Assembly (NCBI GenBank): GCA_963965975.1
Contig: OZ014415.1
Coordinates: 439,001 to 503,000 of the forward strand
Length of the DNA stretch: 64,000 nucleotides
Direction of reading: 5' to 3'
From: Xestospongia bergquistia
Taxonomy: Eukaryota; Porifera; Demospongiae; Haplosclerida; Petrosiidae
Shown: positions 1 through 64,000 of the stretch, piece by piece
How the letters are laid out: the number at the start of each line of letters is the position of its first letter
Position numbering within the stretch: the first letter of the stretch is position 1
Notes under the pieces: model-generated
Told to the model about the DNA's origin: nothing
Database searches by the model: none
Seen by the model: the letters and a program-made list of their open reading frames with translations, nothing else
Translations under genes and position numbers: made by a program

Positions 1-4
1 ACAG

Positions 5-403
5 TGCTGGTGTGGGTCGTACTGGAACATTTATGTCTATTCTTGTCCAATTGGCTCGTATACAATCAGAAAGAACTGTTGATATTTATAATTATGTCCG
101 TTATATGCGTACACAACGTCCTATGATGGTAATGAATGAGGTATGTGTCTCTTATGTTATAATATTATAATAATATGTTCTACTAAAATGTAGGAGGAAT
201 ATATCTTTATTCATGATGCACTTGTTGAAGCTTTGACAGAAGGAATGATTGAAGGGGTTGCTATAGGAAAAGGTACTTTTGAAGAAGACACTGCTGCTGG
301 TAAGGTGGAAGATGGAGTTACTATTGAAAATGATAGTGCTCTGAGGAAACAAAGAGAAATTGAAGCTCTGGTTAATGAATATGGTGATGATGACGACGAC
401 TGA
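5..403 (+). CDS. Gene 0: 3' end of a receptor-type tyrosine phosphatase (partial)
   Basis: Two exons are seen, 5-140 and 194-403. The first opens inside the PTP signature: the preceding exon, outside the window, should supply the HC of [10 protein letters not shown], and [10 protein letters not shown] is read here. It continues through the QRPMMVMNE stretch. The second begins [14 protein letters not shown], the last helix of a PTP domain, and ends in an acidic tail with a run of Asp before the TGA at 401-403. The tail is nearly the same as that of gene 1 but lacks a few residues around position 280. The gene encodes the C-terminus of a membrane phosphatase that removes phosphate from tyrosine in the cytoplasm. 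The rest lies upstream of the window. Confidence 0.9.
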
Positions 404-919
404 CGATAATGTCATATAGTTAAGATTTTAACACTTTATATTTCATTTTTATGGTCTAATTTTTTATTATAGTTTTTAAGCCTTTTTATTACCCATTTAT
501 CATTGTTTGTTATCAGTATAGTAATCAAATATGATATCATATATAACTTCATTGATATACATGTCATGTTTTAGAAATATATATATTATATCTTAAAATT
601 AATGTTTTGAATAAAGTGAGGACACATTTACCCCATACAACTCAGTACCAATTAAAGAGTTCACATATGGTCCTAATATTATATGATGATAGCCAATAGA
701 AAGTCAGTATCTAGTCTGCCATTATTTCTATTGATTTCAAAACTGAGAATGCCAATACATGTACAGCTGGCTATCTATGAAAACAGGATATAGAAATACT
801 GACCACACCCATATACAAGACCATTAGTACTGATAAGAAAGTGTTGACCCCTCCCCTGAGTTTTAGTGACTGTTTGGTTCTGTTCTTACTTTAATACCAC
901 AGATTCTCAATGAATTTTT
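404..919. other. Intergenic 3' flank of gene 0, duplicated after gene 1
   Basis: No gene is seen. The sequence just after the stop, and again around 660-870, matches 32108-32620 behind gene 1, for example the stretch around a shared gccaatagaaag. The duplication unit that made genes 0 and 1 therefore included the 3' flank. Confidence 0.6.
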
Positions 920-1362
920 ATTTCCAGCATCTCAAGTTCCTCTTGAATCTCAAGCTCCACGACCCCTATTGGCATCCTGAACATCAATCCAAAGTACATT
1001 ACATGTATAAATGTTGACATATTACATGTAAATTTTTAACCCTCACATGTACATGTCTATTTGTCTTAAACTAATTATCATAATATTAGGATTACTACTT
1101 AGTATAAGAGTGTTGTTACTATATTTAATACATTATAATATATTGTTTATGATATTTAGTATTATTTTATTATTAGATGTAGTTCTGCAGAAGCACATGT
1201 GGCAGCTTATGATCTGTTAGTTGAATTATCTTCTCGTTGTTTGGAGAATATGATATGTATCTCTGAACAATTAATAGCTATTTCATCAGTAATTATTATA
1301 TGTACAACCTGATGTTAAGGAATTAATAATGATTGTAGAGAAACATGAGGAGGATATAAAGT

Positions 1363-1470
1363 GAATGGATGGATAATGGATAGATGGATGAATGGATTCA
1401 TTGATTAATAGATAGATGGATTGATGGATGAATGGATAAATGGATGAATGGATAGATGGTAAGATGGATA
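1363..1470. repeat. Degenerate tetranucleotide (GGAT/GATG) satellite
   Basis: Repeated GGATGAAT, GGATAGAT and similar tetranucleotide units run for about 100 bases with interruptions. Confidence 0.8.
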
Positions 1471-2135
1471 CAATTAATGCATTTTTAGAAATTAGAAAAC
1501 CTACATATAATCAATTCCATTGATGTAAGAATTTTAATTTTGTCTAATTAGATAACAAAGGTTGTTTACTTAAGAGATGAAAGTATTTTAGTCTGAGTTA
1601 ATTATTGCTTACCTTGCCTTAATATGGCATTGACTGAACCCCCCCTCTCTTTCTCTATCACTTTCTTAATAAGTTGCCATGACACAGTACTATTAATTCT
1701 AGTGGATACATATGAACTAAAGTTTCAAAATGAAAGTCTATTTTGGCTTCACCCCCTTCCAGATCTCTCCCACACCACCCTTCTCTGCATTCTTGAATGT
1801 ATGACATGATTCTAAGAATGAAGTTTGATTTTTGAGAAAGGCAAATGTAAACAAAAAATTAGACAATTAGTGTAATTCTTTACAAGACATATCATCTTTC
1901 TTTAATAGTCTCACAATTATAATCTCTTATTATTATTTTATAGTGTGATCATTGTAACTGATACTATACAATGATATGTATTAATATATAATCTACTTGT
2001 CAGACTTCAGTAATGTTAATAGAATGCATATAAACACGTGTTTCTCCCATATTTGCTTTGAAGCCTTGTGTATTATTAAATTATATGGCATTTTCTTGTT
2101 CTAGAGAAGATAAAAATTATTTTTTCCTTGTTATT

Positions 2136-2175
2136 GTTAGTATAATGTCATTTTTTTATATGTCATTATACTAAC
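2136..2175. repeat. Perfect 12-bp inverted repeat
   Basis: The arm gttagtataatg at 2136-2147 is the reverse complement of 2164-2175, with a T-rich 16-base spacer. It may be a hairpin or the end of a miniature element. Confidence 0.6.
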
Positions 2176-3436
2176 ATATCACTCCATTCTTCCTTCTAAC
2201 CTTTTCTCTCTTCCTCTGTTTCTCCTAAGTTTGAGAAATAAGAAGGTTTTATTACCTTCCAGCTTTAGTGGTACAGTCTAAGAGCTTAACTGAGAATCTA
2301 CAGGAATTTGTATGTGGGGAAATATTAGAAGGGGACAATAGGTATCTCTGTAGAGACCGTCAAGAAATGATAAGATTGACAGATGGTTGATGAATGGAAG
2401 AACAAGTAAAAAACTTCCTTTATTCCTGTTTTAAAATGATACATTAATTGACTGGAGAGGGTGGGGTCAAGACCCTTCTCTCAGTTTGTGATATCTTCAA
2501 CTGTATGAGTAGTCATTGATTTATAAATATAATAGTTCTGAAAACTAGAGAAGAGAGGTCATGAAAACTAATGTTGGCTGTTCCTGTCGCCTCAAAATAA
2601 TTGTGAGATGCATTGTCATTGTATGAGGTACATATACCTGTATATCATCAATTCATCATGTGAGATACACTTGAGGTACATATATGCTGTATATGCATAA
2701 TTAGTATCATATATATATATGTCACATAATGTAGTAATGATGGTCTTATATCTCTTACACTTTGTTATATGCAGTGTAGTTTAATACTGCGGGAATGTGA
2801 TGCAGTCACTACTGATGCAATTGGTAATATGATATGTTACTGTTGTTGGAATAATCAGTCTTACTCAGCATGTGTTATTGAAGAACTCCAGGTAAACAAC
2901 ACACTCTATTAAAACTTTATTTATCATTATATCTTCATTCTCAGATTCATTCTGTCCCTCCAAACGAATTGAAGTCTTATTTCAAAGTGTTGATGGAAAT
3001 TCTTGTAAGTCACACTTTCACATGACTTGCTTCTGTTGTCTTGACAAATGCCAACAAGCCCTGATCTCAAGACTTATTACATGCCAACAATAACAAACAA
3101 CAATCTTATATTGTACTTCTAAAGTAAGTCAGTTGTGTAAGAATGTTCCAGCAACAAAGGCTTCAGCATCACCTTTAACTAGAGGTTATGTATAATCTGT
3201 ATTGAAGGGCTTCAAATTCTAAGTGTTTGTAATTATATTACAAGGGTGTAGAGAACTTTCTCGTAATTAAATTGCCACTCAGTGTTACAATGCAGTTCTG
3301 TGGTACAACCACAAAAATGTTTTATAGTTATAATGTTAGCATTATTGTAGTACTGTGGGTTACATCCGCCAGCTTATTCTTTCTTTAATGAGTCTTCCAC
3401 TAGTAAAGTATTTCAATGAACCATAAGTGCATGCAC

Positions 3437-3442
<6 letters not shown>

Positions 3443-3482
<40 letters not shown>
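3443..3482. repeat. (GT)20 microsatellite
   Basis: This is an uninterrupted GT dinucleotide run, followed by a short GA run. On the minus strand it produces a spurious His-Thr repeat ORF. Confidence 0.95.
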
Positions 3483-3490
<8 letters not shown>

Positions 3491-4000
3491 ATTTATAATC
3501 ATTATTACAATTATTTTGTGCTTGATAGGACACTTTAGATGAAGCTAATCCTTTATTGAATGAACTTGAAGCTAGAGACTCAAGACAGATGTTATCATTA
3601 GCCACTAACTCTAAATCTTCTCCTATTATTACTACTACTTCTACATCTACTAAAGCTCAAAATACTGGCACTGGTCCACCTGGTTCATTCCAAGAAGAAA
3701 ACATAATTTTAATTTGCTGTAATGTTGATTTGTGTATATGTGTGTCTGTCATTTATATTAGTGAACAATTGAACAGTAAACAGCAAATAGCACAATAATA
3801 GATACTATACACAATAAGTAGGAAAACAGATAATTATAAGTTATTAATATAAAATAATATAGACCTATCTGTCATTTTGTTAATGTTCCCTAGATTTATT
3901 TTGTGATTTTTCTATGTCAATTTTTTCTGTAGTAATTTTATTATTAAATTTTAGGTCCTTTTTTGTTTCAAACAAACATACGCCAATATTATCAGCAATG

Positions 4001-4054
4001 GTCTCGTACCCAGACGTTACGCAAAAGCGTAGGCGTTCCGTCTGGGTACGAGAC
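4001..4054. repeat. Palindromic hairpin, perfect 16-bp arms with an inner hairpin
   Basis: The arm gtctcgtacccagacg (4001-4016) is the exact reverse complement of 4039-4054. Inside the loop a second perfect stem, tacgc-aaaa-gcgta, lies at 4018-4031. The block is GC-rich against an AT-rich background, as in a miniature palindromic transposable element. No protein is encoded. Confidence 0.75.
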
Positions 4055-4479
4055 AGTAGTGCCTACTCAATATGTATGTCCCCTGTAAAAAATGGCTGCC
4101 ACATTCAATCAATACTTTATGATGCTTCAAAAAAGCTCCATTATAGAGTTGTTATGCTTATTTGAGCACCTATTTGCTATAGTCTTTTTCCCGATATCTA
4201 ACTTTGTTATAAAGCGTTTTTAAAGTGGGAAACTGAAAGTAGCTGAATCAGTAGTCAACTGTTTCCATCTTATTATTATTATTACTATTATTTTCTCAGG
4301 CTAGTACAAATTCAAGTATCGCGTTCACAGTGGTTGTAAGACAGGAGACGAGCTACTTCAACCTGTTTGGAAAGAGACTATGTAGCGTCCTCATAACTCA
4401 AACTTGTACAATGAATATCTTATACACATCACAAAGTTGCCGCACAAGTATAGTATTCACAAGTATAGTAGAAAACATT

Positions 4480-4714
4480 TAAAAAAGGAAAGTGGATGTA
4501 AGGATATTGATGACAATGCCAAAAAGTACAGAAACAAGGCAGGCAAAATATATTGCACACACATCCATATAAAATCCCTAACCTACTGTATGTCTTCTTT
4601 CCTGATAGTTACTAAGTTACTAAAGTAGGGATTTTGTATGGTTTGTGTGTATAATATATTATGTCTATCTTGTTTTTGTACTTTTAAGAATTGTCATCTC
4701 TACATCCACTCCTA
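4480..4714. repeat. Fold-back (MITE-like) imperfect inverted repeat
   Basis: The left half (about 4480-4585) and right half (about 4625-4714) are imperfect reverse complements. Examples are ggaaagtggatgta against tacatccactcc, and atccatataaaatcccta against tagggattttgtatgg. The pairing arms are near 90 bases around a short centre. No coding content is seen. Confidence 0.65.
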
Positions 4715-5224
4715 TTTTTAATTGTTTTTTATTATTGCATTAACTCTGAGCCACATGTATATATGCAAGAGCATATGTGTTTAGTTGCAGTAGTTGTGTC
4801 CACATGCAGATAATATTCAATATTTAGCAATGTAAGAAATACAAAGAAGCATAAAAGAGAAGACAAATTTAACATAATAATTTTATAAGAGAGTAGCTAT
4901 AGAAGGATGTGTACAGTTGTGTCCATGCAGAGCAATGTGAAAGTGAATGAGATCAATGACTAAGTTAGATTGCTAAGTATACAGAAATTATATTATATTA
5001 ATTTAATGCTAAACTTTAGCTTTATTCCGGAGAGATCAATATCATGCAGTCAAAGATCACATCCACAATTATTATAATAAATCTTGCCTTGTTTGCTGTG
5101 CATCTACGTATTCATAGTTATATGTTGATTAAGAGACTCTTCATTCCAACGTTACTACGTTTTCTTGATGTTATAAATTAACGATATCTCCCGTCAACAA
5201 CGCACATAGTACGCTTGTAGCAGA
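4715..5224 (+). promoter_or_regulatory. Upstream region of gene 1
   Basis: No gene is seen. A TATA-like ttataaat lies about 50 bases before the start codon at 5225. The CRE-type element found before genes 3, 4 and 5 is absent here, so gene 1 appears to have a different promoter. Confidence 0.35.
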
Positions 5225-6203
5225 ATGTTGCGAGTGACGGCATTATTTTGTATGCTGTTATTCTGCAGTGTTATCGATGGTAAGTGCATATCTACTGCAA
5301 CAATACTAAATTCCTTTAATATTATCAGTGTATACGTATTTGTAATGCAAATTTCTTCTCTTTCTTTAGTAATTCAATGTCAATCTGCAGTTGGTACTAT
5401 TTCACCAAATCCAGCAGAATTTGGTAGTACTGTTACACTCAATTGTATTGGCACACCTGCTTCAGGAGACACAGGTTCTATAGCCTGGTTGAAACGACTA
5501 CCACTAGGTCTATCAATACTAGTAACTACAAATCAAGTTGTATCATCTGAATTTTCATTAATACATGTGCTTTATAATGTTACTGCAAGAGATAGTGGTG
5601 ATTATATTTGTCGTTTTGATAGCCATTTAGCTGGAAATCATACTGATGATGTTGTGACTCTTGAAATTATCCCAGCTGTTGATATTATCGAGAATCCCAC
5701 AACACGTGGTAGCAATGTGACACTATACTGCATTGGTGGTCCTGCTCCGGAGGGCTCTGGGTCACTTTTCTGGCTAAGTCCAACACCAAATGTTATTGCA
5801 AGTTCAGGTATTGTTACAGATGATACCACGTTGGTACATGTACTAGTCAATGTTGACGCCAGTGTTGGTGGAGAATATACTTGTCGTTTTGATAGTATTA
5901 CAAGACCTAATGCAGACAACACAATGACTCTTCAAATTTTCCCTTATTTTACTGATGCTACTACTGGTACAAAAGTCCTACAAACTAATGGCAGTACATT
6001 CAATGTCACATGTGAAGCAGAAGGATTTCCAGCACCAACTATGGAGTTGCTTGACTTAAGATCAATGCCTCAGATAGTTGCAACAACTGCTTCCAATTCA
6101 CTCACTCACATGTTTGTCTCCTTCCAATTTGGACAAGAGGGTAGCTATCAATGTGTTGCAACAAGTGCTATTCAAACCATTTATCACAACTTTACAATCA
6201 TAT
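5225..6203 (+). other. Gene 1 signal peptide exon and Ig1-3 exon
   Basis: Exons are 5225-5279 and 5370-6203. The first ends in phase 1 and the join reads into [15 protein letters not shown]. The second carries three Ig domains without introns between them, including the disulfide-closing pieces [17 protein letters not shown] and GSYQCVA. These three are unlike the later repeats and unlike the N-terminal domains of genes 4 and 5, so they are specific to gene 1 within this window. The start is chosen because ATG 5225 opens a hydrophobic signal sequence just before a good donor. Confidence 0.85.
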
Positions 6204-9200
6204 GTAAGTCTGCCTTTAATTCATCATCATATATTTTTATATTTTCTTTAATATAGTGTCTCCTGGAGGTACAGTTACTCCTGACTTCATCATTGCTGCA
6301 CCAGATAGTTCTGGAGACTTTAGTTGTAGTGCTCTTGGAGGGCCAGGAAATCAATTTGTGTGGGTCCATAATGGTACTACAGCACTTTGTAGTGATTGTC
6401 AACAAGAACTAACTTTGCAGGACATACAAGGTATGGATGTGTGTGTTATAATGTGGAATAGGTTGCTATACATATTGTTTCTCATTAAAAGGTCTTATTA
6501 ATGGGACATCAAGTGTTGTAGTATCAGAAGGCACCTCCTTGAATATTGCTTCAGTTAACATTAGTGTTGTTGGTGCTTATGGTTGTCTAGTTGCTAATGA
6601 TGCTGGTTTTGATGTGGAATTTGTTAGCCTTTACATGACACCATTGATCATAGAACAACCTCAGAGTGGTATTGTAAAAAGTGATGAAAGTTTCAATTTG
6701 ACATGTGTGGCACAGTCCTTTCCAAGTCCTACTTATCAATGGGAGAAGTTCAATGAAACAACATCACAATTTGAGGAAGTTTCTCCTAATGGAGATAATT
6801 CAATTTTAGAACTCAATCCAGTTGGATCAGAAGGTTATGGTTTGTATCGCTGTGTTGCCTCAACACTTGCTGAAGGAATAAGAAACAGCACTATATCTAA
6901 TGAAGCCAGAGTTGCAGGTACAGTTACAGTATCACGTGTAAATGTTTATATATGAATTTTTGACAGCTCCACCCAGTATTAATCCACCAAATGATACAGC
7001 TAAAAGTGGAGATATAGTGATGTTCAATTGTTCTACAAATGGAGGACCTAGTACATTCAGATGGTTCAAAGGAGACACAGAAATTACTACTGGCAGTCCC
7101 TACACTATTATAAATGAAACTGAAGAGTTGTCAACTTTAAAAATTAATATTGTTACTGGAGAAGAGTATGGCAACTATACTTGTGTTGTTACTAACATTG
7201 CAGGAACAGCTCAAGCTACAGCAGAACTTGCTGGTAAGTTCTGTAATATCTTGACAATATGAGTCTAAATCTTCAAATTATTATCATTATTGGGTCATTT
7301 CTGTCTTTACCTCTTTTTAGTTTCACCTGAAGACTTTATTACTATTTCAATGGCACCAAATGTGACACTCAATAGAGGAGATGATATTACTCTGACATGT
7401 AATACTACAGCCGGACCTAATAATATATTCACTTGGGTAAGACAAGGAAACAGAGCATGCTGTCCAGGAGGCCAACCTGCCACTGTTGAAGGTAAATATC
7501 ATCTCTGTTTCATGTAAAAATAACTATTTTTTTAATTTTAGAGCTTTTAAATGATACATCATTAATTATTAGTGAAGACCAAACACTTGTTCTTACCGAT
7601 GTGAATGCATCACATGGAAGTTCTTATACTTGTCTGGTCATCAATGATGCTGGTTTTGGAGTGGCCACTACTGTAGTGTATATCAGACCCTATTTTACAC
7701 AAGAACTCAATGAGTCTATTTTTGTCAATCACCTTGATCCTGTCAATCTCACATGTGAAGTGGAGTCTTTTCCTGCTTCAACAATTCAATGGGAGAAAAT
7801 AAATTCCACAGGATACTTTGAAGAATTATCTGGAGAAACTAATAACAATTTAATTATTTCATCTGTAGGTCGTGACGAACTAGGAACATATCGATGTGTT
7901 GCAACAACGAGCTTACTTAACATCATTCTCATTAGTACAACAACCATTTATGGTACATATAATGAATGCATTATTGAATATTATTAAATCTTTTTTCTTA
8001 AAGTTTATCCTCTGGTAACTCTAGTACCACAAAATGCCACTACTATGAGTGGAGAAACAGTACAACTCAACTGTTCTTCAGAGGGTGGACCAAATAATCA
8101 ATTTAAATGGTTTAAAGATGGTTCAGAAATTGCATTTAATGGAAAATTTAGTATTAATGATGGGGGCAATCATCTCTCTAGTTTATATGTTAATAACATT
8201 GAAGGAGGAGATCAAGGAGAATATGAGTGTCTTGTTAACAATACTGCTGGAAGTTCTAGAGCAATGACGTTGTTGACAGGTTTGTGTGTGTGTGTGTGTG
8301 TGTGTTTACAAAGGAAACAATTATTTAGTAAGGCTCAGTCTGTTTTAGCTATAGTAAAATAACTTTGTTGAAATTTTGGTTTCTTCTATACTATTTTACA
8401 GCAAAGTTCATATGATGTGTGATTGTATTTACATTTAATTTAGTTATTATTTGTTGAAATAACTAACAACTGCTACATCTGTTATTATTTCTTGTTACTT
8501 TAGTTTCACCAAAAAATTTAGTAACAGTCACACCAACACCAAATATAACACTAGATAGAGGAGATGATATTACTCTCATTTGTAACACTACTGCCGGACC
8601 TAATAACATGTTTTATTGGCTCAAACGAGGGCAATATCAAGCATGTTGTCCAGGAGGACAACTTGCTAACGTCGATGGTAAATATTAGATTTTAATATTA
8701 AGACCTATTAATATCTTTTTACTACAGAGCTCCTAAATGATACATCACTGATTGTTAGTCAAGATCAAACACTTGTTCTTACCAATGTGAATGCATCACA
8801 TGGGAGTTCTTATACTTGCTCAGTCATCAATGATGCTGGTTTTGGAGTGGCTAGCACTATAGTGTATATCAGGCCCTATTTTATAATAGAGCCAGAAGAA
8901 AATGTCTTTGTACAAGTTTCTACATCTGTCAATCTCACTTGTGTGGCAGAGTCCTTTCCAGAACCTTCTAAATATGAATGGTTTAAATTGATGTCTGGTA
9001 GTTTTGTAAAACTAGAAGGAGAAAACACGACTACTTTGATGTTTCCCTCTATTGATTTTAGTGATTTTGGGACATATAGATGTGAAGTTACAACAGATAT
9101 CTTAGGTGTGACAATAACATCACGAGAATCTGTTCTACATGGTCAGTTTAGATCAGATATTGTTTTATTATTCACATTCAATATATATCTTATTCTGTTG

Positions 9201-12200
9201 CAGTGTCACCATTTCCATCAGTTGATATTCAGCCACAGAATGCCACTACTGAAAAGGGAGAAAGCCCTATGTTTAATTGTTCAGCTAGTGGAGGACCTAA
9301 CAATCAATTTCGATGGTTTAAAAATGAGACAGAGATATTTTCCAGTGACAGTAAATATGACATCAGAGATGAAGGCAACCATTTATCTATTTTAACTATC
9401 AACAATATTGTTGGAGGAGAGCAAGGGGTTTACAAATGTGTTGTTAACAACAGTGCAGGAGATCATATGGCAACAACAAGACTAGATGGTTAGTATTAGG
9501 TTACTAAAATATAAACTAATTTCTCTTTGTTTTCTTAGTCTCACCCAAAGATCTAGTAACAGTCACTCCAGCAAATAATATAACACTTGATAGAGGAGAC
9601 GATCATACTTTGACTTGTCAAACACCAGCTGGTTCCAATAACCAGTTTATCTGGCTCCATCGAAGTCAAGAAGAAGCATGCTGTCAAGGTGGTCAACCCA
9701 CTAATCTTACTGGTAAATTGCCAACTTTCTTGTTTGCATGTATGTTGACTACTAATATCTGTCTTTAGTGCTTTTGAGTGATCCATCATTAATTGTTGGC
9801 AGAGAAGAAGCATTTGAACTTAGAAACGTCAATGCTTCACATGGAGGTTTCTATATTTGTGTGGTCATCAATGATGCTAGTTTTGGATTGGCCAGTACTA
9901 CAGTGTACATCAGACCTTACTTTATTGAGCAACCTGCTGAAAATATATTCGCTAAAAATCTGGATCCAGTTACCCTCACGTGTGGAGCAGAATCTTTCCC
10001 TGAGCCTACTTTCCAATGGGAGAAAATAAATTCATCAGGATATTTCCAAGAAATATCTGGAGAAACTAACAGTACTTTAGTGTTCTCATCTGTTGGTTAT
10101 GATGATTTTGGTAATTATCAATGTGTTGTTAGAACTTCTGTACTTGATATAACTCTTATTTCAAACACATCTACATTACATGGTTAGTAATACTAGATAT
10201 ATCAAAACTTAAGTAATACTGCACATATGTTCATTCTTTCATTAGTTTCTCCTGAGGATTCTGTTAGAGTTGAGCCATCCTTGCAAATAATTGACCATGG
10301 AAGTGAAATCAATTTTACTTGCACTGCTCAAGGAGGACCTGACAATATTTACTTGTGGTTTTTAAATGCATCAAATCAAGTTTGTACTGACTGTTCTACC
10401 TCTCCACAAGATGTAAACCAATTCTTAATGGGTAAGAAATCTAATAGCTCACACTTTAAGATTAATCATTGTCCTTACATAGGCCTTTCAAATAGTTCAG
10501 CTCTCAACACAAGTTTTGTGACTGAAAGGCAGTTACTAACAATCAGTGATGTTAATGCTACACTTCATGGTGGAACTTACTTCTGTGTTGTTCTTAATGA
10601 TGCTGGTTATGATGTTGGCACTGGAGTTCTCTTTGTAACAGTAACATTTACTCAACAACCAACAGATATAAAAACAACTGTCAATATGAATGTTGAATTT
10701 ACATGTGAAGCTCAATCTTTTCCACATCCCTCTTATAGTTGGGAAAGATTAATGGATGGTGGATTTGTTAGTGATGAGCGTGGGAATATGACAACATTAC
10801 CATTTATGCCAGTGAGTTACAGTGATGCTGGTGTGTATCGATGTGTGGCTACTTCTAGTAATGGAAGTGAAGTAATCAGTACACTGGGATCAGATAATGC
10901 TACTTTATATGGTGAGTTGAATATATATAATATTAATTTAATGTTGATAAACTTCTGTTCTTTAGTATCACCCGAGGGATCTGTCCAGTTAATTAATGAA
11001 ACACTGACTAAACAAGGAGGTACATTTAGTCTTGAATGTAGAGCTGAAGGAGGTCCTAACAATCAACATGTATGGTATCACAGAGGAGTAGCTGTTGTTG
11101 CTACTAGTGAACTAACAATCACTAGTTCTAGTAATGACACTCATAGTGTATCTATTTTGAGTGTAAGTAATGTGGATGCTGCTACACACAAAGGTGATTA
11201 TACTTGTAATGTGACTAATATGGCAGGATCAGAGTCAAAGACATCTACTGTTGTTGGTAAGTCAGTTGTATAGACTTGATTAATTACTTCTTTTTAATTT
11301 CTACAGTTTCTCCTGAGGGAATAGTATCTACATTACCTATAAATGCAACCCAAAGTAGAGGTGACAATGTTAACTTTACTTGTACAACTGATGCAGGTCC
11401 TAACAACATATATGTGTGGTTAAGAAATATTAGTGGGATAGGATGTTCAGACTGTGATGGAGGATCATTCAATGAAAGTACTGATAGAAATCGTGAGTAT
11501 AATTAATACAATTCATCGTATTAATATATTTACTTTCACTTCATAGTTGTTTTAGGAGCAGCTATAGCACAGACACAAGTTCTTGCTCTTACTGACATTA
11601 CAGCTCCTACTAATGGTGGTACATATTACTGTGTAGTACTGAATGATGCTGGATATGGCATTGATTCCTCAATACTATTCGTTGTTCCTTACTTTATCAC
11701 ACACCCTCAAAATGTGGAATTAGAACAAATGCAAACATTGAGATTGACATGTGAAGCTGAAGCTTTCCCATCTCCATCAATTCAATGGGAAAAGATGAAC
11801 AGAGTAACAGGAATGTTTGAAGCAATATCTGGTGAAATCAGTACTGTCTTTATGATCAATTCAGTTAACTTTAGTGATTTTGGTATGTATCGGTGTGTAG
11901 CAACTAATGTGATTGGTGGTATAGAATATAATACCAATAGCTCAGCAGCAGTAGTGACGATTTCTCCCGAAGGCTCAGTAATAGTTCAACCAAAAAATAT
12001 GACATTTGACTATGAAGATGAAGTTAATCTTACATGTACTTGTCAAGGAGGACCTAACAATATGTTTAGTTGGTTATTTAATGGGTCCACTATCACATCT
12101 GGTACCAACAGCTATACAATCAGTTCTACAGAGTTTTCCTCCATATTGACAATAAGTCATATCTCAGCACCAGATCATGGTGGTCTATATCAGTGTATAA

Positions 12201-15200
12201 AAGAAAACATTGCTGGTAATGGTAGTGATACTACATATGTTTTCATTAGTCCAAGATTTATAATTCAACCTGTACAAACTTTAGCTGTCAATGGTATGAT
12301 TAATAACTTGACATGTGAAGCAGAATCATTTCCAGTTCCACAATACATGTGGCGTAAACATGAGCCAGATGGAAGTATTTCAGATGTAGGACCAGATGAT
12401 TATCTTCTTCCATTTAATCCAGTTGTCTTTGGTGATGCTGGTATTTATCAGTGTATAGCAACTAGCGACTCAATTACAATATATTCCAATAATGCAACTT
12501 TATATGGTGAGTTGAATATAGGTAATAAATTAAATAATATCTATTCTTTAGTATCACCTGAGGGTACTGTCGAATTAATCAATCAAACACTGACTAAACA
12601 AGGAGGTACATTTAGTCTTGAATGTAGAGCTAAAGGAGGTCCTAACAATCAACATGTATGGTATCACAGAGGAGAACTCCTTGCAGACACTAGTGTACTG
12701 ACTATCACCAGTTCCAGTAATGAGACTGATAGTGTATCTATTTTGAGTGTAAGTAGTGTGGATGCTGCTACACACAAAGGTGACTACACTTGTAATGTGA
12801 CTAATATGGCAGGATCAGAGTCAAAAACATCTACTGTTGTTGGTAAGTTAGTTTTACAGACTTAGTAAAGCTAAAGTACTTCTTTTTAATTTCTACAGTT
12901 TCTCCTGAGGGAATAGTATCTACATTACCAATAAATGCAACTCACAATAGAGGTGACAATGTCACCTTTAATTGTATAACTGATGCAGGTCCAGGCAATG
13001 TATATGTGTGGTTAAAAAATGGCAGTGAGATAGTATGCTCAGACTGTAGTGGAAGATCATTCAATGGAACCATTAATACAGATCGTACGTACACTTACAT
13101 ATATTTCTATGTACATACATAATCTATTACTTTTCCTCTGTAGTTGTCATGAGATTAGCTATAGCTATATCAGAAAATCTAACTCTTACTGACATCACAG
13201 CTCCAACTGATGGTGGCACATATGACTGTATAGTACTTAATAATGCTGGATTTGGGATTGATTTCTCAATACTGTATGTTGTTCCTTACTTTATCACACA
13301 CCCTCAAAATGTGGAATTAGAACAAATGCAAACATTGAGATTGACATGTGAAGCTGAAGCTTTCCCATCTCCATCAATTCAATGGGAAAAGATGAACAGA
13401 GTAACAGGAATGTTTGAAGCAATATCTGGTGAAAACAATACTGTCTTTATGATCAATTCAGTTAACTTTAGTGATTTTGGTATGTATCGGTGTGTAGCAA
13501 CTAATGTGATAAATGGTGTGGAATATAATACCAATAGCTCAGCAGCTCTAGTGACCATTTCTCCCAGAGGTTCAGTAATAGTTCAACCACAAAATATGAC
13601 ATTTGACTATGAAGATGAAGTGAATCTTACATGTACTTGTCAAGGAGGTCCTAACAACATGTTTAGTTGGTTATTAAATGGGTCCATTATCACATCTGGT
13701 ACCAACAGCTATACTATCAGCTCTACAGAGTTCTCCTCCATATTGACAATAAGTCGTATCACAGCACCAGATCATGGTGGTCTATATCAGTGTACTACAC
13801 AAAACAATGCTGGTAATGGTAGTGATACTACATATGTTTTCATCAGTCCAAGATTTTTAATTCAACCTATACAAACTTTATCTGTTAATGGCATGAATAG
13901 TAACTTGACATGTGAAGCAGAATCATTTCCAGTTCCACAATACATGTGGCGTAAACATGAACAAGATGGAAGGACTTTAGATGTAGGACCAGATGATTAT
14001 CTTCTTCCATTTAATCCAATTGTGTTTGGTGATGCTGGTATTTATCAGTGTATAGCAACTAGCAACTCAATTACAATATACTCTAATAATGCAACTTTAT
14101 ATGGTGAGTTGAATATATGTAAAATTAATAAAATATTATAAATATTCTATTTTTAAGTATCACCCGAGGGATCTGTCCAGTTAATTAATGAAACACTTAC
14201 TAAACAAAGAGGTACATTTAGTCTTGAATGTAGAGCTGAAGGAGGTCCTAACAATCAACATTTATGGTATCACAGAGGAATGCTCCTTGTAGACACTAGT
14301 GTACTGACTATCACTAGTTCTAGTAATGACACTCATAGTGTATCTATTTTGAGTGTAAATAATGTGGATGCTGGTACGCACAGAGGTGACTACACTTGTA
14401 ATGTGACTAATATGGCAGGATCAGAGTCAAAAACATCTACTGTTGTTGGTAAGTCAGTTGTACAGACATGATTAAGTTAAACTTCTTTCTAATTTCTATA
14501 GTTTCTCCTGAGGGAATAGTGTCAGTATCACCTATGAATGCAACCCACAGTAGAGATGACAATATCAACATTACTTGTACAACTGATGCAGGTCCTAACA
14601 ATATGTTTACTTGGTCAATTAATGGGTCCAATATCACATCTGGTACCAATAGCTACACAATTAGTTCAACAGAGTACTACTCCATATTGACAATAAGTGG
14701 TATCATAGCACCAGATCATGGTGGTCTATATCAGTGTATTGCACAAAACAATGCTGGTAGTGGTAGTGATACTACATATGTTTTCATCAGTCCAAGATTT
14801 TTAATTCAACCTATACAAACTTTAGCTGTTAATGGTATGATTAATAACTTGACATGTGAAGCAGAATCATTTCCAGTTCCACAATACATGTGGCATAAAC
14901 ATGAACAAGATGGAGGGACTTTAGATGTAGGACCAGATGATTATCTTCTTCCATTTAATCCAATTGTGTTTGGTGATGCTGGTATTTATCAGTGTATAGC
15001 AACTAGCAACTCAATTACAATATACTCTAATAATGCAACTTTATATGGTGAGTTAAAGAGATATGTATAACATTAATTTAATATTATAAATATTGTGTTT
15101 TTAGTATCACCTGAGGGATCTGTCCAATTAATTTCCCAGACACTAACTGAACAAGGAAGTACATTTAGTCTTGAATGTAGAGCTGAAGGAGGTCCTAACA

Positions 15201-18200
15201 ATCAACATGTATGGTATCACAGAGGAGTACTTCTTGTAGACACTAGTGTACTGACTATCACTAGTTCTAGTAATGACACTCATAGTGTATCTATTTTGAG
15301 TGTAAATGATGTGGATGCTGGTACGCACAGAGGTGACTACACTTGTAATGTGACTAATATGGCAGGATCAGAGTCAAAAACATCTACTGTTGTTGGTAAG
15401 TCAGTTATATACAGAGTTGATTAAGTTAAACCTACTTCTTTCTAATTTCTACAGTTTCTCCTAAGGGAATAGTGACAGTATCACCTATGAATGCAACCCA
15501 CAGTAGAGATGACAATGTCAACATTACTTGTACAACTGATGCAGGTCCTAATAATATGTTTACTTGGTCATTTAATGGGTCCAATATCACATCTGGTACC
15601 AATAGCTACACAATTAGTTCAACAGAGTACTACTCCATATTGACAATAAGTGGTATCACAGCACCAGATCATGGTGGTCTATATCAGTGTATTACACAAA
15701 ACAATGCTGGTAGTGGTAGTGATACTACATATGTTTTCATCAGTCCAAGATTTATAATTCAACCTATACAAACTTTATCTGTTAATGGCATGAATAATAA
15801 CTTGACATGTGAAGCAGAATCATTTCCAGTTCCACAATACATGTGGCGTAAACATGAACAAGATGGAAGGACTTTAGATGTAGGACCAGATGATTATCTT
15901 CTTCCATTTAATCCAATTGTGTTTGGTGATGCTGGTATTTATCAATGTATAGCAACTAGCAACTCAATTACAATATACTCTAATAATGCAACTTTATATG
16001 GTGAGTTGAATATATGTAAAATTAATAAAATATTATAAATATTCTATTTTTTAGTATCACCCGAGGGATCTGTCCAGTTAATTAATGAAACACTGACTAA
16101 GCAAGGAGGTACATTTAGTCTTGAATGTAGAGCTGAAGGAGGTCCTAACAATCAACATGTATGGTATCACAGAGGAGTAGCTGTTGTTGCTACTAGTGAA
16201 CTGACTATCACCAGCTCTAGTAATGACACTCATAGTGTATCAGTTTTGACTAGAAGTAATGTTAATGCTGTTACACACAAAGGTGACTACACTTGTAATG
16301 TGACTAATATGGCAGGATCAGAGTCAAAGACATCTACTGTTGTTGGTAAGTCAGTTGTAAATACTTGATTAATATAAACTTACTTATTCCTAATTTTCTC
16401 ACAGTTTCTCCTGAGGGAATAGTATCTACATTACCTATGAATGCAACCCACAGTAGAGGTGACAATGTTAACTTTACTTGTACAACTGATGCAGGTCCTA
16501 ACAACATATATTTGTGGTTAAGAAATATTAGTGAGATTGGATGCTCAGAATGTGATGGAGGATCATTCAATGAAAGCATTGATAGAAATCGTGAGTATAA
16601 TTAATACAATACATCATATTAATATATTTATTTTCATTTCGTAGTTGTATTAGGAGCAGCTATAGCACAGACACAAGTTGTTTCTCTTACTGACATCACA
16701 GCTCCTACTAATGGTGGCACATATTATTGTGTAGTACTGAATGATGCTGGATATGGCATTGATTCCTCAATACTATTTGTTGTTCCTTACTTTATCACAC
16801 ACCCTCAAAATGTGGAATTAGAACAAATGCAAACATTGAGATTGACATGTGAAGCTGAAGCTTTCCCATCTCCATCAATTCAATGGGAAAAGATGAACAG
16901 AGTAACAGGAATGTTTGAAGCAATATCTGGTGAAATCAGTACTGTCTTTATGATAAATACAGTTGCCTTTAGTGATTTTGGTATGTATCGGTGTGTAGCA
17001 AGTAATGTGATAAATGGTGTGGAATATAATGCTACTAGCTTAGCAGCTCTAGTGACCATTTCTCCCAGAGGTTCAGTAATAGTTCAACCACAAAATATGA
17101 CATTTAAATATGAAGATGAAGTTAATCTTACATGTACTTGTCAAGGAGGACCTAACAATATGTTTAGTTGGTTATTAAATGGGTCCACTATCACATCTGG
17201 TACCAACAGCTATACTATCAGCTCTACAGAGTTTTCCTCCATATTGACAATAAGTCGTATCACAGCACCAGATCATGGTGGTCTATATCAGTGTATTGCA
17301 CAAAACATTGCTGGTAATGGTAGTGATACTACATATGTTTTCATCAGTCCAAGATTTTTGACTCATCCTGTGGAGACAACTTTATCTGTTCGTGGTATGA
17401 TTAATAACTTGACATGTGAAGCAGAATCATTCCCAGTTCCACAATACATGTGGCATAAACATGAACAAGATGGAAGGACTTTAGATGTAGGACCAGATGA
17501 TCATTTTCTTCCATTTAATCCAATTGTGTTTGGTGATGCTGGTATTTATCAGTGTATAGCAACTAGCAACTCAATTACAATATACTCTAATAATGCAACT
17601 TTATATGGTGAGTTAAAGAGATATGTATAACATTAATTTAATATTATAAAAATATTGTGTTTTTAGTATCACCTGAGGGATCTGTCCAATTAATTTCCCA
17701 GACACTAACTGAACAAGGAGGTACATTTAGTCTTGAATGTAGAGCGGAAGGAGGTCCTAACAATCAACATGTATGGTATCACAGAGGAGTACTTCTTGTA
17801 GACACTAGTGTACTGACTATCACTAGTTCTAGTAATGACACTCATAGTGTATCTATTTTGAATGTAAGTAATGTTAATGCTGCTATACACAAAGGTGACT
17901 ACACTTGTAATGTGACCAATATGGCAGGATCAGAGTCAAAAACATCTACTGTTGTTGGTAAGTCAGTTGTACAGAGTTGATTAAGTTAAACTTACTTTTT
18001 TTTAATTTCTATAGTTTCTCCTGAGAGAATAGTGTCAATATCACCTATGAATGCAACCCACAGTAGAGATGACAATGTCAACATTACTTGTACAACTAAT
18101 GCAGGTCCTAACAATATGTTTACTTGGTCAATTAATGGGTCCAATATCACATCTGGTACCAATAGTTACACGATTAGTTCAACAGAGTACTACTCCATAT

Positions 18201-21200
18201 TGACAATAAGTGGTATCACAGCACCAGATCATGGTGGTCTATATCAGTGTATTGCACAAAACAATGCTGGTAGTGGTAGTGATACTACATATGTTTTCAT
18301 CAGTCCAAGATTTATAATTCAACCTATACAAACTTTAGCTGTTAATGGTATGATTAATAACTTGACATGTGAAGCAGAATCATTTCCAGTTCCACAATAC
18401 ATGTGGCATAAACATGAACAAGATGGAGGGACTTTAGATGTAGGACCAGATGATTATCTTCTTCCATTTAATCCAATTGTCTTTGGTGATGCTGGTATTT
18501 ATCAGTGTATAGCAACTAGCAACTCAATTACAATATACTCTAATAATGCAACTTTATATGGTGAGTTAAAGAGATATGTATAACATTAATTTAATATTAT
18601 AAATATTGTGTTTTTAGTATCACCTGAGGGATCTGTCCAATTAATTTCCCAGACACTAACTGAACAAGGAAGTACATTTAGTCTTGAATGTAGAGCTGAA
18701 GGAGGTCCTAACAATCAACATGTATGGTATCACAGAGGAGTACTTCTTGTAGACACTAGTGTACTGACTATCACTAGTTCTAGTAATGACACTCATAGTG
18801 TATCTATTTTGAGTGTAAATAATGTGGATGCTGGTACGCACAGAGGTGACTACACTTGTAATGTGACTAATATGGCAGGATCAGAGTCAAAAACATCTAC
18901 TGTTGTTGGTAAGTCAGTTATATACAGAGTTGATTAAGTTAAACCTACTTCTTTCTAATTTCTACAGTTTCTCCTAAGGGAATAGTGACAGTATCACCTA
19001 TGAATGCAACCCACAGTAGAGATGACAATGTCAACATTACTTGTACAACTGATGCAGGTCCTAACAATATGTTTACTTGGTCAATTAATGGGTCCAATAT
19101 CACATCTGGTACCAATAGCTACACAATTAGTTCAACAGAGTACTACTCCATATTGACAATAAGTGGTATCACAGCACCAGATCATGGTGGTCTATATCAG
19201 TGTATTACACAAAACAATGCTGGTAGTGGTAGTGATACTACATATGTTTTCATCAGTCCACGATTTTTAATTCAACCTATACAAACTTTATCTGTTAATG
19301 GCATGAATAGTAACTTGACATGTGAAGCAGAATCATTTCCAGTTCCACAATACATGTGGCGTAAGCATGAACAAGATGGAAAGACTTTAGATGTAGGACC
19401 AGATGATTATCTTCTTCCATTTAATCCAATTGTGTTTGGTGATGCTGGTATTTATCAGTGTATAGCAACTAGCAACTCAATTACAATATACTCTAATAAT
19501 GCAACTTTATATGGTGAGTTAAAGAGATATGTATAACATTAATTTAATATTATAAATATTCTATTTTTTAGTATCACCTGAGGGATCTGTCCAATTAATT
19601 TCTCAGACACTAACTGAACAAGGAAGTACATTTAGTCTTGAATGTAGAGCGAAAGGAGGACCTAACAATCAACATGTATGGTATCACAGAGGAGTAGCTG
19701 TTGTTGCTACTAGTGAACTGACAACCACCAGTTCTAGTAATGACACTCACAGTGTATCAGTTTTGACTAGAAGTAATGTTAATGCTGCTACACACAGAGG
19801 TGACTACACTTGTAATGTGACTAATATGGCAGGATCAGAGTCAAAAACATCTACTGTTGTTGGTAAGTCAGTTGTACAGACATGATTAAGTTAAACTTCT
19901 TTCTAATTTCTATAGTTTCTCCTGAGGGAATAGTGTCAGTATCACCTATGAATGCAACCCACAGTAGAGATGACAATGTCAACATTACTTGTAGAACTGA
20001 TGCAGGTCCTAACAATATGTTTACTTGGTCATTTAATGGGTCCAATATCACATCTGGTACCAATAGCTACACAATTAGTTCAACAGAGTACTACTCCATA
20101 TTGACAATAAGTGGTATCACAGCACCAGATCATGGTGGTCTATATCAGTGTATTGCACAAAACAATGCTGGTAGTGGTAGTGATACTACATATGTTTTCA
20201 TCAGTCCAAGATTTATAATTCAACCTATACAAACTTTATCTGTTAATGGCATGAATAGTAACTTGACATGTGAAGCAGAATCATTTCCAGTTCCACAATA
20301 CATGTGGCATAAGCATGAACAAGATGGAAGGACTTTAGATGTAGGACCAGATGATTATCTTCTTCCATTTAATCCAATTGTGTTTGGTGATGCTGGTATT
20401 TATCAGTGTATAGCAACTAGCAACTCAATTACAATATACTCTAATAATGCAACTTTATATGGTGAGTTGAATATATGTAAAATTAATAAAATATTATAAA
20501 TATTCTATTTTTAAGTATCACCCGAGGGATCTGTCCAGTTAATTAATGAAACACTGGCTAAACAAGGAGGTACATTTAGTCTTGAATGTAGAGCTGAAGG
20601 AGGACCTAACAATCAACATGTATGGTATCACAGAGGAGTAGCTGTTATTGCTACTAGTGAACTGACAATCACCAGTTCTAGTAATGACACTCACAGTGTA
20701 TCAGTTTTGACTAGAAGTAATGTTAATGCTGCTACACACAAAGGTGACTACACTTGTAATGTGACTAATATGGCAGGATCAGAATCAAAGACATCTACTG
20801 TTGTTGGTAAGTCAGTTGTAAATACTTGATTAATATAAACTTACTTATTCCTAATTTTCTCACAGTTTCTCCTGAGGGTATAGTATCTACATTACCTATG
20901 AATGCAACCCACAGTAGAGGTGACAATGTTAACTTTACTTGTATAACTGATGCAGGTCCTAACAACATATATTTGTGGTTAAGAAATATTAGTGAGATTG
21001 GATGCTCAGAATGTGATGGAGGATCATTCAATGAAAGTATTGATAGAAATCGTGAGTATAATTAATACAATACATCATATTAATATATTTATTTTCACTT
21101 CATAGTTGTTTTAGGAGCAGCTATAGCACAGACACAAGTTGTTTCTCTTACTGACATCACAGCTCCTACTAATGGTGGCACATATTATTGTGTAGTACTG

Positions 21201-24200
21201 AATGATGCTGGATATGGCGTTGATTCCTCAATACTATTTGTTGTTCCTTACTTTATCACACATCCTCAAAATGTGGAATTAGAACAAATGCAAACATTGA
21301 GATTGACATGTGAAGCTGAAGCTTTCCCATCTCCATCAATTCAATGGGAAAAGATGAACAGAGTAACAGGAATGTTTGAAGCAATATCTGGTGAAATCAG
21401 TACTATCTTTATGATCAATTCAGTCAACTTTAGCGATTTTGGTATGTATCAGTGTGTAGCAAGTAATGTGATAAATGGTGTGGAATATAATGCTACTAGC
21501 TCAGCAGCTCTAGTGACCATTTCTCCCAGAGGTTCAGTAATAGTTCAACCAAAAAATATGACATTTGACTATGAAGATGAAGTTAATCTTACATGTACTT
21601 GTCAAGGAGGAAATAACAATATGTTTAGTTGGTTATTAAATGGGTCCACTATCACATCTGGTACCAACAGCTATACTATCAGCTCTACAGAGTTCTCCTC
21701 CATATTGACAATAAGTCGTATCACAGCACCAGATCATGGTGGTCTATATCAGTGTATTGCACAAAACATTGCTGGTAATGGTAGTGATACTACATATGTT
21801 TTCATCAGTCCAAGATTTTTGACTCATCCTGTGGAGACAACTTTATCTGTTCGTGGTATGATTAAAAACTTGACATGTGAAGCAGAATCATTCCCAGTTC
21901 CACAATACATGTGGCATAAACATGAACAAGATGGAAGGACTTTAGATGTAGGACCAGATGATCATTTTCTTCCATTTAATCCAATTGTGTTTGGTGATGC
22001 TGGTATTTATCAGTGTATAGCAACTAGCAACTCAATTACAATATACTCTAATAATGCAACTTTATATGGTGAGTTAAAGAGATATGTAACATTAATTTAA
22101 TATTATAAATATTGTGTTTTTAGTATCACCTGAGGGATCTGTCCAATTAATTTCCCAGACACAAACTGAACAAGGAAGTACATTTAGTCTTAAATGTAGA
22201 GCGGAAGGAGGTCCTAACAATCAACATGTATGGTATCACAGAGGAGTACTTCTTGTAGACACTAGTGTACTGACTATCACTAGTTCTAGTAATAGCACTC
22301 ATAGTGTATCTACTTTAAGTGTAAATAATGTGGATGCTGGTACACACAAAGGTGTTTACACTTGTAATGTGACTAATATGGCAGGATCAGAGTCAAAAAC
22401 ATCTACTGTTGTTGGTAAGTCAGTTATATACAGAGTTGATTAAGTTAAACCCACTTTTTTCTAATTTCTACAGTTTCTCCTGAGGGAATAGTGTCAGTGT
22501 CACCTATGAATGCAACCCACAGTAGAGATGACAATGTCAACATTACTTGTACAACTGATGCAGGTCCTAATAATATGTTTACTTGGTCATTTAATGGGTC
22601 CAATATCACATCTGGTACCAATAGCTACACAATTAGTTCAACAGAGTACTACTCCATATTGACAATAAGTGGTATCACAGCACCAGATCATGGTGGTCTA
22701 TATCAGTGTATTGCACAAAACAATGCTGGTAGTGGTAGTGATACTACATATGTTTTCATTAGTCCACGATTTTTAATTCAACCTGTACAAACTTTATCTG
22801 TTAATGGTATGAATAATAACTTGACATGTGAAGCAGAATCATTTCCAGTTCCACAATACATGTGGCGTAGACATGAACAAGATGGAAGGACTTTAGATGT
22901 AGGACCAGATGATTATCTTCTTCCATTTAATCCAATTGTGTTTGGTGATGCTGGTATTTATCAATGTATAGCAACTAGCAACTCAATTACAATATACTCT
23001 AATAATGCAACTTTATATGGTGAGTTAAAGAGATATGTATAACATTAATAAAATATTATAAATATTGTGTTTTTAGTATCACCTGAGGGATCTGTCCAAT
23101 TAATTTCCCAGACACTAACTGAACAAGGAAGTACATTAAGTCTTGAATGTAGAGCTGAAGGAGGTCCTAACAATCAACATGTATGGTATCACAGAGGAGT
23201 ACTTCTTGTAGACACTAGTGTACTGACTATCACTAGTTCTAGTAATGACACTCATAGTGTATCTATTTTGAGTGTAAATAATGTGGATGCTGGTATGCAC
23301 AGAGGTGACTACACTTGTAATGTGACTAATATGGCAGGATCAGAGTCAAAAACATCTACTGTTGTTGGTAAGTCAGTTATATACAGAGTTGATTAAGTTA
23401 AACCTACTTCTTTCTAATTTCTACAGTTTCTCCTAAGGGAATAGTGACAGTATCACCTATGAATGCAACCCACAGTAGAGATGACAATGTCAACATTACT
23501 TGTACAACTGATGCAGGTCCTAATAATATGTTTACTTGGTCATTTAATGGGTCCAATATCACATCTGGTACCAATAGCTACACAATTAGTTCAACAGAGT
23601 ACTACTCCATATTGACAATAAGTGGTATCACAGCACCAGATCATGGTGGTCTATATCAGTGTATTGCACAAAACAATGCTGGTAGTGGTAGTGATACTAC
23701 ATATGTTTTCATCAGTCCAAGATTTATAATTCAACCTATACAAACTTTATCTGTTAATGGCATGAATAATAACTTGACATGTGAAGCAGAATCATTTCCA
23801 GTTCCACAATACATGTGGCGTAAACATGAACAAGATGGAAGGACTTTAGATGTAGGACCAGATGATTATCTTCTTCCATTTAATCCAATTGTGTTTGGTG
23901 ATGCTGGTATTTATCAGTGTATAGCAACTAGCAACTCAATTACAATATACTCTAATAATGCAACTTTATATGGTAAGTTGAATATATGTAAAATTAATAA
24001 AATATTATAAATATTCTATTTTTAAGTATCACCCGAGGGATCTGTCCAGTTAATTAATGAAACACTGACTAAACAAGGAGGTACATTTAGTCTTGAATGT
24101 AGAGCTGAAGGAGGTCCTAACAATCAACATGTATGGTATCACAGAGGAGTAGCTGTTGTTACTACTAGTGAACTGACAATCACCAGTTCTAGTAATGACA

Positions 24201-27200
24201 CTCACAGTATATCAGTTTTGACTAGAAGTAATGTTAATGCTGCTACACACAAAGGTGACTACACTTGTAATGTGACTAATATGGCAGGATCAGAGTCAAA
24301 GACATCTACTGTTGTTGGTAAGTCAGTTGTAAATACTTGATTAATATAAACTTACTTATTCCTAATTTTCTCACAGTTTCTCCTGAGGGAATAGTATCTA
24401 CATTACCTATGAATGCAACCCACAGTAGAGGTGACAATGTTAACTTTACTTGTACAACTGATGCAGGTCCTAACAACATATATGTGTGGTTAAGAAATAT
24501 TAGTGAGATTGGATGCTCAGAATGTGATGGAGGATCATTCAATGAAAGCATTGATAGAAATCGTGAGTATAATTAATACAATACATCATATTAATATATT
24601 TATTTTCACTTCATAGTTGTTTTAGGAGCAGCTATAGCACAGACACAAGATCTTGCTCTTACTGACATCACAGCTCCTACTAATGGTGGCACATATTATT
24701 GTGTAGTACTGAATGATGCTGGATATGGCATTGATTCCTCAATACTATTTGTTGTTCCTTACTTTATCACACATCCTCAAAATGTGGAATTAGAACAAAT
24801 GCAAACATTGAGATTGACATGTGAAGCTGAAGCTTTCCCATCTCCATCAATTCAATGGGAAAAGATGAACAGAGTAACAGGAATGTTTGAAGCAATATCT
24901 GGTGAAATCAGTACTGTGTTTATGATAAATACAGTTGCCTTTAGTGATTTTGGTATGTATCGGTGTGTAGCAACTAATGTGATAAATGGTGTGGAATATA
25001 ATGCTACTACCTCAGCAGCTCTAGTGACCATTTCTCCCAGAGGTTCAGTAATAGTTCAACCAAAAAATATGACATTTGACTATGAAGATGAAGTTAATCT
25101 TACATGTACTTGTCAAGGAGGACCTAACAATATGTTTAGTTGGTTATTTAATGGGTCCTCTATCACATCTGGTACCAACAGCTATACAATCAGTTCTACA
25201 GAGTTTTCCTCCATATTGACAATAAGTCGTATCACAGCACCAGATCACGGTGGTCTATATCAGTGTATAAAAGAAAACATTGCTGGTAATGGTAGTGATA
25301 CTACATATGTTTTCATCAGTCCAAGATTTTTGACTCATCCTGTGGAGACAACTTTATCTGTTCGTGGTATGATTAATAACTTGACATGTGAAGCAGAATC
25401 ATTCCCAGTTCCACAATACATGTGGCGTAAACATGAACAAGATGGAAGGACTTTAGATGTAGGACCAGATGATTATCTTCTTCCATTTAATCCAATTGTC
25501 TTTGGTAATGCTGGTATTTATCAATGTATAGCAACTAGCAACTCAATTACAATATACTCTAATAATGCAACTTTATATGGTGAGTTAAAGAGATATGTAA
25601 TATTAATATAATATTATAAAAATTCTGTTTTTTAGTATCACCTGAAGGATCTGTCCAGTTAATTAATCAAACACTTACTAAACAAGGAAGTACATTTAGT
25701 CTTAAATGTAGAGCTGAAGGAGGTCCTAACAATCAACATGTATGGTATCACAGAGGAATGCTCCTTGTTGACACTAGTGTACTAACTATCACTAGTTTTA
25801 GTAATGACACTGATAGTCTATCTATTTTGAGTATAAGTAATGTGGATGCTGGTACACACAAAGGTGACTACACTTGTAATGTGACTAATATGGCAGGATC
25901 AGAGTCAAAGACATCTACTGTTGTTGGTAAGTCAGTTGTAAATACTTGATTAATATAAACTTACTTATTCCTAATTTTCTCACAGTTTCTCCTGAGGGTA
26001 TAGTATCTACATTACCTATAAATGCAACCCACAGTAGAGGTGACAATGTTAACTTTACTTGTACAACTGATGCAGGTCCTAACAACATATATGTGTGGTT
26101 AAGAAATATTAGTGGGATAGGATGTTCAGAATGTGATGGAGGATCATTCAATGAAAGTATTGATAGAAATCGTGAGTATAATTAATACAATACATCATAT
26201 TAATATATTTATTTTCATTTCGTAGTTGTATTAGGAGCAGCTATAGCACAGACACAAGTTGTTTCTCTTACTGACATCACAGCTCCTACTAATGGTGGCA
26301 CATATTATTGTGTAGTACTGAATGATGCTGGATATGGCATTGATTCCTCAATACTATTTGTTGTTCCTTACTTTATCACACACCCTCAAAATGTGGAATT
26401 AGAACAAATGCAAACATTGAGATTGACATGTGAAGCTGAAGCTTTCCCATCTCCATCAATTCAATGGGAAAAGATGAACAGAGTAACAGGAATGTTTGAA
26501 GCAATATCTGGTGAAATCAGTACTGTGTTTATGATAAATACAGTTGCCTTTAGTGATTTTGGTATGTATCAGTGTGTAGCAAGTAATGTGATAAATGGTG
26601 TGGAATATAATGCTACTAGCTTAGCAGCTCTAGTGACCATTTCTCCCAGAGGTTCAGTAATAGTTCAACCAAAAAATATGACATTTAACTATGAAGATGA
26701 AGTTAATCTTACATGTACTTGTCAAGGAGGACCTAACAATATGTTTAGTTGGTTATTTAATGGGTCCTCTATCACATCTGGTACCAATAGCTATACAATC
26801 AGTTCTACAGAGTTTTCCTCCATATTGACAATAAGTCGTATCACAGCACCAGATCACGGTGGTCTATATCAGTGTATCAAAGAAAACATTGCTGGTAATG
26901 GTAGTGATACTACATATGTTTTCATCAGTCCAAGATTTTTGACTCATCCTGTGGAGACAACTTTATCTGTTCGTGGTATGATTAATAACTTGACATGTGA
27001 AGCAGAATCATTCCCAGTTCCACAATACATGTGGCGTAAACGTGAACAAGATGGAAGAACTTTAGATGTAGGACCAGATGATTATCTTCTTCCATTTAAT
27101 CCAATTGTCTTTGGTGATGCTGGTATTTATCAGTGTATAGCAACTAGCAACTCAATTACAATATACTCCAATAATGCAACTTTATATGGTGAGTATTGTT

Positions 27201-30200
27201 ACTATTAATTGTAATTTTTTCATTCTATACAAACAGTTTCTCCTGAGGGTAGTGTTACAGCTACACCTGATGTCATTAATTCTCTAACTGATACTGAAGT
27301 GACATACAATTGTACAGCTAAAGGTGGTCTCTTTAATAATTTTATATGGACATATGAGAGAACTGGAAATGTTGTGGCTAATGGGCAACTATTAACATTT
27401 GATAGTCATGCTAGTAAAGGTGGAGACTATCAATGTTTGGTAACTAATCTAGCTGGTATGGAAGCTGTTAATGTTACTTTAAATGGTATTATACTAGATT
27501 AACATAATATTAATATTTACTCACTATATAGTTGGTCCAGAAATTCTCATACACCCCAGTCCAATGAATGTCAGTATTATGGTTGAGAATATCACACTGC
27601 ACTGTCTAGCATCTGGTTTTCCTATACCAAATATAACTTGGTTATTAAATAACTCCATGATTGAAGCTGATAATGATCGTATCACTGTCATGACAACTGA
27701 TAGTCCAGATCTTATTCCATTCGGAACTGTCTCCAGTGTACTTACCATAGAAAGAACTGTTATTGCAGATTCTGGAAATTATCAATGCGTTGCTAATAAT
27801 CTTGATTTTTTTTCTAAAAAAGAAAGTCAACATGCACTAGTGTTAGTACAAGGTGAGAGAACATAATGTACTGAGTTATATCTTTTACATCTTTATTCTG
27901 TCTTTTAGCTGTTCCTGATGAACCTCTCAATCTGACAGCACGCAATGTAACCTCTCGTAATTTGATTTTAGAATGGATTAGACCTCATCATAACAATGCT
28001 CCTATACTTGGATATTACATCTTCTACACACGACCAGATTTCTTAGGAGGTGATATTGTAACACTGTTAGTTACAGGAGCAATAGAACAGCAGTTTATTG
28101 ATGAACTACATCCTGGAGAAATGTATAGTTTTACAGCAATAGCATTCAATGAGGAGGGCAATAGTAGTAATGTTAGTTTACCACTAACTGTTAGAACATT
28201 GGAAGAAGGTACTGATATATTTATTTCTCAATAATTGATATAATTGTTTGTTGATTCTTTAGCTCCTGGTGGTCCTCCAGTTAATGTCACTGGATTTGCT
28301 AATTCTTCTGTTAGTATTCAACTTATGTGGGAGTTACCAAATAAAGCAGACAGACATGGTGTCATTATTGGATATGATGTTAGATATGTTGGAAACAACA
28401 TTGAACTATTTTTGGAGAATGTAACTGATTTATCAGTTTTGCTGATAAATCTTGAGGAGTTTGAAAACTATAACATATCAGTTCATGCTAAGACAGCAGT
28501 TGGTCCAGGACCATGGAGTGAAGCTATTGTTATAATGACAGACCCACACAGTAAGTTTGCAGTGACATTATAAATTATATTAGATTATGTATTCCAATAG
28601 TTCCTGGTCCTGTACCACAACCATTTCCTGTCACTATTGTCACATCTACAAGTGCTATTTTACAATGGAATTCAACTTCTGATCCAAATGGCAATGATTT
28701 AAACTACACAGTGATAGTAACTCCAATTGATACAGTAAATTCATCTTTAAGTTCAAGAAGAAGGAGACAGACAAATAATATTGGTGCTGAGGTGATACGA
28801 TGTCTGGCTTTCTTGAAACTAAATGCAACAGTAATAGTCAGTACAGATGGTACTGTGACTATTACAAATGTAACTGGCCTAGGTAAGTTAAGATATAAAT
28901 GATAACAATGATTGTGTGTCAATTTTATTCAGTTCCTTTTACTGTGTATGAGTTTGTGGTAATTGCTACAAATGAATTTGGAAGTAGTCCACCATCTCCT
29001 TCAAGGAGATTTTCCACTCTTGCTGACAGTAAGAGAATGAAAATGGTATTTAAAATGATAACATCTTCTTTTCAGATCCTAGTTCTGTTGAAGATTTAAT
29101 TCTAAATGGGACCACATCCAATAGTATTGTTATATCATGGATATCTCCTTCTTGTCCAAACTCATTACTAAGTGGCTATAGAATCTATTACAAAATGGGA
29201 TCTACTCCTCAAACTGGCAGTATTAATGATACTGATTATAGTACTATTGATTCAACAGATGCATCTAGTGTACTGTCACTATTTACTATTGAAGGATTGA
29301 CAGCAGGAACCATATACCTTATACATGTACGAGCCTTCACTGAACGACTCAATAATAATGAATTGTTAGGAGATGCAGATACTGAGATTGCTGTAAGATT
29401 AAATCCTGGTCCAGTTGAAGATTTAGATGGAATTACACAGTCATTGACTAGTATTATCATATCATGGGATCCTCCTCCAAGCTCATTCATAGATGGCTAT
29501 ATTATCTACTATAGAGAAGGAACTAATCGTCAAACTGTTCCTATTAATAGCACTACAGATTACATGTCTACAAGGTTAACAGATTCAGATTTGCAATCAT
29601 ATACTATTGAAGGACTGAGAGAAGGAACTACATATCTCATACATGTACGAGCATTCTCTGAACAGTTCAACACCATGCTTATAGGAGATGCTGACACAGA
29701 GATTGCTGTTGCAACTAATACTATGATACAAATCCCTCCAGATCAACAACCTACATCTGGTATATCCAGTATATTTTTTCGTTTGCCTTCAATTGGTGCA
29801 ATTATGAATGCAATAGAAATAGATAATATCACGTAAGTTTAAAGTGAATATTTATTGCTAAACTAACTTTGTTTCATCTCTACAGATATTATGGTATTAT
29901 AGTTGTACCTGATCCAGACACTAATTTTAATATTAGTGTAACTAACTTTGATACACAATATCCAAATATACAACCTCATGTCAGTAGAGGTAATAATCGC
30001 TACTACATCACAGCTGCTTGGAATGATCCTGATTTGGTACCTGATACTTTTACAGTAGGAGACCAAAGTAATACTGTAGCTGTTAGAAATGGAACTGCCG
30101 AGACCTATCACAATGCAAAGTTACGAAGGAAAACACCATATTGTATTTATATTGTAGTACATGGTCAATGGAATATGAGTAATGTAAGTTATATATATAT

Positions 30201-32107
30201 TAAAATGGAGACAGAAGTTTACAGATTCCTCTGTTTTCTTTTAGGAAACCATTATTCGATATTCAGAACAAGTATGTATTGACACAAGTAAGGATATCAG
30301 TATATGTGTCATTATTTAACTCTCTTTTTTTACATTTGTAGAACTAGGTTACAACTTGATTGCTCTCATTGTTCTGTTATCCTTTGCATTCATTGTAATT
30401 TGTTGCTGTTGTATCGCATGTATTATATTTATAATATGCTGCTACCGAAGAAGGTTAGCATGGATTGGATATATACATATATATTAACTTGTGTATTTGA
30501 TATATAAGTGATTGACATATGGACTATATGACAAAAAGTAATTTATATAGGAAAGAGAAGGAAGAAGATTATTCTCCTACTGTATTTGTCCCTCCTCAAG
30601 AAACTAAACCTGAAATAATCATTTTAAATGAATATGCTGAGAAAGGTATGAAATACAATAAAATATTAGGACAATCATATACAATATGCTAGAACTTTAA
30701 TTAAATGTTTAAGTGGTCATTATCAGTTTTTAATGCCAACTTTATAGGTACTGACAGAGATCCTGTACCTGTAATAGACTTTGTTGCTTATGTTGAACGT
30801 ATGCATTCTAATCAAGACTATCCTTTCAGTGAAGAATTTAGAGTAAGTTCTCAAGAATACATCAGGTAATTAATAAATTTCTCTTTATGTAGCATATTGA
30901 ACCACATCACTCACCAACTCGTGATGCTTCCATGGCCAATAGAGAGAGGAATCGTTATGTCAACATTCCAGCATGTAAGTTATTAAAATAATTATTATAA
31001 ATTTTACTTTGTTTTCTAGATGACCATTCTCGTGTTGTCCTCAAACGTAGTCCCAGTGGTTCTGATTACATTAATGCTAACCATATTGAAGTAAACATTA
31101 TAATCTGTTCATTTTAGTTTATTAATCTTTCTTAATTTTTAGGGTTATAAAAATAATGGATCATTTATTGCTACACAAGGTCCTATGAATAACACTGTTA
31201 ATGACTTCTGGCATATGATTTGGGAAAATGAGGTTCCAGTAATTGTTATGCTCACTAATTTAATAGAAAATGAACGAGTATGTTTTGTACATAGCTATAT
31301 ATATATATGTGCACAAAGTCTGAAGTGATAGCATATATCTTTTTCAATTAAGGTTAAATGTCACCAATATTGGCCTCAATCTGCTTTTGAAGGATCAAAT
31401 GTTGCTGAGTATGGTCCTCTGCGAGTGAAACTAGTTGAAGAATCTAAAAAGAATCATCAAGTGTTGAGAACATTTACTTTAAGTAAAGCAGGTTCATCTG
31501 AAGAAAGAATTATTAAGCAGTACCATTTCACTTCCTGGCCTGATTATGGAGCTCCGTCATCACCTGGACCATTGTTAGAGTTTGTGGATGAAGTTAGAAG
31601 TGACTATAATCCATTTGAAGGACCAATGGTAGTCCATTGCAGGTTAGTACATTATTAGTTAAAGTATAAAGAATAAAAGTCACTGAACATTTTTAATTTA
31701 TACAGTGCTGGTGTGGGTCGTACTGGAACATTTATGGCTATTCTTGTCCAATTGGCTCGTATACAATCAGAAAGAACTGTTGATATTTATAATTATGTCC
31801 GTTATATGCGTACCCAACGTCCTATGATGGTAATGAATGAGGTATGTGTCTCTTATGTTATAATATTATAATAATATGTTCTACTAAAATGTAGGAGGAG
31901 TATATCTTTATTCATGATGCACTTGTTGAAGCTTTGACAGAAGGAATGATTGAAGGGGTTGCTGTAGGAAAAGGTACTTTTGATCATGAAGAAGACACTG
32001 CTGCTGGTAAGGTGGAAGATGGAGTTACTATTGAAAATGATAGTGCTCTGAGGAAACAAAGAGAAATTGAAGCTCTGGTTAATGAATATGGTGATGATGA
32101 CGACTGA
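5225..32107 (+). CDS. Gene 1: giant Ig-repeat receptor tyrosine phosphatase, 65 exons
   Basis: Joining the 65 predicted exons gives 23,046 nt, an exact multiple of three with no internal stop: 7,681 residues. The order is signal peptide ([14 protein letters not shown]), about 69 Ig domains, 5 FN3 domains, the RPTP membrane-proximal domain, one transmembrane helix near residue 7280, a short juxtamembrane segment and one PTP domain. PTP key residues are the WPD-loop Asp at about residue 7533, the [10 protein letters not shown] nucleophile Cys at about 7565 and Arg at about 7571. It should sit in the plasma membrane and remove phosphate from tyrosines in the cytoplasm; its ligand is unknown. Introns are tiny, so exons fill about 86 percent of the locus. 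Unusual points: the very high Ig number, only one PTP domain where LAR-type receptors have two, and an altered Q-loop. One transcript need not contain every exon. The exon model is hand-built from splice borders. Confidence 0.85.
8283..8305. repeat. (TG)n microsatellite beside a splice donor
   Basis: A TG run begins within the donor of the exon ending at 8279 (gtttgtgtg...). Length changes could affect donor strength. Confidence 0.85.
10432..10482 (+). other. 51-nt open intron (exitron candidate) in gene 1
   Basis: GTAAG at the start and ATAG at the end bound 51 nt, which is 17 codons with no stop in frame. Splicing yields FLMG-LSNSS; retention inserts 17 residues beginning KKSNSSHFK and adds an N-glycosylation site. 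The position equals the mid-Ig intron of sister exons, whose introns do contain stops. Confidence 0.7.
10966..27188 (+). repeat. Gene 1 tandem Ig-exon array (A, B and C cassettes)
   Basis: Type B is one 291-nt exon with one Ig ([10 protein letters not shown]...): 10966, 12552, 14158, 15105, 16055, 17667, 18618, 19572, 20516, 22124, 23077, 24027, 25636. Type A is a 186-nt exon plus a 960/963-nt exon with four Ig: 11307/11547, 12899/13144, 16405/16645, 20866/21106, 24377/24617, 25986/26226. Type C is one 546-nt exon with two Ig: 14502, 15455, 18015, 18968, 19916, 22474, 23427. The numbers are exon starts. The order is B-A-B-A-B-C-B-C-B-A-B-C-B-C-B-C-B-A-B-C-B-C-B-A-B-A. Every border is phase 1 and introns are often near-identical. 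Cassette spacing is about 950 bp for C+B and 1.6 kb for A+B. Confidence 0.9.
15455..23972 (+). repeat. Two tandem copies of a 4.46-kb higher-order repeat
   Basis: Cassettes C-B-A-B-C-B-C starting at 15455 recur from 19916 in the same order. Offsets between matching exon starts are 4461, 4461, 4461, 4461, 4457, 4459, 4459 and 4459. Copy-specific intron variants also match: both first C exons are followed by the same gttgaatatatg-type intron. A whole seven-cassette block was duplicated after the cassettes had diverged. Confidence 0.8.
27237..27852 (+). other. Gene 1 last two Ig domains
   Basis: Exons are 27237-27485 (Ig68, [12 protein letters not shown]...) and 27532-27852 (Ig69, [11 protein letters not shown]...). 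Relative to gene 3, the second exon lacks 93 nt (31 residues) around 27715-27725, in frame, so the two genes differ in a Gly/Ser-rich loop of this domain. Confidence 0.85.
27909..29832 (+). other. Gene 1 FN3 domains with a basic cleavage site
   Basis: Exons are 27909-28208 (FN3-1), 28263-28550 (FN3-2), 28601-28882 plus 28933-29028 (FN3-3) and 29076-29832 (FN3-4 and FN3-5). FN3 marks are [25 protein letters not shown] and [22 protein letters not shown]3-3 contains [10 protein letters not shown], a candidate furin-type site like the one at which LAR-family receptors are cut into two associated chains. The 29076 exon holds two FN3 domains, whereas its counterparts in genes 3 and 4 hold one. Confidence 0.8.
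29886..30645 (+). other. Gene 1 membrane-proximal domain, transmembrane helix and juxtamembrane
   Basis: Exons are 29886-30183, 30245-30287, 30342-30453 and 30551-30645. The first encodes [17 protein letters not shown] ... [11 protein letters not shown] ... FTVGDQS ... [12 protein letters not shown], matching the RPTP membrane-proximal pattern (YxxAxxP, FxxGD, YxNxxL). The third encodes the helix [19 protein letters not shown], followed by a Cys-rich stretch that may be palmitoylated, then the basic stop-transfer CCYRRR. The fourth encodes an acidic segment ending [11 protein letters not shown]. Confidence 0.8.
30748..32107 (+). other. Gene 1 cytoplasmic PTP domain
   Basis: Exons are 30748-30842, 30893-30974, 31020-31090, 31143-31277, 31353-31642, 31706-31841 and 31895-32107. 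Motifs in order: [19 protein letters not shown] (pTyr recognition loop), [47 protein letters not shown] (general acid Asp), [14 protein letters not shown] (nucleophile Cys and Arg) and [19 protein letters not shown]. All main catalytic residues are present except the Q-loop glutamines. An acidic tail ends in Asp residues at the TGA 32105-32107. No second PTP domain follows. Confidence 0.9.
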
Positions 32108-32660
32108 TGATGATGTCATATAGTTAAGATTTTAATACTTTATATTTCATTTTTATGGTCTAATTTTTTATTATAGTTTTTAAGCCTTTTTATTGCCCAT
32201 TTATCATTGTTTGTTATCAGTATAGTAATCAAATATGATATCATATATAACTTCATTGATATACATGTCATGTTTTAGAAATATAATTAAAATTTATATA
32301 TATATATAGATGTAGATATATCTATCTTAAAATTAATGTTTTGAATGAAGCTTATACACCACTAACTATACAATATACATTAATAAGTTATTTAAAGATA
32401 TTATGTGATAAAATGACAGCCAATAGAAAGCCAGTATCTAGTTATTGCCTGCCATTTTTTCCACTGATTTCAATAGAATGTTATTACATGTACAGAAATG
32501 GATTAGTTGGGTAGGATATGGAATTATTGACCACACCCATCCACAAGACCAGTGCTGACCCTATCCCCTGAGTTTCAGGAATTGGTCAATTCTATACATT
32601 CTTTAACAGATGAGGTGATGTTAAACTTCATAGTATGTCTATTAGTTCAGTGTTTATTTA
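32108..32660. other. Intergenic spacer between gene 1 and gene 2
   Basis: No gene is seen. It resembles the 3' flank of gene 0 (404-870). An AT dinucleotide run lies near 32290-32310. It ends where FN3-exon sequence of gene 2 starts abruptly at 32661. Confidence 0.6.
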
Positions 32661-34950
32661 GCTAGTGCAGCAGGAATGAATAATATTATGTAAGTTTGTG
32701 TAATTATAAGAAAGATTCTAATAATGATAACATGATTAATTGACTTATTTGTTTTATCTCTCTACAGATATTATGGTATTATAGTTGTACCTGACCCAGA
32801 CACTAACTTTAATATTAGTATAACTAACTTTGATGCACAATATCCCAATATACAACCTCATGTCAGTAGAGGTAACAATTGCTACTACATCACAGCTGCT
32901 TGGAATGATCCTGATTTGGTACCTCGTGATTTTACAGTAGGAGATCAAAGTAATACTATTGCTGTTAGAAATGGAACTAGTGAGACCTATCACAATGCAA
33001 AGTTACAAAGGAAAACACCATATTGTATTTATATTGTAGTACATGGTCAATGGAATATGAGTAATGTAAGTTATAGGACAATACATTAATATAATTCTCG
33101 TTATACACTTTAGGCCATTATTGTTCGATATTCTGAGATAGTATGCACTGAAACAAGTAAGAAGATAGTTAATACACTGACCACTTAATTAACTCTATAC
33201 TCTACATTTATAGGACTAGGTTACAATTTGATTGCTCTCATTGTTCTGCTAATCTTTGCATTTATTGTAATTTGTTGTTGTTGTTGCATTCTGTGTATCA
33301 TACTTATAATATACTGCTGTCGACGAATTAAGAGGTAATAACAATCATCACTAAATAATCTAGATATATATTTTATATCTATATAAGTATATACAGACTA
33401 GGTGTATATGTTAATGTGTGAATGAATATTATTGTTTGTTATGATTATTATTATACATATATAAAGTATTGATACCACTATTTACAGATCATTAAAGATA
33501 TGCTTTATATTTAATTTTCAATAATCTTACACATGCAATTAATTAACTCTAGATTTTTTGCATACTGAAAAACTAATGGACTGCCAAATAATTATTACTA
33601 AAATATTGTATTACAAAAGTGATATATAATAATGTGACTATTGATCATTTGCATAGAGAAAAAGTATAACTTCTTTTTTGCTAAGAAAAGAGAAGCTCTT
33701 CCTCAAAGAAAAGAGAATGAACCAGAATTTATTATCCTCAATGAATATGCTGACAGAGGTACTTTATATAGACTTAAATAAGCAACAATAACTTACCTGG
33801 TCATAATGCTTCCATGGCTAACAATGACAAAAATCGTTACATGAATATTCCAGCATGTAAGTTTCTAAAGATAATTGAAAATAATAATTTTTTTTGTTTT
33901 CTAGATGACCATTCTTGTGTTGTCCTCAAACATAGTCCCAGTGGTTCTGATTACATTAATGCTAACTATATTGAAGTAAATATATATAATCATATATTGA
34001 TATTGTTATATATAATCCTTGTTTATTTTATAGGGTTTTGAGAAGAGTGGTTCATTTATTGCTACACAAGGTCCTATGATTAACACTGTTAATGACTTTT
34101 GGTATATGATTTGGGAGAATAATGTATCAGTAATTGTTATGCTGACTAATTTGGAAGAAAAGGGACGAGTAAGTTTTATAAAATACAAATTGAATGTTTA
34201 TAATATGTCTTTTCTATATAAGGTAAAATGTCACCAATATTGGCCTGTCGCAGGAGAAAATGTCATTGAATATGGTCCTTTGCAAGTGAAATTTGTTGAA
34301 GAGTCTTCAAAAGGTCATCAAGTGATCCGTACATTTACATTAAGTGAGGGTGGTAAAGAGAAGACTATGATACAATACCATTTCACTTCTTGGCCTGATT
34401 ATGGAGTGCCATCATCAGCTGGAAAATTACTAGAGTTTATGGATGAAGTTAAGAAGGGCTATGATCCATTTGAAGGACCAATGGTAGTTCATTGCAGGTT
34501 AGTACATTATCAGTTAAAGTATAAAGAATAAAATTCACTGAACATTTTCAATCTATACAGTGCTGGTGTGGGTCGTACTGGAACATTTATGTCTATTCTT
34601 GTCCAATTGGCTCGTATACAATCAGAAAGAACTGTTGATATTTATAATTATGTCCGTTATATGCGTACACAACGTCCTATGATGGTAATGAATGAGGTAT
34701 GTGTCTCTTATGTTATAATATTATAATAATATGTTCTACTAAAATGTAGGAGGAATATATCTTTATTCATGATGTACTTGTTGAAGTTTTGACAGAAGGA
34801 ATGATTGAAGGAGTTAAAATTGAAACTGAGTCTACTGAAGAACACAAGTCTCTTGAAGAGGACATGACAAAAGAAGTACAGAAAGAAGATGCTTTAAAGA
34901 TAGAAAAGGAAGTTGAGGCTATTGTTAAAGATGAAGAAACTACTGTATGA
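32661..34950 (+). pseudogene. Gene 2: 5'-truncated, broken RPTP copy
   Basis: The copy begins inside the tail of an FN3 exon (32661-32689, matching 45590-45613). It continues with 32768-33065 (membrane-proximal domain), 33114-33156, 33214-33334 (transmembrane), 33657-33758 (juxtamembrane), then PTP exons 33905-33975, 34034-34168, 34223-34497, 34561-34696 and 34750-34950. Breaks seen: no signal peptide or Ig exons; the juxtamembrane exon is one base out of frame with the helix exon, with TAA soon after the join; the DTDRDPVPV exon and the acceptor of the next exon (remnant about 33798-33856) are deleted. The remaining PTP motifs, including HFTSWPDYG and [10 protein letters not shown], are intact. 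It lacks nine bases after QYWP relative to gene 3. It may be transcribed but cannot give a normal receptor. Confidence 0.75.
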
Positions 34951-36612
34951 TCCATTTTTAAAATTATTTACTATTTTTATAATTTTAAGCCATTTTTTAT
35001 AACAATCTTTTGACTCTTTCTTTGTAGACAATGTACTTTTTTTAATAACAGACTATCTCAAAAAAAATTTTATAAGAAAAAAATGAAAAGTACTATGATG
35101 ATAAACTCTAACATTGGCAGTCAATTAGACCACTCCCACCAATATGTTATGTATGGTATGATACCACCCAACCATATCCATTATCCTTGCATGCTCTATA
35201 GCATCTACAATTATGTCTAATAGAATTACTATACAGTTCAAGACACAATAATTAATTTTAGTTATCCCAAATTACAAATGGTAGATACAACCATTTATAG
35301 TATGTACTCCTAATGCCATACTTCATACATCATTTATCAGAGTTAACTTGCATGAGTATGACTGTTTCCAAGTATGATTGTTCCAGTCAGACACAGGTAT
35401 AATATATATATCTATTATACCTGTGTGTGACTGAATTCTTTCTCTATCACCTGCTTAGTTCCATCATATACATTTTGGTTGCATGTATGTGGCCCTGCAA
35501 ATTATATTCAACATAATTTATGTATGAATTTGATAATAATAGCCCTGATCCATAATCTTACATTATATAGTTCTAACAAATAGTTATGTTAACAGTTATT
35601 TTCACAGTACGTTTACTATACATTACTAAATTAATTAGATGGTATTTACTTTTTTTACATCAAAAATTTGCTATATATGCTACATACCTACTGTTATAAT
35701 CATATATTGTTTAAATCAACCAATTTAATTTGTTACAATGATATATACCATTGATAATGCCAATGCTATTATATATAAATATGATCTAAAAGACCCGAGT
35801 CTAAAATCATATGAATGCCAACTATATTAGCTATACGCATATCTGGTTATGTCACAGCTGTTTAATATAAGTGGGAATATTTTACTGCAATTAGAAAGCA
35901 ATTTGTGTACTCGAAATATGATATACCCACATAAAACAGCAGTGATTAGAGTAACGGCTCCACCTACTATACTCGTGCTGAATTGTCATCTAATCTACTT
36001 CTGTAAATTAAAGTGTTATTATACAATATACTAATAACGTAAGAGAAAGCCCACTGTGTGGAAGTTAGCTTCAAATGGGATTCCTTGGTTGGGGATAAAA
36101 TAAATCACAAACTCTTTAATTTCAAGAATGCTTTAGATGTAACAACCAATGTACATACTTGACATGCATGATGACAGCTGTTATTAATGTACATCAATAT
36201 ACTATATACTATAAAATTCCAACTCATTATTTCATGTTGATGTTATGCAACAGATGTAATAGATGTACCATCACTTAGCTTTGGAATGTTCTTTGATGTA
36301 CTGTTACAAGAAAAGTGCATATCAGTTGTAGGAGTATTATATACCCTGCACTAAAATACATGCTTAATTTAAAATTTTATCAATGATTTTTATACATGTA
36401 ATATAATAGGAAACAAAACTCTCTCTCTCTTGCTTGCATGCTTGCTCTCTCTCTATGATCTATTTCTCTCTTTGATCTCTCTCAATACGTATACATAGAT
36501 GATGGTTTGTTTTTATTATAAAGGCTCATCAAGAGTACGTGTAAAGTCTCATGTAATATCATAAAAGCAAACAAATGACCTTTATAGTCATAGATATTAA
36601 ACTGAGCTAAAC
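34951..36612. other. Intergenic spacer before gene 3, shared with spacers before genes 4 and 5
   Basis: No gene is supported. Stretches match 48056-50320 and 58380-60375, for example around the shared caatatgttatgtatg and catcacagctgttt. The intergenic region was duplicated with the genes. A CT-rich run lies at 36419-36483. Confidence 0.6.
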
Positions 36613-36653
36613 TGTAATATCTATTACAATGTATCAACGCCTACGTGACGTCA
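36613..36653 (+). promoter_or_regulatory. Gene 3 promoter: TGTAATA-TC-TATTACA plus CRE (TGACGTCA)
   Basis: The inverted repeat TGTAATATCTATTACA is at 36613-36628 and the full CRE/ATF-type palindrome TGACGTCA at 36646-36653, 116 bases before the start codon. The same pair precedes genes 4 and 5. CREB/ATF-type binding is known for TGACGTCA in animals; its use here is inference. Confidence 0.6.
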
Positions 36654-36768
36654 TGTGTAACTTAGTGGACGTGGGTAAATATGAACAAAACGCAGTTAGC
36701 AGGTTTATCTACTTCTGAACCAGTAACGAAAACTAACATACTTTGTTTAAGAATAAACTTCTTTGAAA

Positions 36769-39700
36769 ATGAGAACGCCGAGGATAGCTTTGTTATTGTC
36801 TGTTCTAATCTCCACTTCAACTCTAATCACAACTGCAGGTAATAGTTTATATTATTAATAAGTGCATATACGCCATTTAGCTACAATTTTTTTGCGCTAA
36901 ATAACAAATAATTACTCTAAAAGCCACGTGTATCTGAACAGCTGTAAGAGAATTCAATAATCAAGAGAAAATTAAAGGAGAGATGGTTCTATTCAGATAT
37001 CTTCAACCAATTACAAAGGATAGACTTCCTGTCTGTGAGGTTCTTTATTATAGAACAAATAAAGGGGGTATAATTAAATATAGACCTTATAATTGGTACA
37101 ATCAAGATATTTGGGCTAAGATAGGAAAGTATGCCTGTATGATGATGGAGTAGCTGTGGTATTTTGTTTATGTTCTTGAAATTGAGAAAAATATGAGTGA
37201 AACTACTATGAGACTAATTTAAAAAAGACTACATTGAAGGTACAGTAATAAAGAGAGCAAATTGAGATGACAAAGGCATTACAGTTCTGTCCTTAAAGAA
37301 GACAATGTATCATTGGAGAGTGATTTGGTAATAAGGTTAAAATATATGGTTTTCTTTAACTTAATACCTTCAATGTAGTCTTTATTGTATTGAGCAATCT
37401 CATATTTTCCACATTTGCCAAGAATATAAAAAAATGTGGCAAGTAGTCCATTCATACATACACATTGTCCTTTCCTATCCTTGTCCAAATATCTGGACTG
37501 TACAGATTATAAGTCCATGTTTTACTCAAGTAAATGTGCCTTGAAGGGTTTCTATGCAAAACTTCAATGGAATTTAATTAATTTGTAATAAAAGGAAACT
37601 AGCTGAATTTGGTGGCCATATATACCTTAATAGACAATCAGCCCACTCACTCCAAAGCGGGGGCGGCACAACAGGTACAGTGAGAGCTGTACCACATTTT
37701 AAAGTGGTACAATGATGGCATACCAGTTTTTCACCACTGAAATAATATTAACAATGTAGTACTAGTGTGAACACCATCATTTGCAATGTCAATTAATCAA
37801 ACTGCATTCTTTACAATACTCACTCCACTGCGCATGAATTAGAACACCACTACTGGAGTAGATGTTAAAGATATTGTAGATTTTTTGGTGAAGACGTTCA
37901 GGATGTTGATTTGTACACTGAAGTAGTGATGCTGAAAAACACAATGCAAGAAATAGATTTTCTGTCACCAGCTTAAAAGAGAAACTGTCAGTATATCAAG
38001 AATTATTTCCACAAGTGTCAAAGCTGTTCAGACTTCTTCTAACTATGCCAACTACATCGGCAACAAGTAAACGATCCTTTTCATTACTTCGCAATATCAA
38101 GACCTACCTACGTACAACTATGAAGCAGGAAAGGCTTAATCATTTAATGATGATTTACATTCATAAGGATAGAAAGATTGACTTTAAAGAAGCCATGAAG
38201 GAGTTTGTACATGTAAAAGGAAACAGATTGACTTTTTTTGGAAAATTTTAAAATTGCATCATTATTTCGTTAGTTTATGTCCTCTTTCTTAAGATGATGC
38301 TCGTGTGTTTATGAATAGCCCTGAAAAACAGTAGTTACTGCCTTCAGTTGTACCACTTTTTGAATTGATGTGCCACCCCTGCGAGTCCAAAGAATGAACT
38401 TTGTTCAATGAGGGTGGTCACTATTCCACGGAACGGAACGGCTCGGAACGGACCGGAATCGATCACTATTCTACGGAACGTCTATAATTATAGCAGTAAT
38501 AGCGCATGCGCATCAAATTTCCACACTTTGACACGCTGTACCACGTTTACCTGTAGTGTTTCACATTGAATAACTCAGTAGTGTGAGGGTATGAGTTCTT
38601 GCTACAGAGTAAGTACTAATCCTTTGGAAATATCAGAAATTGTCAAAATTCTACAAGAACCTCATGAGAATGAGTTGTGGTATTGTCGAGATTGTAGAAT
38701 ATAGTGTATTTTATAAAGAAAACTTGTGTTTTTTTATAAAGAAAACTTGAATTATTAACTTTTTTATAAAGAAAACTTGAATTATTAACTTTAACTCGAT
38801 TCCGGTCCGTTCCGAGCCGTTCCGTTCCGTGGAATAGTGACCACCTTCAATGAGAGGTTAGTAGATATAGCATTGAAATTTCATGAAAGAGTCATTTCTG
38901 GACGATGTTCTTGCTACAGTGACTATAGAAGAAATCCTCCCAGAATTGATATTAAACTGGCACCAGACCAGTATTAAGATTGTATCGTGCTCCACTTGTA
39001 CAATGGTACAAAACGTTGCAGACAAGTTAAAATGATTGATGTTAATGACAAGCATCAAACAACAGCACTTTTTACAGAACACTGTTTGGTGATTTCCTCC
39101 CAGTCCAGCTGATTTATAAAGGAAAAGTCCTCACTGCCATCCTTGATTCACATTTTTGTCTTAGTCTCACTAAGCATTGGTTAATGAGGCAACCATGCTA
39201 GAATATATTGAGTTTATAATCCTGCTTTATATCCATATAAGGTAGCACTTATTATTATTGATAATTTTAAGGGACAAATTACGCAACATGTTGTCAACCT
39301 TCTCTAATCATATGGCATCCATGTCTGCTTGTTGCCACCCAACAACATGGATCAACTTAAGCCTTTGGACCTTACAGTAAACAAGTCTGTGAAACAAGAT
39401 ATTAAAGGAAGGTTTGATCAGTAGTACACCACAAGACAGCTGGAGGGAGAAAAATATAATATCAAGGAAGTAGATTTGTGATCTATTGGTTTCAGTTTGC
39501 CAATTTTCAAAGAGTTTTGAGTTCAATGGTTAATTATATAAGTCAGAATCGCAATTCATTGCTAATGGGTTTATTAGCTCAAGGATCACTGGTTTTTGTA
39601 GATGCTGCAACCAATTGAACCTCAGGTTGTTGTAGAGTGTGATGTGATTTTAGGAGATACTGACTCTAAAAAATATGATGATTATGAAGATAGCAATAAT

Positions 39701-42700
39701 AGTAATGTACCTGACCTAGTTGATTCCAATTCAACAGTAGAATATGATGATGACTAGTAAGTTGATGATCACCATAGCTCTCCATTAATATTATATTCTA
39801 TGTATAAACTGGTGTGTCTTCACAACATGCTAATTCAACTATATTAATATAATTATTATACATGGTTTAATACATATATTGAACATTAATTAACACTATA
39901 TGCTGGTACATACGAAATTTCTAATAAGAGAAGCCTATTTGAACAGCTGGTTCCTTTTTAAAATGTATTTTGAGTCTCTTCTGAATAACATAGAACGTGG
40001 AATCTCATGCCACCTAGCTTAGGATATGTCAGCAGTTCTCCAAGTCACTCTATAAATAAGAGATACTTCATCCTCTATTTGATTAAGTTAAACTTACTTC
40101 TTTCTAATTTCTACAGTTTCTCCTGAAGGAAGAGTATCTATATCACCTATAAATGCAATCCACAATAGAGGTGACAATGTCAACTTTACTTGTACAACTG
40201 ATGCAGGTCCTAACAACACATATGTGTGGTTAAGAAATATTAGTGGGATAGTATGTTCAGACTGTGATGGAGAATCATTCAATAGAACAATTTATGAAGA
40301 TTGTGAGTAAATTTATAAATCATATTTTTATGTATATAATCTTTTTTGCAGTTGTCATGAGATTAGCAATTGCAATGACTCCAGTTCTAGCTCTTACTAA
40401 TATTACAGCTCCCACCTATGGTGGCACTTATAGCTGTATTGTCATCAATGATGCTGGATATGGTATTAAATCATCAACACTTTTTATTGTTCCTGAGTTT
40501 ATTGTGCACCCTCAGAATAAAAAGTTGCATGCTGGTGACACTTTGAATTTAGAATGTGTAGCAGAAGCCTTTCCATCTCCATCAATTCAATGGGAAAGGA
40601 TAAATATAGCAACAGGGATATTTCAAGTACTACCTGGTGTAACCAGTACTGTCTTTTCATATACTATAAATTATAGTGATTTTGGGATGTATCGGTGTGT
40701 AGCAACTAATGTGATAAATGGTGTGGAATATAATGCCACTAGTTCAGCAGCTCTAGTGACTATTTCTCCTGAAGGTTCAGTAATAATCTCACCAAAAAAT
40801 GTGCCATTTGATTATAACAATGAAGTCAATCTCTTGTGTGTTTGTGAAGGGGGACCAAACAACATGTTTACTTGGTTATTTAATGGATCCACTATCACAT
40901 CCGGTACCAATAACTACACACTCAGTTCTACTGATGACTCGTCTATGTTAACAATAAGTAATATCACAGTACACGATCATGGTGGTCTGTATCAGTGTAT
41001 GGCACAAAACATTGCTGGTAATGGTAGTGATACTACATATACTTTCATCAGTCCAAGATTTATAATTCAACCTATACAAACTTTAGCTGTTAATGGTATG
41101 ATTAATAACTTGACATGTGAAGCAGAATCATTTCCAGTTCCACAATACATGTGGCGTAAACATGAACAAGATGGAAGGACTTTAGATGTAGGACCAGATG
41201 ATTATCTTCTTCCATTTAATCCAATTGTGTTTGGTGATGCTGGTATTTATCAGTGTATAGCAACTAGCAACTCAATTACAATATACTCTAATAATGCAAC
41301 TTTATATGGTAAGTTGAATATATGTAATATTAATATAATATTATAAATGTTCTTTTTTTAGTATCACCTGAGGGATCTGTCCAGTTAATTAATGAAACAC
41401 TTACTAAACAAGGAGGTACATTTAGTCTTGAATGTAGAGCTGAAGGAGGTCCTAACAATCAACATTTATGGTATCACAGAGGAATACTCCTTGTAGACAC
41501 TATTGTACTGACTATCACTAGTTCTAGTAATGACACTAATAGTGTATCTATTTTGAATGTAAGTAATGTGGATGCTGCTACACACAAAGGTGACTACACT
41601 TGTAATGTGACTAATATGGCAGGATCAGAGTCAAAAACATCTACTGTTGTTGGTAAGTCAGTTGTGCAGAGTTGATTAAGTTAAACTTACTTCTTTCTAA
41701 TTTCTATAGTTTCTCCTGAGGGAATAGTGACAGTGTCACCTATGAATGCAACCCACAGTAGAGGTGACAATGTCAACATTACTTGTACAACTGATGCAGG
41801 TCCTAACAATATGTTTACTTGGTCAATTAATGGGTCCAATATCACATCTGGTACCAATAGCTACACAATTAGTTCAACAGAGTACTACTCCATATTGACA
41901 ATAAGTGGTATCACAGCACCAGATCATGGTGGTCTATATCAGTGTATTGCACAAAACAATGCTGGTAGTGGTAGTGATACTACATATGTTTTCATTAGTC
42001 CAAGATTTATAATTCAACCTATACAAACTTTATCTGTTAATGGCATGAATAATAACTTGACATGTGAAGCAGAATCATTTCCAGTTCCACAATACATGTG
42101 GCGTAAGCATGAACAAGATGGAAGAACTTTAGATGTAGGACCAGATGATTATCTTCTTCCATTTAAACCAATTGTGTTTGGTGATGCTGGTATTTATCAG
42201 TGTATAGCAACTAGCAACTCAATTACAATATACTCTAATAATGCAACTTTATATGGTGAGTTAAAGAGATATGTAATATTAATATAATATTATAAATGTT
42301 CTTTTTTAGTATCACCTGAGGGATCTGTCCAGTTAATTAATATAACACTTACTAAACAAGGAGGTACATTTAGTCTTGAATGTAGAGCTGAAGGAGGTCC
42401 TAACAATCAACATTTATGGTATCACAGAGGAATGCTCCTTGTAGACACTATTGTACTGACTATCACTAGTTCTAGTAATGACACTCATAGTGTATCTATT
42501 TTGAATGTAAGTAATGTGGATGCTGCTACACACAAAGGTGACTACACTTGTAATGTGACTAATATGGCAGGATCAGAGTCAAAGACATCTACTGTTGTAG
42601 GTAAGTCAGTTGTACAGACTTGATTAAGTTAAATTTACTTCTTTTCCAGTTTCTCCTGAGAGAATAGTGTCAGTATCACCTATGAATGCAACCCACAGTA

Positions 42701-45700
42701 GAGATGACAATGTCAACATTACTTGTATAACTGATGCAGGTCCTAATAATATGTTTACTTGGTCAAATAATGGGTCCAATATCACATCTGGTACCAATAG
42801 CTACACAATTAGTTCAACAGAGTACTACTCCATATTGACAATAAGTGGTATCACAGCACCAGATCATGGTGGTCTATATCAGTGTATTGCACAAAACAAT
42901 GCTGGTAGTGGTAGTGATACTACATATGTTTTCATCAGTCCAAGATTTATAATTCAACCTATACAAACTTTATCTGTTAATGGCATGTATAATAACTTGA
43001 CATGTGAAGCAGAATCATTTCCAGTTCCACAATACATGTGGCATAAACATGAACAAGATGGAAGAACTTTAGATGTAGGACCAGATGATTATCTTCTTCC
43101 ATTTAATCCAATTGTCTTTAATGATACTGGTATATATCAGTGTATAGCAACTAGCAACTCGATTACAATATACTCCAGTAATGCAACTTTATATGGTGAG
43201 TATTGTTACTATAAATAGTAAGTTTTTTATTCTATACAAACAGTTTCTCCTGAGGGTAGTGTTGAGGCTACACCTGATGTCATTAATTCTCTAACTGATA
43301 CTGAAGTGACATACAATTGTAGAGCTAAAGGTGGTCTCTTTAACAATTTTACATGGACATATTTAAGAAATAGAAGTGTTGTAGCTAATGGACAACTATT
43401 AACATTTGATAGTCATGCTAGTAAAGGAGGAGTCTATCAATGTTTGGTAACTAATCTAGCTGGTATGGAAGCTGTCAATGTTACTTTAAATGGTATGATA
43501 CTAGATTAATATAATAGATTAACATTTACTCACTATATAGTTGGTCCAGAAATTCTCATACACCCCAGTCCAATGAATGTTAGTATTATGGTTGAGAATA
43601 TCACACTGCACTGTCTAGCATCTGGTTTTCCTATACCAAATATAACTTGGTTATTAAATGGCTCCATGATTGTAGCTGATAATGATCGTATCACCATCAT
43701 GACCACTGATAGTCCAGATCTTATTCCAGGTTTTTCTGATGATGGGTCCTTCACAGGTTCAGGTTTCTCTCAATTCAATCTTGGATCTGGCGGTGCAACT
43801 AGTATCCAGATTACTGATCCATTTGGAACTGTCTCCAGTGTACTTACCATAGAAAGAACTGTTATTGAAGATTCTGGATACTATCAATGTGTTGCTAATA
43901 ATCTTGATATTTATTCTAGAAAAGAAAGCCAACGTGCATTAGTGTTAGTACAAGGTGAGAAATATTAATAATGTACTGAGAGATCTCATTTACATCTTTT
44001 TCTTATCTTTTAGGTGTTCCTGATGAACCTCTCAATCTGACAGCACGTAATATAACCTCTCGTAACTTGACCTTGGAATGGATTAGACCTCATCATAACA
44101 ATGCTCCTATACTTGGATATTACATCTTCTACACACGACCAGATTTCTTAGGAGGTGATATTGTGACACTGTTGGTTACAGGAGGAATAGAACAACAGTT
44201 TATTGATGAACTACATCCTGGAGAAATATATAGTTTCACAGCAATAGCATTCAATAAGGAGGGCAATAGTAGTAATGTTAGTTTACCACTAACTGTTAGA
44301 ACATTGGAAGAAGGTACTGATATATTTATTTCTTAATAATTGATATAAGTATTTATGGTTTCTTTAGCTCCTAGTGGTCCTCCAGTTAATGTAACTGGAT
44401 TTGCTAATTCTCATGTTAGTATTCAACTTATGTGGGAGTTACCAAATAATGCAGACAGACATGGTGTCATTATTGGTTATGATGTTAGATATGTTGGAAA
44501 CAACACTGAGTTACTTCTGGAGAATGTAACTGATTTATCAGTTTTGTTGATAAATCTTGAGAAGTTTGAAAACTATAGCATATCAGTTCGTGCTAAGACA
44601 GCAGTTGGTCCAGGACCATGGAGTGAAGCTATTGTTATAATGACAGATCCACACAGTAAGTTTGTAGTGACATTATAAATTATATTAAATTATGTATTCC
44701 AATAGTTCCTGGTCCTGTACCACAACCAACTGTAACTGATATAACATCTACTAGTGCTGTTGTACAATGGAGTCCACCTCCTGACCCAAATGGGATCATT
44801 ATAAACTACACAGTGACAATAACTCTACTTGATTTTGTAAATTCATCTTTAAGCTCAAGACAGATAAATAATATTGGTGCTGAGGTGATACGATGTCTGA
44901 CTTTCTTGCAACTGAATGGAACAGTAATAGTTAGTACAGATGGTACTTTGACTATGATAAATGTAACTGGCCTAGGTAAATTAACTTGTTATAATGACAT
45001 TATTTGATGTTTAATCTCTCTAGTGCCTTATTCTGTCTATCAAGTTATGGTAAAAGCTTCTACTAGTGTTGGTACTAGTTTGCCTTCTCTTCCACAGATA
45101 TTTTCCACCCTTGCTGACAGTAAGAGAATGAAAATGATATATAAAATGATAATGTCTTCTTTTTTATATAGAACCTGGTCCAATTGAGGATTTAAGTGGA
45201 ACTACACAGACATCTTCTAGTATTGTCATATCATGGAGGTCACCTCCCTGTCCTAATTCATTGTTAAGTGGTTATAAGATCTATTACAAAGAAGGATCTA
45301 CTCCTCAAACTGGTCTCATTAGTAGTCAAAACTATTCAACTACAGTCTTAAGAAATACATCTAGTTTATTGTCATATTCAATCAAAGGACTGACAGCAGG
45401 CAGTTCATATCTCATACATGTACAAGCCTTCTCTGAACAATCCAACAATATTGAATTGCTAGGATATGTTAATGAAGAAATTGTTATTAAAATTAATACT
45501 ACGATCAGAGTACCTAATGTAGATGATCAGACATCTACTGGTATATCCACTATAAGAACACTTCTACCAATACCTGATAATTTTGCTAGTGCAGCAGGAA
45601 TGAATAATATTATGTAAGTTTGTGTAATTATAAGATTCTAATAATGATAACATGATTAATTGACTTATTTGTTTCGTCTCTCTATAGATATTATGGTATT

Positions 45701-48051
45701 ATAGTTGTACCTGATCCAGACACTAACTTTAATATTAGTATAACTAACTTTGATACACAATATCCAAATATACAACCTTATGTCAGTAGAGGTAACAATC
45801 GCTACTACATCACAGCTGCTTGGAATGATCCTGATTTGGTACCTCGTGATTTTACAATAGGAGATCAAAGTAATACTATTGCTGTTAGAAATGGAACTAG
45901 TGAGACCTATCACAATGCAAAGCTACAAAGGAAAACACCATATTGTATTTATATTATAGTATATGGTCAATGGAATATGAGTAATGTAGGTTATAGGACA
46001 ATACATTAATATAATTCTCATTATACACTTTAGGCCATTATTGTTCGATATTCTGAGATAGTATGCACTGATACAAGTAAGAAGATAGTTAATACACTGA
46101 CCACTTAATTAACTCTATACTCTACATTTATAGGACTAGGTTACAATTTGATTGCTCTCATTGTTCTGCTAATCTTTGCATTTATTGTAATTTGTTGTTG
46201 TTGTTGCATTCTGTGTATCATACTTATAATATACTGCTGTCAACGAATTAAGAGGTAAGAACAATAATCACTAAGTAATCTAGATATATATTTTATATCT
46301 ATATAAGTATATAGACTAGATGTATATGTTAATGTGTGAATGAATATTATTGTTTGTTATGATTATTATTATACATATATAAAGTATTGATACCACTATT
46401 TACAGATCATTAAAGATATGCTTTATATTTAATTTTCAATAATCTTACACATGCAATTAACTAACTCTAGATTTTTTGCATAATGAAAAACTAATGGACT
46501 GCCAAATAATTATTACTTGTAGAAAATGTAGCTCAAGATATATATTAATAGTGTGTGATATATGATGATCATTTGTATAGAGATGAAAATTATAACTATT
46601 ATAACATTATTGCTGAGAAAGTGGAAGTTCTTCCTCAAAGAAGAGAGAGTGAACCAGAATTTATTATTCTTAATGAATATGCAGACAGAGGTACTTTTTA
46701 TAGACTTTTATAAACTACAATTACTTATACCTTATAACTCTCATCAAAATTTTATACTACTTGATAGATACTGACAGAGACCCTGTACCTGTTATGGACT
46801 TTCCTGAGTATGTTAAACATATGCACACAAATCAAGACTACCTTTTTAGTAAAGAATATAGTGTACGTTCAGTTTAATTGATTATATTTTTATTTGATAT
46901 TGGACTTCTCTCTATATAGTATATTGAGCCCCAACATTCTCCTGGTCGTAATGCTTCCATGGCTAATAATGACAAGAATCGTTACATGAATATTCCAGCA
47001 TGTAAGTTTCTAAAGATAATTGAAAATAATAATTTTTTGTTTTCTAGATGACCATTCTCGTGTTGTCCTCAAACATAGTCCCAGTAGTTCTGATTACATT
47101 AATGCAAACTATATTGAAGTAATACATATAATCATATATTGATATTGTTATATATAATCCTTGTTTATTTTATAGGGTTTTGAGAAGAGTGGTTCATTTA
47201 TTGCTACACAAGGTCCTATGATTAACACTGTTAATGACTTTTGGTGTATGATTTTGGAGAATAATGTATCAGTAATTGTTATGCTGACTAATTTGGAAGA
47301 AAGGGGACGAGTAAGTTTTATAAAATATAAATTGAATGTTTATAACATGTCTCTTCTATATAAGACAAAATGTCACCAATATTGGCCTGAATCACCTTTT
47401 GAAGGAGAAAATATCATTGAATATGGTCCTTTGCAAGTGACATTTGTTGAAGAATCTTCAAAAGGTCATCAAGTGATCCGTACATTTACATTAAGTGATG
47501 GTAGTAAAGAGAAGACAGTGATACAATACCATTTCACTTCTTGGCCTGATTATGGAGTGCCATCATCAGCTGGAAAATTACTAGAGTTTATGGATGAAGT
47601 TAAGAAGGGCTATGATCCATTTGAAGGACCAATGGTAGTCCATTGCAGGTTAGTACATTATCAGTTAAAGTATGAAGAATTAAAAGTCACTAAAAATTTT
47701 CAATCTATACAGTGCTGGTACAGGTCGTACTGGAACATTTATTGCTATTCTTGTCCAATTGGCTCGTATACAATCAGAAAGAACTGTTGATATTTATAAT
47801 TATGTCCGTTATATGCGTACCCAACGTCCTATGATGGTAATGAATGAGGTATGTGTCTCTTATGTTATAATATTATAATAATATGTTCTACTAAAATGTA
47901 GGAGGAGTATATCTTTATTCATGATGTACTTGTTGAAGCTTTGGCAGAAGGAATGATTGAAGGGGTTAAAATTGAAACTGAGCCTACTGGAGAACACAAG
48001 TCTCTTGAAGAGGACATTTCAAAAGAAGTAGAAAAGGAGAGTGCTTTGTAG
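36769..48051 (+). CDS. Gene 3: 12-Ig receptor tyrosine phosphatase, 25 exons
   Basis: The exons sum to 6,471 nt, exactly 2,157 codons including the stop. Signal exon 36769-36838 encodes [19 protein letters not shown] and ends in phase 1. Ig exons: 40117-40302, 40352-41308, 41362-41652, 41710-42255, 42310-42600, 42650-43195, 43244-43492, 43541-43954. FN3: 44014-44313, 44368-44655, 44706-44975, 45024-45119, 45172-45613. Then 45688-45985, 46034-46076, 46134-46254 (helix), 46581-46690, and PTP 46768-46862, 46920-47001, 47048-47118, 47176-47310, 47365-47648, 47713-47848, 47902-48051. Catalytic Cys is about residue 2061 in HCSAGTGRTG. The 3.3-kb first intron is filled with transposon remnants and is the least certain join; the signal exon could be an orphan. 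The donor after 45985 is the weak GTAGGT. FN3-3 reads SSRQINN, so the basic cleavage site of gene 1 is missing. Confidence 0.78.
37030..37515. repeat. Fold-back element in gene 3 intron 1
   Basis: The core arms at 37224-37242 and 37365-37383 are perfect 19-bp inverted repeats (aaagactacattgaaggta). Weaker inverted similarity extends outward, for example agatatttgggctaagatagg on the left against the complement of 37440-37495. The short ORFs over it show no recognisable protein. Confidence 0.55.
37658..38381 (+). mobile_element. hAT transposon remnant
   Basis: Imperfect terminal inverted repeats of the hAT type are seen: cgggggcggcaca at the left end, and the complement of the right end reading caggggtggcaca. 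The sequence tccaaag occurs at 37651-37657 and 38386-38392 and may be a target duplication, though it is not exactly adjacent on the right. Inside, 38015-38251 encodes a 78-residue piece with PTTSATSKRSFSLLRNIKTY and ERLNHLMMIYIHKD, the hAT C-terminal dimerisation region. The rest of the transposase is missing or shifted, so it is inactive. Confidence 0.75.
38413..38845. mobile_element. 433-bp MITE with perfect 50-bp inverted repeats and 9-bp target duplication
   Basis: Positions 38413-38462 are the exact reverse complement of 38796-38845. The flanking 9-mer ttcaatgag is present at both 38404-38412 and 38846-38854. A 9-bp duplication suits a Mutator-like element. The interior carries tandem copies of a ttttataaagaaaactt unit and no transposase. 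Perfect arms suggest recent insertion. Confidence 0.85.
38855..39757 (+). pseudogene. Pogo/Tigger-like DDE transposase remnant
   Basis: With frameshifts and stops, + strand frames read EEILPELILNWHQTSIKIV, GDFLPVQLIYKGK, ALIIIDNFKGQITQHVVNLL, HVCLLPPNNMDQLKPLDLTV and an acidic C-terminal end stopping at 39755. These match the DDE endonuclease of pogo-type transposons. The first catalytic Asp (usual NWDQT) reads His. Interruption by stops and the His change show it is dead. The MITE and the hAT element lie just upstream, perhaps inserted into the same older element. Confidence 0.75.
40117..43954 (+). other. Gene 3 Ig block (12 Ig domains)
   Basis: Order: A cassette (40117/40352, four Ig), B (41362), C (41710), B (42310), C (42650), then the two terminal Ig exons 43244 and 43541. 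The A cassette is more diverged than those in gene 1 in its first three Ig domains, but its last Ig is almost identical to gene 1 copies, so the similarity changes along the exon. The 43541 exon keeps the 31-residue Gly/Ser loop missing in gene 1. Confidence 0.8.
46768..48051 (+). other. Gene 3 PTP domain
   Basis: It reads [73 protein letters not shown] and HCSAGTGRTG, then the family-wide [12 protein letters not shown]. The C-terminal tail (KIETEPTGEHKSLEED) differs from gene 1 and ends at TAG 48049-48051. The recognition, WPD and P-loop residues are intact. Confidence 0.85.
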
Positions 48052-48138
48052 ACAATGTAGTTTTATTTATTTAATAACAGACTATCTCAAAGTTTTTTTA
48101 TAAGAAATGAAAAGTACTATAATGGCCAACTCTTAACC

Positions 48139-48755
48139 CCACCATACACTATGCAACATATTTCTATCAACAAGTTGCTAGCAACTTGTTGCTCAATGTA
48201 CCCCATGTATACACTATGCAACTTGTTGCTGCAATAACTGTAATAATAATTAATAACACTGTAATAATAACTAGTATAACTGTAACAATAAATGGCGGAT
48301 TCAACATATGCTGGTGCCTGTGGAGTTGTAATAGCTGTAATAATGGCAAAAAGATGCAGAAGGAGGAGGAACCGGACAATATGGGTCAGGGATTGGATAA
48401 AAAACCGCCCTTCACATGGAGCATACCATACTCTTCTAAAAGAGCTCCAATTGAGTGACGAAGCTTCCTTCAAACACTTCCTCAGGATGGATATAACTTC
48501 CTATGAAACTCTGTTGGGCAAAGTTGCTCCAATGATTTCTATTGACCACGCCTCTTTTTATTAACTATGTTTAAGTTTATTAACTAAATACCAGTCCATC
48601 ACTATGGCAACCTTTGAAGTTGATTGCAACATGTTGCAAGGAATAGAACGGCTCTCTATTCCTTGCAACATGTTGCATAGACTACACAACAGAACGAATT
48701 GTCATGTAACATTGAGTAACATGTTGCTTGCAACATGTTGCATAGTGTATGGTGG
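48139..48755 (+). mobile_element. PIF/Harbinger transposon remnant
   Basis: Terminal inverted repeats ccaccatacactatgcaaca (48139-48158) and its exact complement (48736-48755) are present. Comparison with the empty site behind gene 2 near 35109 (actc-TAA-cattgg) shows a TAA duplication, as expected for PIF/Harbinger. The internal ORF 48292-48564 reads TIWVRDWIKNRPSHGAYHTL and FKHFLRMDITSYETLLGKV, the N-terminal part of a PIF-type transposase. The DDE half is absent. Several further caacatgttgca/caacttgttgc palindromes lie inside the ends. Confidence 0.82.
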
Positions 48756-50319
48756 CTTTAACATTGACAGTCAATTAACCACTCCCATCAATATGTTATG
48801 TATGATATGAGACCAACTTTCTGTTATCCTTGAATGTTCTATAGCATCTACAATCATGTCTAATAGAATTTACTATATAGTTCATGACACCCTAATGGTC
48901 TTAATTATACCAAATTACTAATGTTAGATATAACTATTTATAGTATGTACTCTAAGTTTTGAATGTCATACTTCATACATCAGAGTTAACCTGATACATC
49001 ATCTTCACTGACACAAGTATGATTGTATCTGTTATATATATTTGTGCTTATACTTGTGATTGTGTTTGTTATATATACATATGCATGACTGACATCTGTC
49101 TCTATGACCTACTTAGTTAGTACCATCTGTCATACTATCATCAATTCTCTTATTACAAAAAACTTACAAACTAAAATAAAATCAATATACATTTATTTTA
49201 GTATAACAATCTCTGGAATGAAAGTAACAATACATATAGTTGCATATATATTTAATAATGACACGTCCATACACTAATAGCTTGAATTCATTCATACACT
49301 ACTAATTAAATATATAGCTTGAATACATTCTAGTAACATTATCCATCATCTTTGCCATGGTATTTGCATGTTGATATTGAAGCAATTACCAGAAACCACA
49401 CTATAAAGGTGTGTTAGCTTTGTGTGAGTGTCAACAAACAAATGCTTGCTTAATTGGATAACTACACCTCATAGCGTCTTTGATGAACCATATATGGTAC
49501 ATGCATAATATATTATATACAAGTTAAAGATAACGTTCTCTTTAACCTGCAGTAATAAACTTTGAAATAGCTTTCATATTATGTATGAGATGTTAGTACA
49601 CCTAATAAGTATGCATATAAAACACTAAAGACTACATGTAACACTATTAATCATTTATTAAACTCCCACACTTTGGTTTACTTTGAATTTTATTGCTACA
49701 TACTAGAGGATGATGTCATCTTGTGGGTAAGTTTCTGTGAAAGGTACATTGGACATCCTATACTACTTTCCTAGAATATTACACACAATTAAGTAAGTTG
49801 ATATTAGATATGAGACATAACAATTATTATTATTATATATAAAAGTGATCCAAAAGATTAGAGTCTGAATCATATACTGTTAACTATATTAACCATACAT
49901 TAACAGATCTAGTTACATCACAGCTGTTTAAAAGGAGCGTATATTTTACTACTATTATGTGTAGAGTTGTTTATGTATTTCAATTGTGATATATCCATAT
50001 ATAATAGTAGTAATGTAGTTTGAGTGTCAAGATCTACATACACTGAATTGTCAACTTATCTTAATAATTCATATGTCAAACTAACTGCTGTAAATGTAAA
50101 TGTTATTATATACTAAAATATAATGTACTAATAATATAACAATATGTTCATCATTTGGAACTTAGCTTGAAGATGCACTTTTCCTATAACAGTACATCAA
50201 AGAACATTCCAAGACTAAGGCATGGTTTATCAAACATATCTGGTGCATAACACTAACATGAAATAATTCTGAGTTGGAATTTTATGGTATTGATGTACAT
50301 TAATAACTCATGACTTAAC
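48756..50319. other. Intergenic spacer before gene 4
   Basis: No gene is supported. It matches 58440-60374 and, more weakly, 35100-36600, including the strings aaaccacactataaaggtgtg and catcacagctgttta. It is AT-rich and carries only short meaningless ORFs. Confidence 0.6.
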
Positions 50320-50383
50320 TGTAATATCTATTACAATGGTATCGTGACGCATACGATGACGTCATGTGTGTTGGTCTATATAA
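50320..50383 (+). promoter_or_regulatory. Gene 4 promoter: palindrome, CRE and TATA box
   Basis: TGTAATATCTATTACA is at 50320-50335, TGACGTCA at 50357-50364 and a TATATAA box at 50377-50383, about 86 bases before the ATG at 50469. The order and spacing match those before gene 5; the spacing before gene 3 is slightly shorter. Confidence 0.65.
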
Positions 50384-50468
50384 CAGAATGCAGTTAGCTG
50401 ATTTCTTTACTTCGAGTTAGAAACGAAAACTAACATAATTTTAGTTTGAAGAGTAAACTTGCTTGAAA

Positions 50469-53400
50469 ATGGGAACGCTGAGGATAACTTTGTTATTGTC
50501 TGTTCTAATCTCCACTTCAAATCTAGTCACAGCTTCAGGTACTAGCTATATACACCTGCATATAATTATAATTATATATAAATAGTCGAATTGTCCTCTT
50601 TAACATTTCGATAATTTTTCCTAATACTATAGTAATCAATTTTTATCATATTTTGTACCTCATAAGTACAAAATATAGCAAATTCTCTTGACATGATTAG
50701 TAATAAAATGACTTCTATTTTCTCCATGTTTCCTTTTCGTAAGTTTCTCCTAAAGATCTGGTTACAGTTATTCCAGCACCAAATGTGACATTAGATAGAG
50801 GAGATGATATTACTCTCACTTGTAACACTACAGCTGGACCTAATAACACCTTTTATTGGTTGAAACTGGGACAGGATAAGGCATGCTGTCCAGGAGGACA
50901 ACCTGCTAACATCAATGGTAAAATATCTCCCTTCATTTATCATCTTTTAATGGCTATGTCTTTCAGAACTTATAAATGATACATCATTGATTGCAGGCAT
51001 AGGACAAGAACTTGTCCTTGAGAATGTCAATGCTTCACATGGAGGTTCTTATGACTGTGTGGTTATCAATGATGCTGGTTTTGAAGTGGTCAGTACTATA
51101 GTGTATATCAGACCTTATTTTATTGAGGAAAATGTCAAAAATGTATACACTGAAACTATGGTTCCAGTTACTCTTACATGTGGAGCAGAATCTTTCCCTG
51201 ACTCAACCTTCCAATGGGAGAAAATGAATTCATCAGGATATTTCCAAGAAATATCTGGAGAAACTAACAGTACTTTAGTGTTCTCATCTGTTGGTTATAA
51301 TGATTTTGGTAATTATCAATGTGTTGCTAGAACTTCTGTACTTGATATAACTCTTATTTCAAACACATCTACATTACATGGTTAGTAATACTGGATATAT
51401 CAAGACTTAAGTTATACTGCAAATATGTTCATTCTTTCATTAGTTTCTCCTGAGGATTCTGTTAGAGTTGAGCCATCCTTACAAATAGTTGATCATGGAA
51501 GTGAAATCAATTTTACTTGCACTTCTCAAGGAGGACCTGACAATATTTACTTGTGGTTTTTAAATGCATCTAATCATGTTTGTACTGACTGTTCTACTTC
51601 TTCACAAGATGTAAACCAATTCTTAATGGGTAAGAAATGTAATAGCTCACATCTTAAGATCAATCTTTGTCCCTACACAGGCCTTTCAAATAGTTCAGCT
51701 CTCAATATGACATTTGTGTCTAGAGGGCAAGTACTAACAATCAGTGATGTTAATGCTACACTTCATGGTGGAACTTACTTCTGTGTTGTTCTCAATGATG
51801 CTGGTTATGATGTTGCCACTGGAGTTCTCTTTGTAACAGCAGCATTTAATCAACAACCAACAGATATAAAAACAACTGTCAATATGAATGTTGAATTTAC
51901 ATGTGAAGCTCAGTCTTTTCCATATCCCTCTTATAATTGGGAGAGATTAATTGATGGTGGATTTGTTAGCGATGAGCGTGGGAATATGACAACATTATCA
52001 TTTATGCCAGTGAGTTACAGTGATGCTGGTGTGTATCGATGTGTGGCTACTTCTAGTAATGGAAGTGAAGTAATCAGTACACTGGGATCAGATAATGCTA
52101 CTTTATATGGTGAGTTGAATATATATAATATTAATTTAATGTTGATAAACTTCTGTTCTTTAGTATCACCTGAGGGATCTGTCCAGTTAATTAATGAAAC
52201 ACTAACTAAACAAGGAGGTACATTTAATTTTGAATGTAGAGCTGAAGGAGGTCCCAACAATCAACATGTATGGTATCATAGAGGAGTAACTGTTGTTGCT
52301 ACTAGTGAACTGACTATCAACAGTTCTAGTAATGACACTGATAGTGTATCAATTTTGAGTGTAAGTAATGTGGATGCTGCTACACACAGAGGTGACTACA
52401 CTTGTAATGTGACTAATATGGCAGGATCAGAGTCAAAAACATCTACCATTGTTGGTAAGTCAGTTTTACAGACTTGATTGAGTTTGACTTACTTAATTTT
52501 AATTTCTCACAGTTTCTCCTGAGGGAATAGTATCTACATCACCTATGAATGTAACCCACAGTAGAGGTGAAAATGTTACCTTTACTTGTACAACTGATGC
52601 AGGACCTAACAACAGATTTACATGGTTTAAACGAGGTCAAGATCAGGCTTGCTGTCCAGGAGGACTACCTGTTGATATTAATGGTAAACATCATTTTTGT
52701 ACATGTTTTTGTGACTACTGATTTATTTCTTATAGAACTTTTAAATGATACATCACTGATTGTTGGTAATGAACAAACACTTGTTCTTATCAATATTAAT
52801 GCTTCACACGGAGGTTCTTATGATTGTGTGGTCATCAATGATGCTGGATATGGTATCGATTCCTCAATACTATTTGTTGTGCCTGAATTTGTCATGCACC
52901 CTCAAAGTGTGGAGTTAGAACAAATGCAAACATTGAGATTGACATGTGAAGCTGAAGCTTTCCCATCTCCATCAATTCAATGGGAAAAGATGAACAGAGT
53001 AACAGGAATGTTTGAAGCAATATCTGGTGAAATCAGTACTGTCTTTATGATAAATACAGTTGCCTTTAGTGATTTTGGTATGTATCGGTGTGTAGCAAGT
53101 AATGTGATAAATGGTGTGGAATATAATGTCACTAGCTCAGCAGCTCTAGTGACCATTTCTCCCAGAGGTTCAGTAATAGTCCAACCACAAACTATGATAT
53201 TTGACTATGAAGATGAAGTTAATCTTAAATGTACTTGTGCAGGCGGACCTAACAATATGTTTAGTTGGTTATTAAATGGGTCCACTATCACATCTGGTAC
53301 CAATAACTACACAATCAGTTCTACAGAATTTTTTTCCATATTGACAATAAGTGGTATCACAGCACCAGATCATGGTGGTCTATATCAGTGTATTGCACAA

Positions 53401-56400
53401 AACAATGCTGGTAGTGAAAGTGTTACGACATACGTTTTTATCAGTCCAAGATTTATAATTCATCCTGTACAGACTATTGCCGTTAATGGTACAATACAAA
53501 ACTTGACATGTGAAGCAGAATCATTTCCAGTTCCACAATACATGTGGCGTAAACATGAACAAGATGGAAGGACTTTAGATGTAGGACCAGATGATTATCT
53601 TCTTTCATTTAATCCAATTGTGTTTGGTGATGCTGGTATATATCAGTGTATAGCAACTAGCAACTCAATTACAATATATTTAATATTATAAATATTCATT
53701 CTTTAGTATCACCTTTACCACAACCAATTGTGCCACCCTCTGGTATAACATTTAGAAGTGCTGTTGTACAATGGAGTCCACCTTCTGACCTAAATGGGAT
53801 CATTGTAAACTACACAGTGACAATAACTCCACTTCATATTGTAAAGTCATCTTTAAGTTCAAGACAAAAAAGACAGATAAATAATATTGGTGCTGAGGTG
53901 ATGCGATGTCTGACTTTCTTGCAACTGAATGGAACAGTAATAGTCAGTACAGATGGTACTGTGACTATGATAAATGTAACTGGCCTAGGTAAATTAACTT
54001 GTGTATAATGACATTATTTGATGTTTACTTTCTTTAGTGCCTTATACTGTTTATCAAGTTGTGTTACAAGCTTCTACTAGTGTTGGTACTAGTTTGCCTT
54101 CTTTTCCACAGATATTTTCTACCCTTGCTGACAGTAAGAGAATGAAAATGGTATATAAAATGATAATGTCTTCTCTTTTATATAGAACCTGGTCCAATTG
54201 AGGATTTAAGTGGAACTACTCAGACATCTTCTAGTATTGTCATATCATGGAGGTCACCTCCCTGTCCTAATTCATTGTTAAGTGGTTATAAGATCTATTA
54301 CAAAGAAGGATCTACTCCTCAAACTGGTCTCATTAGTAGTGAAACTTATTCAACTACAGTCTTAAGAAATACATCTAGTTTCTTGTCATATTCAATCAAA
54401 GAACTGACAGCAGGCAGTTCATATCTCATACATGTACAAGCCTTCTCTGAACAATCCAACAATACTGAATTGTTAGGAGATATTAACAGAGAGGTTCTTG
54501 TGAAAATTGATACTAAAGTATATATGACAGACAGTAATGGCAATTCTTTCAATATACTTGATTTCACTTCTACCAGCATATCTAGTATATCAATAATTCT
54601 GCCATCAGCTCAAGTATTTGTAAATACAACAGGAATTAGCCATGTCATGTAAGTGATACAAATATAATGCTCTTATAGATGTTGTGTCTTATAGATATTA
54701 TGGTATTATAGTTGTACCTGATCCAGACACTAATTTCAATATTAGTGTAACTAACTTTGATACACAATATCCAAATATACAACCTCATGTCAGTAGAGGT
54801 AACAATCGCTACTACATCACAGCTGCTTGGAATGACCCTGATTTGGTACCTCGCGATTTTACAGTAGGAGACCAAAGTAATACTGTAGCTGTTAGAAATG
54901 GAACTAGTGAGACCTATCACAATGCAAAGCTACAAAGGAAAACACCATATTGTATTTATATTGTAGTACATGGTCAATGGAACGGAAGTAATGTAAGTTA
55001 TATATATATTAAAATGGAGACAGAAGTTTAAATAAACGGAACATTTACTCATATTTTTAATATTTAGGATATTATTATTCGATACTCAGAACTAATGTGT
55101 ATTGACACAAGTAAGCAGATAATATATAGACAACAGATCATTATTTCTTTTTTATATTAGGATTAGGATACAATTTGATAGCTCTAGTTGTCTCACTTAT
55201 TTTATCATTCCTATTCATCTGTTGCATTGTGTTGATTATAATTATTATAATTATAATATGCTGTTGCTATAGACGACGCAACAAGTATTCACTGTAAGAT
55301 AATGTTATTAGATGAGTATGACATGAAAATAAAATTGTGTTGTTGTCTTTTTTAGAAATAGACATGATTTTGTTATTGCTGAGAGAGTAGATACTTTACA
55401 ACTAAAACAGAAACCTGAAGAGAAAGAAACTATTATCTTGAACAAGTTTGCAGATAAAGGTCATTTAAAAAGTTGTTGAATAATTACATGTTCTCAAAGG
55501 AAATATTAGAAACTAAGGTAATCAATTGTTTTATGTTACAGATACTGACAGAGATCCTGTACCTGTTATGGAGTTTCCTGAGTATGTTGAACATATGCAC
55601 ACTAATCAAGACTACCTCTTTAGTAAAGAATTTAGTGTATGTGATATAAAGCATAGAATTTAAATCAAATGACTGGCTTATCTCTATATATAGTATATTG
55701 AGCCCCGACATTCACCTGGTTGTAATGCTTCCACGGCTAACAATGACAAAAATCGTTACATGAATATTCCAGCATGTAAGTTTCTAAAGATAATTGAAAA
55801 TTATAATTTTATTTTGTTTTCTAGATGACCATTCTCGTGTTGTCCTCAAACATAGTCCCAGTGGTTCTGATTACATTAATGCTAACTATATTGAGGTAAT
55901 ATATATAATCATATATTGATATTGTTATATATAATCCTTGTTTATTTTATAGGGTTTTGAGAAGAGTGGTTCATTTATTGCTACACAAGGTCCTATGATT
56001 AACACTGTTAATGACTTTTGGTATATGATTTGGGAGAATAATGTATCAGTAATTGTTATGCTGACTAATTTGGAAGAAAAGGGACGAGTAAGTTTTATAA
56101 AATATAAATTGAATGTTTATAACATGTCTCTTCTATATAAGGCAAAATGTCACCAATATTGGCCTGAGTCAACGTTTGATGGAGAAAATGTCATTGAATA
56201 TGGTCCTTTGAAAGTAAAATTTATTGAAGAGTCTTCAAAAAGTCATCAAGTGATCCGTACATTTACATTAAGTGAGGGTGGTAAAGAGAAGACAGTGGTA
56301 CAGTATCATTTCCCTTCTTGGCCTGACTATGGAGTGCCATCATCAGCTGGACCATTTTTAATGTTTGTGGAAGAAGTTAAGAAGAGCTATAATCCATTTG

Positions 56401-57005
56401 AAGGACCAATGATAGTCCATTGCAGGTTAGTATAAGTTATCAGAGTGATACCGTACAGTTGTAATTACAATTAACTACAATGTTCTATACATTGATTTGT
56501 AATCAATGTAATGTTTATAATGTATCACAAACTCAGTACATTGCTCTTGTAATTGCATTAAGATGTTGTAATGTTAATGTCAATCAATTTTCAGTGCTGG
56601 TGTGGGTCGTACTGGAACATTTATTGCTATTCTTGTCCAATTGGCTCGTATACAATCAGAAAGAACTGTTGATATTTATAATTATGTCCGTTATATGCGT
56701 ACCCAACGTCCTATGATGGTAATGAATGAGGTATGTGTCTCTTATGTTATAATATTATAATAATATGTTCTACTAAAATGTAGGAGGAATATATCTTTAT
56801 TCATGATGTACTTGTTGAAGCTTTGAAGGAAGGAATGATTGAAGGGGTTAAAATTGAAACAGGAGAAGGCAAATCTCTAGAGAAGGGTAATGACACAAAA
56901 GCAGAGATGGTTACTATTGACAACAAACGTGATCTGATAAAAGAAAAGGAAATTGAGGCTTTTGAAAGCCGTGGTGAAGCCAATGATGAGGAAACCCTCA
57001 TATGA
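50469..57005 (+). CDS. Gene 4: RPTP with a lost splice donor after its Ig region
   Basis: Signal exon 50469-50538 encodes [19 protein letters not shown]. Ig exons: 50744-50917, 50967-51380, 51444-51629, 51681-52109, 52164-52454, 52513-52683 and 52736 onward, giving nine Ig. The last exon lost its 3' end and donor and runs into TAA at 53689-53691, predicting a secreted 896-residue Ig protein. Downstream exons are all open: 53707-53988, 54038-54133, 54186-54648, 54695-54992, 55068-55110, 55161-55293 (helix), 55356-55459, 55542-55636, 55694-55775, 55825-55895, 55953-56087, 56142-56425, 56595-56730 and 56784-57005. A phase-1 GT inside the last Ig (53636) would restore the frame and give 1,692 residues, but would cut off the closing Cys of that Ig. 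FN3-3 carries [10 protein letters not shown], a possible furin site. PTP motifs HFPSWPDYG and [10 protein letters not shown] are present. Confidence 0.72.
51630..51680 (+). other. 51-nt open intron (exitron candidate) in gene 4
   Basis: Same place and same 51-nt length as in gene 1 and gene 5. It is bounded by GTAAG and ACAG with no in-frame stop. Retention adds 17 residues starting KKCNSSHLK. Confidence 0.7.
53636..53706 (+). other. Gene 4 deletion junction: donor lost, hybrid acceptor
   Basis: In intact copies the exon runs on through SNNATLYG to a GTGAG donor. Here the coding sequence passes at about 53680 straight into ttaatattataaatattc, the 3' part of the intron that normally precedes a B exon. 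That exon's acceptor and its first codons (VSP) are then joined to the body of the FN3-3 exon (LPQPIVPP). Both terminal Ig exons and FN3-1 and FN3-2 are absent. Confidence 0.8.
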
Positions 57006-57306
57006 TAAAGATTAATGTATCTGATAACTTTTAAATATTATAAATTTAGGCCATTTTTGATTTTGTTTAATTAGTTAGTTTAATAATAAAATAGAAGCAG
57101 ATGTTGCCATATAACTTGATTTTTTAAAGATATTGTTATTTCAAGGATTTTTAATGTAAGTTACTTTAATTAAATGAGGATGATTCAACACTCTAAAAAT
57201 ACTTTAAGAAGCTACACTCTTACATTCTCACATAATGAATTCTTCACTTGGTCTATTAGCCACACCTACTTCAGTGTTGGTAGTCACTGTGCATTGTACC
57301 TCGTAG
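57006..57306. other. Spacer between gene 4 and the PTP fragment
   Basis: AT-rich; nothing recognisable in it. Similarity to PTP sequence begins abruptly at about 57307, after a sequence ending tcgtag that can serve as an acceptor. Confidence 0.5.
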
Positions 57307-58328
57307 ATGACCATTCTCGTGTTGTCCTCAAACATAGTCCCAGTGGTTCTGATTACATTAATGCTAACTATATTGAAGTAAATATATATAATCATATATT
57401 GATATTGTTATATATAATCCTTGTTTATTTTATAGGGTTTTGAGAAGAGTGGTTCATTTATTGCTACACAAGGTCCTATGATTAACACTGTTAATGACTT
57501 TTGGTATATGATTTGGGAGAATAATTGTTATGCTGACTAATTTGGAAGAAAAGGGACGAGTAAGTTTTATAAAATATAAATTGAATGTTTATAACATGTC
57601 TCTTCTATATAAGGCAAAATGTCACCAATATTGGCCTGAGTCAACGTTTGATGGAGAAAATGTCATTGAATATGGTCCTTTGAAAGTAAAATTTATTGAA
57701 GAGTCTTCAAAAAGTCATCAAGTGATCCGTACATTTACATTAAGTGAGGATGGTAAAGAGAAGACAGTGGTACAGTATCATTTCACTTCCTGGCCTGATT
57801 ATAGACCCCTATCATCAGCTGGACCATTGTTAATATTTGTGAAAGAAGTTAAGAAGGGCTATGATCCATTTGAAGGACCAATGGTAATTCATTGCAGGTT
57901 AGTATAAGTTACTGTACTGTTGCAATTAATAATGGCTGCTACAATGTTCTGTATATTGATTTGTAATACTATAATGTATCAATTGCTCTGGAATTTGCAT
58001 TAAGATGTTGTGATGTTAATATCAATCTATACAGTGCTGGTGTGGGTCGTACTGGAACATTTATTGCTATTCTTGTCCAATTGGCTCGTATACAATCAGA
58101 AAGAACTGTTGATATTTATAATTATGTCCGTTATATGCGTACCCAACGTCCTATGATGGTAATGAATGAGGTATGTGTCTCTTATGTTATAATATTATAA
58201 TAATATGTTCTACTAAAATGTAGGAGGAATATATCTTTATTCATGATGCACTTGTTGAAGCTTTGACAGAAGGAATGATTGAAAGGATTAAAATTGAAAC
58301 TGAGTACTGGAGAACACAAGTCTCTTGA
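57307..58328 (+). pseudogene. Gene 4b: broken PTP-domain fragment
   Basis: Exon-like pieces are 57307-57377, 57436-57559, 57614-57897, 58035-58170 and 58224-58328, copies of the last five gene 4 exons. The second piece lacks 11 bases (after gagaataat) and is out of frame. The WPD loop reads WPDYRPL instead of WPDYGVP. A two-base loss in the tail gives an early TGA at 58326-58328. No membrane segment or NRY loop is present. The [10 protein letters not shown] exon and its intron remain essentially identical to the other copies. Confidence 0.85.
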
Positions 58329-60374
58329 AGAGGACATTTCAAAAGAAGTAGAAAAGGGGAGTACTTTGTAGACAATGTAGTTTTATTTAATAACAAAATA
58401 TTTCATAATTTTTTACATTATGACCTATGATGACAAACTCTAGTCAATTAGACCACTCCCGACCACTCCCACCAATATGTTATGTATGGTATGATACCAC
58501 CCAACCATATCCATTATCCTTTCATGCTCTATAGGATCTACAATTATGTCTAGTAGAATTACTATACAGTTCAAAACACAATAATTAATTTTAATTAAAT
58601 CAAATTAGATACAACCATTTTATAGTATGTACTCTAAGTTTTACTATTGAATGTTATATATCATATATCAAATATCATATAGTTAACCTGATACATCATC
58701 TTCACTGACACAAGTATGATTGTACCTGTCACATATATTGTGATTATACTTGTGATTGTGTTTGTTATATATACATACGTTTGACTGACATCTTTCTCTA
58801 TAACCTACTTAGTTAATACCATCTGTCATACTATCATCAATTCTCTTATTAAAAAACTTAACAAATAGTAAAATGATATATTTATTTTAACCTCTGGAAT
58901 GAAAGTGACAATATATATAGTGCTTACACATCTAACAATGACGTGTTCATATACTACTAATTAATTAGCTTTAATTAATACATTCTGGTAACATTATCCA
59001 TCATCTTTGTCATGGTATTTTCATTTTCAATATTGAAGTAATTAACAGAAACCACACTATAAAGGTGTGTTAGCTTTGTGTCCAATATTGAATGTCAAGA
59101 ATGGAACGCTTGTTTAGTTCAATAAATTAACCTTGTAGTGTCTTTGATGAACCATATATATGGTGCATGCACAATATATATACAAGTTAAAGATAATGTT
59201 CACTCAATATGTGTTAGGACATCATTATCTTTAACCTACAGTAATAAACTTTGAAATACCTCTCATAATATGCATGGGATGTTGGTACACCTAAATAAGT
59301 ATACAGATAACACACTAAAGACTACATGGAACACTATTAGTCATTTATTTAACTCACATACAAACCCCACTTTGGTTTATTTTGAATTTTATCACTGCAT
59401 ACCAGAGGATAATGTGATCTTGTAGGTAAGTTTTTGTGAAAGGTACATTGGACATCATCCTATACTACTTCCTAGAAGATTACACACAATAATTGAACTA
59501 AGTAAGTTGATATTAGATATGAGACAACCATTAATATTATATATAAATGTAGATTAGAGTCTGAATCATATACTGTTAACTATATTAACCATACATTGAC
59601 AGATCTAGTTACATCACAGCTGTTTAAAAAGGAGTATATATTTTACTACTGTTATGTGTAGGGTTGTTTATGTATTTCAATTGTGATATATCCATATATA
59701 ATAGTAGTAATGTAGTTTGAGTGTCAAGCTCTACATACACTGAATTGTCAACTTATCTTAATATTAATGCATATGTCAAACTAACTGCTGTAAATGTCAA
59801 TGTTATTATATACTAAAATATAATGTACTAATAATATAACAATATGCTTGTCATTTGGAACTTAACTTCAAATGACATTCCTTGGTAGTAACAATCACAA
59901 ATTGTTTTGTTAAGGACATTATGGTTGGATAAACACAAACCTTAAGATACAACAAGGTATGTGCATACTTGACATACATGAGTACAGCTGCTATTAGTGT
60001 ACATCTGTTTAATATTATGCACCATATGTGCGTGATATACAATACCTTTGGAACGTCACATTCCTTACTGTACTTTTACATGAAGAATCTATGTTCAGTT
60101 GTAGGAGGATTATACACCCTGTCCCAACATATATATATATGCTTAGTTATCAAATTTTATTAATGATTGTTTTACAGTCTAATATGAAGCAAAACTCTCT
60201 CTGTCTCACATACATACATCATGTACATGTACAGTACTCACATGATCCAATCTCTCAATATATACATGATGATGATTTATTTTTATTATAAAGGCTCATT
60301 AAGAGTATGTGTAAAGTCTCAAATGTAATACCATAAAAGAAAATAAAAGACTTGTATGCTCATAGATATTAAAC
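58329..60374. other. Intergenic spacer before gene 5
   Basis: No gene is supported. It is a diverged copy of 48050-50319 lacking the PIF element, and it retains the same blocks before the promoter. Short ORFs at 59969-60291 show no recognisable protein. Confidence 0.6.
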
Positions 60375-60419
60375 TGTAATATCTATTACAATGGTATCGT
60401 GACGAATACGATGACGTCA
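60375..60419 (+). promoter_or_regulatory. Gene 5 promoter: palindrome and CRE
   Basis: TGTAATATCTATTACA is at 60375-60390 and TGACGTCA at 60412-60419, followed by tctacattaac where gene 4 has a TATA box. The ATG at 60525 lies 105 bases after the CRE, a spacing identical to gene 4. Confidence 0.6.
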
Positions 60420-60524
60420 TGTATGTTGGTCTACATTAACAGAATGCAGTTAGCGGATTTCTTTACTTCGAGTTAGAAACGAAAACTAACATACTTTTAG
60501 TTTGAAGAGTAAAATTGCTTGAAA

Positions 60525-63500
60525 ATGGGAATGCTGAGGATAGCTTTGCTATTGTTTGTTCTAATCTACACTTCAAATCTAGTCGCAGCTTCAGGTAACT
60601 AGCTATATTAATTAATACGTGTATTAATAATTGTATTATAATATAATTAATCTAAAAAACATTGCTTCTAGAAAATAATGCTCTTGTTTTAATATAACTC
60701 TAATGTGGTTGACAGTGATGGCTTACATCCTTTACAATGTTATTTAAGTCTGAAACACCTAAACTACTGATTTTCTTGAATTTTAATATAATTGTCTATT
60801 AATTGTCATATAATAATATGTATATTCTAATAGTAGTAATGATAATTGTAATGATGAAATGATCAAGTAATTGTAATGGAGTTGATTACATTAAGGTTGT
60901 AATGGACACATCACTGTATATACAGTACACAGAAGACCACCAGGAACAGCAAATATCATCAATGTGGTTGTACAACTAACCTTTGACACAGAGAAAGTTG
61001 AATTGTCTTCTTTAACATTCCACAATTTTTTTAATACTAAAGTAATCAATTTTTATCATATTTTGTACATCGTAAGTACAAAATATAGCAAATTCTCTTG
61101 ACATGATCAGTAAAAATAACTTACATTTTTTTCTATGTTTTCTTTTTTAAGTTTCTCCTAAAGATCTGGTTACAGTTATTCCAGCACCAAATGTGACATT
61201 AGATAGAGGAGATGATATTACTCTCACTTGTAACACTACAGCTGGATCTAATAACACCTTTTATTGGTTCAAACTAGGTCAAGATAAGGCATGCTGTCCA
61301 GGAGGACAACCTGCTAACATCAATGGTAAAATATCTTCCTTCATTTATCATCTTTTAATGGCTTTGTCTTTCAGAGCTTATAAATGATGCATCATTGATT
61401 GCAGGCATAGAACAAGAACTTGTCCTTGAGAATGTCAATGCTTCACATGGAGGTTCTTATTATTGTGTGGTTATCAATGATGCTGGTTTTGAAGTGGTCA
61501 GTACTATAGTGTATATCAGACCTTATTTTATTGAGGAAAATGTCAAAAATGTATATACTAAAACTATGGTTCCAGTTACTCTCACATGTGGAGCAGAATC
61601 TTTCCCTGATTCAACTTTCCAATGGGAAAAAATGAATTCATCAGGATATTTCCAAGAAATATCTGGAGAAACTAATAGTACTTTAGTGTTCTCATCTGTT
61701 GGTTATAATGACTTTGGTAATTATCGATGTGTTGTTAGAACTGCTGTACTTGATATAACTCTTATTTCAAACACATCTACATTACATGGTTAGTAATACT
61801 AGATATATCAATACTTAAGTTATACTGCACATACGTTAATACTTTCATTAGTTTTTCGATCTCCTTAGTATTCTGTTGAATTTATATAATGTTATTAAAC
61901 TTTTATTATTTAGTATCACCTGAGGGTTCTGTCCAGTTAATCAATCAAACACTGACTAAACAAGGAGGTACATTTAGTCTTGAATGTAGAGCTGAAGGAG
62001 GTCCTAACAATCAACATGTATGGTATCACAGAGGAGTACTTCTTGTAGACACTAGTGTACTGACTATCACTAGTTCTAGTAATGACACTCATAGTGTATC
62101 TATTTTGAGTGTAAATAATGTGGATGCTGGTACACACAAAGGTGACTACACTTGTAATGTGACCAATATGGCAGGATCAGAGTCAAAAACATCTACTGTT
62201 GTTGGTAAGTAAGCTATAATGACTATATGAAGGATATATTGAAGGAATTTTAATTACAATTAATATATTGTAATGTACATTGAACTTTGAAATGCACTAT
62301 TGATTGTACATAGTCTATATCATTATATACAACTAACCTTTGACCTTTGATACAGAGAAAGTGGAATTGTCCTCTTTAACATTTCCACAATTACTAAAGT
62401 AATCAATTTTTATCATATTTTGTACATCAAAATATAGCAAGTTCTTTTGGCATGATTAGTAATAAAATAACTTACATTTTCTCCATGTTTTCTTTTTTTA
62501 AGTATCTCCTAGAGATCTGGTTACAGTTATTCCAGCACCAAATGTGACATTAGATAGAGGAGATGATATTACTCTCAATTGTAACACTACAGCTGGACCT
62601 AATAACATCTTTTATTGGTTGAAACTGGGTCAAGATAAGGCATGCTGTCCAGGAGGACAACCTGCTAACATCAATGGTAAAATATCTTCCTTCATTTGTC
62701 ATCTTTTAATGGCTATGTCTTTCAGAGTTTATAAATGATACATCATTGATTGCAGGCATAGAACAAGAACTTGTCCTTGAGAATGTCAATGCTTCACATG
62801 GAGGTTCTTATTATTGTGTGGTTATCAATGATGCTGGTTTTGAAGTGGTCAGTACTATAGTGTATATCAGACCTTATTTTATTGAGGAAAATGTCAAAAA
62901 TGTATACACTAAAACTATGGTTCCAGTTACTCTTACATGTGGAGCAGAATCTTTCCCTGACCCAAACTTCCAATGGGAAAAAATGAATTCTTCAGGATAT
63001 TTCCAAGAAATATCTGGAGAAACTAATAGTACTTTAGTGTTCTCATCAGTTGGTTATAATGATTTTGGTAATTATCGATGTGTTGTTAGAACTGCTGTAC
63101 TTGATATAACTCTTATTTCAAACACATCTACATTACATGGTTAGTAATACTGGATATATCAAGACTTAAGTTATACTGCACATATGTGCATTCTTTCATT
63201 AGTTTCTCCTGAGGATTCTGTTAGAGTTGAGCCATCCTTACAAATAGCTGATCATGGAAGTGAAATCAATTTTACTTGCACTGCTCAAGGAGGACCTGAC
63301 AATATCTACTATTGGTTTTTGAATGCATCTAATCATATTTGTACTGACTGTTCTACCTCTTCACAAGATGTAAACCAATTCTTAATGGGTAAGAAAACTA
63401 ATAGCTCACACCTTAAGATCAATCTTTGTCCTTACACAGATCTTTCAAATAGTTCAGCTCTCGATATGACATTTGTGTCTAGAGGGCAAGTACTAACAAT

Positions 63501-64000
63501 CAGTGATGTTAATGCTACACTTCATGGTGGAACTTACTTCTGTGTTGTTCTCAATGATGCTGGTTATGATGTTGCCACTGGAGTTCTCTTTGTAACAGTA
63601 ACATTTACTCAACAACCAACAGATATAAAAACAACTGTCAATATGAATGTTGAATTTACATGTGAAGCTCAGTCTTTTCCATATCCCTTTTATAGTTGGG
63701 AGAGATTAATTGATGGTGGATTTGTTAGTGATGAGCGTGGGAATATGACAACATTACCATTTATGCCAGTGAGTTACAGTGATGCTGGTGTGTATCGATG
63801 TGTGGCTACTTCTAGTAATGGAAGTGAAGTAATCAGTACACTGGGATCAGATAATGCTACTTTACATGGTGAGTTGAATATATATAATATTAATTTAATG
63901 TTAATAATATCTTTAGTATCACCTGAGGATTCTGTCCAGTTAATCAATCAAACATTGACTAAACAAGGAGGTACATTTAGTCTTGAATGTAGAGCTGAAG
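60525..64000 (+). CDS. Gene 5: 5' part of an Ig-repeat receptor (partial)
   Basis: Signal exon 60525-60594 encodes MGMLRIALLLFVLIYTSNL. Ig exons follow, all phase 1: 61152-61325, 61375-61788, 61914-62204 (type B), 62503-62676, 62726-63139, 63203-63388, 63440-63868, and 63917 to the window end (type B, cut). Eight Ig domains are seen or begun. By homology with genes 1, 3 and 4 it should continue into FN3, membrane and PTP parts, but none of that is visible. The Ig pair at 61152-61788 is repeated almost exactly at 62503-63139 together with its upstream intron, so the N-terminus was recently lengthened. No frame break is seen in the visible part. Confidence 0.82.
60965..63139 (+). repeat. Tandem duplication within gene 5 (about 1.35 kb unit)
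   Basis: The intron stretch with caactaacctttgac and the two Ig exons at 61152-61788 recur from about 62330 to 63139, offset near 1,351 bp. The two copies differ by few substitutions (for example GSNNTF against GPNNIF). A B-type Ig exon (61914-62204) lies between them. Confidence 0.75.
63389..63439 (+). other. 51-nt open intron (exitron candidate) in gene 5
   Basis: Third copy of the in-frame 51-nt intron with GTAAG and ACAG borders and no stop. Retention would add 17 residues starting KKTNSSHLK. Confidence 0.7.

Follow-up and report, generated by a model that had tools for sequence, protein, structure and literature searches.

A sponge gene encodes one giant Ig-FN3-PTP receptor frame and has a homologous ectodomain in adhesion GPCR genes

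How long can the ectodomain of a receptor protein tyrosine phosphatase (RPTP) become, and can one such ectodomain serve more than one type of signalling tail? These questions are raised by a window of 64,000 nucleotides from the sponge Xestospongia bergquistia (contig OZ014415.1, positions 439,001 to 503,000), in which an earlier note claimed a single frame of 65 exons and 7,681 residues at 5225-32107 (+). We reproduced this frame to the residue, with 23,046 nt of coding sequence and GT-AG borders throughout. The claim of about 69 Ig domains also held: a profile built on Ig exons of the gene itself identifies 69, with no gap longer than 40 aa. The earlier interpretation, a receptor with Ig, FN3 and PTP parts in one giant frame, is supported, and the DNA of this gene (RPTP1) encodes such a frame, in the order signal peptide, 69 Ig domains, five FN3 domains, one transmembrane helix and one PTP domain. 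A second RPTP gene, RPTP0, with 36 Ig domains and 42 exons, lies just upstream. The parts of RPTP1 are as follows.

5225-5279 (+): exon 1, signal peptide (18 protein letters), ending in phase 1; the sole match of the signal-exon scan in 5100-5300
5370-10911 (+): exons 2-15, leader Ig domains, about 16 judged from exon sizes; Pfam Ig_3/I-set on the first 585 aa
10966-27188 (+): exons 16-47, repeat array with exon units of 291, 546 and 186+960/963 nt, all introns in phase 1
27189-27195 (+): end of homology to the adhesion-GPCR arrays, 6-7 nt beyond exon 47 and inside the splice-donor consensus
27237-27852 (+): exons 48-49, the final two Ig domains, which belong to the RPTP side at the breakpoint
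27909-29832 (+): exons 50-54, FN3 region, to which five fn3 stretches (Pfam, 1,287-aa piece) are assigned by reading
29886-30287 (+): exons 55-56, juxtamembrane ectodomain; among the best Pfam stretches listed none gives it a clear assignment, and Interfer-bind is just under the cut-off
30342-30453 (+): exon 57, transmembrane helix (hydropathy 3.3 at residue 7287), set by eye and matched in RPTP0
30551-32107 (+): exons 58-65, cytoplasmic linker, single PTP domain and acidic tail, with the stop at 32105-32107

The gene model was derived with a chaining script that was constrained only by the start ATG at 5225 and the end stop at 32107, and that returned 61 exons and 7,557 aa with no inner stop. 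Four small exons that it missed (30342-30453, 30551-30645, 30893-30974 and 31020-31090) were set by eye, as was the donor of exon 64, for which the script chose an earlier site; the final model comprises 7,681 aa plus the stop. All four hand-set exons are present in RPTP0, with 108/112, 93/95, 80/82 and 71/71 bases identical and an AG before each, and the automatic model of a third copy included two of them (the copies of 30893 and 31020). On wider regions the script fused neighbouring genes and missed signal exons. The chain score was 2058 on the forward strand (longest chain 7,518 codons) versus 3 on the reverse complement (85 codons), and it was 0 in eight of eight dinucleotide shuffles that served as a control. 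The alternative two frames of the coding sequence contain 532 and 995 stops. Phase 1 is used by 56 of the 64 introns, whose median length is 54 nt.

Comparison of three protein segments (585, 480 and 1,287 of 7,681 aa) with Pfam yielded Ig_3/I-set, five fn3 stretches and Y_phosphatase. The last spans positions 1-234 of 234, in agreement with the complete PTP domain claimed for the end of the frame. RPTP1 thus has the attributes of an RPTP, namely a signal peptide, one transmembrane helix and extracellular Ig and FN3 domains (by hydropathy and Pfam), together with a complete PTP domain that includes a WPD loop and an HC(X)5R loop.

Collapse of the array to a few exons was one outcome that the earlier note had named as telling against its reading. 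We judge collapse in the assembly to be unlikely because the repeats are diverged: identities between copies fall to 85% for the 291-nt exons, 92% for the 960/963-nt exons and 97% for the 546-nt exons, and the longest exact repeat in the 16-kb array is 369 bp. Some repeat-exon pairs are 100% identical after rounding, as might be expected if the repeat number arose in assembly or from mixed haplotypes. However, given this divergence by exon type, the short exact repeats, and the different array length but same grammar of RPTP0, we regard such an artefact as highly improbable.

In the phosphatase exons, RPTP1 and RPTP0 differ by 5 nonsynonymous and 10 synonymous changes, for a pN/pS of 0.13 (n=15 differences), and as judged from these changes the RPTP1 phosphatase is under strong constraint. 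Its motifs are intact (SWPD at 31533, HC at 31635 and AGVGRTG at 31707, with an HC loop of 10 protein letters), and the tyrosine phosphatase looks active. By sequence, the best match among solved structures (PDB) is PTPRS, over residues 5-290 of a 340-aa query. The same gene pair gives a pN/pS of 0.65 for exon 2 (33.7 nonsynonymous and 16.3 synonymous; Fisher p 0.033 versus the PTP exons) and 1.00 for exons 52-55 (53.5 and 16.5; Fisher p 0.0017 versus PTP). In leader exons 3 and 5 some pairs show dN/dS above 1, on very few changes, and the RPTP1 repeats have a dN/dS of 0.39-0.54. For the ectodomain, relaxed constraint would resemble fast recognition-driven change, and the nonsynonymous and synonymous counts are small.

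Downstream of RPTP1, the window holds five further pieces of related genes.

32768-34815 (+): headless copy, with exons 55, 57, 60 (in part) and 61-65 matched and exons 56, 58 and 59 unmatched; no Ig array
40117-47967 (+): partial copy g2, with Ig repeats, FN3 and PTP
50744-56849 (+): partial copy g3, with Ig, FN3 and PTP
57307-58283 (+): further PTP copy fragment, with matches to exons 61-65
61152-64000 (+): partial copy g4, start only, continuing beyond the window end

The signal-exon scan found no signal exon for g2 in 38400-40117 and none for g4 in 58400-61152; for g3 it gave a single weak candidate, at 48721. A match to exon 1 was sought in g2-g4 and in the two PTP pieces, and none was found in these five, and therefore the cluster contains debris. 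Exon 55 is conserved across every copy examined, at 90-95% identity in three other copies in the window. With truncated copies that lack exon 1 at its side, RPTP1 might itself be a nonfunctional duplicate that is decaying or has recently decayed. However, its repeat exons contain no stop in 14,679 nt, where 10-54 would be expected without constraint, 27 RPTP1/RPTP0 exon pairs (RPTP0 has 42 exons) differ in length only by multiples of three, and the low pN/pS of the PTP exons is also at odds with decay. We therefore consider it most improbable that RPTP1 is decaying.

The front of RPTP1 is also found on a different class of receptor. Approximately 0.65 Mb away on the same contig, sister genes AG1 and AG3 have a signal-peptide exon, leader and Ig repeats in common with RPTP1 and end in a GPS and a 7TM region, which are putative in AG3. 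AG1 encodes 5,940 aa with 52 Ig domains in 51 GT-AG exons, and AG3 encodes 3,522 aa with 27 Ig domains in 35 GT-AG exons, both from signal peptide to stop. AG1 is an adhesion GPCR by its GPS (1-45 of 45) and 7tm_2 (4-250 of 250) matches, as found by Pfam on the last 1,099 aa only, and AG3 is a probable member of this class by motif and hydropathy, with the motif ICECNHLTNFA and a Pfam GPS match at C5:1,097,279-1,097,377. Each protein has seven hydrophobic peaks on its C-terminal side, in AG3 after residue 3000. Matches to PTP, GPS and kinase domains are abundant in the host genome. A search with the kinase profile PF07714, in which 129 of 1,201 first-look candidates were scored, gave no kinase at C5 410-523 kb or 1.08-1.15 Mb among the matches listed.

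A near-identical counterpart of RPTP1 exon 1 heads AG3. Exon 2 recurs with 85-89% amino acid identity at three further C5 sites, and identity between RPTP1 and two adhesion GPCRs in this leader exon is 85-86%. The leader introns of the RPTP and AG genes are 85-98% identical over the aligned part, with a length change in the intron after exon 5 (20-76% aligned), and leader dS between RPTP and GPCR genes is 0.01-0.21. Gene conversion could be the source of part of this similarity. When 150 of 327 candidates were scored for a 97-aa Ig exon, matches of at least 78% identity were found at 38 places or more, all in the RPTP and AG clusters, and the remaining matches reached at most 49%. The end of homology is sharp. 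On the RPTP1 side, for 12 of 17 matches listed, 11 end at 27195 and one at 27194, and on the AG3 side homology ends 6-8 nt past the exon in the six matches listed. Because homology stops 6-8 nt past the ends of phase-1 exons, the sequences point to exon shuffling as the way in which tails were joined to the common ectodomain.

Such freely combining exons also permit the idea that the Ig array belongs to a different gene from the FN3-PTP part, or that the array is secreted, and that their joint frame is a coincidence of phase. Phase-1 exons combine in frame in any way, and the Ig array does occur with other tails. However, the intron from exon 47 to exon 48 is 48 nt long, like other introns in the array, and RPTP0 repeats the junction of a 963-nt with a 249-nt exon that RPTP1 has at this step. 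Separate genes are very unlikely in our estimation.

Alternatively, the array could be a library of exon cassettes used in the manner of Dscam, with alternative splicing yielding many shorter receptors that differ in their Ig subsets, while the protein with all 69 Ig domains would seldom or never be produced. Exons 1 to 54 are separated by 53 introns, every one of them in phase 1, so skipping of any Ig or FN3 exon or block would preserve the frame, and products with the complete set of 69 Ig domains may be rare. The recurrence of exon types as units of 291, 546 and 186+960 nt would suit such a library, and the headless PTP copies downstream could act as alternative tails. By our own reading, however, one Ig domain is divided between the 186-nt exon and the first part of the 960-nt exon, and therefore the two fit in series and not as exclusive variants. 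Moreover, all 64 introns of the gene are GT-AG, and the linear order of exon sizes is retained across RPTP1, RPTP0, AG1 and AG3. A cassette library is thus an unlikely explanation, although it deserves more weight than the others considered above.

We favor the reading of RPTP1 as a genuine gene that encodes a giant single-pass receptor tyrosine phosphatase, in which a recognition or adhesion tether is fitted with interchangeable effectors, and assign it a probability of about 0.62. For this reading, the gene structure, domains, active-site motifs, PTP constraint, common ectodomain and exon-border breakpoints are read from the DNA. If translation is full-length, the 69 serial Ig domains, which carry many N-glycosylation sites, would form a long adhesive or recognition tether, with a ligand presumably located on another cell, matrix or particle. 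This tether would be connected to the membrane stump through the FN3 domains and through a probable convertase site (RRRRQ), at which cleavage may occur; the surrounding SSRRRRQ, in exon 52 (28601-28882), is the protein's sole R-X-K/R-R. Near the engaged string, the single LAR-D1-like PTP domain would then dephosphorylate tyrosines, if signalling runs in this direction. In the sister genes, the same set of first exons, leader and Ig repeats appears to have been joined at phase-1 exon borders to the 7TM tail of an adhesion GPCR. With these parts common to PTP and 7TM tails, one recognition module would feed at least two outputs.

A more tentative proposal, which we consider possible but somewhat doubtful, is that these genes form a modular recognition system. 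A giant, fast-recopied Ig string would have been placed by phase-1 exon shuffling on several effectors: a phosphatase, an adhesion GPCR and a tyrosine-rich tail, the last of these in a more distant relative. The resulting 'paired' receptors would distinguish self from non-self or recognize microbes. Their variable part would lie in the length of the array and the choice of exons, and size exclusion of a phosphatase of perhaps 300 nm from close contacts would be the switch. If translated as read, RPTP1 would be an RPTP with about 20 times the Ig domains of the LAR-type RPTPs, which have three. One giant ectodomain on both a phosphatase and a G-protein receptor constitutes a natural experiment in receptor modularity, wherein the questions of why the string is so long and of whether string or tail defines the signal become directly testable. 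RPTP1 and the AG genes would also be candidates for cell recognition in this animal.

Among the matches listed from the open literature (titles and abstract openings), there was no RPTP with dozens of Ig domains and no ectodomain common to an RPTP and an adhesion GPCR. RPTPs of the LAR type (R2A, for example PTPRS) have three Ig domains in total. Like them, RPTP1 has Ig and then FN3 domains, one transmembrane helix and a classical PTP domain that is closest to that of PTPRS. However, it carries 69 Ig domains in place of three, and a single Y_phosphatase stretch with no D2 in place of tandem D1-D2. The contrast that had been drawn with the few Ig domains of known RPTPs fits an excerpt of PMC10815196, in which Ig1, Ig2 and Ig3 are discussed for R2A receptors and R3 receptors have only FN3 domains in the ectodomain (9-17 in human). 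R3 receptors, with FN3 domains and a single PTP domain, are also present in Amphimedon queenslandica according to an excerpt of PMC5336234. RPTP1 resembles R3 receptors in its FN3 domains and single cytoplasmic PTP domain but has 69 Ig domains ahead of the FN3 region. For sponge adhesion GPCRs, Ig is among the domains in the legend of Figure 4 of PMC4302439, and the excerpt of that paper makes no mention of adhesion GPCRs with 52 or 27 Ig domains plus a closely similar RPTP counterpart. AG1 and AG3 resemble Ig-bearing adhesion GPCRs and have exon 1, leader and repeats in common with RPTP1, whereas RPTP1 ends in a phosphatase.

Titin, hemicentin and other proteins with long Ig arrays are sarcomeric or matrix proteins. 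Dozens of serial Ig domains are common to them and RPTP1, but RPTP1 is a predicted membrane phosphatase. A Dscam-type exon array has clusters of mutually exclusive exons; in RPTP1 the repeat blocks and phase-1 introns would permit skipping. The paired receptors of vertebrate immunity have similar ectodomains and opposed tails (ITIM/ITAM). The tails of the RPTP and AG genes are PTP and 7TM rather than ITIM/ITAM, but here too homologous ectodomains are carried on different signalling tails.

The source genome comprises 146.46 Mb in 21 contigs, and the window corresponds to positions 439,001-503,000 of contig C5 (OZ014415.1). Exons were chained with a program that we wrote and trained on the window, constrained only by the start at ATG 5225 and the stop at 32107 of RPTP1, the receptor tyrosine phosphatase gene. 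With these ends fixed, the automatic chain encoded 7,557 aa in 61 exons. Placing one donor and four small exons by eye, the latter near the membrane and in the PTP, gave a final model that encodes 7,681 aa in 65 exons (23,046 nt) with GT-AG introns throughout. The transmembrane (TM) helix and part of the PTP depend on those four exons, all of which are present in the upstream sister gene, RPTP0. The longest chain in the reverse complement of the window was 85 codons, and no chain was obtained in any of eight dinucleotide shuffles. The claim in the earlier note, a single 65-exon frame encoding 7,681 residues, is therefore borne out by exon chaining, the exons placed by eye and these controls. 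Among the 64 introns (median 54 nt), 56 are phase 1, five phase 0 and three phase 2; all 53 between exons 1 and 54 are phase 1.

Hydropathy identifies exon 1 as a signal peptide, and a profile derived from exons of the same gene counts 69 Ig domains across exons 2-49. Pfam searches of three protein pieces (585, 480 and 1,287 of the 7,681 residues) returned Ig_3/I-set, five fn3 stretches and Y_phosphatase, the last matched over all 234 Pfam positions. Both the proposed joining of about 69 Ig domains to a phosphatase, for which the pieces agree with the profile count, and the completeness of the PTP domain thus hold. The TM helix lies at residue 7287, with 224 N-glycosylation sequons N-terminal of it. 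At about 4 nm per Ig domain, the ectodomain would extend to some 300 nm. R-X-K/R-R occurs once in the protein, as a convertase-like SSRRRRQ in exon 52 (window 28601-28882, FN3 region). RPTP0 shares this site and has one more R-X-K/R-R in its cytoplasmic part; in the open reading frames of g2 and g3, partial copies downstream in the window, the counterparts are SSRQ and SSRQKRQ. Because the ectodomain of LAR-type RPTPs is cleaved by convertases, the presence of SSRRRRQ makes it plausible that RPTP1 is a cleaved, two-piece receptor, as predicted from the motif.

The array of RPTP1 is genuine, and exons 16-47 carry its repeats.

Repeat units in RPTP1 exons 16-47
291 nt, 13 copies, 85-100% identity
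546 nt, 7 copies, 97-100% identity
960/963 nt, 6 copies, 92-98% identity
186 nt, 6 copies, 84-99% identity

Leader exon 14, also 186 nt, is just 58-62% like the array exons of that length. The longest exact repeat within window 10,901-27,300 is 369 bp, and introns separating repeat exons average 89-94% identity. Mean dN/dS among copies is 0.39 (291), 0.47 (960/963) and 0.54 (546); over the 14,679 nt of repeat exons, free drift at the observed dS would be expected to leave 10-54 stops, and none is observed. The copy identities together with these values show repeats of recent origin that are distinct from one another and under constraint.

Related sequences lie on both sides of RPTP1.

C5:423,557-439,403, upstream: RPTP0, 42 exons, 4,489 aa, 36 Ig
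Window 32,768-34,815, downstream: headless PTP copy, SWPD and GRTG motifs
Window 40117-47967: g2, partial Ig-FN3-PTP copy, exons open
Window 50744-56849: g3, partial Ig-FN3-PTP copy, exons open
Window 57,307-58,283: headless PTP fragment, SWPD and GRTG motifs
Window 61152-64000: g4, partial Ig-FN3-PTP copy, exons open

Exon 1, the small exons and the ends of RPTP0 were set by likeness to RPTP1, because the automatic chain merged it with its neighbours. No match to the signal peptide exon occurs in the five downstream copies, and scanning four stretches for alternative signal exons turned up a single weak candidate, at window 48,721. The headless copies may be debris, or they may supply the upstream array with alternative 3′ ends. 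An open frame at window 37922-38251 (+) may encode a C-terminal dimerisation region of the hAT transposase type, and a 95-nt inverted repeat (84% complementary; 36226-36320 and 50173-50267, 13.9 kb apart) lies either side of g2. The automatic model of a neighbouring gene at C5:511,182-522,767 (+; L012-L013) runs to 2,392 aa, begins with a hydrophobic stretch and contains distantly related Ig-like exons. Genome-wide, at least 194 Y_phosphatase matches, counted as exons rather than genes, were found among the 150 of 405 first-look candidates scored. Among the matches listed, tandem clusters occur on C5, C9, C10, C2 and C3, among others.

Other tandem PTP-exon clusters
C9:1.99-2.15 Mb
C10:0.97-1.25 Mb
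C2:6.83-6.93 Mb
C3:1.27 Mb

Searching with leader DNA gave two further good matches, at C5:1,107,708 and 1,141,190 on the opposite strand, in genes that lack a terminal PTP over the 70 kb read.

Adhesion GPCR cluster with RPTP1-type Ig exons, C5:1,084,000-1,142,187 (-), L014-L020; two genes start-to-stop with the RPTP leader, two partial
C5 1,142,187-1,120,967: AG1, signal peptide to stop, 51 exons, 5,940 aa, 52 Ig
C5 1,108,705-1,095,857: AG3, signal peptide to stop, 35 exons, 3,522 aa, 27 Ig
AG2 and AG4: partial models, 11 and 18 Ig, AG4 without a start

Pfam assigns Ig, GPS and 7tm_2 to the final 1,099 aa of AG1, where an EGF-like stretch is also apparent by eye. Seven hydrophobic peaks follow its signal peptide; AG3 has seven past residue 3000 and two weak ones earlier. 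All four models carry the motif ICECNHL. A further adhesion-GPCR cluster lies at C5:2,756,001-2,762,000 (L026), with more distant Ig exons nearby, a GPS-7TM tail that is AG1-like by eye, and GPS matches at C5:2.61-2.76 Mb. Exon 1 of AG1 and AG3 was assigned by likeness, and 18 residues can be set side by side for AG3 ([18 protein letters not shown]) and RPTP1 ([18 protein letters not shown]). Exon 2 of RPTP1 is 85-86% identical in amino acids to that of the AG genes, and between RPTP and AG genes the leader introns (after exons 2-5) are 85-98% identical where they align; that after exon 5 varies in length and hence is only 20-76% alignable. Within the 3 kb lying 5′ of AG3, some stretches match both RPTP flanks at 80-88%, and the AG1 flank matches neither.

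Of 17 matches between RPTP1 and the AG cluster, the 12 reaching furthest stop at window 27,194-27,195, which is 6-7 nt beyond the end of exon 47. The six matches listed on the AG3 side stop 6-8 nt beyond the last shared exon. Since the bases past these exon ends are splice-donor consensus, the homology breaks at or just within an intron, which is phase 1 in both genes. A 97-aa Ig exon occurs in at least 38 places at 78-100% identity, all in the RPTP and AG clusters, and elsewhere matches at 49% or less, with 150 of the 327 candidates scored. When the 38 exons are placed in a tree, RPTP and GPCR copies are intermixed, with six label changes, two of them forced by starred branches, and 16 of 35 inner forks open. 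The intermixing suggests that arrays with these Ig subtypes predate the parting of the tails or were exchanged afterwards. The two clusters may have undergone gene conversion, in which case the exchange would seem younger than it is. Another long, more distant Ig array (C10:4,696,001-4,723,374 (-), L025) is built of units of roughly 1.6 kb, with Ig exons at about 28-42% identity. A partial automatic 8 kb model of its end, labelled by eye, shows FN3-like stretches, then a hydrophobic segment, and a cytoplasmic tail rich in tyrosine motifs (YENL, YECI, YVNxK). This tail is possibly a third effector type.

The very long glycosylated Ig string most likely binds at a distance, either homophilically to another cell or to a partner in the matrix or to microbes. 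In the phosphatase form, engagement would concentrate or exclude the enzyme, lowering or raising local tyrosine phosphorylation; in the GPCR form, a pull on the string could act on the GPS/stalk. When RPTP1 is compared with RPTP0, the PTP exons have 5 nonsynonymous differences against 10 synonymous ones (pN/pS 0.13), and evolution is faster in exon 2 (33.7 and 16.3; 0.65; Fisher p 0.033) and exons 52-55 (53.5 and 16.5; 1.00; Fisher p 0.0017). Singly, exons 52, 54 and 55 give 0.90, 1.14 and 0.36. Values elsewhere are mixed: 0.32-0.64 in exons 48-50, 0.38 in exons 3-6, and 0.05, from six differences, in exons 57-58. A conserved enzyme with quickly changing parts of the string suits a recognition receptor; substitutions are few, however, and relaxed constraint would look alike.

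Judged by its sequence features, RPTP1 is a receptor tyrosine phosphatase. LAR-type (R2A) receptors are defined by two PTP domains and three Ig, a definition outside which RPTP1 falls, and it belongs neither to that type nor to R3. PTPRS is the nearest solved PTP by sequence (E 1.2e-145). Among the open-access titles and abstract openings listed, none mentions an RPTP of this size or an ectodomain common to an RPTP and a GPCR. In one paper, the R2A ectodomain is described via Ig1-Ig3, and R3 members have 9-17 FN3 in human (PMC10815196). For sponge adhesion GPCRs, a figure legend includes Ig among their domains (PMC4302439).
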